Source: Acidisoma silvae
GTDB taxonomy: Bacteria; Pseudomonadota; Alphaproteobacteria; Acetobacterales; Acetobacteraceae
Assembly: GCF_020618775.1 (NCBI RefSeq)
Contig: NZ_JAESVB010000021.1
Location: 1 to 50,195, forward strand
Direction: 5' to 3'
DNA length: 50,195 bases
The stretch's first letter is position 1; every line of letters starts with the position of its first letter. The notes below the pieces were generated by a model. The model saw nothing but the letters and a program-made list of their open reading frames with translations. It did not search any database and was not told the DNA's origin. The position numbers and the translations under genes are program-made. Positions 1 to 50,195 of this stretch are shown piece after piece.

Positions 1-293
1 TAACCATGGAACCGAACGATGCTCAGGCTCGGTTTTTTAACAATGGGAATATTGGCGCCAAATTAGCAGGAAGGTCTTGTTGCGCAATTTGAAACCTCCT
101 GGGTCCGGGATCTCGGTTAAAGAGCCAATTTTCCTGGTTGAAACCTATGCCTTCAGCTAAATCACTGTGGGGCGAAGAAACCGCCATGGCCTGGGCATCT
201 TATCATTTAGCCCCACCTTACGATCGCGTGATCAAATGCTCATGGCTCGTGCGTCTCCGTCTATGCTGCCTCACCATGTGGCTTGTGAGCCTG
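1..293. other. Left-edge region without a supported gene
   Basis: No reading frame here resembles a known protein; the short frames overlap each other on both strands and none has a convincing ribosome binding site. The only structure seen is a small hairpin followed by T residues near the left end, listed separately. The right part is simply the downstream flank of the minus-strand amidohydrolase gene. Confidence 0.5.
10..38 (+). terminator. Possible rho-independent terminator of a gene left of the window
   Basis: AACCGA (10-15) can pair with TCGGTT (29-34) around a 13-base loop, and the right arm runs into six T residues (33-38). This is the layout of a weak intrinsic terminator read on the plus strand. 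The stem is short and the loop large, so the call is tentative. Confidence 0.3.
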
Positions 294-1091
294 TTACGCC
301 AGGGAGAGGGACCGATACAGCGCGGGTCTCCGATCATGAAGATAAGGATCGCCGTGCTCCGCCCCAGGCACCTTACTGCCGATGTCAGCGGTGAGCAGGG
401 CTTCACCCTTCCCCGCGCGTGCCAGATCAGCTCCGTCTGAACCCACGATGCATGAACCCCCTTGATAGTCGAGACCATTCTCAGACCCGCAGAGACCTGC
501 ATAGATGACCATGACATGGTTTTCCAATGCTCGTGCAGGGATCATGAGGCGGGAGACGCGGTCGTTCGTGATGACTTTCGGCAACGCGGTTGGCACGATA
601 AAGAGCTGTGCGCCCGTCAAGGCCAATGCCCTCGCCCACTCTGGAAATTCAACATCATAGCAAACCAGCATGCCCGCCTTCACCCCATCGATCTCGAATG
701 TAGGCGATAGAGCTTCGCCCGCACGGAAACCGCGGATTTCATCGGGGCCGAACAGATGGCACTTCCGGTAGAAATGAAGTTGGCCGGACGGCAGCGCGCA
801 AACCGCAGTATTGTAGATATCCTGGCCCGCGCGTTCCGGCATACCAGCGACGATAGCGATATTCAGCGCTCGTGCCATGGCAGTCAGGGATTGCGTCATA
901 AAGCCATCGCGCGGCTCCGCCATCTGGCTGAGTTGGTCCCAGATTGCGTAGCCTGTTATGCTCATTTCCGGCGCAACAAGCAACCCGCTTCCAACCTGGC
1001 GTGCGGCCGCTGCCGCCTGCTTGATACGTTCGATATTCGCTTGCTTGTCACATGAAGCGGGCTGCATTTGCAGCGCGGAAAAACGCATCAT
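294..1091 (-). CDS. Carbon-nitrogen hydrolase (nitrilase superfamily amidase)
   Basis: A 265-residue cytosolic enzyme of the nitrilase/omega-amidase superfamily, which hydrolyses amide or carbamoyl C-N bonds through a cysteine thioester. The Glu-Lys-Cys triad is visible: Glu42 in APEMSITGY, Lys110 in YRKCHLF and Cys144 in LVCYDVEFPE. The length is normal for single-domain members. Translation can start at either of two adjacent ATGs, preceded by an AGGA stretch. It lies 62 bp downstream of an APC permease on the same strand, with a strong hairpin between them, so the permease probably imports its substrate. Relatives include aliphatic amidases, N-carbamoylputrescine amidase and R-amidases; the substrate cannot be decided from sequence. 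Confidence 0.9.
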   Translation of the reverse strand: MMRFSALQMQPASCDKQANIERIKQAAAAARQVGSGLLVAPEMSITGYAIWDQLSQMAEPRDGFMTQSLTAMARALNIAIVAGMPERAGQDIYNTAVCALPSGQLHFYRKCHLFGPDEIRGFRAGEALSPTFEIDGVKAGMLVCYDVEFPEWARALALTGAQLFIVPTALPKVITNDRVSRLMIPARALENHVMVIYAGLCGSENGLDYQGGSCIVGSDGADLARAGKGEALLTADIGSKVPGAEHGDPYLHDRRPALYRSLSLA

Positions 1092-1113
1092 CTCTATCCT
1101 AAATCAGAAACAC

Positions 1114-1145
1114 CCCGCAGCCCGACTGACGAAACGGGCTGCGGG
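1114..1145 (-). terminator. Strong intercistronic hairpin (attenuator or mRNA stabiliser)
   Basis: CCCGCAGCCCG (1114-1124) and CGGGCTGCGGG (1135-1145) form a perfect 11-bp stem with a 10-base loop, between the permease stop and the amidohydrolase start. No U-rich tract follows on the minus strand, so it need not terminate transcription fully; lowering expression of the downstream gene or protecting the upstream message are equally possible. Confidence 0.6.
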
Positions 1146-1153
1146 TATACGCC

Positions 1154-2563
1154 CTAGTATTCTTCGTCAGCGACGTAGCTACCAATACGCTGGACAAGAT
1201 CAGGTTTCCGCCGTGCCAGGATAATACCGTATAGAATGGCGAGAAGCAGACCGATGGCCACCGCTGTCGGATAGATATTGAACGGCGCCGGCTGGCCCGG
1301 CTGTACAAGGCCCCACAACGGGAAGAGCGTCAGTAATACGCCGAATGCCGGAATAATCGCGTGTCGGATAATACTGAAATCTTCGCGATGAAATCGGATG
1401 ATGTAAACCGGCAAGGCAAGAGTGGTGACAAGATACACCACGATGATCGGAATTGTACCCAAGGTTCCCGTATCACCGAAGATAGTGACAGGGTCGAGGT
1501 TCCAACAAAGTAGCGTAATCAATAGCGCAGTTGCTATGTAGGCCCACATGGCGACATGCGGTGTTTTGTGCTGCGGATGGATCTTGCCAAAGAAGCGCGG
1601 CAGCAGACCTTCGCGCCCTGCGCTGAACAGAATGCGCGCCTGCGAATTGGTGAGACCCAGGAGACAGGAGAAAATGCTCGTTACGCCCGCGAGGTAGGCA
1701 ATGAACAGAAGCGCAGGCGCCGAATGCTTTATCGCGTCGATATAGGGCAACGCTGAATTGCCGATCGCTTTCGCATCATTATGGAACGCAATTTCAGTTG
1801 AATAACCCAGGAAGATGTAGACCAAACCGATGGCGATTGTCCCTGCCACTAGCGCTTTCGGGATATTTCTGCGTGGATCTGCAGTTTCCTCCGCCAAGGT
1901 CGCTGAATTCTCCCAACCTACAAAGGAATAGACTGCCAATGGAAAGCCAAGTCCAATGCCCGCCAGGCCGCCGGATAGATGGGAGGGCATGAAGGGTGCC
2001 AGGCTGAGCGAGCCCCAATTGACGATCAACATTGCAACCGCCCCAATCAGCAGAAGCGCCAATTCGAAATAGAAGAAAATCGCGGCCCAGGTGGTGGAGA
2101 TCTTGACACCGCGGCTTACCAGAAATGCACAAATCCCGGTGGCGAGAATGCTCAGCACCTGCCAGGGGATATTAATGCCCAGAAACAGCTTGATCGTGTC
2201 ATGCGCCCAGCCGCCCGAGATCGCGACAATCGCGGCCGCAGCAACTGCATAGCCAATAACGGTAAAGATGGAAGCGGCGGCACCAGCCGTTGGCCCCAAA
2301 CCCATGCCGATAAAGGTGACGAACGAGCCTGTGCTCGGACGGTATTTTGAGAACTCGGCGAGCGTGTTGCCCAAAAACAGTATGGCAATCATCGCGACGA
2401 TGATCGTGAGGGGGGCTGCCACACCCGCTCCTCCAACAATCAGGCCAAAGCCGAAATAGAAACTGACGGCCGGAGCGATATTTGCAAGCGTGCTTGCCAC
2501 GATCTGCGGTAGCCCAAGCTGATTCCGACTCAGCCGGTCAGCGTTTCTGGGTAAACCTGTCAA
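1154..2563 (-). CDS. APC-family amino acid/amine permease
   Basis: A 469-residue inner-membrane secondary transporter of the amino acid-polyamine-organocation superfamily. It opens with a short polar stretch, then the usual first helix region containing GFGLIVGGAGVAAPLT, and continues as about 12 hydrophobic segments to a polar C-terminal tail. The conserved segment FVGWENSATLAEETADPRRNIP, typical of helix 6 and the following loop in this family, is present near residue 215. The start appears to be TTG at 2563, preceded by an AGAGGA ribosome binding site at normal distance. It is followed by the amidohydrolase and preceded by the XRE-cupin regulator gene, all on one strand. The substrate is unknown; amines, amides or amino acids are plausible. 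Confidence 0.9.
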   Translation of the reverse strand: MTGLPRNADRLSRNQLGLPQIVASTLANIAPAVSFYFGFGLIVGGAGVAAPLTIIVAMIAILFLGNTLAEFSKYRPSTGSFVTFIGMGLGPTAGAAASIFTVIGYAVAAAAIVAISGGWAHDTIKLFLGINIPWQVLSILATGICAFLVSRGVKISTTWAAIFFYFELALLLIGAVAMLIVNWGSLSLAPFMPSHLSGGLAGIGLGFPLAVYSFVGWENSATLAEETADPRRNIPKALVAGTIAIGLVYIFLGYSTEIAFHNDAKAIGNSALPYIDAIKHSAPALLFIAYLAGVTSIFSCLLGLTNSQARILFSAGREGLLPRFFGKIHPQHKTPHVAMWAYIATALLITLLCWNLDPVTIFGDTGTLGTIPIIVVYLVTTLALPVYIIRFHREDFSIIRHAIIPAFGVLLTLFPLWGLVQPGQPAPFNIYPTAVAIGLLLAILYGIILARRKPDLVQRIGSYVADEEY

Positions 2564-2738
2564 GATAAGTTCCTCTCTGATCGCTGCTGGTCCGCGTGTT
2601 TCTTAGGCAGACCAAAAGACTAATGGCGCAACATTTTCTTATTATTGGTGTGCTAGCTTTGACCTCGAACGGTCATAAAAGCATATTCTACGGATCAAAT
2701 TCGGCTCAAAGCAGGTGTGGTTAGAATAGTTTCCAAGA
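2564..2738 (-). promoter_or_regulatory. AT-rich leader of the permease-amidase unit
   Basis: This 175-bp spacer separates the XRE-cupin stop from the permease TTG start. It is clearly richer in A and T than the flanking genes and most likely holds the promoter of the permease-amidase unit. No single -35/-10 pair stands out enough to assign. Confidence 0.35.
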
Positions 2739-3287
2739 CTAGTATGTTGGTGGTGTCACGGCACTTAAAATTTCAGCCGGCTCGTCACCTATATTGGTAA
2801 AGCGATGGGGTTGGCTGCTGTCGAAATAATAGCCATCACCTGCACGAAGAACGCTCGTTTGCCCCCCGACCGAGATTTCAAGACTGCCCTCGAGGATCAT
2901 GCCAGCCTCTTGCGCAGAATGGTGAAAGGCGTTCCCCGTATGCGCACCCGGCGCATATGTTTCGTGCAACATCAATATCTGCCGATTGGGATGGTCAATC
3001 CCAATCATGCGATATGAGATCGAGTTGACGTTGCCAATCTCGACAAACTCTTCAGCTCTATAGAACGATTTGGATGGCATTTTTGACTGAAGATCGGAAA
3101 AAAACCCTGTCAATGTTGTACCCAGTGCATCCAGAATGGCACCCAATGTCTCTATCGACGGACTCATGCGATTGCGTTCGATCAGCGAAATCGAAGAGTG
3201 AGAAACGCCAGAGCGCGCGGCAAGCTCCCGCATACCGAGGTTCCGGCGGCCGCGCAGTTCCCTGAGCTTTTCTCCGATTTGAGGCAT
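2739..3287 (-). CDS. XRE-family regulator with C-terminal cupin domain
   Basis: A 182-residue transcription regulator. Residues about 5-60 are a Cro/CI-type helix-turn-helix (LRELRGRRNLGMRELAARSG, then SISLIERNRMSPS), and residues about 100-178 form a small beta-barrel cupin with the AGDGYYFDSSQPHRFTN signature. This is the PuuR-like architecture in which the cupin senses a small molecule, often an amine, amino acid or sulfonate. It is divergent from the HisD-family gene and lies upstream of the permease-amidase pair on its own strand, so it is the natural local regulator of all three. A perfect inverted repeat lies just upstream of its start. No strong Shine-Dalgarno precedes the ATG. Confidence 0.9.
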   Translation of the reverse strand: MPQIGEKLRELRGRRNLGMRELAARSGVSHSSISLIERNRMSPSIETLGAILDALGTTLTGFFSDLQSKMPSKSFYRAEEFVEIGNVNSISYRMIGIDHPNRQILMLHETYAPGAHTGNAFHHSAQEAGMILEGSLEISVGGQTSVLRAGDGYYFDSSQPHRFTNIGDEPAEILSAVTPPTY

Positions 3288-3297
3288 GGCATTTGAT

Positions 3298-3314
3298 GGG
3301 CTTCCGTGAAGCCC
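3298..3314. promoter_or_regulatory. Candidate operator of the XRE-cupin regulator
   Basis: GGGCTTC-CGT-GAAGCCC is a perfect 7-bp inverted repeat with a 3-base spacer, 11 bp upstream of the XRE-cupin start and inside the 134-bp divergent intergenic region shared with the HisD-family gene. Position and symmetry fit an operator for a dimeric XRE protein; a hairpin in the leader RNA is the alternative. Confidence 0.5.
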
Positions 3315-3421
3315 CCTCCCGTCCTGATGGTGAGAATACTAGACTAGCGTCTTTTTCTGGATTGTGAAGCGCCCCGGCTTGGCTGATGACAGTGAGCGTC
3401 CTGCCCAAAGGGAGTTCTCAA

Positions 3422-4714
3422 ATGACAAATCGTGTTGTGCAGCTGCCGCATGGTGTCCGCTATATCAAATCGCCCATCCGCAATACGATGGCGGACAATC
3501 AGGCCATCGAAGCCAAGGTTAAGGACATCATTGTATCTGTCCGCGCTGAAAAGGATGAAGCCATCCGGCGCCTCTCCCTGCAATTTGACGGATTGTCGCT
3601 GCAAGACACCGAAGTGAGCCTGGGCGAGCGGGAAGCGGCGGTCGCCAATCTCGATCCGCAAACGCGGCGGGATACGGAATTCGCCATTGGCAATGTCCGC
3701 CGCTTCGCGGAGGCGCAGTTGGGCACGATGACCGGTCTTGAGGTGGAAATCCTGCCGGGCGTTCATCTCGGCCATCGCGTCATTCCCATTCAAAGGGTCG
3801 GTGCCTATGTCCCAGGCGGCCGCTACCCTCTTCTCTCCGCGCCGGTGATGACGATTGTGCCTGCAAAGGTTGCGGGTTGCCGCGAAGTGATTGTGTGCCT
3901 GCCACCTACGGCCAACCCGGCGGTCATCGCGGCCTGCCACCTGGCCGGTGCCACGCGCATTTTTCGCGTGGGTGGGGCGCAGGCGATTGCCGCCCTTGCC
4001 TACGGAACCGAAACCGTTCCGGCGGTCGATAAAATAGTAGGCCCCGGCAATGCCTATGTGAATGAGGCAAAACGACAGGTCTTCGGCCCCGTCGGTATCG
4101 ATCAATTGGCCGGCCCATCAGAGATTTTTGTGGTGGCAGACGCTACCGGCGATGCACGCATGATTGCCACAGACATGCTGGCGCAGGCTGAACATGACGT
4201 GCGGACAAGGGTGGGCCTGATCACCACGGATCACGCACTGGCTAAAGCCGTTGAGCAGGAAGTCACGGCGCAACTAGCGACACTTTCTACGGCAGACGTC
4301 GCGGGTCAGGCTTGGCAAGACTATGGCGAAATTACCCTATGCGATTCCGAAGAAGCCATGATCGGATATTCGGATAGTGTCGCCGCTGAACATCTGCAAG
4401 TCCACACGGCTGATCCCCACGCAACCGCCCAGAAGCTACAGAACTATGGTTCGCTTTTCGTCGGGCCGTTGGCGAGCGTGGTATATTCCGACAAATGCAG
4501 TGGCACGAACCACACGCTGCCCACCATGGGCGCAGGCCGATACACGGGCGGCCTGTGGGTTGGTTCCTTCGTCAAGACCTGCACGCATCAGTGGATGGAG
4601 GAAAAGGGCGTTGCGACCGTAGCGCCACCCGCGATGCGGCAGAGCGCATCTGAAGGGCTTGAAGGGCACCGGCGCGCCGCCGCAATTAGATTGTCATTGG
4701 AGCCACTAAGCTGA
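3422..4714 (+). CDS. hisD: Histidinol dehydrogenase-family protein, HpsN-like catabolic paralogue
   Basis: A 430-residue cytosolic zinc- and NAD-dependent dehydrogenase. Family residues are all visible: the zinc-binding Gln and His in LAQAEHD (about residue 253), the catalytic Glu-His pair in AAEHLQVHT (about 322), the Asp of SDKCSGTNHTLPT (about 356) and the distal His in EGLEGHRRAA (about 413). The ATG at 3422 is preferred over an upstream in-frame ATG because GGGAG sits correctly before it. It is not in a his operon but is divergent from an XRE-cupin gene and next to a permease and amidase. From memory, the C-terminal segment around GLWVGSFVKTCTHQW resembles the sulfopropanediol dehydrogenase HpsN subgroup more than biosynthetic HisD; this is an inference. 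Confidence 0.85.
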   Translation: MTNRVVQLPHGVRYIKSPIRNTMADNQAIEAKVKDIIVSVRAEKDEAIRRLSLQFDGLSLQDTEVSLGEREAAVANLDPQTRRDTEFAIGNVRRFAEAQLGTMTGLEVEILPGVHLGHRVIPIQRVGAYVPGGRYPLLSAPVMTIVPAKVAGCREVIVCLPPTANPAVIAACHLAGATRIFRVGGAQAIAALAYGTETVPAVDKIVGPGNAYVNEAKRQVFGPVGIDQLAGPSEIFVVADATGDARMIATDMLAQAEHDVRTRVGLITTDHALAKAVEQEVTAQLATLSTADVAGQAWQDYGEITLCDSEEAMIGYSDSVAAEHLQVHTADPHATAQKLQNYGSLFVGPLASVVYSDKCSGTNHTLPTMGAGRYTGGLWVGSFVKTCTHQWMEEKGVATVAPPAMRQSASEGLEGHRRAAAIRLSLEPLS

Positions 4715-4721
4715 TCGACTA

Positions 4722-4752
4722 GCGGCGGTCATTCAGCACCTCCGCGGGTTTT
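4722..4752 (+). terminator. Probable rho-independent terminator after the HisD-family gene
   Basis: GCGGCGGT (4722-4729) pairs with ACCTCCGC (4738-4745) with one mismatch and an 8-base loop, followed closely by TTTT (4749-4752). It begins 8 bp after the HisD-family stop codon. Confidence 0.4.
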
Positions 4753-4754
4753 CC

Positions 4755-4979
4755 TTAATCTGTAGGCAGATGCAGTGGCAACATACGAGCCCGCAGGAAA
4801 TCTGTGTTGGCGCGCCCATACAAAGAGCGCTTCACCGTCTTCAGTCGATTGATCTGGCCTTCGACTTGGCGATTGCACCATCTCTCAGAAATGGCGTTGC
4901 GAGCTGCGGCCATGTCATTGCGCAAAGTCAAAACGGAGTGGCGTATGGCCAAAAAATTCCCCGAATGATTTTGATTCAT
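4755..4979 (-). pseudogene. ISL3-family transposase, C-terminal fragment
   Basis: The minus-strand frame encodes the characteristic C-terminus of ISL3-type transposases: a diverged WSNGQVEGQ-like segment (WCNRQVEGQ), then INRLKTVKRSLYGR and a closing LRARMLP. Only the last 60-70 residues of a roughly 400-500-residue transposase remain, and no matching N-terminal zinc-finger or DDE core is seen upstream (higher coordinates). It is therefore a decayed IS remnant. Neither terminal inverted repeats nor target duplications were recognised. It marks a past insertion between the catabolic HisD unit and the next block of genes. Confidence 0.75.
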
Positions 4980-5353
4980 AAATGGCTTTTCATCAAAAGT
5001 GAGGAAGTCCTCATTTTCCTTGCATGTGAGAATGCGCTGAGGTCCGTTTTCACGTTGCGGGCAGCGAAATTTGAGAATGGCGAGGATTCTGAAAGTTCGT
5101 CCAACGCAACAGAGATGCCGCAGCTCGTGTCTGGCACTATATGACTAACATCCCTTTTATATCGGTGATTCGGCAACTATCTACTTTCTATGTCGAAAGC
5201 CAAGCAGCTTTAGACAACCTGACAACGCCGACCTGAGCCTTAGCTTGCAGCTTTCTAGGCTTACTTCTTAACAAAACTAAAGGAAAATTGCCCATCTCGG
5301 ATATAGCGTTCAGCGGGCACGGCCAGGGTTGGCGCTGTAAGGTTTTATTTCAG
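4980..5353. other. Gene-free spacer after the ISL3 remnant
   Basis: About 370 bp in which no supported gene is found. A 66-codon minus-strand frame (4976-5176) overlaps the IS remnant but resembles nothing known. The part near 5240-5340 is AT-rich and non-coding in appearance. Confidence 0.4.
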
Positions 5354-5662
5354 TTATCTGAGGCATCTGTCCCGGCTTCTGCGCCGCCGCCTGAGCAAGA
5401 GATGACCGGTCAGGACGATGGTCCATAGGATGAGGGCGATTTCGGCTATTGGTAGAGTGAAAATCATCAACCAGAGGCCCATTCCCAGCGTGTAGAGGGT
5501 TGCCCCATAGTCATGCCCGTGAATCAAGCAGCTTCGGGGCTCGGCTTCATTCAGTGTGCAACCTACGCCGTTCGCTATGACGCTTCCAAGGATCACGGAG
5601 GCAAAAGGCGCAACCGCGAAAAGGATGATCAATACCAACGCGGTAATATAATATCGCTTCAC
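5354..5662 (-). CDS. Small two-helix inner-membrane protein of unknown function
   Basis: A 102-residue protein with a hydrophobic segment at about residues 6-30 and another at about 58-90, separated by a polar loop holding two cysteines (GVGCTLNE and RSCLIHGHDYG) that could form a disulfide in the periplasm. A basic tail (RRRRRRS) follows the second helix, placing both ends on the cytoplasmic side by the positive-inside rule. The loop pattern with GCxLNE and a later C-x-x-x-G-x-D resembles a recurrent family of small proteobacterial membrane proteins with no assigned role. The apparent start is GTG at 5662. No neighbour gives a functional clue. Confidence 0.6.
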   Translation of the reverse strand: MKRYYITALVLIILFAVAPFASVILGSVIANGVGCTLNEAEPRSCLIHGHDYGATLYTLGMGLWLMIFTLPIAEIALILWTIVLTGHLLLRRRRRSRDRCLR

Positions 5663-5753
5663 CGGCCGTCACTGCGCCAAACCATGAAAAGGACATACCC
5701 CGACAGCGGAGACCCGAGCCGCAGGGACCACGTACCGGATCGGCTTGCGTGTA

Positions 5754-6611
5754 TCACTTCGAAGATTCTGAATGTGGAAAATGCGGGTCCATGAGGCATG
5801 CTTTCAGCCAAGAAGGCTGATCATCGCTCATGGAATCCATCGCCTCAGCATCCAACTGAGGTAGCGACTGCGGGAAGGCTGTCCCGCTCGTAGCTTCGGG
5901 ATGGAGGTTCCAGTTGGCCCCGGCACCGGTATCGTCGTCTCCGCAGTCATCGTCCGCGCAGGTCGCGACAAGCTTCGGCTTTCCCTCGATGACGTCGGCA
6001 ACACTGCCGGAGGAATATGTGCGATACGTCGCCCAATCCAACCCCTGACTACAGACGCGATTATCATTCTGAACATGATGCGTGGCGTAGCATTGATACT
6101 CGCGACTATTGCCGGAACTGTCATCTGGGAAAAACTCACAGGACGTGTCATAGCCGGCAAAAGGACCGCCCGTGAACTGCGCGACAAACCGCTGTTGTCT
6201 CAACGCCATCTGGATCAGGACGGGTTGCATCGACGCATCTTTCGACTTTTGGGTGAGGACGCCAGTACGATCCTTGATCGCATCCATTATGAGCTTAGCC
6301 TGCACGACTTTTGAAAGGACTTCACCGGTTTGCCCATCAGTGGCTTTGTCCAAGTCGCCAAAAGTTTTATCTCGCGCGCTGATCCAGCGTTTCTGGCTGG
6401 CGACCAGCATGGCGTGGATCTCCGGGTCCGGCGCTGCCTTCAGGATCGCGATATAGGCCCGGTTCATCGCCGTATCGGCATGCAGGATCGCCTGGCTGCC
6501 ACAGATCGTGTGTTCGATTGGGCTCGTGGCGTGAGCACAATTGATCGCGTGCGCGGCGGATGGGAGCGTCGCCACTGCCATCATGGTAACTGCAATCAAA
6601 TGGCCTCTCAT
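5754..6611 (-). CDS. Exported protein with LprI-like (DUF1311) N-terminal domain
   Basis: A 285-residue secreted protein. The ATG at 6611 is chosen because AAGGGAG precedes it at good distance and it begins a clean signal peptide (cleavage expected after SAAHA, about residue 22); a longer upstream frame lacks these. Residues about 24-100 carry the LprI/DUF1311 pattern: INCAHATSPIEHTICGSQ, then a helical stretch with AMNRAYIAIL and SQKRWISARD. In LprI this domain inhibits lysozyme. The C-terminal 180 residues contain several cysteines (for example CADDDCGDDD) and are not recognised. It probably acts in the periplasm or outside the cell; lysozyme inhibition is only a family hint. Confidence 0.75.
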   Translation of the reverse strand: MRGHLIAVTMMAVATLPSAAHAINCAHATSPIEHTICGSQAILHADTAMNRAYIAILKAAPDPEIHAMLVASQKRWISARDKTFGDLDKATDGQTGEVLSKVVQAKLIMDAIKDRTGVLTQKSKDASMQPVLIQMALRQQRFVAQFTGGPFAGYDTSCEFFPDDSSGNSREYQCYATHHVQNDNRVCSQGLDWATYRTYSSGSVADVIEGKPKLVATCADDDCGDDDTGAGANWNLHPEATSGTAFPQSLPQLDAEAMDSMSDDQPSWLKACLMDPHFPHSESSK

Positions 6612-6832
6612 GGCATAATCTCCCTTGCGAATTGACCTGACACATCTACCCCATTCCCGCACGACGAGCCGACCCTCGCTTTAGTGATGTTCGTGCGCCC
6701 TTGCGCGAGGGTGATGGCGGTTATGAGACCGGGCGCCCCCGCTTGCCGCCACGATGCCGGGCATCCCATCATCGCGCACGATCTGGCCAGTGAAACGATC
6801 GCCAGTCCCTTAGCGGGCAAAGCAACTGACCA

Positions 6833-7378
6833 TCACGGCCGAATTACTAAAGGGTCGCCCGGGGGAATTTGTTCGATACCCTGAAGATCGTAGCCGTCTT
6901 GTTGTGATCCGCTGAAGACTGGCCCCTGACATTTGAGGGTGAAGCGCTGCCAGTCGTAGCTTGTTACTATCTGATGAAACTGGGTGTCGATAGCGCGGTT
7001 TACATGTCCAATTTCAGCCTCGTAGACAGCCTGTTGGCCCGGTCCACGGTCAACGCCTTTTGTCGAAAGGATGGTTTGATGGGTGTCTCCCTGCCGAGTC
7101 ACTATAGGTTTGGGCATAGCCATTGCCGCCTGTTCTTTATATGTCGCATCAAGATAGCCTAAACAGCCGGCGAAGTTTGGGAACGGCCCTGCTGTGAGCG
7201 GCATGGGCGGTAACGATCCGCTAGCGAACGCTACGCAGGCCGGGTGGAGCTCCAAAACCACGGCTAATAGCAACAGCAAAATCTTCAATCTACCTGCACG
7301 AGCGGCAGCACGTAAGGCATACACGTCACGTAAGGTGAGACAGTACCACCAGCATTGGTAATGCCTATGTTCTATCAC
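6833..7378 (-). CDS. Putative exported protein of unknown function
   Basis: Up to 181 residues, not recognised. A hydrophobic segment (LKILLLLLAVVLELHPACVAF) near residues 31-51 looks like a signal peptide, so the true start is probably not the GTG at 7378 but a later alternative codon such as the TTG near 7288; this is uncertain. The mature part has two cysteines (FAGCLGYLDATYK and LKCQGPVF) that could pair, and a C-x-G-Y-L-D-A-T-Y motif like those in lysozyme-inhibitor-type proteins. It lies upstream of the LprI-like gene on the same strand with a 221-bp gap, and both are small cysteine-containing exported proteins, so they may work together; this is inference. Confidence 0.5.
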   Translation of the reverse strand: MIEHRHYQCWWYCLTLRDVYALRAAARAGRLKILLLLLAVVLELHPACVAFASGSLPPMPLTAGPFPNFAGCLGYLDATYKEQAAMAMPKPIVTRQGDTHQTILSTKGVDRGPGQQAVYEAEIGHVNRAIDTQFHQIVTSYDWQRFTLKCQGPVFSGSQQDGYDLQGIEQIPPGDPLVIRP

Positions 7379-7485
7379 AATGAGAGTTTCCCTTAGACTT
7401 AAACTGAAGATTTTGCGAAGTCTGCGACGGCTATAAACTTAGCTGTGGCGAGTGAGAAAATAAAAGCTAAGCCGTCATTTGTCCA

Positions 7486-8313
7486 CTATTGTTGCTCTTG
7501 CTGATCCTGTTCCTGCTCTTGCTGCTGCTCTTCTTCCTGTTGCTGCTGTTCTTGTTGCTCTTGCTGCTGTTGGTAATACTCTTGTTGCTGTTGTTGTTCC
7601 TCTTGCTGTTGCTGCCGTTGCTCGTCTTCTTGCTGCCTTTGTTGCTGTTGTTGTTGCCATTGCTGCTGTTGCAGCTCTTCCTGCTGCTGCTGAGTTGCAT
7701 CATCTTGCTGGTCTTGATCGGTTGACGGGGCCTGGACTTCCGCAGGACCGGTCAACGGAACCGAGGCAGCTGGCGTTGTCATTTTTTGCAGATTTTGCTC
7801 GGCATTCTGGTCGCCCTGTGCTGCTGAACTTTGGAAAAGCGCTGCTGCCTTGCTACTATTCTGGCGCACGCCTTGACCATTGAGATACAACACACCCAGG
7901 TTATTTTCAGATTGAGCATCCCCTTTTGCGACACCGCGTGCGAACAGAGCGGCTGCTTCGGCGTAGTTTTGTGGAACACCTCGGCCATCTTGATAGGCGA
8001 TGCCCAGATTATAGGCAGCATCGATATCTCCGCCCTTCACTGCTTTGCGCCACCAAGACGTCGCGGCCGCATCATCCTGCGGGACACCCTGACCAGTCCA
8101 GTACGCTGTTCCGAGACTGAGTTGCGCCTTCGGATCACCAGCTTGCGCAGCAGCGGTCATGTGAGCGATCGTCTGGGCATCTGGCGGTGCCACGGGTGCA
8201 GGCATGGGAATTGCCGGGGCGCCAGCCATATTAATCGAAGGAGGGAGCGCGCATCCAACTAGTCCCATCAGTGAACTAGTCACGACTGCAGTCGATAGAC
8301 AACGCAAGAACAT
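7486..8313 (-). CDS. Sel1-repeat lipoprotein with long Gln/Glu-rich tail
   Basis: A 275-residue protein with a lipobox (LVGC, Cys21), so it is probably lipid-anchored facing the periplasm. After a proline-rich linker (about 30-45), three Sel1-type TPR-like repeats follow at about 62-97, 98-133 and 134-169, with the typical phrases LGTAYWTGQGVPQD, LGIAYQDGRGVPQN and LGVLYLNGQGVRQN. Sel1 repeats mediate protein-protein contacts. The last 75 or so residues consist almost entirely of Gln and Glu with a few Asp, Arg, Trp and Tyr. The start at 8313 has a GGAG site six bases upstream. The function is unknown; a scaffold in the envelope is plausible. Confidence 0.8.
   Translation of the reverse strand: MFLRCLSTAVVTSSLMGLVGCALPPSINMAGAPAIPMPAPVAPPDAQTIAHMTAAAQAGDPKAQLSLGTAYWTGQGVPQDDAAATSWWRKAVKGGDIDAAYNLGIAYQDGRGVPQNYAEAAALFARGVAKGDAQSENNLGVLYLNGQGVRQNSSKAAALFQSSAAQGDQNAEQNLQKMTTPAASVPLTGPAEVQAPSTDQDQQDDATQQQQEELQQQQWQQQQQQRQQEDEQRQQQQEEQQQQQEYYQQQQEQQEQQQQEEEQQQEQEQDQQEQQ
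7489..7716 (-). repeat. CAG/CAA-rich low-complexity tract encoding poly-Gln/Glu
   Basis: The 3' end of the Sel1 lipoprotein gene is built from runs of CAG, CAA, GAG and GAA codons without an exact repeat unit. Codons are mixed rather than uniform, which argues that the amino-acid composition is selected rather than being a fresh triplet expansion. The opposite-strand Leu/Val/Ala frames over this tract are artefacts. Confidence 0.75.
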
Positions 8314-8563
8314 TTAACACTCCATTATTGTTGTTATTCGAAATTTGTTATGTGAGAGAACGAACATATCAGCCTTACGAAGGCGTAGCGGATTATTGAA
8401 TATTTGGGAATAGGGCGATCGTTCTACTTTTTCTGATGCGTGCCGCTATCAGTTCGATAGCGATTATTTGATCGGTAAACCTATCGATGATACGCCATAA
8501 AACCTTCTTCGGATTTCTTCTATAGCGGCTGAAATTGGGTTAGCCATCTTAAGCGACGAGTTC

Positions 8564-8947
8564 TCATGGCTGAGGGAAATTCCAACGACTTGGAAAGGTG
8601 TTGAAATCAGTTGCAACCCAGATGACATTGCCCTTGAGAGCAAAGACCGCATAATGCGGCAGGTCCGGCCAACCCCACCAATCACGCTCTCGGATAACCC
8701 ATAATAGATCATCGTTTTTAGAAACCCATGCTGTTTGATCACCGAAGCGGCCTATAAGCGGGTGATTGTCAAAAAGGCGGCTTTCGTTGTCAGATGGTTT
8801 TACCCAGATGATGGACCGACGCCGATATCGACTGAAGCGGATCAGGAAACGGAGGTCCTGCCAAAGACTTTGACCAAGTCCGTCTTGATCAGACGAGGGT
8901 GATCGGCCGGAAGCGAATCTAAGGATAGTGGCGAGGGTTGCCCGCAT
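8564..8947 (-). CDS. Hypothetical protein downstream of the DUF2157 gene
   Basis: A 127-residue protein that is not recognised. It has no signal peptide or membrane helix. The C-terminal half is rich in aromatic residues (for example LLWVIRERDWWGWPDLPHYA) and reads like a compact beta-rich domain; the first 40 residues are basic. It starts 30 bp after the stop of the DUF2157 membrane protein gene on the same strand, so the two are probably co-transcribed, and a GGCAGAGAA stretch precedes its ATG. The 250 bp between it and the Sel1 gene contain nothing recognisable. Confidence 0.45.
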   Translation of the reverse strand: MRATLATILRFASGRSPSSDQDGLGQSLWQDLRFLIRFSRYRRRSIIWVKPSDNESRLFDNHPLIGRFGDQTAWVSKNDDLLWVIRERDWWGWPDLPHYAVFALKGNVIWVATDFNTFPSRWNFPQP

Positions 8948-8977
8948 CAGTTCTCTGCCTGCCAGTTTGAACGGCTT

Positions 8978-9964
8978 TTAGCTGGCCAGACGCGCTGGCT
9001 TTGTAATCAAAGCAAGGTTCATCCGCCACAGCACGAGCGCACAGCCAAGTAAAACCAAGCCGCCGATCAGCAGGCTGCCAGGTGTAGCGCCGACACACTC
9101 AAACCATTGCGTGTAAAAGTGGATGCCGCCGAACACCGCCACCAGATTTAAGACCCATCGGCGATTGGCGCGGCCTGCCCAAATGCCCATGCCAATCAAC
9201 AGAATGGCCCAGACGACGGCAAACGCATGGGCAGACATGGCGACATGCGTGTTTCGCCCCAACCAGTCCAGGTCGTCCCCCCATAGCGACCCGACCCAAA
9301 AACCAAGATTGGCCAGGAACAAAGCCGTACGGGCAACGAAAACGGCCAATCGCTCCCATGGGGAGGCGAGGCTACGCGATAGGATGTGGGCAACCAATGC
9401 CAGTGCTCCGAACAAAACCACCGTCGCCAATGGTTCCGTCACCTGAAACCCGTAGGTGGCAGCGTCATAGTAGCTGCTTCCGCCAAGTGCGGCGAACAGC
9501 ACTAGCACCGACAGACTTGCCAGCAAGCCGCTGCGCGCGAGCGCGGCACATCCCCCAAACAAGCCTGCCACCAGCACGAAGGCGATGCCTAGCGGCATCA
9601 GGCTATGAAGCTCGCTGCTATCGCCAAAGCTAGCCATTCCCTGGCTTAGCAGGACAAGGCCGGTGCCAAGCAGAAGGGCGGCGATGAGGATGCAGATGCT
9701 GGACAAAACCGACCAGCGGGATGGGCCGGCGATACTCAATATTAAACCGGCTAACATCAGCACCGCGCCGATCGCAGCGCCGACAAATGCGGAGGGCAGC
9801 AAGGCAAGCATGCCGATGCTGACCGCAATCACGCCAAAGCCGACCAATACGTTGACCAGAACGAGACTGGTATCCTGATAGCCAAGGCGCATCAGGCGTT
9901 CGTGTTCCGCAGCGGTTATGGCGCCTTCCTGCAGCAGCCGCGTCAAGTCGAGAGTAACCTTCAT
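8978..9964 (-). CDS. DUF2157-type polytopic membrane protein
   Basis: A 328-residue inner-membrane protein. The N-terminal 30 residues are a short soluble helical region (LLQEGAITAAEHERLMRLGY) that matches the start of DUF2157 proteins; about nine or ten hydrophobic helices follow to the C-terminus. The role of the family is unknown. Its gene is divergent from a TetR regulator, with only 63 bp between them and an array of inverted repeats there, so it is the probable repression target. The small hypothetical gene downstream likely shares its transcript. Confidence 0.7.
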   Translation of the reverse strand: MKVTLDLTRLLQEGAITAAEHERLMRLGYQDTSLVLVNVLVGFGVIAVSIGMLALLPSAFVGAAIGAVLMLAGLILSIAGPSRWSVLSSICILIAALLLGTGLVLLSQGMASFGDSSELHSLMPLGIAFVLVAGLFGGCAALARSGLLASLSVLVLFAALGGSSYYDAATYGFQVTEPLATVVLFGALALVAHILSRSLASPWERLAVFVARTALFLANLGFWVGSLWGDDLDWLGRNTHVAMSAHAFAVVWAILLIGMGIWAGRANRRWVLNLVAVFGGIHFYTQWFECVGATPGSLLIGGLVLLGCALVLWRMNLALITKPARLAS

Positions 9965-10020
9965 CTTTTTTATCCCCTGATCGATCTAAGCCCGCGTTGC
10001 ATCAATTGAAAAGACCTTAT

Positions 10021-10091
10021 ATGAACGATGTTCATGATTATGGATAAACCAATTATGAACATCGTTCAAGATAAATATGAACAACGTTCGC
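10021..10091. promoter_or_regulatory. Three-copy TGAAC-N3-GTTCA inverted repeat, probable TetR operators
   Basis: Three copies of one inverted repeat occur at 10021-10035 (ATGAACGATGTTCAT), 10055-10069 (ATGAACATCGTTCAA) and 10077-10091 (ATGAACAACGTTCGC). The first two are near-perfect around a 3-base centre; the third has one weaker arm. Spacing is 34 and 22 bp. The second and third copies, and most of the first, lie inside the 5' end of the TetR reading frame. They are the obvious binding sites for the TetR protein, controlling itself and the divergent DUF2157 gene. Confidence 0.7.
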
Positions 10092-10708
10092 AACGGCCGG
10101 CGACGCTGGCGCGCAAGACAGAACTGGCCGCCCGCCTAATCGATCTTGCTGACGCAGCGATAGATGCGGCTGGGGTGCAGGAATTGCGGGCGCGTGCTTT
10201 GGCTGAAGCGGCCGGATGTTCAGTCGGCGCGATCTACAGCGTGTTCCCTGATCTTGATGAGCTCATTCTGACTGTTAATGGCCGCACCCTCGATAGGATC
10301 GATGCTGCACTGGCAGCTGCGGTATTGGGCTGTACGACACCTATGCAGCAGATGGAGCGGCTTGCGTCAGCCTATCTGAATTATGCGGTTGATCATCGCG
10401 GCCATTGGAGCGCGCTGTTTCAACACCGTATGATCGGAGAGCGGCCCCTACCGGGTTGGTATGCCACCCGACTGGATCTAGCGTTCAGGCACATCGAAGG
10501 GCCACTGCAGGTGCTGCGACCTGATTTGGATGAGGCGTCTCGTGTGCAGCTGGCCCGGACGGTCTTCTCGGCAGTTCACGGCGTTGTTGAGCTAGGATTA
10601 AGCGGCAAGGCCTTGTCAGGCACTCCGGAGACGATCGGAGACCAGGTGCAAATTTTGGTGTCAGCAATTGCGCATGGTCTCGCATGGAAAAATAGGGAAT
10701 TAAAATAG
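10028..10708 (+). CDS. TetR/AcrR-family transcriptional regulator
   Basis: Up to 226 residues. The helix-turn-helix is at about residues 45-75 (ALAEAAGCSVGAIYSVFPDLDEL), with the usual first helix before it; the C-terminal ligand domain has the YLNYAVDHRGHWSALFQHRM segment of the WHG-type TetR group. The start is unclear: ATGs at 10028, 10034, 10040 and 10055 are all in frame, none with a strong ribosome binding site, and an operator array overlaps them. It is divergent from the DUF2157 gene and probably represses it and itself. The ligand is unknown. Confidence 0.85.
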   Translation: MFMIMDKPIMNIVQDKYEQRSQRPATLARKTELAARLIDLADAAIDAAGVQELRARALAEAAGCSVGAIYSVFPDLDELILTVNGRTLDRIDAALAAAVLGCTTPMQQMERLASAYLNYAVDHRGHWSALFQHRMIGERPLPGWYATRLDLAFRHIEGPLQVLRPDLDEASRVQLARTVFSAVHGVVELGLSGKALSGTPETIGDQVQILVSAIAHGLAWKNRELK

Positions 10709-11064
10709 AAATATTTTCCTGAAGCCACATGACCACCCTAACTGTCGTATCATTACAGTTTGATTGAACAAGACACTTAAACAGTTCCTGTCTCAGGTCG
10801 CACTCGGGAAAACAGGCGCCCACAAGGAAAACAAGCGTTAATGTTGTACTGTAAAATTTAGTTAAAATAAAAATTCCAGAAATTTTTATGTGATAGCTAT
10901 ACAAACTACTTTGCCTGTGTATTTATCGACGCATTGGATCAAGGTCATCTACTTTCCTTTCGGGGATATTTTGGGTCGTAACCATCATCCTACGGTCGCC
11001 ACCGTGGAACACGATCGCTTCCCTGGGTAAAGAGCTGGCTGTCCGGTCGATAGGTTAAGTCGAT
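10709..11064 (+). other. AT-rich leader of operon A, containing a palindrome
   Basis: This 356-bp stretch precedes the dioxygenase-monooxygenase-Dpp operon and is strikingly AT-rich between about 10840 and 10930. It contains AAAAATTCC-A-GAAATTTTT (10869-10887), an inverted repeat with one mismatched pair, which could be a regulator site or a hairpin. The promoter of the nine-gene operon is probably here; an exact -35/-10 pair could not be assigned. No gene is supported. Confidence 0.45.
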
Positions 11065-11946
11065 ATGACAAGCATCACCCAGGCGCCTGACGCTGATTTC
11101 CGTATAACTCCGATCATCGGATCGCTCGCAGCTGAAGTTCGGGGGGTTGATAGCCGGGGCAGCGTGAGGCCAGCACAGATTTTAGCCGTAAAGGCCGCGC
11201 TCAAAGAACATCTTGTTCTTGTCTTCAAGGATCAACAGCCTGAGGATGATGACTTCCTGCGCTTTACGTCTTATTTCGGCGCTGTGTTCACCCCGCCACG
11301 GAACAGCCCGGTTTTGGGCGGCAATGCCTCTGGACAAGTGCCTGATATCGTCCTGGTCTCAAATGTCGACGAAGGGGTACTCGGAAATCGTGAGCTGACC
11401 GCGCATTCCGATCATCACTGGACGCCCGTGCCGTCATCCGGATCCCTGCTCTACGCGATCGAGGTGTCAAAAAACGGCGGCGATACCACCTTCCACAATC
11501 TCGCCGCTGCCTATGATGCGCTGGATGATGGAACAAAGCGCGAGATCGACCAGCTTCAGCTCATTACCTATAACCCTTTCCTCCGCGCCACGAAGAAGCT
11601 GCCAGGCAGCTCCGCGCTTTACCGCACGCCGGATATCGAGCAATTGACGCCGTTCGAAGTTCACCCCCTGGTCAGAACGCACCCTGAATCAGGACGGCGA
11701 CTGATCTATCTCGGCGAGGCTACCGAGGTTGAGATTGTCAATTATGATCCCGCTGCCGGTGCCGCCCTCATTGCACGCCTGCGCGCCCATATTCTGGAGC
11801 CGCGCTTCCGCTACGCCCATCGCTGGACGCGAGGTGACATCGTCTATTGGGACAATCAGATCACACTGCACGGGCGCTCGGCCTTCGACCCGAACGAGCG
11901 TCGCGTCATGAAACGTATCAGCCTCGCCGGCAGTCGCCCGTTCTGA
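11065..11946 (+). CDS. TauD/TfdA-family Fe(II)/2-oxoglutarate dioxygenase
   Basis: A 293-residue cytosolic non-haem iron oxygenase. The iron-binding His-x-Asp is H114-S-D116 (AHSDHHW) and the distal His is H269 (ITLHGRSAFD), with an arginine about eleven residues later (R280) as expected for 2-oxoglutarate binding. Family members oxidise taurine, alkyl sulfonates, alkyl sulfates or phenoxyacetates next to the heteroatom, releasing sulfite, sulfate or a phenol. It is the first gene of a plus-strand operon, 7 bp before an NtaA/DszA-type monooxygenase and upstream of a Dpp-type importer, so it probably oxidises an imported organosulfur compound or its intermediate. Substrate unknown. Confidence 0.88.
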   Translation: MTSITQAPDADFRITPIIGSLAAEVRGVDSRGSVRPAQILAVKAALKEHLVLVFKDQQPEDDDFLRFTSYFGAVFTPPRNSPVLGGNASGQVPDIVLVSNVDEGVLGNRELTAHSDHHWTPVPSSGSLLYAIEVSKNGGDTTFHNLAAAYDALDDGTKREIDQLQLITYNPFLRATKKLPGSSALYRTPDIEQLTPFEVHPLVRTHPESGRRLIYLGEATEVEIVNYDPAAGAALIARLRAHILEPRFRYAHRWTRGDIVYWDNQITLHGRSAFDPNERRVMKRISLAGSRPF

Positions 11947-11953
11947 TATCGCT

Positions 11954-13327
11954 ATGTCGCGACGTCTTATTTTTCTCAGTGCGTTTGAGATGAATACCGT
12001 GGGCCATCTGGCCCACGGCCTGTGGCGGCATCCGCGGGACCAATCATCTCGCTACACGGATATCGACTACTGGATGGACCTCGCGCGTCTGCTGGAGCGC
12101 GGGCTATTTGACGCCGTTTTTCTGGCGGATGTAACCGGTACCTATGATGTCTATGGTGGCGGCCCGCACGCCGCCATCCGCCATGCGGTGCAGGTGCCGA
12201 TCAACGACCCTATGCTTTTGGTTCCTGCCATGGCGAGCGTTACGCAGCATCTGGGTTTTGGCGTAACGGTCGGGACCGGAGGAGAAGCACCCTATTTGTT
12301 CGCGCGCCGTATGTCGACGCTCGATCACCTCACCCGTGGGCGCATCGGTTGGAACATCGTCACCGGTTTCCTGGACCGCGCGGCGCGGGGCCGAGGCGAA
12401 AGCGGCCAGCCTGACCATGATGAGCGTTATGATGCGGCCGACGAATTCATGAACGTTGTCTACGGCCTTTGGGAAAGCAGCTGGGCGGATGACGCCGTGG
12501 TGCGGGATCGTGCGAGCGGCCTTTATGCCCAGCCCGAGAAGGTTCGGCCCGTGCGTCACGCCGGGCCGCGTTTCCCGCTGAATGCTATTCATCTCTCTGA
12601 ACCATCGCCGCAGCGCAGCCCACTACTGTTTCAGGCCGGAGCCTCCGCGCGCGGCCGGGTTTTCGCCGTCCGCCATGGCGAATGCATCTTCGTCCCCAAT
12701 CTGGGCCCATCCCGGACCGCCGCCATCGTCCGGGATATCCGCGCGCAGGCCGTGCAGGCGGGGCGCAGCCCGGACAGCCTGCGCCTTTTGACGGGTCTGC
12801 AAGTCATCGTCGCCCGCACGGAACGCGAAGCGCAGGACAAATACGCCGAATACCGCCGCTATGCCCTGCCGGAGGCCGGTCTCACGCAATTGGCCAGCGC
12901 CACCGGCATCGATTTCTCACGCTTCGAAGCCGATGAGGTCATTCCCGATTTCCGCAGCAATTCCATCCAATCCTCGGCCGAGGCCCTCGCGGCCGACGGG
13001 CAATGGACGGTGCGCAAACTGCTGGCGGACATGCCGCTCGGTGGCCGCTATGCGCCAATTGTCGGGTCACCGGGCCAGATCGCGGATGCCATGGCGTCTT
13101 GGGTTGAGGAGACCGGCATTGACGGCTTCAACCTCGCGCGCAGCGTCTCTCCCGAAAGCTTCGCCGATTTTATCGACCTCGTGGTCCCGGAACTGCAGAC
13201 GCGCGGTCTCTTCAAACACTCGTACGCACCCGGCACGCTGCGCGAAAAAATCTTCGGCTCTCCCAGACTGCCGCCGACCCATCCAGGTGCGGGGGATGCT
13301 CTCGCCAAGATGCCCTGGCCGACATGA
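11954..13327 (+). CDS. LLM-class FMN-dependent monooxygenase, NtaA/SnaA/DszA family
   Basis: A 457-residue luciferase-like TIM-barrel monooxygenase that uses reduced FMN supplied by a separate reductase. Family marks include the N-terminal FEMNTVGHLAHGLWRHP, the GLFDAVFLADV strand, LDHLTRGRIGWNIVTGF and the C-terminal ADFIDLVVPELQTRGL followed by GTLREKIFG. Members oxidise nitrilotriacetate, dimethyl sulfide, dibenzothiophene sulfone, pristinamycin and similar substrates. It starts 7 bp after the dioxygenase and its stop overlaps the start of the acyl-CoA dehydrogenase relative, a pairing that recalls DszA with DszC. Oxidation of a sulfone or sulfonate is the favoured guess; an N-linked substrate is not excluded. 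Confidence 0.9.
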   Translation: MSRRLIFLSAFEMNTVGHLAHGLWRHPRDQSSRYTDIDYWMDLARLLERGLFDAVFLADVTGTYDVYGGGPHAAIRHAVQVPINDPMLLVPAMASVTQHLGFGVTVGTGGEAPYLFARRMSTLDHLTRGRIGWNIVTGFLDRAARGRGESGQPDHDERYDAADEFMNVVYGLWESSWADDAVVRDRASGLYAQPEKVRPVRHAGPRFPLNAIHLSEPSPQRSPLLFQAGASARGRVFAVRHGECIFVPNLGPSRTAAIVRDIRAQAVQAGRSPDSLRLLTGLQVIVARTEREAQDKYAEYRRYALPEAGLTQLASATGIDFSRFEADEVIPDFRSNSIQSSAEALAADGQWTVRKLLADMPLGGRYAPIVGSPGQIADAMASWVEETGIDGFNLARSVSPESFADFIDLVVPELQTRGLFKHSYAPGTLREKIFGSPRLPPTHPGAGDALAKMPWPT

Positions 13328-14571
13328 CACGGATCAACGCATTGTCTGAAGCCCCTCCTGAGCCGCGCGTCGACGTCATTCGCACCGATGCGGAGGCGCT
13401 CATTGCCGCCCGTGCTCTCGCAGCTGAATTCGCGGCTGGCGCTGCAGTGCGTGACCGCCAGCGCCTGCTACCCATCGCGGAGATCGACCGCTTTTCCCAA
13501 AGTGGCCTTTGGGGCGCGATCGTGCCCCGGGCCTGGGGCGGAGCTGGCATTGCCATCGAAACCCTGGCCGAGGTCACCGCCATCATCGCGGAAGCAGACC
13601 CCTCGCTGGGGCAGATTCCGCAAAATCACTGGTGTCTCGTGGATGCCCTGCGTCTGGCCGGGACCGAGGAGCAGAAGCGCATCTTTTTCGCCGAGGTTCT
13701 GGCTGGGCGCCGCTTCGGCAATGCCGTCTCCGAATTCGGCACGCGCACCTTTCGCGATATCGGATCGCGCCTGACTCAGGATGGCGGCCTGCGGCTCAAC
13801 GCGCGCAAAGCCTATGCCACGGGCGCATTCTACGCGCATTGGATCCCAATCGCAGCGAAGGATGACCAGGGGCAGGCGGTCATGGTCTATGTGCCGAACG
13901 ATGCGCCGGGGCTCACGATAGTGGATGATTGGGACGGTTTCGGCCAGCGCACGACGGCCAGCGGCACGGTCCTTGCCGAGAATATCGCCGTGGAGCCCTG
14001 GCAGGTTCTGGCGCGGCACCGGCTGTTCCAGCCGCAGACGATTCACGCCGCCTATGCCCAGCTTCTGCATGCGGCGATCGATCTCGGGATCGCGCGTGCG
14101 GCCTTGGCCGATCTGGAAATCTGGCTCACCCATCATGTGCGGACCGTGCCGGAGGCAGCACATCTCGAAGCGGGCGAGGACCCTTTGACCCTCCACCGTG
14201 CCGGTTCCCTCGTTCTGCGCCTGCACGCTGCCGAAGCGCTCCTAACCCGCGCGGCACGCGCCCTGGAACAGGCGGACGGGACCGGCGAAGCGTCGGACCA
14301 TGCGCAGGCAACCGTCGCGGTGGCGGAAGCCAAGATCGCGACCACGGAACTGTCGCTTGATGCTAGCTCAACCCTGATCGAACTGGGTGGCACACAATCC
14401 ACCCGCCTGATCTACGGGCTTGACCGGCATTGGCGCAATGCGCGCACCCATACGGTGCATGACCCCGTGCGCTGGAAATTTCATACGATCGGCCATTTCT
14501 GGCTGCATGACCGCCTGCCCGCCCCACAATCCGCGCAACCTGCGCCAGCCGCCGCGCGGCCTCAGGAGTAA
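13324..14571 (+). CDS. Acyl-CoA dehydrogenase-fold flavoprotein, SfnB/DszC type
   Basis: A 415-residue protein of the acyl-CoA dehydrogenase fold. The N-terminal helical domain (IVPRAWGGAGIAIETLAEVTAIIAEAD), the central beta domain (NAVSEFGTRTFRDI) and the C-terminal bundle ending in GGTQSTRLIYGLDRHWRNARTHTVHDP are all present. That C-terminal RNARTHTxHDP phrase is typical of the monooxygenase branch (SfnB, DszC, TdsC) rather than true fatty acyl-CoA dehydrogenases. Such proteins use reduced flavin to S- or N-oxygenate substrates. Its start overlaps the LLM stop by ATGA and it precedes the Dpp-type importer. Confidence 0.88.
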   Translation: MTRINALSEAPPEPRVDVIRTDAEALIAARALAAEFAAGAAVRDRQRLLPIAEIDRFSQSGLWGAIVPRAWGGAGIAIETLAEVTAIIAEADPSLGQIPQNHWCLVDALRLAGTEEQKRIFFAEVLAGRRFGNAVSEFGTRTFRDIGSRLTQDGGLRLNARKAYATGAFYAHWIPIAAKDDQGQAVMVYVPNDAPGLTIVDDWDGFGQRTTASGTVLAENIAVEPWQVLARHRLFQPQTIHAAYAQLLHAAIDLGIARAALADLEIWLTHHVRTVPEAAHLEAGEDPLTLHRAGSLVLRLHAAEALLTRAARALEQADGTGEASDHAQATVAVAEAKIATTELSLDASSTLIELGGTQSTRLIYGLDRHWRNARTHTVHDPVRWKFHTIGHFWLHDRLPAPQSAQPAPAAARPQE

Positions 14572-14574
14572 CTT

Positions 14575-16176
14575 ATGCAACGACGCGATGTCCTGCTCGG
14601 CTCGGCGGCCGGAGCTGCCTCTGCTTTCCTGCCCCGCCTGCAAACCCGTGCGGAAGCGGCCTCACTCGATACCCTACGCGAACTGGCCGAGGCCGGCCCC
14701 AACAGCCGCGATCCGCATGGGGCGGGCGTTGCCTCGCCCTCGCTCGGCACCTTCACCAATATCTACGACCGGCTGATCAATTTCGGGCATACCGAGATCG
14801 CGCCCGGCATCTTCAAATACGACTATACGAAGTTCACCGGCGAACTTGCCGAAAGCTTCGAGGTGCTGGATGATGGCAAGCGCCTGCGCTTCCATCTGCG
14901 GCAGAGTGCGACGTTCCATGACGGCTCCCCAGTGACCGCCGCCGACGTCAAATGGTCCTTTGACCGTGGCGTCAGCCTGCCGGGCTCGAAATACCAACTC
15001 GCCACTGGATCGCTGACCGATCCGGCGCAGTTCGTCGTGGTCGACCCCGCGACATTCGAAATCCACCTGCCCAGGGGGGACCGGTATACGCTGCCGAACC
15101 TGGCGCTGACTTTCGCCTCGATCCTCAATTCCAAGCTGATCCAAAGCCACGCGACCGCCAGCGACCCCTGGGGCGCGGACTGGCTGCGGGACAATGAGGC
15201 GGGCGGCGGCGCCTATCGCATCACCAACTGGCAGGCGGGCCAGCGCGTCACCTATACGCGTTTCGACGACTGGAAGAGCGGCCCGGCCCCGGCGCTGCGC
15301 CAGATCTCCTTCGAAGTCGTGCCCACGGCAGAAAGCCGGGTGGCGGCGCTGGAGAAGGGCGATGCCGATATTGCGCTGCAACTTCCGCCACAGGACATCG
15401 CCCATATCGCGGCCGACCCGCATGTGCATGTGGTCTCAATACCTGTGACCAATACGTTCCGCTTCATCGCCTTTGATACCCAGACGGCCCCTTTCACGGA
15501 TGCGCGGGTGCGTCAGGCCATCGCCTATGCCTTGCCCTTCGAGGATATCCTCCAGGCCGCCGTCTATGGCCACGGCACGCCGCTCTTCGGGGCGAAATCC
15601 GCCCAGCCGAAAAATGCGGCCTTCCCGCAACCCTACCCCTACAATACCGAAATTGCCCGCGCTCGGTCCCTTCTCGCGGCGGCAGGCCATGGCCGGGGCT
15701 TCTCAACCACGCTCAGCTATAATGTCGCCGACAACGACACCGCCGAGCCGATCGCCATTCTGGTGCAGCAGGCGCTTGCCCCGCTTAACATCAATGTCCA
15801 GATCGAGAAGATCTCGGCGGCTGACTGGGCCACGCGCCTGACCGCCAAGACCGTGCCGTTCTTCATCGAATCCTCTTCCGCCTGGTTCAACGACCCGGAC
15901 TATTTCTTCCGGATCTTTTTCCAGGGAAACTGGCGCTGGAATTTCGGCTCCTTCAACAACCCCGATCTCGCCAAGCTGCTCACCGCCGCGCGGTGGGAAA
16001 CCGACCCCGCGAAGTATGACGCGCTGATGGAGAAGGCCGTTGGCATTGTCTTCCAGCAACTCCCCATTCTGCCGCTGTGGCAACCGACCTTCGAAGCAGG
16101 CTTCAAGCCTGGGCTCACGAACTTCATCTACTACATTCATGGTCAGGTCGATTATCGACCCTTACGATGGGCATGA
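14575..16176 (+). CDS. ABC importer substrate-binding protein, peptide/nickel family 5
   Basis: A 533-residue periplasmic binding protein of the DppA/OppA/NikA class. It begins with a twin-arginine style signal (MQRRDVLLGSAAGAASAF) ending near TRAEAAS, and has the family 5 features GELAESFEVLDDGKRLRFHLRQ and FHDGSPVTAADVKWSFDR, plus VRQAIAYALPFEDILQAAVYG. An AGGAG site precedes the ATG. Within operon A it delivers substrate to the two permeases and two ATPases that follow. Although the family mainly binds peptides, several members bind opines, glutathione or other small organic compounds; linkage to three oxygenases suggests a non-peptide, probably sulfur-containing ligand. Confidence 0.9.
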   Translation: MQRRDVLLGSAAGAASAFLPRLQTRAEAASLDTLRELAEAGPNSRDPHGAGVASPSLGTFTNIYDRLINFGHTEIAPGIFKYDYTKFTGELAESFEVLDDGKRLRFHLRQSATFHDGSPVTAADVKWSFDRGVSLPGSKYQLATGSLTDPAQFVVVDPATFEIHLPRGDRYTLPNLALTFASILNSKLIQSHATASDPWGADWLRDNEAGGGAYRITNWQAGQRVTYTRFDDWKSGPAPALRQISFEVVPTAESRVAALEKGDADIALQLPPQDIAHIAADPHVHVVSIPVTNTFRFIAFDTQTAPFTDARVRQAIAYALPFEDILQAAVYGHGTPLFGAKSAQPKNAAFPQPYPYNTEIARARSLLAAAGHGRGFSTTLSYNVADNDTAEPIAILVQQALAPLNINVQIEKISAADWATRLTAKTVPFFIESSSAWFNDPDYFFRIFFQGNWRWNFGSFNNPDLAKLLTAARWETDPAKYDALMEKAVGIVFQQLPILPLWQPTFEAGFKPGLTNFIYYIHGQVDYRPLRWA

Positions 16177-17198
16177 ATGCATCCTTGATTTCATTCGTTC
16201 TCCGACGAGTTCTGACCGTTTTGCCGGTGCTGGTCGGCGCAACGGTCTTCACCTTCGTCGTCATGCGGCTATTGCCCGCCGACCCTGCGGCCTTTCTGGC
16301 CTCGGGGCCCGGGATGGGCGCCGCCGATATCGCGGCGCTGCGCGCCAAGCTTGGGCTGGACCGCAGCCTGCCGGTGCAGTTCGGCCTGTATGCCTGGCAG
16401 TTGCTGCACGGCGATTTCGGGCATTCTTTCGTCACCGGCAATCCGGTGGCGCTGGACCTGCTGCAAAGGCTACCCGCGTCGCTGGAGCTTGCCTGCGGCG
16501 GCCTGCTGATCGCGGCGGTGATCGGCATGCCGCTAGGCATTGCGGCGGCACTTCGGCCCGGTAGTCTGTTCGATACAGCCTGCCGCGCCCTCGCGGTACT
16601 GGGCGGCGCGCTGCCCGGCTTCGTCATCGGCGTTTTCCTTATCTATCTCTGCTATTTCAAGCTGAGCTGGGCGCCGGAACCCACCGGGCAGATTGATGCC
16701 GCCTTGTCCGCCCCGCGCATTGTCACCGGCTTCCTGGTGATCGACAGCCTGCTCGCTGGCAACATGACGGCCTTCGCCTCGGCTCTCGGCCGGATGGTCC
16801 TGCCCAGCCTGACCATGGCGCTGTTCGCGCTTGCCCCCGTAATGCGAATGACCCGCGCCGCCATGGTAACGGCCTTGGCGAGCGATTATATCCGCTCGTC
16901 TCGTGCGCTCGGCCTGCCAAACCGGCTTGTACTGCGCTACGCGCTCGAAAACGCGGGCGCGCCGCTGATCACGATGTTCGGGCTCATCTTCTCCTACATG
17001 CTGGGCGCCAATGTCGTGGTAGAGAAAGTTTTCGCCTGGCCCGGAATCGGCGCCTATGCGCTGGATGGATTGCAGGCCGCAGACTACTCCGCCGTCCAAG
17101 GCTTCATCCTGGTCGTGGCCGCCGTCTTCGCGGCCGTCAATTTGCTCGTCGATCTGCTCTGCGGATGGGCTGACCCGCGCATCCCCCGTGCCGCATGA
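16173..17198 (+). CDS. ABC importer permease, DppB type
   Basis: A 341-residue inner-membrane permease. The start at 16173 is chosen because it overlaps the binding-protein stop as ATGA and gives the usual beginning (ISFVLRRVLTVLPVLVGATV); longer in-frame starts would overlap the upstream gene by about 100 bp. It has six hydrophobic helices and the DppB signature from YIRSSRALGLPNRLVLRYAL to ALDGLQAADYSAVQGFILV near the C-terminus. Pairs with the DppC-type protein encoded next to form the membrane channel. Confidence 0.9.
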   Translation: MNASLISFVLRRVLTVLPVLVGATVFTFVVMRLLPADPAAFLASGPGMGAADIAALRAKLGLDRSLPVQFGLYAWQLLHGDFGHSFVTGNPVALDLLQRLPASLELACGGLLIAAVIGMPLGIAAALRPGSLFDTACRALAVLGGALPGFVIGVFLIYLCYFKLSWAPEPTGQIDAALSAPRIVTGFLVIDSLLAGNMTAFASALGRMVLPSLTMALFALAPVMRMTRAAMVTALASDYIRSSRALGLPNRLVLRYALENAGAPLITMFGLIFSYMLGANVVVEKVFAWPGIGAYALDGLQAADYSAVQGFILVVAAVFAAVNLLVDLLCGWADPRIPRAA

Positions 17199-17995
17199 AA
17201 TACGGATCTTCCGCGCTTCTGCTGGCGCTCTTCCTCGCGCTGGCAATCGCTGGCCCCGCGGTCGCCCCCTATAATCCCCTTGCTTATGCGCTAGCGGACC
17301 GTTTGCAGCCGCCGTCCCTGCATCACTGGTTCGGCACCGATGCGCTCGGCCGAGACGTGTTCAGTCGCACGCTTGCCGCCGCACGAACCGATCTTCCGGC
17401 GGCGGCGGCCGCCGTCATCCTCTCGTCGCTGATTGGCGTTTCGGTGGGCGCCGCCTGCGGCTATCTCGGCGGCGCGATCGACCGTTGGGTCGGCCGCGTG
17501 GTGGATGTCATGATGGCCTTCCCGCTCTTCGTGGTGGCGGTGGCACTCGTCGCCGCCCTGGGCAATAGCCTTACGAATGTGGTCCTGGCCACGGCGGTGA
17601 TCAATCTGCCCTTCTATATCCGGCTGGTGCGCGCCGAGATCGCGGCACGGCGACAGCTGGGCTATGTGATGGCGGCGCGGCTGGCCGGGTGCGGGCATGG
17701 TTATATCATCGGCCGGGTACTGATCCCCAATATCGCCCCCATTATCGCCGTGCAGATTTCGCTCAACCTAGGCTGGGCGGTGCTGAATACCTCGGGGCTT
17801 TCCTTCATCGGCCTGGGCGTGCGGCCGCCGACGCCAGAATGGGGGGCGCTTGTTTCCGACGGCGCACAATATCTGCTGACCGGCCAATGGTGGGTCGCCC
17901 TCGGCCCCAGCCTCGTCCTCGTCCTCGCGGTTTTCGCCTTCACCCTGATCGGCGATACCGCGCATGACCTTTTCAGCCCGCGATCGGCCCGCTGA
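17195..17995 (+). CDS. ABC importer permease, DppC type
   Basis: A 266-residue inner-membrane permease that starts by ATGA overlap with the DppB-type gene. It shows LHHWFGTDALGRDVFSRTL after the first helix, a hallmark of DppC/OppC proteins, and the EAA-type loop around YVMAARLAGCGHGYIIGRVL followed by the conserved GLSFIGLGVRPPTPEWG. It forms the second half of the transmembrane channel of the operon A importer. The stop overlaps the start of the first ATPase gene by one base. Confidence 0.9.
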   Translation: MKYGSSALLLALFLALAIAGPAVAPYNPLAYALADRLQPPSLHHWFGTDALGRDVFSRTLAAARTDLPAAAAAVILSSLIGVSVGAACGYLGGAIDRWVGRVVDVMMAFPLFVVAVALVAALGNSLTNVVLATAVINLPFYIRLVRAEIAARRQLGYVMAARLAGCGHGYIIGRVLIPNIAPIIAVQISLNLGWAVLNTSGLSFIGLGVRPPTPEWGALVSDGAQYLLTGQWWVALGPSLVLVLAVFAFTLIGDTAHDLFSPRSAR

Positions 17996-18975
17996 TGCCT
18001 GTCCTTGCCCCGCTGCTGACCGTCCGGCGGCTGTCGCTCGCCTTCGCCCTGCCGCAGGGCGGACGCGCCTCCGTGCTGGACGGGCTGTCCCTGGATATCG
18101 CGCCGCAGGAGGCACTCGCCCTCGTTGGTGAATCCGGCTCCGGTAAATCCGTTTTCGCGCTTGCGCTGCTGCGCCTGCTCGACCGCCATGCGGAGATCAC
18201 GGATGGCGAAATCCGGATCGAGGGCGAGGATCTGCTGCATGCGAGCGACAAGCGCATGCAGGATCTGCGCGGAAAGACGCTCGCCATCATCTTTCAGAAC
18301 CCCGCCTCCTCGCTCAACCCCATCCGGCGCATCGGGCGGCAGATCGCCGATGTGCTGCTTGCCCATGGGGAGAGATCGGCCGATGCGGCAAGGCGCCGCG
18401 CGGTGCAGATGTTGGCGCGTGTGGGCATCCAGGATGCCGCGCGGCGGGCGAACGCCTATCCGTTCGAGCTGTCCGGCGGCATGAAGCAGCGTGTCATGAT
18501 CGCGCTGGCGCTCGCGGCCAGCCCACGTCTCCTCATCGCGGATGAAGCGACAACCGGCCTGGATGTAACGACCCAGGCCATGGTGATGGACCTGATCCAC
18601 GAACAGGCCCGAGCAAATAATATGGCAACGCTGTTGATCACTCATGACCTGGCCCTCGCCGCCGAACGCTGTGACCGTATCGCGGTGATCCATGCGGGGC
18701 AGCTGGTGGAAAGCGCGCCGGCCGCGCGCCTGCTTACCGCAGCCCGGCATCCCTATACGCGCGCCCTGCTGACCGCGACGCCGCATGCCGGGTCAACCCT
18801 CGCGAACCTTCGCGCCATCCCGGGTCAGGCACCTGACACGGCAGCTGCCGATTTGCCCGCTTGCCGCTACTACGCCCGCTGCGACCGTCGTACTGAACTC
18901 TGCAAGAGCCTGCCACCTATGCAAACCGCCAGCTCAAACGGCGCGCATGTCGTCGCCTGCCACCACCCGCTATGA
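17995..18975 (+). CDS. ABC importer ATPase, DppD type
   Basis: A 326-residue cytosolic ATPase. Walker A is GESGSGKS (about residues 42-49), the signature is LSGGMKQRVMIALAL, and Walker B with its partner is LLIADEATTGLDVTTQ. The C-terminal oligopeptide-type extension is present, with a cysteine-rich segment (CRYYARCDRRTELC) as in iron-sulfur-containing DppD/OppD proteins. Forms a heterodimer with the next gene product to drive import. Confidence 0.9.
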   Translation: MPVLAPLLTVRRLSLAFALPQGGRASVLDGLSLDIAPQEALALVGESGSGKSVFALALLRLLDRHAEITDGEIRIEGEDLLHASDKRMQDLRGKTLAIIFQNPASSLNPIRRIGRQIADVLLAHGERSADAARRRAVQMLARVGIQDAARRANAYPFELSGGMKQRVMIALALAASPRLLIADEATTGLDVTTQAMVMDLIHEQARANNMATLLITHDLALAAERCDRIAVIHAGQLVESAPAARLLTAARHPYTRALLTATPHAGSTLANLRAIPGQAPDTAAADLPACRYYARCDRRTELCKSLPPMQTASSNGAHVVACHHPL

Positions 18976-19802
18976 CTGTGCTATTCCAGGCGCGCGGGCT
19001 GCGCAAAGCCTTCGGCAATGGCGAACATCGCCGTTATGCCGTGGACGGCGTGGATATCACCGTCGCTGAAGGTGAGGCTTTGGCCCTGGCCGGGGAAAGC
19101 GGCTCCGGCAAATCGACCATCGGGCTGATCATGGCTCGGCTGCTTGACCACGATGAAGGCGAAATACTCTTCGATGGGCAGGAGATTGGCAAATGCTCCG
19201 CCCGCAGGGCCGCACAACAGCCGTGGCGCGCTCAGATTCAGATGGTATTTCAGGACGCCGGCGGTGCCTTCGATCCACGATTGAGCATCAGCGACAGCGT
19301 CGCGCTGCCTCTGCGCCGCCTCTCACATTCGCGGGGCAATGCACTGACCCACGCCGTGGAAGATGCGCTGGACCGAGCCGGGCTGGCCGGTCATCTTTTT
19401 CGTCGAAAGCCACATGAACTCTCCGGCGGGCAACTCGCCCGCGCCGGCATTGCCCGCGCCATTGCCCTGCGGCCACGTTTGCTGATCCTCGACGAGCCGA
19501 CAGCGGCCCTAGACGTCTCGGTCCAAGCTGGAATTCTTCACCTGCTCAACGAGCTTCGGCGTGACCTCAACATGGCAATGGTCTTTGTTTCGCATGATCT
19601 GAATGTACTCCGTGTTCTGTGTAGCCGAGTAATGGTCATGGAACATGGAAACATCGTTGAAGAGGGTCCTGTCGGCCGCGTTTTCGCATCGCCCGCACAC
19701 CCGTTCACAACGCGCCTACTAGCGGCACTTCCGAAATGGCCACGCTCAGAAGGACTGCCGCATCAACTTCCAGGCTCTGCGTTGATCATTCACTCACAGT
19801 AG
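18972..19802 (+). CDS. ABC importer ATPase, DppF type
   Basis: A 276-residue cytosolic ATPase, partner of the DppD-type protein. Walker A is GESGSGKST, the signature is LSGGQLARAGIARAI and Walker B is LLILDEPTAALDVSVQ. It begins with the usual FQARGLRKAF segment. Compared with most DppF proteins the C-terminal extension is short, ending soon after HPFTTRLLAALPKWP. It is the last gene of operon A; the following 273 bp separate it from a convergent minus-strand operon. Confidence 0.9.
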   Translation: MTVLFQARGLRKAFGNGEHRRYAVDGVDITVAEGEALALAGESGSGKSTIGLIMARLLDHDEGEILFDGQEIGKCSARRAAQQPWRAQIQMVFQDAGGAFDPRLSISDSVALPLRRLSHSRGNALTHAVEDALDRAGLAGHLFRRKPHELSGGQLARAGIARAIALRPRLLILDEPTAALDVSVQAGILHLLNELRRDLNMAMVFVSHDLNVLRVLCSRVMVMEHGNIVEEGPVGRVFASPAHPFTTRLLAALPKWPRSEGLPHQLPGSALIIHSQ

Positions 19803-20075
19803 ACGTGATGATACTGAAGACATTGCATCACGATTTTGGAAAGCTTTGCGGCGATCGCACTGCCCAAGCAGCCTATAGCCAACAAACAGCGCAAAACGCT
19901 TAAAGCGTTCAGAAAGAACGTGATTTGCGTGCCGCGCCCCGCTGTTGACTAAGCTGCTGCCCCTGAGACCGGTTTGTTCAATCACCCCAACTTATTTGGG
20001 CGCTGATACTCCGCGTTGGCGCTCACGAATTGAGGAAGAGCTTTTTTACAAAATATCAAAAACCAGACTACTAAA
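19803..20075. other. Convergent spacer with a small inverted repeat
   Basis: Between the ends of operons A and B. AACGCTT-A-AAGCGTT (19895-19909) is a perfect 7-bp inverted repeat, but no T-run follows on either strand, so termination is uncertain. A 63-codon minus-strand frame overlapping it is not supported by any similarity. The rightmost 60 bp are AT-rich. Confidence 0.35.
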
Positions 20076-20600
20076 TTAAGATTGGTCAGTTGTTGGCTCT
20101 TTCAAAAATTCGTAACGGAAGTCGCAATGGCTGGCGCCCTCCATGATCGTCTGCGTGCGTGTCAGCTTCAGGCGCGGATCGTAACCGATGCAAAATGCGG
20201 CGTCCCGATTGCAGGACAGAAGATGGCCAATCTCTCCAAGGCCCATGGCGCGGTAGCTTTCCGCGTAGCGGCAGCGCTGAACATTGAAATGCAGCGCGGC
20301 TTCGGTCTCGGCAATCACCTCAATGCGGAGCGCATCTTCCCGCGTCCAGAGTTCGAGCAGTTCACGGAAGGTTTGCAAGCTGGTGCCTCCAGGCGTTTTG
20401 GCCGCAAACCCTTGTCCGGCTTCTATCGCTGCCTGCCTTATGGCGCGGTCCAGAATATCCTGGGCGCGTGCCTCACCAATTTCGTCGCACATGGTGCGGT
20501 AAATCGGCGCGATAATCTCAGCCTCTATTTTCCGGCGCTGCAGGATACCCATCTCCCCGGCACCCGTGTCGGCAGCCTTGTCATCACCAATTCGGTCCAT
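20076..20600 (-). CDS. L-2-amino-thiazoline-4-carboxylic acid hydrolase family protein
   Basis: A 174-residue cytosolic protein. The family's conserved C-terminal half is clear: CRYAESYRAMG, then LLSCNRDAAFCIGYDPRLKL and TRTQTIMEGASHCDFRY. Characterised ATC hydrolase opens 2-amino-thiazoline-4-carboxylate to carbamoyl-cysteine on the way to L-cysteine, but many homologues have unknown substrates. The start has an excellent AGGAGG site six bases upstream. It is the last gene of operon B, just after an LLM monooxygenase and a Liv-type importer, so it may open a sulfur- or nitrogen-containing ring after oxidation. Confidence 0.85.
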   Translation of the reverse strand: MDRIGDDKAADTGAGEMGILQRRKIEAEIIAPIYRTMCDEIGEARAQDILDRAIRQAAIEAGQGFAAKTPGGTSLQTFRELLELWTREDALRIEVIAETEAALHFNVQRCRYAESYRAMGLGEIGHLLSCNRDAAFCIGYDPRLKLTRTQTIMEGASHCDFRYEFLKEPTTDQS

Positions 20601-20627
20601 CGCGGCCTCCTGTAGAAAGGACTAAGG

Positions 20628-21647
20628 CTAAACCCAACCGAGCGCGGGCGCGACTTCGCGCCGGATGAGTTCCAGCGAACGCAGAAGCATCTCATGCGGC
20701 GGATCGGCTGAGTGAGCTTGCACCGCCACATGCGTCGCGACGGCCACGACCGGGTCGGCGCCCAGGGACCGGATGACATCGTCGGGTGTGCCGATATGCA
20801 TGTCATAGGCCGCGACGATGGATTCCAGAGATCCTTCCGGCACAGCATTGCCGATGGAGCGTTGAAAGGCCATGGCACGGGACAGGCCCAATTCGGCTAT
20901 CGCCCAGGCGTCGGGCCGCCGGTCCGTGACGAAAACCGAGCGTGAGGCGAGCACGCGGGGCGCAATGCCAGCCGAAAGAGCCTTATGATAGGCATCCACG
21001 ATCGGCTGCTGAATGTCCCATAGCCGCGCCGCCTGCTGGCCCGGCGGACGCGGCTGCGTGCGAGACAGCATCAACCCATCCCCTGCCTTCCCGGCTCTCA
21101 CTCCCCCACCCTCGCTGAAGGTCGCCTGCCAGACCCGCCGCGCAAGATCGGGGGTGGTAGGATAGAGCACGTTCTCCCCGGGGCCCAGCCCCCTTCCCGC
21201 CCAGGCGTCCAGCACCACACGCAGATAGCGCGTGAAGATGTCGTTCCGTCTTTCGCTATCTTGGCCGAAGGCCGCGAAGGAAGATGGCGTGCCGCCGGAA
21301 CCGAAACCCACTTCCAGCCGCCCGCCGGACAATAGATCGAGCACGGCGGTATCCTCCGCCACGCGCACGGGATGTTCCATCGGCAGGGTGATGACGCCAG
21401 TGCCGAGACGGATGCGCTCGGTTCGCGCCGCGACCTGCGCCAAGAACACCAGCGGCGCAGGCAGCCCACCCTCGTCGGGGTGGAAATGATGCTGCGCGAC
21501 CCAGGCAATATCAAAGCCGAGCCGCTCGGCTGCTACAATCTGCGCGGTCGCCAGTCCATACCGTTGCAAGGGAGGCACATCGTCCAACAGCCGCGTGAAG
21601 AAGCACAGGCTTTTTCGGCGGTCGCCCTGCGTGCTTTCAATTTTCAT
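20628..21647 (-). CDS. LLM-class flavin-dependent oxidoreductase (luciferase-like, short form)
   Basis: A 339-residue luciferase-like protein, shorter than the NtaA type and nearer to bacterial luciferase and LLM oxidoreductases of the FMN or F420 kind. Conserved segments are GFDIAWVAQHHFHPDEGG, RLGTGVITLPMEHPVRVAEDTAVLDLLSGGRLEVGFGSG, and a C-terminal GTPDDVIRSLGAD. It overlaps the LivF stop by ATGA and is followed 27 bp later by the ATC hydrolase homologue. In operon B it is the only redox enzyme and presumably oxygenates the imported substrate. Confidence 0.88.
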   Translation of the reverse strand: MKIESTQGDRRKSLCFFTRLLDDVPPLQRYGLATAQIVAAERLGFDIAWVAQHHFHPDEGGLPAPLVFLAQVAARTERIRLGTGVITLPMEHPVRVAEDTAVLDLLSGGRLEVGFGSGGTPSSFAAFGQDSERRNDIFTRYLRVVLDAWAGRGLGPGENVLYPTTPDLARRVWQATFSEGGGVRAGKAGDGLMLSRTQPRPPGQQAARLWDIQQPIVDAYHKALSAGIAPRVLASRSVFVTDRRPDAWAIAELGLSRAMAFQRSIGNAVPEGSLESIVAAYDMHIGTPDDVIRSLGADPVVAVATHVAVQAHSADPPHEMLLRSLELIRREVAPALGWV

Positions 21648-22369
21648 GCGGCAGTCTCCGTCCGGCCCAGATAGGCATCCTGAATGCGAGGGTCGGCGGC
21701 CATCGCCGCCCCTGTCGCCTGCAATACGATGCGCCCACTCTGCAAGACATAGGCATGATGCGCGATGCGCAGCGCCAGGCTCGCATTCTGCTCCACCATC
21801 AGCACGGCCACGCCTTCGGCATTGATCGTCTGGATCAGGGACAGAACCTGATCCACGAAAAGCGGTGACAGACCCATGGTCGGCTCGTCCATACAGATGA
21901 GCTTCGGCCTTGACATCAGCGCACGACCCATGGCGACCATCTGTTGCTCTCCGCCAGAGAGCACCCCTGCCCTTTGCCTGAGCCGCTGGGACAGACGCGG
22001 AAACAAGGTAAGGATGCGATCGAGATCCTCGGCGATGGCTTGCGTATCCTGCCGCGAATAGGCGCCAAGGAGTAGATTCTCCCGTACGGTCAGGCCCTGG
22101 AACAAGCGCCGGGATTCCGGCACCGAAGCGATGCCGCGCCGGATAATGGCGGCCGTTGGCCGGCCTGTAATGTCCGCCCCGTCAAACATCACCCGACCCT
22201 GGCGCGGCTTTACGATGCCAAGAACAGTCTTCATCAGCGTAGATTTTCCGCTAGCATTCCCGCCGAGCAGCGAGACGATCTGCCTCGGACGCACCTCCAG
22301 TGTCACATCGTGATGCACCTGCACCGGCCCATAAAAGGTGCGGATGGATTGTATGGACAGCAGGTTCAC
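21644..22369 (-). CDS. livF: Branched-chain-type ABC importer ATPase LivF
   Basis: A 241-residue cytosolic ATPase. Walker A is GGNASGKST, the signature is LSGGEQQMVAMGRAL, and Walker B is LICMDEPTMGLSP. The HEADER-like short length and PTMGLSP motif place it in the LivF rather than LivG group. It overlaps both neighbours by 4 bp (ATGA) in operon B. Despite the Liv name, these importers also carry urea, amides, aromatic acids and other compounds; the linked LLM and ATC-hydrolase genes argue against branched-chain amino acids here. Confidence 0.92.
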   Translation of the reverse strand: MNLLSIQSIRTFYGPVQVHHDVTLEVRPRQIVSLLGGNASGKSTLMKTVLGIVKPRQGRVMFDGADITGRPTAAIIRRGIASVPESRRLFQGLTVRENLLLGAYSRQDTQAIAEDLDRILTLFPRLSQRLRQRAGVLSGGEQQMVAMGRALMSRPKLICMDEPTMGLSPLFVDQVLSLIQTINAEGVAVLMVEQNASLALRIAHHAYVLQSGRIVLQATGAAMAADPRIQDAYLGRTETAA

Positions 22370-23211
22370 AGCGTCACCTCCGGCACCTGAGTGAACTCGC
22401 CCTTGGCCGCCGCACTGTCGCCCAGATAAGCGCGGATCACCGCCGGGTCACGCCTTACCTCAGCCGCTGTTCCGGCCGCGATGACGGCGCCGTCATCCAT
22501 GACTATGACACGGTCGCAGAGTTGCATGACAAGATCGAGCTTATGCTCAATCAACAGCATGGTCTGCCCTTGAGTTTTAAGGTCCAGAAGCAAGTGTTGC
22601 AGTTCCAGAGTTTCGCTCTCGTTCATGCCGGCAGCGGGTTCGTCCAGCAGCAGCAGGCGTGGCCGAGCGGCCAGCGCGCGTGCGATCTCGACACGACGGC
22701 GATTGGCGTAAGAGAGGCTATGCGCCGGATGGTTGGCGCGAGGCGCCAGTCTTTCGCCGAAGCGGTGCAGCAGTGTCTGGGCCTCCGCTTGCAGCGCCGC
22801 CTCCTCCGCCCGCACGGCGGGCGGCTGGAGAAGTGCGCGTAGGAGTTCACCCAAGGGGCCGAGTAGCGACCAGTTGGGCCGCGCATAGCGCAGCCGTGCG
22901 CTGGCACCGATGAGCACATTGTCGAGCACGGAGAGATTGGCGAAAACGCGGCCATGCTGGAAGGTACGCGCCAGCCCTTGGCCGATCAGCCTTTCCGGCG
23001 CCCACCCGGTAATCTCCCGCCCGGCGAATGCCACGCGACCGCTATCTGGCCGTTCATGGCCGCTCAGCAGGTTGAAGAGTGTGGTCTTACCGGCACCGTT
23101 TGGGCCGATGACGCCGACGGTCTCACCCTCCGCTAGGGTGAAGCTCACGTCTCTCACCGCCTGAATGCCGCCGAAACTGCGTGACAGAGTCTCGACCGAA
23201 AGCAGGGTCAT
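22366..23211 (-). CDS. livG: Branched-chain-type ABC importer ATPase LivG
   Basis: A 281-residue cytosolic ATPase, partner of LivF. Walker A is GPNGAGKTT, followed by FNLLSGHERPDSG; the signature region is the LivG-style LSYANRRRVEIARAL rather than LSGGQ, and Walker B is LLLLDEPAAGMNESE. The segment LARTFQHGRVFANLSVLDNVLIG is diagnostic of LivG. Overlaps the fused permease gene upstream and LivF downstream by 4 bp each. Confidence 0.92.
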   Translation of the reverse strand: MTLLSVETLSRSFGGIQAVRDVSFTLAEGETVGVIGPNGAGKTTLFNLLSGHERPDSGRVAFAGREITGWAPERLIGQGLARTFQHGRVFANLSVLDNVLIGASARLRYARPNWSLLGPLGELLRALLQPPAVRAEEAALQAEAQTLLHRFGERLAPRANHPAHSLSYANRRRVEIARALAARPRLLLLDEPAAGMNESETLELQHLLLDLKTQGQTMLLIEHKLDLVMQLCDRVIVMDDGAVIAAGTAAEVRRDPAVIRAYLGDSAAAKGEFTQVPEVTL

Positions 23212-25040
23212 GCGGTTCCCAGCAGGCCCTGCGGCCGGAAGCGGATGAGCAGGATGAGGGCCAGGCCATAGACCAGCTCGCGATACTGCGCGACCTCGCG
23301 GAATAGTTCCGGCAGCGCCACCAGCAGCACGGCCCCGAGGAGCGCGCCCGCGATATTCCCAAGCCCGCCAAGGATGACGATGGTGAGCACAAGAATGGAG
23401 AGGTCGAGGCCGAAGGTATTGCTGTCGATATAGGAGAACAGATGCGCGCTGATGGCGCCCGCCAGCCCGGCACCGAAGCCGCCGAATAGAAAGGCGATCA
23501 TCTTGTAGCGGCTGGGCGACAGGCCGAAGGATTTCGCCGCGATCGCGTCATCCCGCACGGCGCGGAGCGAACGGCCGAGATGGGAGCGCAGCAGCCGCGC
23601 CTGCAGGAGCGCCATGACGATCACCAGGCCCAGGCAGATGTAATAGGTTGACCGTGCATCGCTAAGGTCGATCGGCCCGATCGCCAGCGGCGGAATACCC
23701 GAAAGGCCCATGCTGCCGCCGGTCAGCCCCGTCCAGTTGAGGATGACGAGCGCCACGATCTCGGCGATCGCCATGGAGGCGATGGAAACGTAATGGCCGG
23801 ACATGCGGAAGGCAGGATAGATCAACACAGTGCCCAGGGCAGCGGCCACCACGCCGCCCAAGGGAATGGTGAGCGCAACCGGCCAGCCGAGATTGGCCGC
23901 GAAAAGGGCGGAGGCATAGCCGCCGATCGCGAGTAGGGCAGCATGGCCGAGCGAGACCTGCCCCACCGTGCCGGCCACCAGGGTCAGGCTCATGGCGGCC
24001 AAGCCGTAAATCAGCGCGTTGATGCCGATCTGCGTGACATACGGCTGGCCCGCGAGCGGCAGTACGAGAACCACGAGCAGAATGGCGGCCTGAACCGGAC
24101 GCGGCAGGCGCAGCGGGCGGCTCCAGGCGATGAAAGTGCCGGTCAGCGGCTCGGGCGCGCGGCCGGCGCGCTGGAACATCCCCTGCGGCCGGAAGACCAG
24201 AACCAGCAGAAGAATGACGAAGGCGAAGAGGTCGCGGTAGCTCGCGCCGAAAATACCGATGCCGTAGCTTTCAGTCAGCCCCAGCACGAGACCGCCGATA
24301 ATCGCGCCCGGCAGGCTGCCCAAGCCCCCCACCATGGCCGCGACGATACCCTTCAGCGTGGCGTTGAATGACATGCTCGGGTCGATATTGTTGTAGTACA
24401 TGCCGATCAGCAGACCGCCGACGCCACCAAGGGATGAGGCCAGGGCGAAGACCAGCATGTTCATGCGGTCGGTGAAAATACCCACCTGCCGCGCGGCCTC
24501 GCTGTCCTGCGCCGTTGCGCGAATGGCCCAGCCGATACGGCTGCGGCTGAGAAACAGCCACAGTGCCAGGCCGCTTGCGCTGCCCACGCCCGCGATCAGC
24601 AGGTCAAGCGTGCCGATGGTCGCGCCCGGCGCGATTGTAAAGCGCCGATCCGGCAATCCACTGGGCAAGGCACGCGGATCGGGTGAGAAGATGATCTGCA
24701 AAAGCTGGTCGATGATCAGGCCGATGCCGATCGTCACCAGCAGGGCCGCGATGCGCGACCGCCCTTGCAAAGGCCGCGTGCCGAACCGCTCGATCACGAT
24801 GCCGAGCAGTGCCGAGGCCAAAATCACCACGAGGATCGTGACCGGCAGCGGCAGCTTCAGATAGGCGGCGCAAACCCAGCCGATATAGGCGCCGAAGGAG
24901 AAGACCGACCCGACCGCAAAATTGATGAGGTCGGCGACGCCGAAGATGAGCGCCAGACCCACGGCCAGCAGGGCGTAGATATTCCCGATGACCAGCCCGT
25001 TGACGGTATAGTCGATCCAGGGCGTGAGGGCGGACAGCAT
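23208..25040 (-). CDS. Fused LivH-LivM permease of a branched-chain-type ABC importer
   Basis: A 610-residue inner-membrane protein joining two permeases. Residues about 1-290 are LivH-like (DYTVNGLVIGNIYALLAVGLAL and GSVFSFGAYIG near the N-terminus, GGLGSLPGAIIGGLVLGL near 245). Residues about 315-610 are LivM-like (GQVSLGHAALLAIGGYASAL, LRAVRDDAIAAKSFGLS and GGLGNIAGALLGAVLL). A short cytosolic linker with RAGRAPEPLTG joins them. One polypeptide therefore supplies the whole channel. The start overlaps the binding-protein stop by one base. Confidence 0.92.
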   Translation of the reverse strand: MLSALTPWIDYTVNGLVIGNIYALLAVGLALIFGVADLINFAVGSVFSFGAYIGWVCAAYLKLPLPVTILVVILASALLGIVIERFGTRPLQGRSRIAALLVTIGIGLIIDQLLQIIFSPDPRALPSGLPDRRFTIAPGATIGTLDLLIAGVGSASGLALWLFLSRSRIGWAIRATAQDSEAARQVGIFTDRMNMLVFALASSLGGVGGLLIGMYYNNIDPSMSFNATLKGIVAAMVGGLGSLPGAIIGGLVLGLTESYGIGIFGASYRDLFAFVILLLVLVFRPQGMFQRAGRAPEPLTGTFIAWSRPLRLPRPVQAAILLVVLVLPLAGQPYVTQIGINALIYGLAAMSLTLVAGTVGQVSLGHAALLAIGGYASALFAANLGWPVALTIPLGGVVAAALGTVLIYPAFRMSGHYVSIASMAIAEIVALVILNWTGLTGGSMGLSGIPPLAIGPIDLSDARSTYYICLGLVIVMALLQARLLRSHLGRSLRAVRDDAIAAKSFGLSPSRYKMIAFLFGGFGAGLAGAISAHLFSYIDSNTFGLDLSILVLTIVILGGLGNIAGALLGAVLLVALPELFREVAQYRELVYGLALILLIRFRPQGLLGTA

Positions 25041-26200
25041 CAGCCCTTGGTCGCCGTCTGGCCCTTGAAGAGCGAAAAGGTGCCGTTCACCACTTCGATA
25101 TCCGTCGTCTTGGCGCCCGCAACCCGGCGGGTTGCCGGATCAAATTTGATGGTGCCGAAAATCACGCTCGGCACGCCGCTGACCTTGGAGAGGCCGGCCT
25201 GAAACTCCTGCCGCGTGGTGCCGTATTGGCGCAGCACGGCGGCGGTCAGGATCAGCGCGTCATAGGCGAAGGCCGCGAAGGCGTCCGGCGCGCTTTGATA
25301 CTTGTCCTGATAGGATTTCACGAAAGCCTGCACCTCCGGCCTTGGATCGGCGGGGAAGAATTCGCTCTCGGTATAGATGCCGTTGGCGGCGTTCCCCGCA
25401 AGCTCGATGAATTTCGGCGAGTAGATCGACCCTACCGCCGCGATCGGAAGGGTAATGCCCTGCTCGCGCGCCTGCCGCACGATGAGCGCGCCGTCGCTGT
25501 AATAGGATTCGAGAACGAGGCCATCCGGCTTCGCCTGCACGGCGCGCGTCAGCGTGGAGCGGAAATCCCGTTCGTCCGGCAGATAGCCTTCGGAATCCAC
25601 GATCGTCGCGCCCCGCGCCTTGGCGGCCTGCGTGAAGAGATCGGTCGCCGTCTTGCCCCAATCCGTATTGAGATGAATGACGGCCGGGCGCTTGAAGCCG
25701 AGCTTGGTGATGGCAAGGTCGGCCAATTGCGGCTGCTCGTCCGCCTGGCTCAGGCTTGGGCTCCAGATGTAATCGCCGGTCGCGGTGAAGCGCGGATGGG
25801 AATTGGTGAAGCCGAGCTGCACCAGCTTGCCGCGCTGGTAGATGGGCGACGCCGCCATGGAGGTTGTGGAGGAGAAGTCCCCCAGCTCCACCAGAATAGC
25901 CGGATCAGCCACGAATTTCTGCGCGATCGCCACCGCCTGGCGCGGATCGTTCTGCGAATCCTCGAAATCATAGGAGAGTGGCCGGCCATGGATGCCGCCT
26001 TCCGCGCCATTGATCTGGATCAGGGCGAGGTCGAAGCCGCGCTTCCATTGCGCGCCGTACTGCGCCAGAGGGCCGGTCAGCGGCCCGCTGACGCCCACCT
26101 TCACCGGCGCCGCATCCGCGCGGGCAGCACGGCCCGCAACGGCATTGAAACCCAGGCCCAGCCCGGCGCAGAGCGCGGCACGGCGTGAAAGATGCGTCAT
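25040..26200 (-). CDS. Branched-chain-type ABC importer substrate-binding protein
   Basis: A 386-residue periplasmic protein of the LivK/AmiC class. The ATG at 26200 is preferred over upstream TTG and GTG codons because a GGTGAG stretch precedes it and it starts a Tat-like signal (MTHLSRRAALCAGLGLGFNA) ending near RAARADA. The mature protein shows KVGVSGPLTGPLAQYGAQWKRG and the SAPDAFAAFAYDALILTAAVL segment typical of the fold. First gene of operon B, whose other members are the fused permease, two ATPases, an LLM monooxygenase and an ATC hydrolase homologue. Confidence 0.9.
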   Translation of the reverse strand: MTHLSRRAALCAGLGLGFNAVAGRAARADAAPVKVGVSGPLTGPLAQYGAQWKRGFDLALIQINGAEGGIHGRPLSYDFEDSQNDPRQAVAIAQKFVADPAILVELGDFSSTTSMAASPIYQRGKLVQLGFTNSHPRFTATGDYIWSPSLSQADEQPQLADLAITKLGFKRPAVIHLNTDWGKTATDLFTQAAKARGATIVDSEGYLPDERDFRSTLTRAVQAKPDGLVLESYYSDGALIVRQAREQGITLPIAAVGSIYSPKFIELAGNAANGIYTESEFFPADPRPEVQAFVKSYQDKYQSAPDAFAAFAYDALILTAAVLRQYGTTRQEFQAGLSKVSGVPSVIFGTIKFDPATRRVAGAKTTDIEVVNGTFSLFKGQTATKG

Positions 26201-26366
26201 TCTGCTCACCAAACTTCACATTATATTTTTTACAATAGTGAATTTAGTAATCATGCTAATATTTAACGCGCAATAAGCCAATGCATATTTTTAAAAACAA
26301 ACCACCATGTCGCCAGCCTGCTCCCCAACAATGCTGAATCGGCTTCGCTGCATTTTCTGAACCCCG
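26201..26366 (-). promoter_or_regulatory. AT-rich promoter region of operon B
   Basis: About 75 bp directly upstream of the operon B binding-protein gene are extremely AT-rich compared with the genes. Read on the minus strand, a TATAAT sequence lies about 20 bp before the start (near 26221-26226), a good -10 candidate. The -35 box could not be fixed. A regulator site such as a LysR target may overlap, but none is recognisable. Confidence 0.4.
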
Positions 26367-26661
26367 ATGCCTTACTGCCAATCTCCAATAGACTTGGGCA
26401 GTAACAGCTACCTAAACGGCGAGTTTGCTGCAGACGGCACGCGACATCGCTATCCGAAGGACACCCAGATCAAGGTTCTGGCGCAACTATTGCCAGGAGA
26501 GCGATGGCGATCTGGATGCCGTCGTCAATACCGACCTAGCCATCAAGAGCGAAGCCTATCCGATGACCTTCGATCAGGGTCAGCTCAAATGCCGTGATCG
26601 CGACCAAACCGGTGTCACACTCATTTCTGCCCCTACCGCCTTCGCGGACCAATGCGCCTAA
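26367..26661 (+). pseudogene. Possible frameshifted remnant of an unrecognised gene
   Basis: Two overlapping plus-strand frames look like consecutive parts of one protein: the first carries DLGSNSYLNGEFAADGTRHR and KDTQIKVLAQLLPG, and a frame change near 26500 leads into GDLDAVVNTDLAIKSEAYP and the terminal segment TLISAPTAFADQCA. Both halves have protein-like composition, unlike random frames. Neither was recognised, no good start signal precedes them, and the surrounding 540 bp hold no other gene. A decayed gene is the simplest reading. Confidence 0.3.
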
Positions 26662-26683
26662 GATGCCGCGCCGCCACGGCAAC

Positions 26684-26716
26684 ACCTCGAACTAGGTGCA
26701 GTCATTTTCAATGACT
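26684..26716 (-). terminator. Hairpins downstream of operon C
   Basis: CACCT (26684-26688) pairs with AGGTG (26695-26699), and directly next to it AGTCATT (26700-26706) pairs with AATGACT (26710-26716) over a TTC loop. They lie 28 bp beyond the end of the cysteine synthase gene. There is no U-tract on the minus strand, so termination is plausible rather than shown. Confidence 0.35.
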
Positions 26717-26743
26717 AGCAGATCGGCCACCCGTAACTGCCAG

Positions 26744-27766
26744 TCACAGGCCGGTAAAAAGATGGGTGGAGAGATAGCGCTCGGCTGATGAGGCGGCGAT
26801 CGCCACGATCCGCTTCCCTGCGCTGGCAGCTTCTTTGGCAACCAACAAGCTGCCGCAGAGCGCAGCGCCGGATGAGATGCCCACGGGAATCCCCTCCAGC
26901 TGGGCGCAAAGGCGCGCGGCCTTCATCGCATCGCGTTCGGATATCTGAAGCACCCGATCTATCACGCTCATATCCAGATTGGCCGGACAGAACCCAGGCC
27001 CGATGCCTTGAATTTCATGGTGGCCAGGATCGTCACCAGAAAGCACGGCACTTTCCATTGGCTCGACGGCAATGACCCGTAGCCCGGGCCGACGCGGTTT
27101 CAGCGCGCGAGCGATGCCTGTTAGGGTTCCCCCGGTGCCAGCCCCGGCGACGATGATATCGACCTCCCCTGCCGTATCGGCCCAGATTTCCTCGGCTGTC
27201 GTCGCCGCGTGGACGGCTGGATTGGCCGGATTGTCGAATTGGCGCGCCATCCAGGCGTCAGAGGAACGAGCAACTAGGTCCTCGGCCCGCGCTATCGCCC
27301 CGGCCATTCCCACGCTGGCCGGTGTCAACTCAACCTTGGCGCCCATGAAGCGCAGCATCTTCTGACGCTCGAGCGAGGCTGAATCCGGCATCACCACCGT
27401 CAGGCGATAGGCTTTGGCCGCCGCCACAAAAGCGAGTGCGATGCCGGTATTGCCGGAGGTCGGCTCCACGATATGGCTTACCCCGGGTATGAGCAGACCC
27501 GCCTGCTCCGCCGCTTCGACCATAGCAAGGCCGATACGGTCCTTTACAGAGCCGAGTGGATTCAAATACTCGAGCTTAAGCGTGAGGTCGGTGGACAGGC
27601 CTTCATGCTCAATGAAGCGGGCAAGCCGAACGAGCGGCGTGCCCCCTACCGCATCCAGAATACTGCCGAAGATGCGGCCCCGCGGCGCGGCCATTGGATG
27701 ATGAATTTTGCTCCCGACAATATCCGTTTTTTGCATGAGTTCAGCCAAGGAAGGGTCATGCAGCAT
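26744..27766 (-). CDS. cysK: Cysteine synthase (O-acetylserine sulfhydrylase) family protein
   Basis: A 340-residue pyridoxal-phosphate enzyme that makes cysteine from O-acetylserine and sulfide. Seen: the PLP lysine in NPLGSVKDR (Lys75), the substrate loop TSGNTG, the phosphate loop GAGTGGTLTG and a C-terminal SSGAA segment. The start at 27766 is chosen because it overlaps the ATPase stop and has GGAAG upstream; this gives about 30 extra N-terminal residues compared with typical CysK (the family core begins at RIFGSILDAVGGTPLVRL). An ATG at 27733 is an alternative. It is the last gene of operon C, which strongly suggests that sulfur released by the upstream oxygenases is fixed into cysteine. 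Confidence 0.88.
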   Translation of the reverse strand: MLHDPSLAELMQKTDIVGSKIHHPMAAPRGRIFGSILDAVGGTPLVRLARFIEHEGLSTDLTLKLEYLNPLGSVKDRIGLAMVEAAEQAGLLIPGVSHIVEPTSGNTGIALAFVAAAKAYRLTVVMPDSASLERQKMLRFMGAKVELTPASVGMAGAIARAEDLVARSSDAWMARQFDNPANPAVHAATTAEEIWADTAGEVDIIVAGAGTGGTLTGIARALKPRRPGLRVIAVEPMESAVLSGDDPGHHEIQGIGPGFCPANLDMSVIDRVLQISERDAMKAARLCAQLEGIPVGISSGAALCGSLLVAKEAASAGKRIVAIAASSAERYLSTHLFTGL

Positions 27767-28622
27767 CGATGCGAGCTTCCACCTCGGACAGCCCCTTGAC
27801 CGTGCTATGGCCCACACCAAGCTGCGTCAGGATCTCGTCACGCCGGGCAATGAAAAAGGGATCCGAGCGGTCTCTCGCATAGCTTTCCGATATCGGCACA
27901 ATCTCCGCGATGCGGCCGGGATTAGGCTGCATGACGATGACACGATTGCCGAGATAGACCGCCTCCTCCACATCATGCGTAACCAGCACGGTCGTAATGC
28001 CTTCATCGGCGACGATCCTCTTCAACTCGTCTTGCAGACGCAAGCGCGTCAGGGCGTCGAGCGCGCCGAGCGGTTCGTCGAGCAGCAGCAGACGCGGGTC
28101 GCTGACCAAAGCACGGGCGATCGCCACGCGCTGTGCCATGCCACCCGACAACTGGGCAGGATAGGCTTGGGCCGCATGGTCCAAGCCTACTAGGTGCAGC
28201 AGCCCCGCGACCTTTTCGCGCCGCTCAGCCTTGCTCAGCGGGCTGCGGCGAAGAGCGACCGCAACATTTGCTTCCGCCGTCAACCAAGGCAACAGGCGAT
28301 GTTCCTGAAAAACGATGGCACGATCTGCACCTGGCCGTAGAACCCGCTCGCCACCGACACGGATCTCCCCGTCATAGACCGTGTCGAGCCCAAGGATCAG
28401 CCGAAGTAATGTCGATTTACCGCAGCCGGAGGCGCCAACGATGCTCAGGAATTCTCCCGGCCGAACATCAAAGCCGATATCGGACAGCACCGTCACCGCG
28501 CGATCAGCGACGCCGAATTCCTTGCCGACGCGGGCGAGGCTCAGTTCATGCCCTTTTTTCCGGGCAATAGACAATTCCGCCATGACGTCATCCATTTGCG
28601 ATACCGACCTGAAATAGCTCAT
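27756..28622 (-). CDS. Ssu/Tau-type ABC importer ATPase
   Basis: About 288 residues from the start at 28622, which overlaps the preceding permease stop as ATGA and has GGAGAG upstream; an in-frame ATG at 28634 is possible. Walker A is GASGCGKST, the signature is LSGGMAQRVAIARAL and Walker B is LLLLDEPLGALDALTR. It has the C-terminal pattern RVIVMQPNPGRIAEIVPI seen in SsuB, TauB and NrtD/CmpD. Energises uptake through the two permeases encoded upstream. The family carries sulfonates, nitrate, bicarbonate and thiamine precursors; context supports sulfonates. Confidence 0.9.
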   Translation of the reverse strand: MSYFRSVSQMDDVMAELSIARKKGHELSLARVGKEFGVADRAVTVLSDIGFDVRPGEFLSIVGASGCGKSTLLRLILGLDTVYDGEIRVGGERVLRPGADRAIVFQEHRLLPWLTAEANVAVALRRSPLSKAERREKVAGLLHLVGLDHAAQAYPAQLSGGMAQRVAIARALVSDPRLLLLDEPLGALDALTRLRLQDELKRIVADEGITTVLVTHDVEEAVYLGNRVIVMQPNPGRIAEIVPISESYARDRSDPFFIARRDEILTQLGVGHSTVKGLSEVEARIDAA

Positions 28623-29371
28623 GCTGCTCTCCATCGCGCCAAGCGCGTTTCCAGCCGGCCTGTCGCCAGAGTAAAAAGACCGCCGACGATGGCGAGAACG
28701 ATGAGATAGAAAACCAGCAGATTCATTTCGAACAGATGCTGGCCTTCATCCATGCGGCCGCCAAGGCCGGGCGCCACATCCAGCAGCAGCTCCGCGCCAA
28801 TTGTCGCCATCCAGGCATAGATCAAAGCAGCACGTAGACCCGCGAAGATTTCCGCAAGTGAGCCGGGCAAAGCAATGAGTGTCAGAAAGTCCAGCCCACG
28901 AAAGGCAAGCGCCATAGATAATTCCCGGTATTGCTGGGGAATATTGGCGACACCGCGCCAACTGTTAACGACTGTCGGCTGAAAGGCCGCCATGGCGATG
29001 AAGGCGATCTTGCCGACCTCCCCACCCCCAAACCAGGCTGAGAGAAGTGGAATCCAAGCAAATAGCGCGATTTGACGATGCACCACCAGCATCGGTCCGA
29101 GCAGGCGCTGCGTGGTCTTCGACAGGCCGATAACAACGCCGAGCACCGTTCCGATTGTGCTTCCGACGATGAAGCCCAGTATGTCTCGCGCGAGGCTGGC
29201 GCGGATCGCCGCGGCCAGGTCACCGCTTGCCCACTCGGCCCGGCCGGCGATCCAGACCTGTTCAAGTGGCGGCAAAAACCTTGGATCGACGAGACCCGAA
29301 TGGCTAGCCGCTTCCCACAGGATAAGGAGAATGACCGGGGCGAGCGCCGCTTGCACGAATGAACGGCTCAT
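28619..29371 (-). CDS. Ssu/Tau-type ABC importer permease (second of two)
   Basis: A 250-residue inner-membrane permease with about six helices. The start at 29371 overlaps the previous permease stop by ATGA. The EAA-like loop is around ELSMALAFRGLDFLTLIALPGSL, followed by a GLRAALIYAWMATIGAEL segment characteristic of SsuC and NrtB. Its sequence differs clearly from the upstream permease, so the channel is probably a heterodimer rather than the usual SsuC homodimer. Confidence 0.9.
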   Translation of the reverse strand: MSRSFVQAALAPVILLILWEAASHSGLVDPRFLPPLEQVWIAGRAEWASGDLAAAIRASLARDILGFIVGSTIGTVLGVVIGLSKTTQRLLGPMLVVHRQIALFAWIPLLSAWFGGGEVGKIAFIAMAAFQPTVVNSWRGVANIPQQYRELSMALAFRGLDFLTLIALPGSLAEIFAGLRAALIYAWMATIGAELLLDVAPGLGGRMDEGQHLFEMNLLVFYLIVLAIVGGLFTLATGRLETRLARWRAA

Positions 29372-30201
29372 CGCGGCGCCTGCCAATAAAGCAGGCGACG
29401 CTCCAGCAGGGCCAGAAGCATGTGCAATGCGAGGCCAATTACCCCAATGACGACGACAGCCGCCAGCACGACATCAAGCTGAAACAGCTGCCTGCCGTAG
29501 GCCATCATATAGCCAAGCCCTGAAAAAGAACCTATGAGTTCCACCGCGACCAGCGTCTGCCAGCCATTGGCAAGTCCTTCACGCAAACCCGTGAATATCT
29601 GCGGCACCGCCGCTGGCAGAATGATGGTAGACAGCATGGAGAACGGCCCCAGGGAAATGGCCCGGCCGAGTTCCAGAAATCCCGCCGGCACATCGCGTAT
29701 GCCCTGGCGGGTATTGAGAACCACCGGAATGAAACAGGCCCAGGCAATTGCGATGATTTTCGGCGCATCGCCAAGCCCTGTGAACAGGATCAGGATCGGT
29801 AACCAACCGAGGACCGGAATTTGGGCCAAGGCCACGAACAGGGGCTCGACCAGTTTGCGGGCTCTTGGGAAGAGCCCAAAGGCCAGACCCGTCATCACCC
29901 CAAGCACGGCGCCCGCGGCAAAACCCTTAACCACGCGGCCAAGGCTGACGAGAATATCCTGCCGCAAGGATCCGTCCGACCAGCCGCCTCGCAAGGCAGC
30001 GATCACGGCCGCGGGCGGCGGCAAGATCTGCTGAGGCAGCCAATTGCACCACCCCGCCAGGCTCCAGGCAACCAGAAGTCCCAGTGGCACCGCAAACGCG
30101 ATGCCGGCTCTGCCCAGGGCTGGAAGCCATGGCGAGGCGTATCGGGCTTTGCGGGCACGCCTTGGCCCCAGCACTGTGGTTGAAATGACATCGCCGCTCA
30201 C
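29368..30201 (-). CDS. Ssu/Tau-type ABC importer permease (first of two)
   Basis: A 277-residue inner-membrane permease with an N-terminal basic extension (residues 1-25) and about six helices. The cytoplasmic coupling loop is around LELGRAISLGPFSMLSTIIL and is followed by GLREGLANGWQTLVAVELIG, as in SsuC/TauC. It is 9 bp from the binding-protein gene and overlaps the second permease gene by 4 bp. Confidence 0.9.
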   Translation of the reverse strand: MSGDVISTTVLGPRRARKARYASPWLPALGRAGIAFAVPLGLLVAWSLAGWCNWLPQQILPPPAAVIAALRGGWSDGSLRQDILVSLGRVVKGFAAGAVLGVMTGLAFGLFPRARKLVEPLFVALAQIPVLGWLPILILFTGLGDAPKIIAIAWACFIPVVLNTRQGIRDVPAGFLELGRAISLGPFSMLSTIILPAAVPQIFTGLREGLANGWQTLVAVELIGSFSGLGYMMAYGRQLFQLDVVLAAVVVIGVIGLALHMLLALLERRLLYWQAPR

Positions 30202-30210
30202 AGGAAGATC

Positions 30211-31329
30211 CTAGTCTGCCGCCAGTTTCGCCTGTTCGACCGACCCGTCTGTCAGCTTCTTGCCGCTGGCGTCATAGGTCGGCCAGTAATGCTGCAGTTT
30301 GAGAGCGATCAGCGCTTCCTGCAGATATTTCGGCTGGAACCAAGTATCGACGTCCACGATCTGCGTGATCAGGTGATAGGCCTTCGCATGCGCGACCTGA
30401 TCTTTATAGCGGGCGACAAGGTAAGGATCGATCACCGGCGAGTTGCGATGCGCCAGCTGCTCGTTGCGGAAATCATCGACGAAGCTCTGCACCGGCAGGC
30501 CCGACTTCGCCCAGATTTCAAAGACCTTGTTACGGTTCGCTTCATCCGAGCCAAATTTGGCTGCCAGCACGAAAGCCTGAACCACCTTTTCCGTCAGATC
30601 CGGATGCGCCTGTTCGAAGGATTTCGTGACCAGCAATCCGGCTTCCGCGCCCAGGGTCGGGTCGTCACCTTTGGTGGAATAGATGATCTTGACGACGCCA
30701 CGCCGCGCGAGATCAAGATATTCGCTGCCGCCGAAGGATGCGTCGATGGCGCCGGAGACCAAGGCGGCGGTTGCCGAATTGGTATCAAGCCCGACGAAGC
30801 GCACGTCCTTCTCTGTCATGCCATGAACCTGAAGGACACGATCGGTCGCCATCTGCAGGTTGGTACCGCGAAACTCCGCGACCCGCCGCCCACGCAGATC
30901 ATTGATGCTGTGAATGGTCGAGTTCGGCGGAACGGCGAGATAGAGCGGAGAATGCACGCCGCCGGAGGCAAGATATTCCGTCTGCAGCCCATGCGAGCGG
31001 CCGACGATCGATGGCAGATCACCGAGACCGGCCGCGAAATCCAATTGCCCGGCGGCCAGCGACTCATTCAGAGCTGGCCCTGCGCCCCGAAAGAAGGTCC
31101 ATGTCACCTTCACATCCGGATCATTCTTGAATTCTGCTTCCACAAATTTTCCGATATTGGCAATGGAGGGATAATCGCCATAACCGACGGGGCGGTCATC
31201 CAGACCGACACCCGGATAGCCGATGCGGATCGTGATCGGCTGTCCGGCACTTGCCGCTGTGGGGGTTCCGATGCCGATAAGACTCGCGAAAAATCCAGCG
31301 GCGAGTGCGCCGCTCCAAATGGCTTTCAC
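30211..31329 (-). CDS. Ssu/Tau-type ABC importer substrate-binding protein
   Basis: A 372-residue periplasmic protein of the SsuA/TauA/NMT1 class. A Sec signal peptide ends near TPTAASA (about residue 28). The mature protein begins with ITIRIGYPGVGLDDRP, followed by a polar stretch longer than in most SsuA proteins, and has the SLAAGQLDFAAGLGDLP and GLQTEYLASGG segments, then RGRRVAEFRGTNLQ, which line the ligand cleft in this class. An AGGAG site precedes the ATG. Third gene of operon C. It is larger than most SsuA proteins, so a bulkier sulfonate or ester may be the ligand. Confidence 0.9.
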   Translation of the reverse strand: MKAIWSGALAAGFFASLIGIGTPTAASAGQPITIRIGYPGVGLDDRPVGYGDYPSIANIGKFVEAEFKNDPDVKVTWTFFRGAGPALNESLAAGQLDFAAGLGDLPSIVGRSHGLQTEYLASGGVHSPLYLAVPPNSTIHSINDLRGRRVAEFRGTNLQMATDRVLQVHGMTEKDVRFVGLDTNSATAALVSGAIDASFGGSEYLDLARRGVVKIIYSTKGDDPTLGAEAGLLVTKSFEQAHPDLTEKVVQAFVLAAKFGSDEANRNKVFEIWAKSGLPVQSFVDDFRNEQLAHRNSPVIDPYLVARYKDQVAHAKAYHLITQIVDVDTWFQPKYLQEALIALKLQHYWPTYDASGKKLTDGSVEQAKLAAD

Positions 31330-31361
31330 ATCAATCTCCTGCGAAGGCTAAGCTGTTCGGA

Positions 31362-32291
31362 TCAGGCTGCGGCGAAAGCCGGCTTGCGTACGATCTTGCT
31401 CCGGGTGGTGCTACGAAGTCCGTCGATGCTTACCGGTACGATGCCGTCTAATGTCGTGCGACGCACGATGCGTGTTTGCTCGCCATAGTCGTTCAGGGCG
31501 TAATGCTGGGTCGCGCGATTATCCCAGATCACAACATCGCCCTGGCGCCAGCGCCAGCGCACCGTATTTTCCAGCCGCAGCACATAGGCTTGAAGAAGAT
31601 CGAAGAGCACGCGGGATTCACGGTTGGAATGGCCGACGAAGGATCGCACGAAATTGCCTAGGATCAGCGAAGGCTCGCCTGTCTCGGGATGCACATGCAC
31701 CACCGGATGCTCGGTCTCATAGACGGTCGAGGTAAAAACCTCCTCATAATGCTGCCGTTCCGCTTCCGTCGCTTTAGGGCGCACCGTGGCGTAATCATAG
31801 AGATTGCTATGAACCGCCCATAATTGCTCGGCCAGCGACTTCAAGGCCGGCGGCAGATCGCTATAGGCTGCGGCTGTGTTAGACCAGACAGTATCTCCGC
31901 CCACAGGCGGAATGGTGACACCCCGCAGGATGGAGATCTTAGGATAGGCATCGACGAACGTGACGTCGGTGTGCCAGGTGTCAGCCCGTCCGCCCCCGCC
32001 CCGGGAATCGAGTTCCAGAATGGCATTGCTGCCCTCCCGTGGCTTCTGTGTCGGATGCGGTATGAGCGACCCGAAGCGCAGAGAAAACCGCTCTTGCTCT
32101 TCATCCGTCAGATGCGTTTGAGCGCGAAAGAAGACAACTTTATGCCGCAATAGTGCGGCGTTGATTGCCACGATACTGTGTTCCGGAAGATCCCCGGAAA
32201 GACGGACGTCCCGGATCTCTGCGCCGATACGCGGTGTGAGTTCCGCGATATCCAGCGACGCGGCCGCATTGAAGTCGATCTGATCTGGCAT
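31362..32291 (-). CDS. TauD/TfdA-family Fe(II)/2-oxoglutarate dioxygenase
   Basis: A 309-residue cytosolic oxygenase. Iron ligands are H107-T-D109 (DTWHTDVTF) and distal H263 (ATQHYALNDYG), with R274 in QTRIVRR for 2-oxoglutarate. The segment ISILRGVTIPPVGGDTVWSN is characteristic of taurine, alkyl sulfonate and alkyl sulfate dioxygenases. It is closer to that group than the homologue at 11.1 kb, whose motif is HSDHH. It lies between the SfnB-like gene and the importer of operon C. Expected reaction: hydroxylation next to sulfur, releasing sulfite or sulfate; exact substrate unknown. Confidence 0.9.
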   Translation of the reverse strand: MPDQIDFNAAASLDIAELTPRIGAEIRDVRLSGDLPEHSIVAINAALLRHKVVFFRAQTHLTDEEQERFSLRFGSLIPHPTQKPREGSNAILELDSRGGGGRADTWHTDVTFVDAYPKISILRGVTIPPVGGDTVWSNTAAAYSDLPPALKSLAEQLWAVHSNLYDYATVRPKATEAERQHYEEVFTSTVYETEHPVVHVHPETGEPSLILGNFVRSFVGHSNRESRVLFDLLQAYVLRLENTVRWRWRQGDVVIWDNRATQHYALNDYGEQTRIVRRTTLDGIVPVSIDGLRSTTRSKIVRKPAFAAA

Positions 32292-32323
32292 GCGCGATGT
32301 TCCTCTCTTTGTTTTCGAGATTT

Positions 32324-33538
32324 TTATGAGGTTGCTGCGTAGGTTGTCGCAGAGCGGCTATCGAATAATCCAAGATAGGTCTTGCCAATGATATCCTGAG
32401 CGGCATCGGCATTCGGCGGATGAAAGGCGCCGGCGCGCACGTCGCGATAAAGCCGCTCCAACTCACCGGACCGGGCGAGCGAGCTGGCGCCGGCGATTTT
32501 GAGCGACAGATCGACGACCCGTTTCGCGCCTTCCACCGCCTGCTGTTTGGCAGACAGGAATTTCGCAGGCCAGCGTGAACCGTGGTCCACGCCGTCCCAC
32601 CATTCCTGCACGACACGGTCTAGAACCGCTTCCAATGCATCGAGTGCGATCGCGGCCTCAGCCACGCTCAGTTGCGTAGCGGGATGATGGGCGTAGCTTT
32701 GTCCGCCGAGAGCGGCTGAGCTTCGGCGGCGCGCGGCGTCGAGCGCCAGATCGAAGGCCCGGCGCGCGATCCCGTTATAGACGGCGCTGATGCCGGGAAT
32801 GGCGGAAGCCAATATGCCGTCTATGAAGTTGTCGGAAGGCGGCCCCGCCGGCAGAACGCGAATCACACGAGCCGCATCTGCATAGGCACCATCCAAAACG
32901 GTGTCATCACTTCCAGTCGCACGCAGGCCGAGCGCATCCCAGGTCGGCACCACGGTTACGCCAGCGGCATCGCGGGCGATGAAAGCATGCACTATCTTGG
33001 GCGCAGTCGGGTCGGATTCGTCGATACCATGCACGCCCAGCCAGTCCCAGGCCGGCGACAGAGACGTCAATACCTTACGACCGCTGAAACGATAGCTGCC
33101 ATCGGGCTGCGGCACCGCTTTGACAAAGGCATGAGCCAGTCCCAAATCATTGCCCGGCTCGCCATGTCCGGCGGCAAACAGTTTGCCGGCGGCGGCTTCC
33201 TCCAAAATCCATTGCCCCGACTTGTCGCCGTGATGCCAAAGATGCGCGGCCGCGCCCGTCCAATACAGATGCATATTGAGCGCGAGCGCGGTCGAAGGTG
33301 CATGATAGGCAAGCCGCCTGATCTCCGCGATCAGTTCCGGTCCGCTAAAACCAACGCCGCCAACGGCAACCGGCACACCAGCGCTGAGAAAGCCGGCATC
33401 CCGCAACTCCACCAAATCTTCGTGAAAAAACCGGTTCTCCCGGTCATAGCCGGCGGCGCGCGACGCGATACGCTGCAACAATGCATCGTCCAGAATACGC
33501 TTCGGGCCACTGACCGGGCGAAAATTAACGACAGACAT
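32324..33538 (-). CDS. Acyl-CoA dehydrogenase-fold flavoprotein, SfnB type
   Basis: A 404-residue flavoprotein of the acyl-CoA dehydrogenase fold. The N-terminal helices (DLVELRDAGFLSAGVPVAVG), the middle beta domain (FSGRKVLTSLSPAWDWLGVHG) and the C-terminal bundle (KIAGASSLARSGELERLYRD, then GAFHPPN) are intact. Proteins of this branch occur next to sulfone and sulfonate monooxygenases and probably act as flavin-dependent oxidases or monooxygenases rather than on fatty acyl-CoA. It is the first gene of operon C, upstream of the TauD-like dioxygenase. Confidence 0.85.
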   Translation of the reverse strand: MSVVNFRPVSGPKRILDDALLQRIASRAAGYDRENRFFHEDLVELRDAGFLSAGVPVAVGGVGFSGPELIAEIRRLAYHAPSTALALNMHLYWTGAAAHLWHHGDKSGQWILEEAAAGKLFAAGHGEPGNDLGLAHAFVKAVPQPDGSYRFSGRKVLTSLSPAWDWLGVHGIDESDPTAPKIVHAFIARDAAGVTVVPTWDALGLRATGSDDTVLDGAYADAARVIRVLPAGPPSDNFIDGILASAIPGISAVYNGIARRAFDLALDAARRRSSAALGGQSYAHHPATQLSVAEAAIALDALEAVLDRVVQEWWDGVDHGSRWPAKFLSAKQQAVEGAKRVVDLSLKIAGASSLARSGELERLYRDVRAGAFHPPNADAAQDIIGKTYLGLFDSRSATTYAATS

Positions 33539-33763
33539 GTGTTCTACCTCTCAGACCAGAAATACGTGCACTTGGTTCCGTCTGAGCTTGGACAGGGATG
33601 AACAGGCTTTCTTTGTCCTTCTTGTTCGGTCGCCGTCTTTTTCATTTTAGAAGCAAATGGCATTGTCATGTTTAGTCCTTCGCAGTGCCGCAGCGGGCGT
33701 CACTTTGCGCAATATGCCTATCAGCACCGTTTATTATATTTAACTACTAAATTATATTGTTGT
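33539..33763 (-). promoter_or_regulatory. Intergenic promoter region of operon C
   Basis: A 225-bp gap between the end of operon D-left and the start of operon C. The stretch from about 33728 to 33766 is nearly pure A/T and contains ATTTAACTACTAAAT, a short interrupted inverted repeat, at its core. It probably contains the operon C promoter or an activator site. The region from 33560 to 33660 shows nothing recognisable. Confidence 0.4.
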
Positions 33764-35071
33764 TTATGGACGCACCAAACCCAGATGGTCCCGCAAGGTG
33801 TTGCCTTCATACGATTGCCGGAACAGACCGCGCCGCCGCAAGATCGGGATGACGTGATCAACGAAGGCTTCCAGCCCTGACGGTTGCACATCGGGCATGA
33901 GATTAAACCCGTCGACGGCATCGGCCTCGAACCACTCCGAAATGGCATCGGCCAATTGCTCGGGCGTGCCCACGATCAGGCGATGCCAAGTGATGACGCG
34001 ATCAAGCAACTGCCGCACGGTCAGCCGCTCCCGCCGGGCGATATCCAGCACGATATCCCTCGCACCTTGAGAGACACGCGACAATTCCTGCGTGTCTAAT
34101 AGCCAATCCGGCAAAGGCTCATCCCACCGCAGGGCGTCAGCGTCAACGCCCAACTGCCAGGCGAAATTGTGCAACCGCCTGTCTCCCGCAAGGTCGTTCA
34201 GATCCTGATGGCGCCTGTGCGCTTCCGCCTCCGTCCCGCCCAGCACGAAGGAAAGACCCGGCAAAATACGGATGGCATCTGCCGGGCGTCCTGCCGCCTC
34301 AGTCTGCGCCCGCAATTGCCGGCGAAACAGCAGCGCGCTCTCCAACGTCGCTTGCGCGGCGAAGACCATCTCCGCATGACGTGCCGCCAGCCCCAGACCC
34401 GCCGGCGACCCACCCGCCTGCACCAGGACCGGTCGCCCCTGCGGCGTCCGCGGCACATTGAGCGGCCCCTGCACCTGATAGTATGTGCCGCGGTGATTGA
34501 TCGGCCTGACGGATCCCGCTGCGGTGAAACGGCCGGTGCTCTGCTCGCCGATCAGCGCGTCCTCGTCCCAGCTGTCCCACAGGGCTTTCACCACATCGAC
34601 GAATTCGTCCGCCCGCGCATAGCGCTCGGCACGCGGCCGATGCGGTGCTGCGCCAAAATTCTGCGCGGCCGAGGCATCGGCGGTCGTGACCACATTCCAG
34701 GCCGCGCGCCCACGACTGAGATGGTCCAGTGACGCGAAACGGCGCGCGACGTTGTAGGGTTCCTCGAAGGAGGTTGAGACCGTGCCGACGAGACCGATAT
34801 GGCTGGTCTGCGACGCGAGTACGGACAAGAGCACCAGCGGATCGAAGGATAGCGGTGGACCGCTCAATCCCCCGTCTCCCTTGGCGGTCAAAGACGGAAT
34901 ATCCGCCAGAAAAATGGCATCCAAGGCGCCACGTTCGGCCGTGCGCGCCAGATGAGTCCATTGCTCAGGCTTGATGAAACCAAGCGGATCGGCATAGGGG
35001 GCCTGCCAGGCGGCGGGATGCATGCCATCGGACAGCACGTTGAGGCCAAAATGTAGCTGACGTCTGCTCAT
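33764..35071 (-). CDS. LLM-class FMN-dependent monooxygenase, NtaA/SnaA/DszA family
   Basis: A 435-residue flavin monooxygenase. The start at MSRRQLHFGLNVLSDGMHP (35071) is preferred over a much longer frame reaching 35314, because the extension overlaps the ferredoxin gene and has no family similarity. Diagnostic segments: GALDAIFLADIPSL, FASLDHLSRGRAAWNVVTTAD, GPLNVPRTPQGRPVLVQAG and the C-terminal LRRRGLFRQSYEGNTLRDHLG. Needs reduced FMN from a separate reductase. It is the last gene of operon D-left, which also contains an SsuD/SfnG-type LLM and an Fe-S/flavin pair. Confidence 0.9.
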   Translation of the reverse strand: MSRRQLHFGLNVLSDGMHPAAWQAPYADPLGFIKPEQWTHLARTAERGALDAIFLADIPSLTAKGDGGLSGPPLSFDPLVLLSVLASQTSHIGLVGTVSTSFEEPYNVARRFASLDHLSRGRAAWNVVTTADASAAQNFGAAPHRPRAERYARADEFVDVVKALWDSWDEDALIGEQSTGRFTAAGSVRPINHRGTYYQVQGPLNVPRTPQGRPVLVQAGGSPAGLGLAARHAEMVFAAQATLESALLFRRQLRAQTEAAGRPADAIRILPGLSFVLGGTEAEAHRRHQDLNDLAGDRRLHNFAWQLGVDADALRWDEPLPDWLLDTQELSRVSQGARDIVLDIARRERLTVRQLLDRVITWHRLIVGTPEQLADAISEWFEADAVDGFNLMPDVQPSGLEAFVDHVIPILRRRGLFRQSYEGNTLRDHLGLVRP

Positions 35072-35133
35072 CTCATCGATTCCAGCTATAGGCAGCGCCA
35101 GTGACTTGCAGCGCCGATTGTGTCGGACGTCGT

Positions 35134-35463
35134 CTATTTCAGACGACCGAGTAAAACATGCGTGTCGTCCATGGCGCGCAATCCGCGCGTGTCTCTGGTC
35201 CAGCCGATAGCCCGGCGGTAGCTGCCGCGCAGCGTTTCGACCGCATCCCAGGCGACCTCCGCCGCGTCCGGCTTCTCGGCATCCGGCCCGACGTAAAGCG
35301 CGTCGGCCGGGCAATAGACCTCACATAGAAAGCAGGTCTGGCAATCGTCCTGCCGTGCAATAACCGGCGTGCAGCCCGGCACAGCATCAAAGACACTCGT
35401 CGGGCAGACAGCCACGCAGATATCGCAGCTTGTGCAATGATCCGCCGAAATCAGTTCGATCAT
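35134..35463 (-). CDS. Ferredoxin-like protein with two [4Fe-4S] clusters
   Basis: A 109-residue protein. Two cluster motifs are seen: C10-x2-C13-x2-C16-x3-C20-P and C41-x2-C44-x2-C47-x3-C51-P, the bacterial 2[4Fe-4S] ferredoxin pattern with an insertion between them, as in AprB-like subunits. A 55-residue C-terminal extension without cysteines follows. The start overlaps the FAD protein stop by ATGA, so the two are made together and probably form a complex in which electrons pass from the flavin to the clusters or the reverse. Confidence 0.9.
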   Translation of the reverse strand: MIELISADHCTSCDICVAVCPTSVFDAVPGCTPVIARQDDCQTCFLCEVYCPADALYVGPDAEKPDAAEVAWDAVETLRGSYRRAIGWTRDTRGLRAMDDTHVLLGRLK

Positions 35464-37028
35464 GCGGCAGCCTCCAACGGCTGACCGTCAGCGGGCACCC
35501 TGCCCGTCCAGACCTCATCCAAGCCACCGCTGGTGACATGGTGGCGTTGTGCCGGGTCCAACGCTGTCAGATCATAACGGCGGTGCATGCCACGACTTTC
35601 GGTACGCGCAAGCCCGCTGCGATACATCCAACGCGCCGTGGCCAGCATCGCAACGGCCTCGCGTGCCTTCAGCGCATCTTCGGGACGAGCGCCATCGGCC
35701 GCGCGCACTGTCCGCCAAAGGCTGTCTAGCCGCGTGAGCGACCGCGCAAGCCCGTCTCCGCTGCGGAAGTAGTTCGTATCAAAGGGGAAAACCTCCGCCT
35801 GCACGGCCTTAATCAGCGCAGCTGGATCAAAAGCGTGCCCTCGGCCGCCGGCCAGGGCTGGGCCGCGGGCAGGAGCCGCTGTACGGGCCAGGCCAGCCCG
35901 GCACTGGCGGGCGAAGGCTGCCGCTCCCTCTCCGGCCCAAGCGCCGGAGGACATGGCCCAGGCCGCGTTGTGGCTGCCGCCACCGGTAAAGCCGCCGCAG
36001 ATCAGTTCGCGCGTTGCCGCATCACCCGCCGCATACAAGCCGGGCACCGTCGTCGCGGCGCTTTGATCGACGAGCCGAAGACCGCCTGTGCCCCGCACCG
36101 TGCCTTCCAGCCGCAGCGTGATCTCGAATGGCTGCGTGAAAGGGTCGATCCCGGCGCGATCGAAAGGCAGAAAGAAATTGGGCTGTGCGGCCCGCATCGC
36201 CGTCCGTACCTCCCCATCGGCGCGATCCAGCTGCGCAAACACCGCACCCTGCTGCAACGCCCTGGCGATAACCGAGCGCCCACCCTTCGACGCCGCGCCG
36301 GTAATTGCCGCGCCTGAGGCATCGGTGAAGCTTGCCCATTCGTAGAACAGTGTCTTGGTCACCGAAGAAAAGACCGGCGCAATGGCATAGGCGTTGGAAA
36401 ACTCCATGCCGGACAATTCCGCCCCGGCTTCCGCCGCCATCAGGTATCCATCGCCGGTGAGGTTATTGGTGCCGAGCGCCCGGCTGAGAAAGGCGCAGCC
36501 GCCGGTCGCGATGACCACGGATTTGGCTTTGATCTGCCAGCCCGCATGGGTCCGCCGGTCGATGCCTCTCGCACCCGCCACGGCGCCATCTGCGTCGATC
36601 AGAAGCTCAAGCGCCGGGCTATGGTCCAGAATGCGGGCGCCAGCGCCTTTCACCAGCTTGCGCATCAGGCGCATATATTCCGGCCCTTGCAGCGAATTCT
36701 GACGCAGGCGCCCCTCGACATCGCGCGGAAACGGATAGCCGCGCTCACCCAGTTCATTGACCAGCGCGAAGGTCGTCTCCAGCACCGCATCCATCCAGTC
36801 ATGATGCGCGAGAAAGCCACCCAGTTCCTCGCGCGTGGCTTTGGCCTTGCCGCGCGCCGCCACATCGGGCGGCACATACCAAACCGCCGTGCCGGACGGC
36901 GCGGTCGCGCCGGACGTGCCGCAAAACCCCTTGTCGGCCAAAATCACGCGCGCGCCACGGCGCGCAGCGGACACAGCCGCCCAGGTGCCGGCCGGACCAC
37001 CACCGATGACTAGAACATCCGTTTCCAT
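35460..37028 (-). CDS. FAD-dependent oxidoreductase, fumarate reductase/AprA-like flavoprotein
   Basis: A 522-residue flavoprotein. The N-terminal dinucleotide motif is VLVIGGGPAGTWAAVSAARRG, followed by the flavin contact SGATAPSGTAVW, the IATGGCAFLSRALGTNN segment and the C-terminal GLYAAGDAATRELICGGFTGGGSHNAAWAM loop of the succinate dehydrogenase/fumarate reductase/adenylylsulfate reductase family. The ATG at 37028 overlaps the ATPase stop by one base. Coupling to a two-cluster ferredoxin gene gives the AprA-AprB arrangement. Its position in a sulfonate-type transporter operon suggests a redox role in organosulfur breakdown; true APS reductase activity is not claimed. Confidence 0.88.
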   Translation of the reverse strand: METDVLVIGGGPAGTWAAVSAARRGARVILADKGFCGTSGATAPSGTAVWYVPPDVAARGKAKATREELGGFLAHHDWMDAVLETTFALVNELGERGYPFPRDVEGRLRQNSLQGPEYMRLMRKLVKGAGARILDHSPALELLIDADGAVAGARGIDRRTHAGWQIKAKSVVIATGGCAFLSRALGTNNLTGDGYLMAAEAGAELSGMEFSNAYAIAPVFSSVTKTLFYEWASFTDASGAAITGAASKGGRSVIARALQQGAVFAQLDRADGEVRTAMRAAQPNFFLPFDRAGIDPFTQPFEITLRLEGTVRGTGGLRLVDQSAATTVPGLYAAGDAATRELICGGFTGGGSHNAAWAMSSGAWAGEGAAAFARQCRAGLARTAAPARGPALAGGRGHAFDPAALIKAVQAEVFPFDTNYFRSGDGLARSLTRLDSLWRTVRAADGARPEDALKAREAVAMLATARWMYRSGLARTESRGMHRRYDLTALDPAQRHHVTSGGLDEVWTGRVPADGQPLEAAA

Positions 37029-37891
37029 CACGCGGCCTCCCCCTGCGGGGCTCTGCTCACCTCATCATGAAGGAGCGTCCAGATCTTATGCCGCAGATGG
37101 GCGAATTCTGGACTCGATCGTGGATCGTCAGCGTCCTTCTGCTCACCGAGAGGAATCTCGACCACGCGCTTGATTTGCCCCGGCCGCGACGTCATCACCG
37201 CCACGCGCTGGCCGAGATAGATCGCCTCCTCGATGCCATGAGTGACGAAGACGATGGTCGTGCCCGATCGGCGCCAGATGGCAAGCAGCTCCTCCTGCAA
37301 AATTTCCCGCGTCTGCGCGTCGAGCGCCGCGAAGGGCTCATCCATCAGCAGAACCTCAGGATCATGGGCAAGGCTGCGGGCAATAGCGACCCGCTGCTTC
37401 ATGCCGCCTGAAAGCTCATGCGGGTAGCGATCCTCGAAGGCGCTAAGGCCTACGAGATCCAGGAACGTGCGTGCCTTGTCGCGCCGCTGCCGCCGCTCCA
37501 CGCCTGCGGCTTCCAGGCTCAATTCGATATTGCCAAGCGCCGTCCGCCACGGCAGCAACGCGTATTGCTGAAAGACCACGGCGCGGTCCAGCGCAGGCCC
37601 GGTCACCGGCACGCCGTCCAGCAATACCCGTCCGCCATCCGGCCGTGTCAATCCGGCGGTGAGGTCCAGCAGCGTGGACTTGCCGCAGCCGCTTGGCCCC
37701 ACGACCGTCAGAAACTCCCCGCGTGCAATAGCGAGCGAGACGTCGGAAAGCGCGACGAACGTTTGCAGCGCCTGCGGTCCCTTGGCACCTGGCCGCGGCC
37801 GGACCGCGAATTCCTTGCGCACATGCTGAAACTCGATTTTTGGCAGCGCCCCTGCCGCCGGGAAGGCCAGGTCCTGTGTCGCGCTCGTCAT
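37028..37891 (-). CDS. Ssu/Tau-type ABC importer ATPase
   Basis: A 287-residue cytosolic ATPase. Walker A is GPSGCGKST, the signature is LSGGMKQRVAIARSL and Walker B is VLLMDEPFAALDAQTR. The C-terminal region has RVAVMTSRPGQIKRVVEI as in SsuB/TauB. Overlaps the permease gene upstream by 4 bp. It serves the importer of divergon D, together with the permease and the binding protein encoded on the other strand at 40.0 kb. Confidence 0.9.
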   Translation of the reverse strand: MTSATQDLAFPAAGALPKIEFQHVRKEFAVRPRPGAKGPQALQTFVALSDVSLAIARGEFLTVVGPSGCGKSTLLDLTAGLTRPDGGRVLLDGVPVTGPALDRAVVFQQYALLPWRTALGNIELSLEAAGVERRQRRDKARTFLDLVGLSAFEDRYPHELSGGMKQRVAIARSLAHDPEVLLMDEPFAALDAQTREILQEELLAIWRRSGTTIVFVTHGIEEAIYLGQRVAVMTSRPGQIKRVVEIPLGEQKDADDPRSSPEFAHLRHKIWTLLHDEVSRAPQGEAA

Positions 37892-38733
37892 CCGCGTATC
37901 TCCTCGCCTTTCCAGGCCGTCAGTCGGCGTTCCAGCCGCACCAGGCCGTAATTCGTCGCAATGCCGAGAAGTGCGAGAATAATCACGCCGACATAGAGAA
38001 GATGAATGCTCATCAGATATTGCGCATTCATGATCAGATAGCCGAGGCCGCTATTGGCACCCACCATTTCAGACACGACCAGCATGAGAAAGGAGTAGGT
38101 CGCGGCCAGGCGGATGCCGGTAATGATGGAAGGTATAGCGGAGGGCAAAATGATGCTGCGGAACAGCTTCCAGTCGCTCAGGCCAAGTGTGCGGGCATAA
38201 CGCACCAAGGCCGGATCGACATATTTCACGCCCGACGTCGTGCTGAGCAGGATCGGCCATACGACCACCCAGTAGATAATCGCGACTTTGGTGATATAGC
38301 CAACGCCAAAAAGCAAAATAAATACCGGAAACAGGGAGACCGGATTGGTCTGACGCAGTAATTGCAGCAACGGATTGAGGTAGCGGTCGAGGCGGGCGAA
38401 CCAGCCGAGTGCCAGCCCAAGCGGCACGGCGGTGACCACACCAAGTGCAAATCCCCCAGCCGCGCGCTCCACACTCACCAGCACATGCGGCCAAAGCTTG
38501 CCAGACGCCGCGAATTCGACGCCCTTGACGACGATATCGGAAAACGGGGGCAAAAAGGTCGCATCGATCAGGCCGAAGCGGGGCGCCAGTTCCCACAGCA
38601 ATAGAAACAACACAATGGCCAACGTCTTCTGCAGCCAAGGCTCAACACGCGCCCACACCACTGACAGCCTGGAGGATACAGCAGGTTCCAGACTACGCCG
38701 GTCCAATGTTCGCGAGATCAAGTTCGATGACAT
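37888..38733 (-). CDS. Ssu/Tau-type ABC importer permease
   Basis: A 281-residue inner-membrane permease with a basic N-terminus and about six helices. The coupling loop is around YARTLGLSDWKLFRSIILPS, followed by GIRLAATYSFLMLVVSEMVG. Only one permease gene is present in this unit, so a homodimer is expected, unlike operon C. It lies between the LLM gene and the ATPase gene of operon D-left. Confidence 0.9.
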   Translation of the reverse strand: MSSNLISRTLDRRSLEPAVSSRLSVVWARVEPWLQKTLAIVLFLLLWELAPRFGLIDATFLPPFSDIVVKGVEFAASGKLWPHVLVSVERAAGGFALGVVTAVPLGLALGWFARLDRYLNPLLQLLRQTNPVSLFPVFILLFGVGYITKVAIIYWVVVWPILLSTTSGVKYVDPALVRYARTLGLSDWKLFRSIILPSAIPSIITGIRLAATYSFLMLVVSEMVGANSGLGYLIMNAQYLMSIHLLYVGVIILALLGIATNYGLVRLERRLTAWKGEEIRG

Positions 38734-38769
38734 ACGAGTTCCTTTAACGAGTGCACCTCGAGGCCAACC

Positions 38770-39831
38770 TCAGCTGAACGACCGGGCATGCGCGACGCGC
38801 GGGATAATTTCCTCGGCGAAGCGCCGCATCTCCGATTCGAAAGGCTGGAACTGCAACATGAAAAGCTCGATACCGATGTCGTTGAACCCGCTAATACGGT
38901 CCGCGACCTGGGCATAGCTGCCGACAAGACCGGCTGAGGTTCCGCCGTTGGTGCCGACGACATTCGCGTGTTTCGCAAAGGTCTTGAACATGACGGCATC
39001 GGCGTCGGCGCCGTCGAGCACGGATTTATGGCCAGGCGCGTCTTTTTCGGCGAGCGATAACGCATAGTCCAAAGCCTCCCGCGCCTCCGCCTCTGTCTTG
39101 CGGGCGATCACAAATCCGGCGAGGCCGAAGCGCAGCGGCGCATCCAGGCGCGGCCGCCGTGCCAGATCATGGATAATCTCGCGCACATCATGGAGCGGTT
39201 GGCCATTGATGAAGAAGGCGTCGGCATGTTCTGCCGCGAGCGCGCGGGCCGCCTCTGATTCGCCACCAAGATAGATCGCGGGCCGGCTGCGAAAACGACT
39301 GGGTGGCGATAGAATGTAATCCTCCACCTGAAAATACCGGCCTCGAAAGGTCACGCGATCTCCGCTGAAAAGCCTGCGCACCACCGTGATCCATTCCCGA
39401 CCATAGGCATAGCGCTCGTCATGATGCGCGAAGCGGATGCCAGCGCGTTCAAATTCAGGCTTGTACCAGGCATTGACGAGATTAAGTGCGGCCCGCCCTC
39501 CGCTGATCTCCTCGATCTGCAGCGCCATCTTGGCCAAAACCACTGGATGAAACAAATAGGGCTTTACGGCCGCGATGATCTCGATCATTCGCGTGGAGGC
39601 GGCAAAGGCCGCGGCCGATGTCCAGGTCTCCAGCTGATCACGCTCATTTCCGGTGGGGTTCATGATATGTTGCGCGATCAGCGTGGATGAAAACCCCAGT
39701 GCCTCGGCCTGCTGGACCAGAGACAGGTTACGCATCCAGGACGCATCGGATGGATCGTCCGGATGAAAATGCGATCCCCATGCGCCATAAACATTCGACC
39801 AGACACCGAAGCGAGGCTGTGAGACTGGCAT
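38770..39831 (-). CDS. LLM-class monooxygenase, SsuD/SfnG type
   Basis: A 353-residue flavin monooxygenase. The ATG at 39831 is chosen because AAGGAGG lies nine bases before it; a longer frame to 39864 lacks this. Key segments: FGVWSNVYGAWGSHFHP, then AEALGFSSTLIAQHIMNPTG, EIIAAVKPYLFHPVVLAKMA, GGRAALNLVNAWYKPEFERAG and DERYAYGREW. This pattern fits the group of alkanesulfonate (SsuD) and dimethylsulfone (SfnG) monooxygenases that cleave C-S bonds with reduced FMN. First gene of operon D-left; its promoter is shared with the divergent binding-protein gene. Confidence 0.88.
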   Translation of the reverse strand: MPVSQPRFGVWSNVYGAWGSHFHPDDPSDASWMRNLSLVQQAEALGFSSTLIAQHIMNPTGNERDQLETWTSAAAFAASTRMIEIIAAVKPYLFHPVVLAKMALQIEEISGGRAALNLVNAWYKPEFERAGIRFAHHDERYAYGREWITVVRRLFSGDRVTFRGRYFQVEDYILSPPSRFRSRPAIYLGGESEAARALAAEHADAFFINGQPLHDVREIIHDLARRPRLDAPLRFGLAGFVIARKTEAEAREALDYALSLAEKDAPGHKSVLDGADADAVMFKTFAKHANVVGTNGGTSAGLVGSYAQVADRISGFNDIGIELFMLQFQPFESEMRRFAEEIIPRVAHARSFS

Positions 39832-40005
39832 GGCGACGATCCTCCTTCGCATGAGCTCAATCATATTAAACTATTTAACATCGTTTTATTAAATAATATT
39901 CCTCAATAAATACTATTGTGACTCGTTTGTCCAATTTATATAGTCATCTCATAACGATTTTTAGGCGGACATTTCGTCGGCCGCGCATGAGGACAACTCA
40001 CCAGA
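39832..40005. promoter_or_regulatory. AT-rich divergent promoter region of divergon D
   Basis: The 174 bp between the SsuD/SfnG-type gene (minus) and the binding-protein gene (plus) contain a strongly AT-rich core from about 39865 to 39955, including TTAAACTATTTAA, a 5-bp inverted repeat with a 3-base centre. Two outward promoters must lie here. A shared regulator site is expected but was not identified. Confidence 0.5.
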
Positions 40006-41052
40006 ATGACAACAAAACGCGTTAGATGGCGGAAGAAAATTCTCTTTTTAGCCGCGGGGCTCGGCATCTTTTCTTTTCAAAAACAGAGCCCCGCCCAGGC
40101 GGCCCCATTGCAGACGATCCACATGCTGGATCAGCCACTTCTCTGGGCCTGCATGGAATCGATTGTAGTCGCCGACAAAAAAGGCTTCTTCAAAGAGCAC
40201 GGGCTGAATTTGGAATATGTTCCGCTTCCGCCTGAGCAGTACACGGTTTCTCTCGACAGCGGCGTTACGGATTTCGCCCCCTGTGCGGACTATGCCTATT
40301 TCATCAATGTCCGTGACAAAGGCCTGAAAGTGAAGGAGATCGTCTCCTCCCACCCGCTTATTGACCCTGTCGGCCCCGGCGACGGGCTATTCGTGCGTGC
40401 CGATAGCCCGATCAAATCGCCCAAGGATCTCAAGGGTAAAACCATCGGCATGCTCAACCTGAGTTTTTCCAGCGCTTGGTTCACGCTGGACTATCTTGGG
40501 CGCGCGGGCCTTACGCGCGACGACATCAATTATATCGCCATTCCATATGCACAGGAGGAGCAGGTACTTAAGGCCGGGCAAATCGACGCGCTCTACGCCT
40601 TTCAACCCTTGGCTGCGCAACTTCTCAAGCGCGGCGGCTATCGCGAACTCTTTCAGCTGTCAGACCTGCCTGGTCGCGTCATCACCCGTGGCGGCACCAT
40701 GGCCAAGATCGATTTCATCAACAAACACCCCGACATCATCCGTGACTATGTCGCGGCCATCGCCGAAGCCGATGACTGGGGAAGCCAGCATCCTGACGAG
40801 GTTGTGAAAATCGGCATCGCCGCCGGGCGTCTGCCGGCCGATCTCGCACCCTGGACCTACAACAAGCAGGGCAAGGCGGATTATAGCTCGCTGCATTGGT
40901 CGCCGCACGGGTTACAGAATGATGCGGATGTGCAGTTCTGGATCGACCTGGATGTGAGGGAAGGCATCGTGCCCAAGGGAAAATGGCAGCCTTCCGACAT
41001 CTACACCAATGACTTCAATCCCTATAGCCAGAAGCAAGCGAGCAGCCAGTGA
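40006..41052 (+). CDS. Ssu/Tau/NMT1-type ABC importer substrate-binding protein
   Basis: A 348-residue periplasmic protein with a basic N-terminus (TKRVRWRKK) and a signal peptide ending near SPAQA. The mature protein carries the class segments ESIVVADKKGFFKEHGLNLEYVPLP, LDSGVTDFAPCADYAYF and PIKSPKDLKGKTIGML. It belongs to the NMT1/TauA/SsuA class. No permease or ATPase accompanies it on its strand, but operon D-left across the promoter has both and lacks a binding protein, so they almost surely form one importer. Confidence 0.9.
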   Translation: MTTKRVRWRKKILFLAAGLGIFSFQKQSPAQAAPLQTIHMLDQPLLWACMESIVVADKKGFFKEHGLNLEYVPLPPEQYTVSLDSGVTDFAPCADYAYFINVRDKGLKVKEIVSSHPLIDPVGPGDGLFVRADSPIKSPKDLKGKTIGMLNLSFSSAWFTLDYLGRAGLTRDDINYIAIPYAQEEQVLKAGQIDALYAFQPLAAQLLKRGGYRELFQLSDLPGRVITRGGTMAKIDFINKHPDIIRDYVAAIAEADDWGSQHPDEVVKIGIAAGRLPADLAPWTYNKQGKADYSSLHWSPHGLQNDADVQFWIDLDVREGIVPKGKWQPSDIYTNDFNPYSQKQASSQ

Positions 41053-41119
41053 CTGAGCGAACGACAGCAACCATGTTCCCTCGCTTCAGTTTGACCCCTC
41101 GACAGATAGGAGATCGACT

Positions 41120-41710
41120 ATGACAGCCATTCCTTTTCCGAATCGCGTCGGTGCAAAGTCACTTGCGCGGCCGGTATCCAGACTGTCGCCACCGCAACCC
41201 GAAACGTTGGAACCCGCCGCCCGTGCGCTCTACGAAGCCAATCATCGTGAAAACTGGATCGCGGCGCTATCGGTCAATACAAAAACGGCCGAACGATTTA
41301 CGCGCTATTTCGGAAGCCTGTTCGCGCCCGATGACGGATTGCTGCCTCTCACTGAGCGAGAACTGATCGCTGTGGCCGTATCCACCACGAATGGATGCGG
41401 ATTATGCGAAATTCACCACACCAATGCGCTGGCCGAAGCGCTGGGCGACAGCGAAAAGGCGCGGCGCGTCGCGCTTGACGCCCATCTTGCTCCGCTGACG
41501 GCGCGTGAACACGCTCTTTTTGACCTTGCGGTTAAAGTGACAACCGATCCGAAAAGCCTGGACGACAGCGACTTCGAGACCTTGCGCGGTCTTGGCCTCA
41601 GTGATCCTGACATTCTCGAAGCGGTTGAAGTTGCATCCTGGTTCAATCACACGAACCGGATTTTTATATCGCTCGGGGTTGTTCCCGACGCGAAGTATTT
41701 TCAACGCTGA
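41120..41710 (+). CDS. AhpD-like carboxymuconolactone decarboxylase-family protein
   Basis: A 196-residue cytosolic protein of the peroxidase-related AhpD branch. The redox motif C93-G-L-C96 is followed by E97 and His99-His100 (NGCGLCEIHHTNAL), matching the catalytic CxxC and His of alkylhydroperoxidases. The remaining sequence is all helical in character and ends with SWFNHTNRIFISLGVVPDA. It follows the binding-protein gene by 67 bp (with an AGGAG site) and precedes an LLM monooxygenase by 32 bp. A role in removing peroxide made by uncoupled flavin monooxygenases is plausible but inferred. Confidence 0.88.
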   Translation: MTAIPFPNRVGAKSLARPVSRLSPPQPETLEPAARALYEANHRENWIAALSVNTKTAERFTRYFGSLFAPDDGLLPLTERELIAVAVSTTNGCGLCEIHHTNALAEALGDSEKARRVALDAHLAPLTAREHALFDLAVKVTTDPKSLDDSDFETLRGLGLSDPDILEAVEVASWFNHTNRIFISLGVVPDAKYFQR

Positions 41711-41742
41711 AGCGACGAATCCTAGAGGTGATTGGACAATAG

Positions 41743-43104
41743 ATGGCCCAAAGCAAAAGGCAGATAAAGCTGGGAGCCTTTCTTCATGAAACCGGCCACC
41801 ACGTCGCCGCCTGGCGGCTTCCCGAAGCGCAGGCCGATGGCGGCGCTAACTTTGCCCATTACGTCGAACTTGCGCGTATCGCCGAGCGTGGCCGGTTCGA
41901 CATGTTGTTCCTCGCTGACAGTGTCGGTATCTGGCACGGGCATGAGGAGGCCCTAAACCGCACCGCCCGCGTAGCGCATTTCGAGCCACTGACCCTGCTC
42001 TCAGCACTGGCTGCCGTCACCAGTCATATTGGCTTCGTGGCAACCGCCACAACGACCTATAACGAGCCTTATCATGTCGCGCGCAAATTTGCCTCCCTCG
42101 ATCTCATAAGCGGCGGGCGCGCGGGTTGGAATCTTGTCACCTCCTCCAACGCTCAAGAGGCATTCAACTTCAGTCGCGACGCGCATCTCGCGCATGCCGA
42201 TCGCTACGTGCGGGCCCGTGAATTCGCCCGCGTTGTGCAGGGCCTCTGGGACAGTTGGGATGATGATGCCTTTGTTCGGGATAAAGAGAGCGGCATTTTC
42301 TTCAAGTCTGAGGGGCTGCATGTCCTGAACCATGTTGGACCAGCCTTTCAAGTGCGCGGCCCGCTCAACGTACCGCGCTCACCCCAAGGGCAGCCGGTGC
42401 TGGTACAGGCTGGGTCTTCTGAGGCTGGCCGCGGTCTTGCCGCAGCTACCGCCGAGGCTATCTTCACTGCTCATCAAACCTTGGCCGAGGCGCAGGCCTT
42501 CTACAGCGACGTCAAAGCAAAGGCGGTTGCGAACGGCCGACATCCGGATGACGTTAAGATCATGCCGGGCATATTTCCAGTCATCGGGGAAACGAAGCTA
42601 GAGGCCGAGGAAAAATTTGAACGCCTTCAGGATCTGGTCCATCCCGATGTTGGCTTGTCTCTGCTATCCTCCATGATCGGCCTTGATTTGCGCGGCCAGG
42701 ACGTTGATGGGCCGTTGCCGCCGATCCCAGAAAGCGAAACCGGCAAAAGCCGCGCGCGGCTGTTGTCGGACCTTGCCGAGCGCGAATCCCTGTCTATTCG
42801 TCAGCTTTACCAGCACATCGCGGGTGCTCGCGGCCACAAGCAGATTGTGGGAACACCGGCGGAAATCGCGGATCACCTCGAGGAATGGTTCATCCAGGGT
42901 GCAGCAGACGGGTTCAATGTTATGCCGCCCCATCTCCCGGGTGGGCTAGTAGAATTCGTTGATCTGGTCATTCCCGAATTGCAGCGGCGAGGTCTTTTTC
43001 GCCGCGAATATGAAGGTAAGACCTTGCGCGAAAATCTTGGTCTGAGCAGGCCTGAGAACCGCTTTGCTGATGGAACGCATACACGGGCAAGCGCCGCGGA
43101 CTAA
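41743..43104 (+). CDS. LLM-class FMN-dependent monooxygenase, NtaA/SnaA/DszA family
   Basis: A 453-residue flavin monooxygenase. Segments: KLGAFLHETGHHVAAWRLPE, GRFDMLFLADSVG, FASLDLISGGRAGWNLVTSSN, GPLNVPRSPQGQPVLVQAG and C-terminal RRGLFRREYEGKTLRENLGL. It resembles the operon D-left enzyme at 33.8 kb, with nearly the same C-terminus, so the two may be paralogues acting on related substrates. Last gene of operon D-right; convergent with operon E. Confidence 0.9.
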   Translation: MAQSKRQIKLGAFLHETGHHVAAWRLPEAQADGGANFAHYVELARIAERGRFDMLFLADSVGIWHGHEEALNRTARVAHFEPLTLLSALAAVTSHIGFVATATTTYNEPYHVARKFASLDLISGGRAGWNLVTSSNAQEAFNFSRDAHLAHADRYVRAREFARVVQGLWDSWDDDAFVRDKESGIFFKSEGLHVLNHVGPAFQVRGPLNVPRSPQGQPVLVQAGSSEAGRGLAAATAEAIFTAHQTLAEAQAFYSDVKAKAVANGRHPDDVKIMPGIFPVIGETKLEAEEKFERLQDLVHPDVGLSLLSSMIGLDLRGQDVDGPLPPIPESETGKSRARLLSDLAERESLSIRQLYQHIAGARGHKQIVGTPAEIADHLEEWFIQGAADGFNVMPPHLPGGLVEFVDLVIPELQRRGLFRREYEGKTLRENLGLSRPENRFADGTHTRASAAD

Positions 43105-43151
43105 ACCGTCTCTCCTTCACTTGACTGCACCGTGTCCGCATTCGCGATGCC

Positions 43152-43180
43152 GTCCGCCGCGCATTAGTCGCCCGGCGGAC
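43152..43180. terminator. Hairpin between convergent operons D-right and E
   Basis: GTCCGCCG (43152-43159) and CGGCGGAC (43173-43180) form a perfect 8-bp stem with a 13-base loop, 48 bp after the LLM stop and 140 bp from the end of operon E. No T-run flanks it, so it may only slow transcription from either side. Confidence 0.4.
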
Positions 43181-43319
43181 AGGTTGCAATCAAGGGCGAC
43201 TGCGCCAGCCATCACTAGTGACATTAGGGTACTCGGGACACGCAGGGTCGGTCGGCCGGCCGCCGTCTATCCCTTGATCACCCCTTCCTCGATTCCTGTC
43301 GGAACACAGCGAAGCGGGC

Positions 43320-44710
43320 TCATTCAGCCGCGGTGGCGGAAGGCTCTGCCCAAGGACGCAATAGGCGGGCGGCATGACGGTCCGGCAGATGTGGGCCTTG
43401 GCGGAACAGCTTTTCGCGGAGCGTGCCGTCCGCATATTGCGTTTGCATGAGACCGCGCTTTTGCAGCACCGGCACCACGTGGTCCACGAATTCCCCCCAC
43501 CAGCCGAGCGTTGTTACCGGCACGACATTGAAGCCAGCGACACCGGCTGCAGCCCAACGCTCAACCTCGTCGGCGATCTGCTCTGGCGTGCCGGCAAAGC
43601 GAGCTGAGACGGTTTTGCGAAGGACATCTGCAAAGGTGACTGCGCCATCTGGCGCCGCGTCGATAAAGGCGCGCACATTGCCACGGGTGCCGTTCTTTTC
43701 GCGCAGGTCTTGCAGGGGGTCTCCGGGTCGATTTTCGTCAGGTCCACCCCAATGCCGCCGCTCCAAAAAGCCGCCAGGGCGTCCAGGCTGAAAGCCTCCT
43801 GGATTTCACGGTGTCGCGCACGGGCTTCCGCTTCGGTACTCCCTATGACGGGCGAGAGCATAACGATCGCACGGATATCATTGGCGTACCGACCGAAAGC
43901 CGCTGTGCGCCGTCTGAGATCGGCAATATCAGCCTTTGCACTTTCCGGGGTCTGGGAAGGCAAAAAGGTCACCTCCGCATGGCGAGCAGCGAACTGCCGA
44001 CCAGCCTCGGACGCGCCCGCTTGAAACAGAACCGGTGTTCGCTGCGGGGATGTCTGCACGATGTGTGGACCGTCGACTTGGTAACGGGCGCCGCGGTGGT
44101 TGATCGCATGGAGCCGCTCCGGGTCGACATAGATTCCGCGAACAGGATCCCGCACCAGCACCTCGTCTTCCCAGCTCGCTTCCCAGAGCTTGTAGACAAC
44201 GTCGATATATTCCTCAGCCCAAACATAGCGGTCATCATGCTGGGGGAGGCTTTTCAGCCCATAGTTGCGAGCTGCATTATCCAAATAGGACGTGACAATA
44301 TTCCAGGCAACGCGCCCGTCCGTCAGATGATCCAGGGTTGAGATTTTGCGCGCAAAACTGAACGGATGTTCCTGGATTACCGAACTTGTCACAGCGAAGC
44401 CGATGTTTTTCGTGGCCGCGGCCAAAGCTGAGACCAGCACGGCCGGGTCATGCGACGGAAACTGCATGCCGGTGCGCACGGCCTGCTGCCAAGCACCCGG
44501 TGAAGTCTCATAAATCCCGGCGACGTCGGCCAGGAAAACGACGTCGAAACACCCACGTTCTGCCGTTTGGGCAAGGTCAATCCATGGCTGGAGCTTATGA
44601 AAATTCGTCTGGTGCTGGCCGAGAGCGTGCCGCCACAGCCCATCGCTGTGGTGGTTCGGCGTAACATGGGCGAATGCGTTGTAGATCAGCGGCCGATTGA
44701 TGCCACTCAT
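43320..44710 (-). pseudogene. NtaA/DszA-family LLM monooxygenase interrupted by one frameshift
   Basis: The full family profile is present over 463 codons if one base is added. Frame one (from 44710) runs through FNHxxD-like start MSGINRPLIYNAFAHVTPNH, GCFDVVFLADVAG, ISTLDHLTDGRVAWNIVTSY and ends its similarity at VDLTKIDPETP. From there the adjacent frame continues with LQDLREKNGTRGNVRAFIDA, FAGTPEQIADEVERWAAAGV and GTLREKLFR to 43320. The break is at a run of five G (43724-43728, five C on the coding strand), where six would restore the frame. It may be a real inactivating deletion, a sequencing error in a homopolymer, or phase variation. Last gene of operon E; its start overlaps the binding-protein stop. 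Confidence 0.85.
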
Positions 44711-45930
44711 TTGCCGGTCGCTTCCTTAATCTGCTCAGGCGTCCAAGCCGTGATCGGCGTTTTCTGCCAAGCGCTGAAGGGCGTGGGATTGTCGACGACT
44801 TCATGCCCATCCTGCACATGTCCGGCGAAGGCCCAGATATTTTCCTGGCGCGGCATCCCGGCAACAGGTGCGATGGCCGTGAAATTGATCGGGTGCAGCG
44901 CGTCAGTCTCGAAGTTCTGGTCCTTGCTGACATAGTCACTGAAAGAGGCGACCGTCACCTCTGGCAAGTTTCGAGCAATCTGGGCAAAAGTCCAAACAGC
45001 AAGCCAGTCTGTGGTTGTCGTGCCGTCGGTCGGACCTTTTACGTTGTGGTTCGGGTCGTATTTGGCAAGCTCACGCTCATACTCAGCCCAGGTTGGAAAC
45101 TGTTTGGCATCTTCGCCCTTTTCCAATGCCAGCGAATTTGGGAAGGGTGCAGTGCTCAATGCAGCAATGGTCGCGTCTTCAATAACATTGTTGCTGCTGA
45201 CAAAGGGAATCGTAATTCCTTGCTGGGCAGCAGCCTGCACAAGTAATGTCTGCTGCTCGGGGGGATATAGCATTCCGCCCCAGACATCAGGGTGATATTC
45301 CTTGATCTTGGCAATATACGGCGAAAAATCCGTCGTTGAGGGCGGCACTTCGACGATCTTCACATCCGTCACGCCAGCCTGCTTATAACCGAATAACGCT
45401 GTCGTTTGGTAGGTTACATTCCCAAGCATTGAGACATATACGGCACTTTTGGCATGAAAACGCAGTGCACCAAGATAAGTGCCTTGCGCTGCACCTGCGC
45501 CGTTCAGCGCCGTGATGAAGGACAGCGGATTGCGCACATCGGACGGATCGCTGCCCATCGGAAACCAAGCAGCAATGCCTTTCGCCTTCATTATCTTGGC
45601 GATGCCATTGGCGCTGCTACCGCCGATATAGGTGATAGCACCCTCATCGGCCAAACGGCGCGCGCAGGACAGGCTGGCTGCGGGCTGCCCTTTGGTGTCG
45701 CAGATTTCGACAACAAGCTTACGGCCGTGGATACCGCCCTGATCATTGATTGCATGAGCCGCGATTTCTGCCACCCGGCCGGGGTCAGTCACCGCGAAGG
45801 GGGAGCCGCTCTGTGCGATGATGAAGCCAAGCAGAATAGGCTTGGTATCGGCGGCCTCGGCCTTAACTGAGATGCCTACCAAAGTGCCACCGGCAACGGT
45901 ACAGAAAAGAAGGAATGATCTCAACGTCAT
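44707..45930 (-). CDS. Branched-chain-type ABC importer substrate-binding protein
   Basis: A 407-residue periplasmic protein. The ATG at 45930 is chosen because it begins a clean signal peptide (MTLRSFLLFCTVAGG, cleavage near KAEA) and has GGATGA before it; a longer frame overlaps the LivF gene upstream. Mature segments include ILLGFIIAQSGSPFAVTDPG and INDQGGIHGRKLVVEICDTKG with a cysteine pair (CDTKGQ and SLSCAR) as in LivK-type proteins. Third gene of operon E. The ligand is unknown; the flanking LLM gene suggests an organosulfur or related compound rather than an amino acid. Confidence 0.9.
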   Translation of the reverse strand: MTLRSFLLFCTVAGGTLVGISVKAEAADTKPILLGFIIAQSGSPFAVTDPGRVAEIAAHAINDQGGIHGRKLVVEICDTKGQPAASLSCARRLADEGAITYIGGSSANGIAKIMKAKGIAAWFPMGSDPSDVRNPLSFITALNGAGAAQGTYLGALRFHAKSAVYVSMLGNVTYQTTALFGYKQAGVTDVKIVEVPPSTTDFSPYIAKIKEYHPDVWGGMLYPPEQQTLLVQAAAQQGITIPFVSSNNVIEDATIAALSTAPFPNSLALEKGEDAKQFPTWAEYERELAKYDPNHNVKGPTDGTTTTDWLAVWTFAQIARNLPEVTVASFSDYVSKDQNFETDALHPINFTAIAPVAGMPRQENIWAFAGHVQDGHEVVDNPTPFSAWQKTPITAWTPEQIKEATGK

Positions 45931-45979
45931 ACTGTCATCCAAGAGGAAAAAGAGATGTCGGGTATATGCGGCAAAGCGG

Positions 45980-46681
45980 CTAAACATCGACCGGACGGCC
46001 GAGATAGATGGCCTCAATCTCATCGGAACGTTTGAGCATTTCGTCACGCCGCAAATGCAAGCGGACAGTTCCTTCGCCGATGATCGCGGCGTGGGTCGCG
46101 ATCCGTTCGGCTATATGGATGTGCTGCTCGACGGCCAGGACCGCTATGCCGTCGGCCTTGGCCTGCGTTGTGACTGCATCGACGACGCGGCGTGACATGG
46201 CGGGGCTGAGGCCAAAAGTCAGTTCGTCGAGGAGAACAATTCTTGGCCGGCGAATCAGAGCCCGGGCGACTGCTACCATCTGCTGCTCGCCGCCGCTGAG
46301 CTGTCCAGCTTTAACGCTAAGCCTACGTTGCAGCTCGGGGAAAATCTCAAGCAGAGCTTCGGGCTTCAAACCGGCAAGGGTCATATTTTCCGCAACGGTC
46401 AAAGACGCAAACAGGCTTCGTCCTTTAATAACGAGACCAGTGCCCGCACGCGCACGCTGATGTGGCGTGCCGCGCAGCGGCTTACCATGCAAAAGGATCG
46501 TGCCGGTCGCGTCCGGGATGAAGCCGGCAATGGACAGCAAGGTGGTGGATTTGCCGGCGCCATTGCGCCCCAGTAGAGCCAAGACTTCGCCAGCCTGGAC
46601 GTCAAGATTTACATCGTGCAGCACCTGGCGACGACCATATCCGGCCCGCAACCCGCGCACGGAAAGAGCTGCCCTGCTCAC
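45980..46681 (-). CDS. livF: Branched-chain-type ABC importer ATPase LivF
   Basis: A 233-residue cytosolic ATPase. Walker A is GRNGAGKST, the signature is LSGGEQQMVAVARAL and Walker B is IVLLDELTFGLSPAMSRR, in which the usual DEP is DEL (the catalytic Asp-Glu are kept). It overlaps the fused permease-ATPase gene by 4 bp and pairs with its LivG-like C-terminal domain. Confidence 0.9.
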   Translation of the reverse strand: MSRAALSVRGLRAGYGRRQVLHDVNLDVQAGEVLALLGRNGAGKSTTLLSIAGFIPDATGTILLHGKPLRGTPHQRARAGTGLVIKGRSLFASLTVAENMTLAGLKPEALLEIFPELQRRLSVKAGQLSGGEQQMVAVARALIRRPRIVLLDELTFGLSPAMSRRVVDAVTTQAKADGIAVLAVEQHIHIAERIATHAAIIGEGTVRLHLRRDEMLKRSDEIEAIYLGRPVDV

Positions 46682-49467
46682 GCGTCGATCTCCTCAAGCG
46701 CATCGCCCGGCTCGCTTTCCAGCGGTTCGCCCAGATAGGCGCGCAGCACGTCCGGATTGCGCAGCACATCGGCAGGACGGCCACGGGCGATAATACGTCC
46801 GGCATCCATCACGATGGCAGCATCACAGGTTTCCAGAATGACATCGATATTATGTTCGATTAGGAGAACGGCGATGCCGAGCTCACACGCGGCACGGCGG
46901 ATAACGGCGATGGCGTGCCGCCGCGCTTCAGGGCTCAATGCCGCAGCAGGCTCATCCAAGCAGAGCACAGCGGGCTTGGCGGCCAGAGCACGCGCCAATG
47001 TGACACGGGCGTGCCAGCCCAAGGAGAGCGTCTCGACAGTCGTTTCAAGCAGATCGGCGACTCCGGCAACTTCGGCCGCCGCCAGTACAGAAGGCTGGCG
47101 CCGCCGTCGTGCAAAGCCAAACGGGGCCAGCAGATAGGCTTTGAGATCCTTCGGCTCGGCCGCGGTCTCCAGATTTTCCCGGACGGTCAGATCTTCGAAC
47201 AGAAGGTGGTCTTGAAAGGTGCGGGTCAGGCCTCGCGCGACGCGCTCATGAGGAGGCAAGGCGGTAACATTCTGCCCTCGCACGCGGACTTCGCCCTGGC
47301 GAACCGGAATGAAGCCAGTGATGGCATCAACAAGGCTGCTTTTGCCTGCGCCATTGGCCCCTAGGATGCCGAGAACCATGCCCGGTTCGAGTGTGAAGCT
47401 GACGTCATCAACGACCGTGGTATCGCCGTACTGAACGCGAAGATTGCTGACGACAAGGGCCGCCAGATCCGCGTCCGAATCCCCGTTCCCATGGGCGATG
47501 GCCTGCAGATCACCACTCTGTCGAGGAATCACGGCACACGGGTCCACGGATGGCCAATGTAAGATGGCAGCGGCCGACGCAAGCACACGCGCCGGAATCA
47601 GATTGGCGACGCGCAGTATTTGGGCAACAACGCCATCTGGCTCGCTGATAAGCACGAAAACCATGTTGAGCGAGAGAACAAGCGCCAGCCAGTCATTGAA
47701 GGTGCCCCCGAAGGATAGCAACTGCGCTAACGCGCCGCCGGGTGCAAAGATGCCGGTAAGGATGCCGCCAAAGATGAAGCCAGCGCCGGACAGCACCGTC
47801 ATGCTGAGAATGGCAAGGCTGTCAGAGTAGGCAAACCCTTCACCGAAACGCTGGCCGCCCACCGTGCCACTTTGCAATGCCAGCAATGCGCCAGCTAGGC
47901 CGGCGAGCGCAGCCGATATGGCCAGCGCCGCGATCTTGGCCTGACGAACAGAGATCCCGCTCGCCGCCGCGGCGCGCTCGTTTGAACGGGTGGCCAGGAT
48001 TCGCCGGCCGGCGCGGCTACGGCGAAGTGCAGCGACCGCGAGAGCCGCAGCAATTGCGACGATCCAGGTGAGCAAGGCGAAGCGGCGGGGATAAAGTGCA
48101 TTGTCGAAGGACACGCCGACAACAGTCATGCTGCTGATGGTCCAGCCCTGCACGCCATTGATGAAGAAATCAGACGTGAAAACCCAGGTCTCGATGATCG
48201 CGGCGAGCGCCAGCGTAGCGATGGTGACGCCCAGACCTCGCAACCGGGCAGCCCCATGCCCGATGGCCAGCCCGGCGGCTCCGGCCAGCACCATGCTACC
48301 GAGCAGCGTAAGCAGCAGCGAAGCGCCATGCTGGCTGAGCCAAGCCGCGAAAAGGACGGAGGCACCGGCGAGGCCAAGCGGCAGCAGGCTGACTTGCCCG
48401 GCATAGCCGGCCGTAACGACGACGGAGAGGCCGACAACGGCAAAGATCGCGGTCAGCGCCAGCGTATCCGACCAGAAATCCGGGAGGCTATAGATGGCGA
48501 TGGCGACAAGGGCCACGCCGAGAACGAGGCCCGCGAGGCTGACCCGACCGGAGCCAACGCGGAACAGGCGAGGTGCATCAATTGTGCCGCGGCCAGGAAG
48601 GTTGCGGCCACTGAGGATGAGTGCCAGAATCGTCACTATAAAAGGAATTGATTTTGCAAGTCCGCTTTCGACCGAGAGGCCGATGCCGACGGATTGCGCA
48701 ATGCCGGCGGCGAGACCAATCAGCAGGGCAACCCAGAATCGCCGAAATCCAGCGATGAGGGCCGCACCCAAAGCTGGAATAACAAGGCTGTCGAGGCCGC
48801 CCGGACTCAGGGCGGTGATGGGCAAGAGAAGGATACCCGCAAGAGCCGCCAAAACGCCGCTTATGCCCCAAGCGGCAGCGCCCCAGGGATGGGGAGAAAA
48901 GCCGAGCGCTTGCGCACCCATAGGACTGTCTTGCAAGGCGGTGGTGACATGGCCAAACTTGGTGCGCTCAAACAGAAACGTCAGCGCAGCCGTGAGTATG
49001 GTCGCTACAGCTACCAGCAGCAGCGATAGATACTGAACGTGGGTGCCGAAAAGCACGGTCCCGCCTGGCACCAGAAAGCTCGGAACAAATTCCTGTTGGT
49101 TGGTCCAAATGATCCGTACGATCGCTTGTAGCATCAACAGAAAGCCAAGGGTCACAAGCGTTTTTGTGGTGACGCTCGCGCCGACAAGTCTGCGTCCAAC
49201 GAAAGCGTAAAATGCAATGCTCAAGGCCAGGCCGGTGACGAGACCAAGAGCAATAGCTGGCCAAAGCCCAACGCCCGCATGGTCATGGAGCTTCCAAAAC
49301 GCATAAGTCGAAGCCATGCCGATGGCCGCCTGCGCGAAATTGACGACGCCCGTCCCGCGATAGACGGCAACTAGACCAAGAGCGACCAGAGCGTAGGCGC
49401 CTCCGCTGCTCAGTCCCAGCAGCGTATATTCAAGAACTTGCTGCAACGGACGGCGCCCTTTCGACAC
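46678..49467 (-). CDS. Triple fusion LivH-LivM-LivG of a branched-chain-type ABC importer
   Basis: A protein of about 929 residues that joins two permeases and an ATPase. The first 290 or so residues are LivH-like (LLGLSSGGAYALVALGLVAV, then GVVNFAQAAIGM), about 310-640 are LivM-like (AGYAGQVSLLPLGLAGASVL and LATRSNERAAAASGISVRQA), and after a soluble linker the LivG-like ATPase has GANGAGKSS, LSLGWHARVTLARAL and AVLCLDEPAAALSPEARR. The start is unclear: GTG at 49467 follows a GGGGG stretch; TTG at 49503 or 49446 are alternatives and there is no ATG. One chain thus supplies the entire channel and one of the two nucleotide-binding domains; LivF is encoded next. Confidence 0.9.
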   Translation of the reverse strand: MSKGRRPLQQVLEYTLLGLSSGGAYALVALGLVAVYRGTGVVNFAQAAIGMASTYAFWKLHDHAGVGLWPAIALGLVTGLALSIAFYAFVGRRLVGASVTTKTLVTLGFLLMLQAIVRIIWTNQQEFVPSFLVPGGTVLFGTHVQYLSLLLVAVATILTAALTFLFERTKFGHVTTALQDSPMGAQALGFSPHPWGAAAWGISGVLAALAGILLLPITALSPGGLDSLVIPALGAALIAGFRRFWVALLIGLAAGIAQSVGIGLSVESGLAKSIPFIVTILALILSGRNLPGRGTIDAPRLFRVGSGRVSLAGLVLGVALVAIAIYSLPDFWSDTLALTAIFAVVGLSVVVTAGYAGQVSLLPLGLAGASVLFAAWLSQHGASLLLTLLGSMVLAGAAGLAIGHGAARLRGLGVTIATLALAAIIETWVFTSDFFINGVQGWTISSMTVVGVSFDNALYPRRFALLTWIVAIAAALAVAALRRSRAGRRILATRSNERAAAASGISVRQAKIAALAISAALAGLAGALLALQSGTVGGQRFGEGFAYSDSLAILSMTVLSGAGFIFGGILTGIFAPGGALAQLLSFGGTFNDWLALVLSLNMVFVLISEPDGVVAQILRVANLIPARVLASAAAILHWPSVDPCAVIPRQSGDLQAIAHGNGDSDADLAALVVSNLRVQYGDTTVVDDVSFTLEPGMVLGILGANGAGKSSLVDAITGFIPVRQGEVRVRGQNVTALPPHERVARGLTRTFQDHLLFEDLTVRENLETAAEPKDLKAYLLAPFGFARRRRQPSVLAAAEVAGVADLLETTVETLSLGWHARVTLARALAAKPAVLCLDEPAAALSPEARRHAIAVIRRAACELGIAVLLIEHNIDVILETCDAAIVMDAGRIIARGRPADVLRNPDVLRAYLGEPLESEPGDALEEIDA

Positions 49468-49620
49468 GATGCCCCCATCGTTCGGGATCCTGGCATCAAA
49501 CAAACTCGTGATGATCGTTTATTTTATAGAGCACCATCATTGATCGTGTAAACCTCACAAATGCACTTTCGGGCTGCAAATATTCTCTAATCACGCCAAT
49601 TTGTGTCTTTAGGGATTGTG
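49468..49620 (-). promoter_or_regulatory. Upstream region of operon E
   Basis: Directly upstream of the fusion gene the sequence becomes AT-rich (about 49500-49560 on the minus strand includes CTATAAAATAAACG), a likely core promoter area. No inverted repeat or recognised activator site was found. Confidence 0.35.
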
Positions 49621-50195
49621 GCGTTGCCGTGCGGAATTTGCGAATGGCGCGACTTACTTGGAGCCTCTTAGCAATGGAGGCGAGTGCATAGCGTATTTTA
49701 GGATGGGGACACGGGTGTCTGCGCCCATCCGTAGGATGAAGGTGGGTAAGACGAAGCTCTGGGATCAAGCATAAGTTTCACCTACAGCAGTGGGCTAGCG
49801 ACAGCTGCCCTAAGCGTCCCGGCTATAAAGCAACAACTTAAAATTCTTTTTGCTCAAGAATTCTATTGGATTTGCTCCTGTCTTGCCCTCAGCGATCTTT
49901 CTCCGGATATGTCCACAAGCATCAGCGTTCAGATACCGTGGTTGGCGGCCAGCAGGTGGAGCGCCGCAAGCGCCACCCTTGTGAAGAATGCTGCGGCAAG
50001 GGCGCCATGGGCCGAACCCCCACAACCTTGAGGTCGATCACCGGCAACAGGGCAATACGGGCCCAAAATTAGCCTGAACACCTGCCGAATCAGTCGCCGC
50101 TACGCCCTCGTGAAGGCGGCAGGCGGCAGGCGAAGACGGGGGTGGCAAAGTGGAGTTGCCCCCGTTAAACCGGACACGAGGCGGGTTGCGATTGG
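49621..50195. other. Right-edge region with possible IS debris
   Basis: No supported gene. A minus-strand frame at 49810-50025 ends with ADACGHIRRKIAEGKTGANP, which faintly recalls the C-terminus of IS110-type transposases (RKxAEGKTxxEAIRCLKR), but it is too short and diverged to call. The last 40 bases include CCCCGTTAAACCGGACACG, whose reverse complement starts with TGTCCGG and could be the end of an insertion sequence continuing outside the window. Both are weak. A short tandem GGCGGCA repeat lies near 50107-50123. Confidence 0.25.

Follow-up and report, generated by a model that had tools for sequence, protein, structure and literature searches.

The sulfate-starvation-induced tauABCD and ssuEADCB operons of E. 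coli each join an importer to an oxygenase, and their binding proteins and oxygenases are free of or poor in methionine and cysteine, whereas their permeases and ATPases are ordinary. Counted as controls, Met+Cys is 0/320 in TauA, 1/283 in TauD, 0/191 in SsuE, 3/319 in SsuA and 4/381 in SsuD, against about 2% in the importer ATPases and permeases and 5.9% in HemB. For the actinobacterium Rhodococcus IGTS8, the passages drawn on here report low Met/Cys content in selected enzymes that increase upon sulfate starvation, whereas CysK, which is richer in Met/Cys, hardly rises; those passages on its sulfur-sparing response describe no such multi-importer island as the one below (PMC8557817). Acinetobacter baylyi, in the sections cited, assimilates DMS with LLM-type (group C) and acyl-CoA-dehydrogenase-type (group D) monooxygenases, types also found here, which share one flavin reductase, MsuE; that system is a defined DMS-to-sulfite route, whereas the present enzymes are not claimed to act on DMS (PMC13352529). 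The locus described here occupies positions 11065-49503, about 38 kb, of the window, by which we mean the whole 50,195-nt stretch analysed of contig NZ_JAESVB010000021.1 (assembly GCF_020618775.1) of Acidisoma silvae. It resembles the E. coli operons in layout and composition, but differs in placing five importers on one island, with several oxygenases in most operons, in using Dpp- and Liv-type importers, and in having no SsuE-type reductase in the island and no recognised CysB. The island very probably serves to scavenge organosulfur compounds when sulfate is scarce, operons 1 to 4 importing them and opening their C-S bonds.

Gene content and density of the island

The gene classes that an earlier note on this DNA had listed are all present where it placed them, as judged by Pfam and NCBIfam profile matches and, for the ferredoxin, by ORF translation. 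The five importers are one Dpp (14575-19802), two Liv (21644-26200 and 44707-49503) and two Ssu/Tau systems (27756-31329 and 37028-38733), the second of which has a divergent binding protein at 40006-41052. The window holds six of the genome's 40 LLM matches, its only two TauD-type matches and two oxygenases of acyl-CoA-dehydrogenase fold, one of which passes the SfnB cut-off while the other fails it, together with CysK, an ATC-hydrolase homologue and a flavoprotein/ferredoxin pair. The remark that such density is unusual is borne out: when 40 genes were scattered at random along a line as long as the genome and any 32.6-kb span was counted, none of 5000 placements brought six together, and the next densest spot, on contig C14, has four LLMs. 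That inventory requires amendment in its details, as its "AprA" label does not hold, a CMD/peroxidase-like gene was missed, the binding protein of the fourth importer lies on the opposite strand and one LLM is broken.

Operon 1 lies on the forward strand behind a TetR-type gene (10028..10708, forward strand; PF13305), a candidate regulator of the operon; TetR-LLM-SfnG-SfnB regions are described in the cited part of a study of Gordonia (PMC9861168). It comprises TauD1 (11065..11946; PF02668; Met+Cys beyond the start 1/293), the NtaA/DmoA-type LLM1 (11954..13327; TIGR03860, 522 bits, cut-off 280; 10/457), SfnB (13324..14571; TIGR04022, 527 bits, cut-off 430.9; 2/415), a DppA-type binding protein (14575..16176; PF00496; 1/533) and DppB, DppC, DppD and DppF (16167..19802; Pfam/NCBIfam profiles). 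Here, as in the operons below, importer and oxygenase stand within one operon, C-S cleavage being predicted from family membership. On the reverse strand, operon 2 consists of the ATC-hydrolase homologue (20076..20600; PF14196, 133 bits; 9/174), LLM2 of the KPN_01858 family (20628..21647; TIGR04027, 502 bits, cut-off 412.9; 6/339), LivF, LivG and a fused LivHM (21644..25040; Pfam/NCBIfam profiles) and the binding protein LivJ (25040..26200; PF13458; 2/386). The KPN_01858 LLM operons of Sinorhizobium americanum and Agrobacterium vitis share the LLM2 family, but their LLMs are more depleted (1/348 and 2/345) and they pair it with a TIGR04028 binding protein and an Opp-type importer rather than a Liv importer and an ATC-hydrolase homologue.

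Operon 3, also on the reverse strand, carries CysK (26744..27766; TIGR01139, 391 bits, cut-off 350.95; 14/340), SsuB1 with two SsuC-type permeases (27756..30201; Pfam/NCBIfam profiles), the binding protein SsuA1 (30211..31329; PF09084; 2/372), TauD2 (31362..32291; PF02668; 0/309) and an acyl-CoA-dehydrogenase-fold protein (32324..33538; PF08028; 1/404) that scores 85.5 bits against the SfnB cut-off of 430.9 (TIGR04022). Both TauD1 and TauD2, the latter 38% identical to E. coli TauD, keep H99, D101, H255, R266 and R270 of that enzyme; the first four, the iron and 2-oxoglutarate residues, are invariant in the alignment, as in the TauD/TfdA superfamily. Neither reaches the taurine dioxygenase cut-off of 313 bits (NF007104; TauD1 126, TauD2 232). 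Operon 4 runs on the reverse strand through the NtaA/DmoA-type LLM3 (33764..35071; TIGR03860, 505 bits, cut-off 279.7; 3/435), the flavoprotein/ferredoxin pair, SsuB2 and SsuC2 (37028..38733; Pfam/NCBIfam profiles) and LLM4 (38770..39735; 6/321 with this start, a longer ORF starting at 39864). LLM4 is nearest SfnG, although the longer ORF scores 235.7 bits against a cut-off of 382.95 (TIGR04021). Its divergent arm on the forward strand encodes the binding protein SsuA2 (40006..41052; PF09084; 6/348), the CMD/peroxidase-related protein (41120..41710; TIGR01926, 140 bits, cut-off 82) and the NtaA/DmoA-type LLM5 (41743..43104; TIGR03860, 605 bits, cut-off 279.7; 4/453).

Methionine and cysteine depletion

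In operons 1 to 4, the median Met+Cys of 13 binding proteins and oxygenases is 0.54%, against 2.67% in 64 same-genome paralogues, and their pooled value of 0.87% was matched in none of 20000 draws. Relative to those paralogues, Cys (0.23x) and Met (0.35x) are the most depleted of the 20 residues; with the two operon-5 proteins added, both stand at 0.37x and the draws still give 0/20000. Across island proteins of at least 200 aa the median is 1.77% (n=31); nine random stretches give 2.88% (n=126; p 2e-5), and the surroundings of other LLMs 3.08% (n=392; p 1e-6). Within families, DppA is the lowest of 19 members and LivJ the lowest of 14, SsuA1 and SsuA2 are 4th and 7th of 17, and among the genome's 40 LLMs LLM3 is 3rd and LLM5 5th, followed by LLM2, LLM4, LLM1 and LLM6 at approximately 10th, 12th, 15th and 21st; the six window LLMs together differ from the remaining ones at p 0.03 only. 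The binding proteins and oxygenases of operons 1 to 4 are Met/Cys-poor as a group, although LLM1 (2.2%), LLM2 (1.8%), LLM4 (1.9%) and SsuA2 (1.7%) are not clearly depleted; nor are the flavoprotein (2.7%), CysK (4.1%) and the ATC-hydrolase homologue (5.2%).

It is conceivable that low Met/Cys is a by-product of DNA composition, foreign origin or protein family rather than of sulfur economy. The locus is indeed patchy, the flavoprotein (E<=1e-60) occurring in 11 of 299 family genomes, its own included, and in none of four other same-genus genomes, and binding proteins are often Cys-poor. However, other proteins of the same operons, namely DppB, DppD, LivF, CysK and the flavoprotein, have ordinary Met+Cys contents, the depletion holds in the family-matched comparison, and Variovorax orthologues are as depleted. 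Further, the island's G+C (59-63%) does not exceed that of the nine random stretches (64%), and Met would accordingly be expected to rise, not fall. This explanation is thus considered highly improbable.

Equally remote is the prospect that the island is catabolic, supplying nitrogen or carbon from sulfur-free substrates such as aminopolycarboxylates (e.g., nitrilotriacetate), opines or peptides. Four of its LLMs belong to the NtaA/DmoA subfamily, which is named after the nitrilotriacetate enzyme, and the usual cargo of Dpp and Liv importers is peptides and amino acids. The subfamily name is not decisive, since the genome's LLMs, many with NtaA-like starts, span 0-6% Met+Cys. Against sulfur-free catabolism, island proteins are not low in side-chain nitrogen (a median of 0.401 per residue versus 0.357) but are low in Met and Cys, and SfnB, CysK and TauD are present in the island.

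Operon 5, on the reverse strand, fits the organosulfur reading less well. The NtaA/DmoA-type LLM6 (43514..44710; TIGR03860, 400 bits over residues 12-341, cut-off 279.7) loses its frame: the family match stops at profile position 324 of 422, and an apparent C-terminal part, recognised by eye, lies in another frame at 43320-43766. The binding protein LivJ2 (44707..45987; PF13458) is mid-range in Met+Cys (9/426, rank 7 among 14 family members); the best further match to it scores 51 bits among 150 family genomes, and the plasmid collection gives one of 93 bits at most. The chances are about even that operons 1 to 4 alone scavenge sulfur and that operon 5 is an unrelated or decaying neighbouring uptake unit. 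However, Met+Cys is lowish both in LLM6 before the break (4/333, 1.2%) and in the 941-aa LivH-LivM-LivG fusion (13/941, 1.4%) that is encoded with LivF2 (45980..49503; profile matches), and operon 5 adjoins operon 4. The earlier note's extension of the sulfur reading to operon 5 is not upheld by the mid-range binding protein, the lack of a close relative in these collections and the broken LLM, and we retain this operon in the sulfur island tentatively.

Conserved neighbourhoods and the flavoprotein/ferredoxin pair

The order of operon 1 recurs in Variovorax as a TauD-LLM-SfnB-DppABCD-reductase-DppF operon whose proteins are 52-67% identical to those of the window, with strong depletion (DppA 0/536, TauD 0/303) and a matching Liv unit 3-4 kb away (LivJ 1/396). 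In Variovorax paradoxus VAI-C (CP063167, approximately 121-189 kb minus 154-175 kb) the likeness covers operon order, Liv unit, depletion and further SfnB, SsuA-like and LLM genes; unlike the window, it encodes an NADPH-dependent reductase amid the Dpp genes and has a CysB-family regulator some 45 kb on, and a KPN-type LLM that sits with CMD and alkylhydroperoxidase genes. Azospirillum counterparts are similarly depleted, whereas a related Tistrella operon without TauD is less so (DppA 5/539, LLM 6/476, acyl-CoA-dehydrogenase-type protein 8/393). Depletion against same-genome paralogues, its recurrence in Variovorax and Azospirillum and these conserved neighbourhoods together favour the sulfur reading that had been proposed for operons 1 to 4, the Dpp and first Liv units included.

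Within operon 4, a flavoprotein of the Sdh/Frd/Apr superfamily (35460..37028, reverse strand; PF00890; Met+Cys 14/522) is accompanied by a 109-aa, AprB-like, ferredoxin-like partner with two cysteine clusters (35134..35463, reverse strand; ORF translation). The flavoprotein had been taken for AprA, a sulfur end enzyme, but it scores 61 bits against the cut-off of 557 of the APS reductase alpha model (NF005331), and in Foldseek FrdA and PAPS reductase rank first and AprA 24th. Nor does it appear to be a fumarate reductase or succinate dehydrogenase, as it has AYAIA where the aligned target has FHPTG (family consensus SNAYGI), HPTG being the motif at the dicarboxylate site of those enzymes. A ferredoxin homologue lies within 500 bp after the flavoprotein in 79 of 80 fetched loci, and importer and oxygenase homologues are both present at 56 of the 80, as compared with 0/9 in a control of stretches that is small and was drawn from this genome instead of from those that carry the 80 loci. 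In Alphaproteobacteria, Betaproteobacteria and cyanobacteria alike, the pair has sulfonate-type importers and oxygenases as neighbours. Clusters in Bradyrhizobium, Xanthobacter, Nostoc and Burkholderiales share TauD, SsuABC, SfnB-like and LLM homologues within 10 kb or less; however, their gene order and importer sets vary, and Dpp and Liv occur in some only. We found no described role for the pair.

A proposed model of organosulfur acquisition

Taking organosulfur scavenging as the preferred reading, each of operons 1 to 4, presumably induced by sulfur limitation, would take up a single kind of organic sulfur compound, the importers being one Dpp-type, one Liv-type and two sulfonate-type systems. 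The C-S bond may then be opened by reduced-flavin monooxygenases (LLM or acyl-CoA-dehydrogenase fold) or by a TauD-type dioxygenase, releasing sulfite that would pass to a single sulfite reductase and on to cysteine via CysK. Such a reductase, CysI, is encoded elsewhere (776 bits, cut-off 757) and is the sole NIR_SIR match of the genome. Having lost Met and Cys, the binding proteins and most oxygenases, if abundant, would be made at low sulfur cost. The genome's 12 matches to the flavin reductase families PF01613 and PF03358 all lie off the island's contig, and reduced flavin would be supplied in trans, most likely by a Met/Cys-free NADPH-FMN reductase (0/190) on contig C17, directly before an SfnG gene (TIGR04021, 614 bits, cut-off 382.95). 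Common control is putative: one CysB-family query gave no clear orthologue (best LysR match 65 bits, 28% identity), and no shared upstream dyad was found. The substrate of the pair at 35134-37028 may be the imported compound itself or released sulfinate or sulfite; that the pair is an unrecognised aerobic step of organosulfur assimilation, and that the Dpp- and Liv-type units are new classes of organosulfur importer, is a possibility to which we give somewhat less than even credence.

Genomes of soil bacteria may hold up to dozens of LLMs together with Dpp and Liv importers, the substrates of which cannot be read from family names. Met/Cys counts set against paralogues here rank 40 LLMs and 50 binding proteins (19, 14 and 17 by family) by their likely role in sulfur starvation, and link Dpp and Liv importers, usually annotated for peptides or amino acids, to organosulfur uptake. 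The analysis also yields a single flavin reductase candidate and brings a conserved flavoprotein/ferredoxin pair to notice.

Gene content and density of the island

Contig C21 is a single whole contig of 50,195 bases in a 5.44-Mb draft genome, and in Pfam and NCBIfam profile scans almost all genes at 11065-49503, the island, fell into an importer or an oxygenase class. With operon limits drawn from strand and spacing, operon 1 (plus strand) comprises TauD1, the luciferase-like monooxygenase (LLM) LLM1, SfnB and DppA-B-C-D-F; operon 2 (minus) LivJ, a fused LivHM, LivG, LivF, LLM2 and an ATC-hydrolase homologue; operon 3 (minus) an acyl-CoA-dehydrogenase-fold protein, TauD2, SsuA1, two SsuC, SsuB1 and CysK; operon 4 a minus arm of LLM4, SsuC2, SsuB2, a flavoprotein, a ferredoxin and LLM3, with a divergent plus arm of SsuA2, a CMD-like protein and LLM5; and operon 5 (minus) a 941-aa LivH-LivM-LivG fusion, LivF2, LivJ2 and LLM6. 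Although the genome is generally LLM-rich, with 40 matches in a profile search and six of these in the window, no random placement in 5000 brought six LLMs inside 32.6 kb, the next densest spans of that length holding four (contig C14) and three (contig C9). Since both TauD matches of the genome also lie here, the density is real, confirming the dense importer and oxygenase island described in the earlier note.

LLM6 (43320-44710) has lost its frame, its apparent C-terminal part sitting in another frame, which may reflect real decay or an assembly error. Left of the island, a Sel1-repeat protein with a long Gln/Glu-rich C-terminal tail is encoded at 7486-8313, and the contig up to 11000 looks compositionally foreign, with a G+C content of 54% vs 59-63% in the island and 64% in nine random stretches.

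Methionine and cysteine depletion

According to a portion of PMC2940859 that cites Baudouin-Cornu 2001 and Mazel 1989, proteins made when sulfur is scarce tend to contain little Met and Cys. An excerpt of PMC8557817 on Rhodococcus IGTS8 describes selected risers under sulfate starvation (TauD, SfnG, MetY and Dsz enzymes) as Met/Cys-poor, and CysK and others with little or no rise as richer in both residues. Counts here exclude the start Met throughout and are given as Met+Cys per protein length. The E. coli control gave low counts in TauA (0/320), TauD (1/283), SsuE (0/191), SsuA (3/319) and SsuD (4/381), compared with 1.9-2.4% in TauB, TauC, SsuB and SsuC and 5.9% in HemB. For genes of at least 200 aa between 11 and 49.5 kb, the median was 1.77% (n=31; LLM6 taken with its out-of-frame tail, 11/398, or 4/333 before the break), vs 2.88% in nine random genome stretches (n=126) and 3.08% in regions round other LLMs (n=392). 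The lowest values belong to TauD2 (0/309), DppA (1/533), the acyl-CoA-dehydrogenase-fold protein (1/404) and TauD1 (1/293), followed by SfnB (2/415), LivJ (2/386), SsuA1 (2/372), LLM3 (3/435) and LLM5 (4/453), while LLM1, LLM2, LLM4 and SsuA2 are only mildly low (1.7-2.2%). The island's importer ATPases and permeases span 1.4-4.7%, and no depletion is seen in CysK, the ATC-hydrolase homologue, the flavoprotein or its ferredoxin. The island operons thus resemble E. coli Tau/Ssu, in that the low values fall on the binding proteins and the majority of the oxygenases, with higher values in importer ATPases and permeases. Nitrogen sparing was tested on the same island, and side-chain nitrogen was not reduced in its proteins.

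Family-matched controls place DppA lowest of the genome's 19 SBP_bac_5 proteins and LivJ lowest of its 14 Peripla_BP_6 proteins, where LivJ2 ranks 7th; SsuA1 and SsuA2 are 4th and 7th of 17 NMT1 proteins. LLM3 and LLM5 rank 3rd and 5th of the 40 genome LLMs (one counted from a partial model) and the other four about 10th-21st, the six together differing from the remaining LLMs at p 0.03. In operons 1-4, a set of 13 binding proteins and oxygenases that omits two operon-5 proteins has a median of 0.54% vs 2.67% in 64 BLAST paralogues outside the window, a comparison that is conservative because the paralogues include members of other sulfur clusters. Relative to these paralogues Cys stands at 0.23 and Met at 0.35, the next residue being Lys at 0.67, and the pooled value of 0.87% was matched in 0 of 20000 draws. 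Adding the operon-5 pair (15 proteins) gives a median of 0.69%, a pooled value of 0.98%, Cys and Met at 0.37x each, and again 0/20000. This annotation-free measure supports the sulfur reading proposed earlier in four of the five operons, 1-4; operon 5 stands outside that support.

Related loci in this and other genomes

Elsewhere in the genome 630 genes of at least 200 aa were sampled, with LLM regions and binding proteins over-represented. Of these, 17 were low in Met+Cys at P<1e-3, and 10 of the 17 are of sulfur type: three SfnB, one SfnG, one O-acetylhomoserine sulfhydrylase (0/447), two SsuA/TauA-like binding proteins, a partial NtaA/DmoA LLM with the binding protein adjoining it, and a probable binding protein within the C9 SfnB operon that had no NCBIfam match at 1e-25. 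Five of the remaining seven are in secreted-protein families (A2M, two Hint-domain proteins, a cellulase and a matrixin); the last two are a protein with a signal-like start and no Pfam match, and an amidase (3/460, contig C15). The signature therefore picks out sulfur-type genes even when no family information is supplied, its false positives being secreted proteins.

A second sulfur cluster lies on contig C17 (61796-69644; G+C 54% vs 64% in random stretches), where an NADPH-FMN reductase (PF03358, 190 aa) that lacks Cys altogether and has Met only at its start directly precedes SfnG (614 bits, 1/373), accompanied by Liv-type parts and SfnB (0/421). A third, on contig C9 (103557-124718), has two SfnB over the cut-off (0/410 and 1/402) with two LLMs between them, components of ABC importers and several probable binding proteins that are poor in Met and Cys. 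The O-acetylhomoserine sulfhydrylase family protein, at 99702-101045 on contig C6 (447 aa, zero Cys, zero Met beyond the start), is comparable with the Met/Cys-poor MetY of Rhodococcus IGTS8 described in the excerpt of PMC8557817.

Similar islands occur in other genomes. The conserved-neighbourhood search that the earlier note had called for showed both the Dpp operon and the Liv unit recurring in Variovorax paradoxus VAI-C, in the order TauD (0/303), LLM, SfnB, DppA (0/536), B, C, D, NADPH-dependent reductase and DppF, with a Liv unit 3-4 kb away that is 61-68% identical to operon 2 (LivJ 1/396), and more SfnB, SsuA-like and LLM genes plus one CysB-family regulator gene within about 66 kb (154-175 kb left out). 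The same Variovorax island (locus L227) encodes a 517-aa amidase (47107-48660) and a 510-aa binding protein (36234-37766), each with zero Cys and zero Met beyond the start. Tistrella has an LLM-acyl-CoA-dehydrogenase-type-DppABCFD operon that is without TauD and less depleted (DppA 5/539, LLM 6/476, acyl-CoA-dehydrogenase-type protein 8/393), and Azospirillum a Liv unit in which LivJ is present twice (3/376 and 2/395). Around the flavoprotein, 56 of the best 80 of at least 569 loci have importer and oxygenase homologues of window proteins both within up to 10 kb, vs 0/9 random stretches, a small control taken from the Acidisoma genome and not from the genomes of the 80 loci. At these best 80 loci, median Met+Cys is 0.00% for TauD and SfnB homologues (n=9, 12 and 29), 0.90% for all oxygenases (n=126), 0.96% for binding proteins (n=51), 1.56% for ATPases, 2.26% for permeases and 3.19% for the flavoprotein.

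Within the family, 11 of 299 genomes, counting this one, have the flavoprotein at E<=1e-60, and four further genomes of the genus lack it at that level; SfnB matches above 300 bits occur in 4 of 100, again counting this one. Such a patchy distribution of the island suggests that it was acquired. Among the flavoprotein matches listed, a Bradyrhizobium comes first and Acidisphaera sp. S103 (Acetobacteraceae) second at 68%, with several other genera at 68-70%.

Flavoprotein, flavin supply and regulation

The flavoprotein and its ferredoxin-like partner (35134-37028, operon 4) had been called AprA/AprB-like. Sequence and fold searches place the flavoprotein among succinate dehydrogenase, fumarate reductase, and PAPS and APS reductase; the AprA-like call was not borne out, its score falling below the APS reductase model cut-off and both kinds of search ruling this identity out. 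A fumarate reductase reading was likewise rejected, the HPTG motif being absent. The AlphaFold model is moderate (mean pLDDT 77, with segments 37-47, 177-188, 309-314 and 342-352 below 50), and no active-site argument is therefore drawn from it. A homologue of the ferredoxin-like ORF follows the flavoprotein in 79 of the best 80 loci. In many Nostoc and Anabaena loci (L122-L176) an SsuA-like gene at 27-34% identity comes next after the pair. An open-access literature search of titles and abstract starts found no mention of the flavoprotein pair or such an island, and one combining SfnB, luciferase-like monooxygenase and sulfur found no paper.

Reduced flavin would have to be supplied to all six LLMs and both acyl-CoA-dehydrogenase-type enzymes; none of the genome's 12 PF01613/PF03358 flavin reductase matches lies on C21. 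Of the 11 of these 12 modelled for Met+Cys, the low ones besides the C17 reductase are C3:141276 (weak FMN_red match, 1/203) and C7:125548 (Flavin_Reduct match, 3/311). A single flavin reductase acting in trans on island enzymes would be plausible, as in Acinetobacter baylyi one reductase powers every monooxygenase of the DMS route, according to part of PMC13352529. The genome's one NIR_SIR match is the assimilatory sulfite reductase CysI (776 bits, cut-off 757).

Among ORFs scanned against Pfam, a single regulator lies at 10-50 kb, the TetR-type gene at 10028-10708, directly upstream of operon 1 on the same strand; Gordonia SfnB regions likewise include a TetR gene, as described in an excerpt of PMC9861168. 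One query, the Variovorax CysB-family protein, found no clear CysB orthologue in the genome, and no Rfam family reached its gathering threshold anywhere in the window. No dyad was shared by at least 5 of 13 upstream regions when compared with 269 others, a negative of little weight given the small set and coarse method; 1 of 20 random sets did have such a dyad.

The island is ordinary in principle and unusual in size, and the flavoprotein is its most novel element. It is useful because it connects sulfur scavenging with importers of the Dpp and Liv types and yields concrete predictions.
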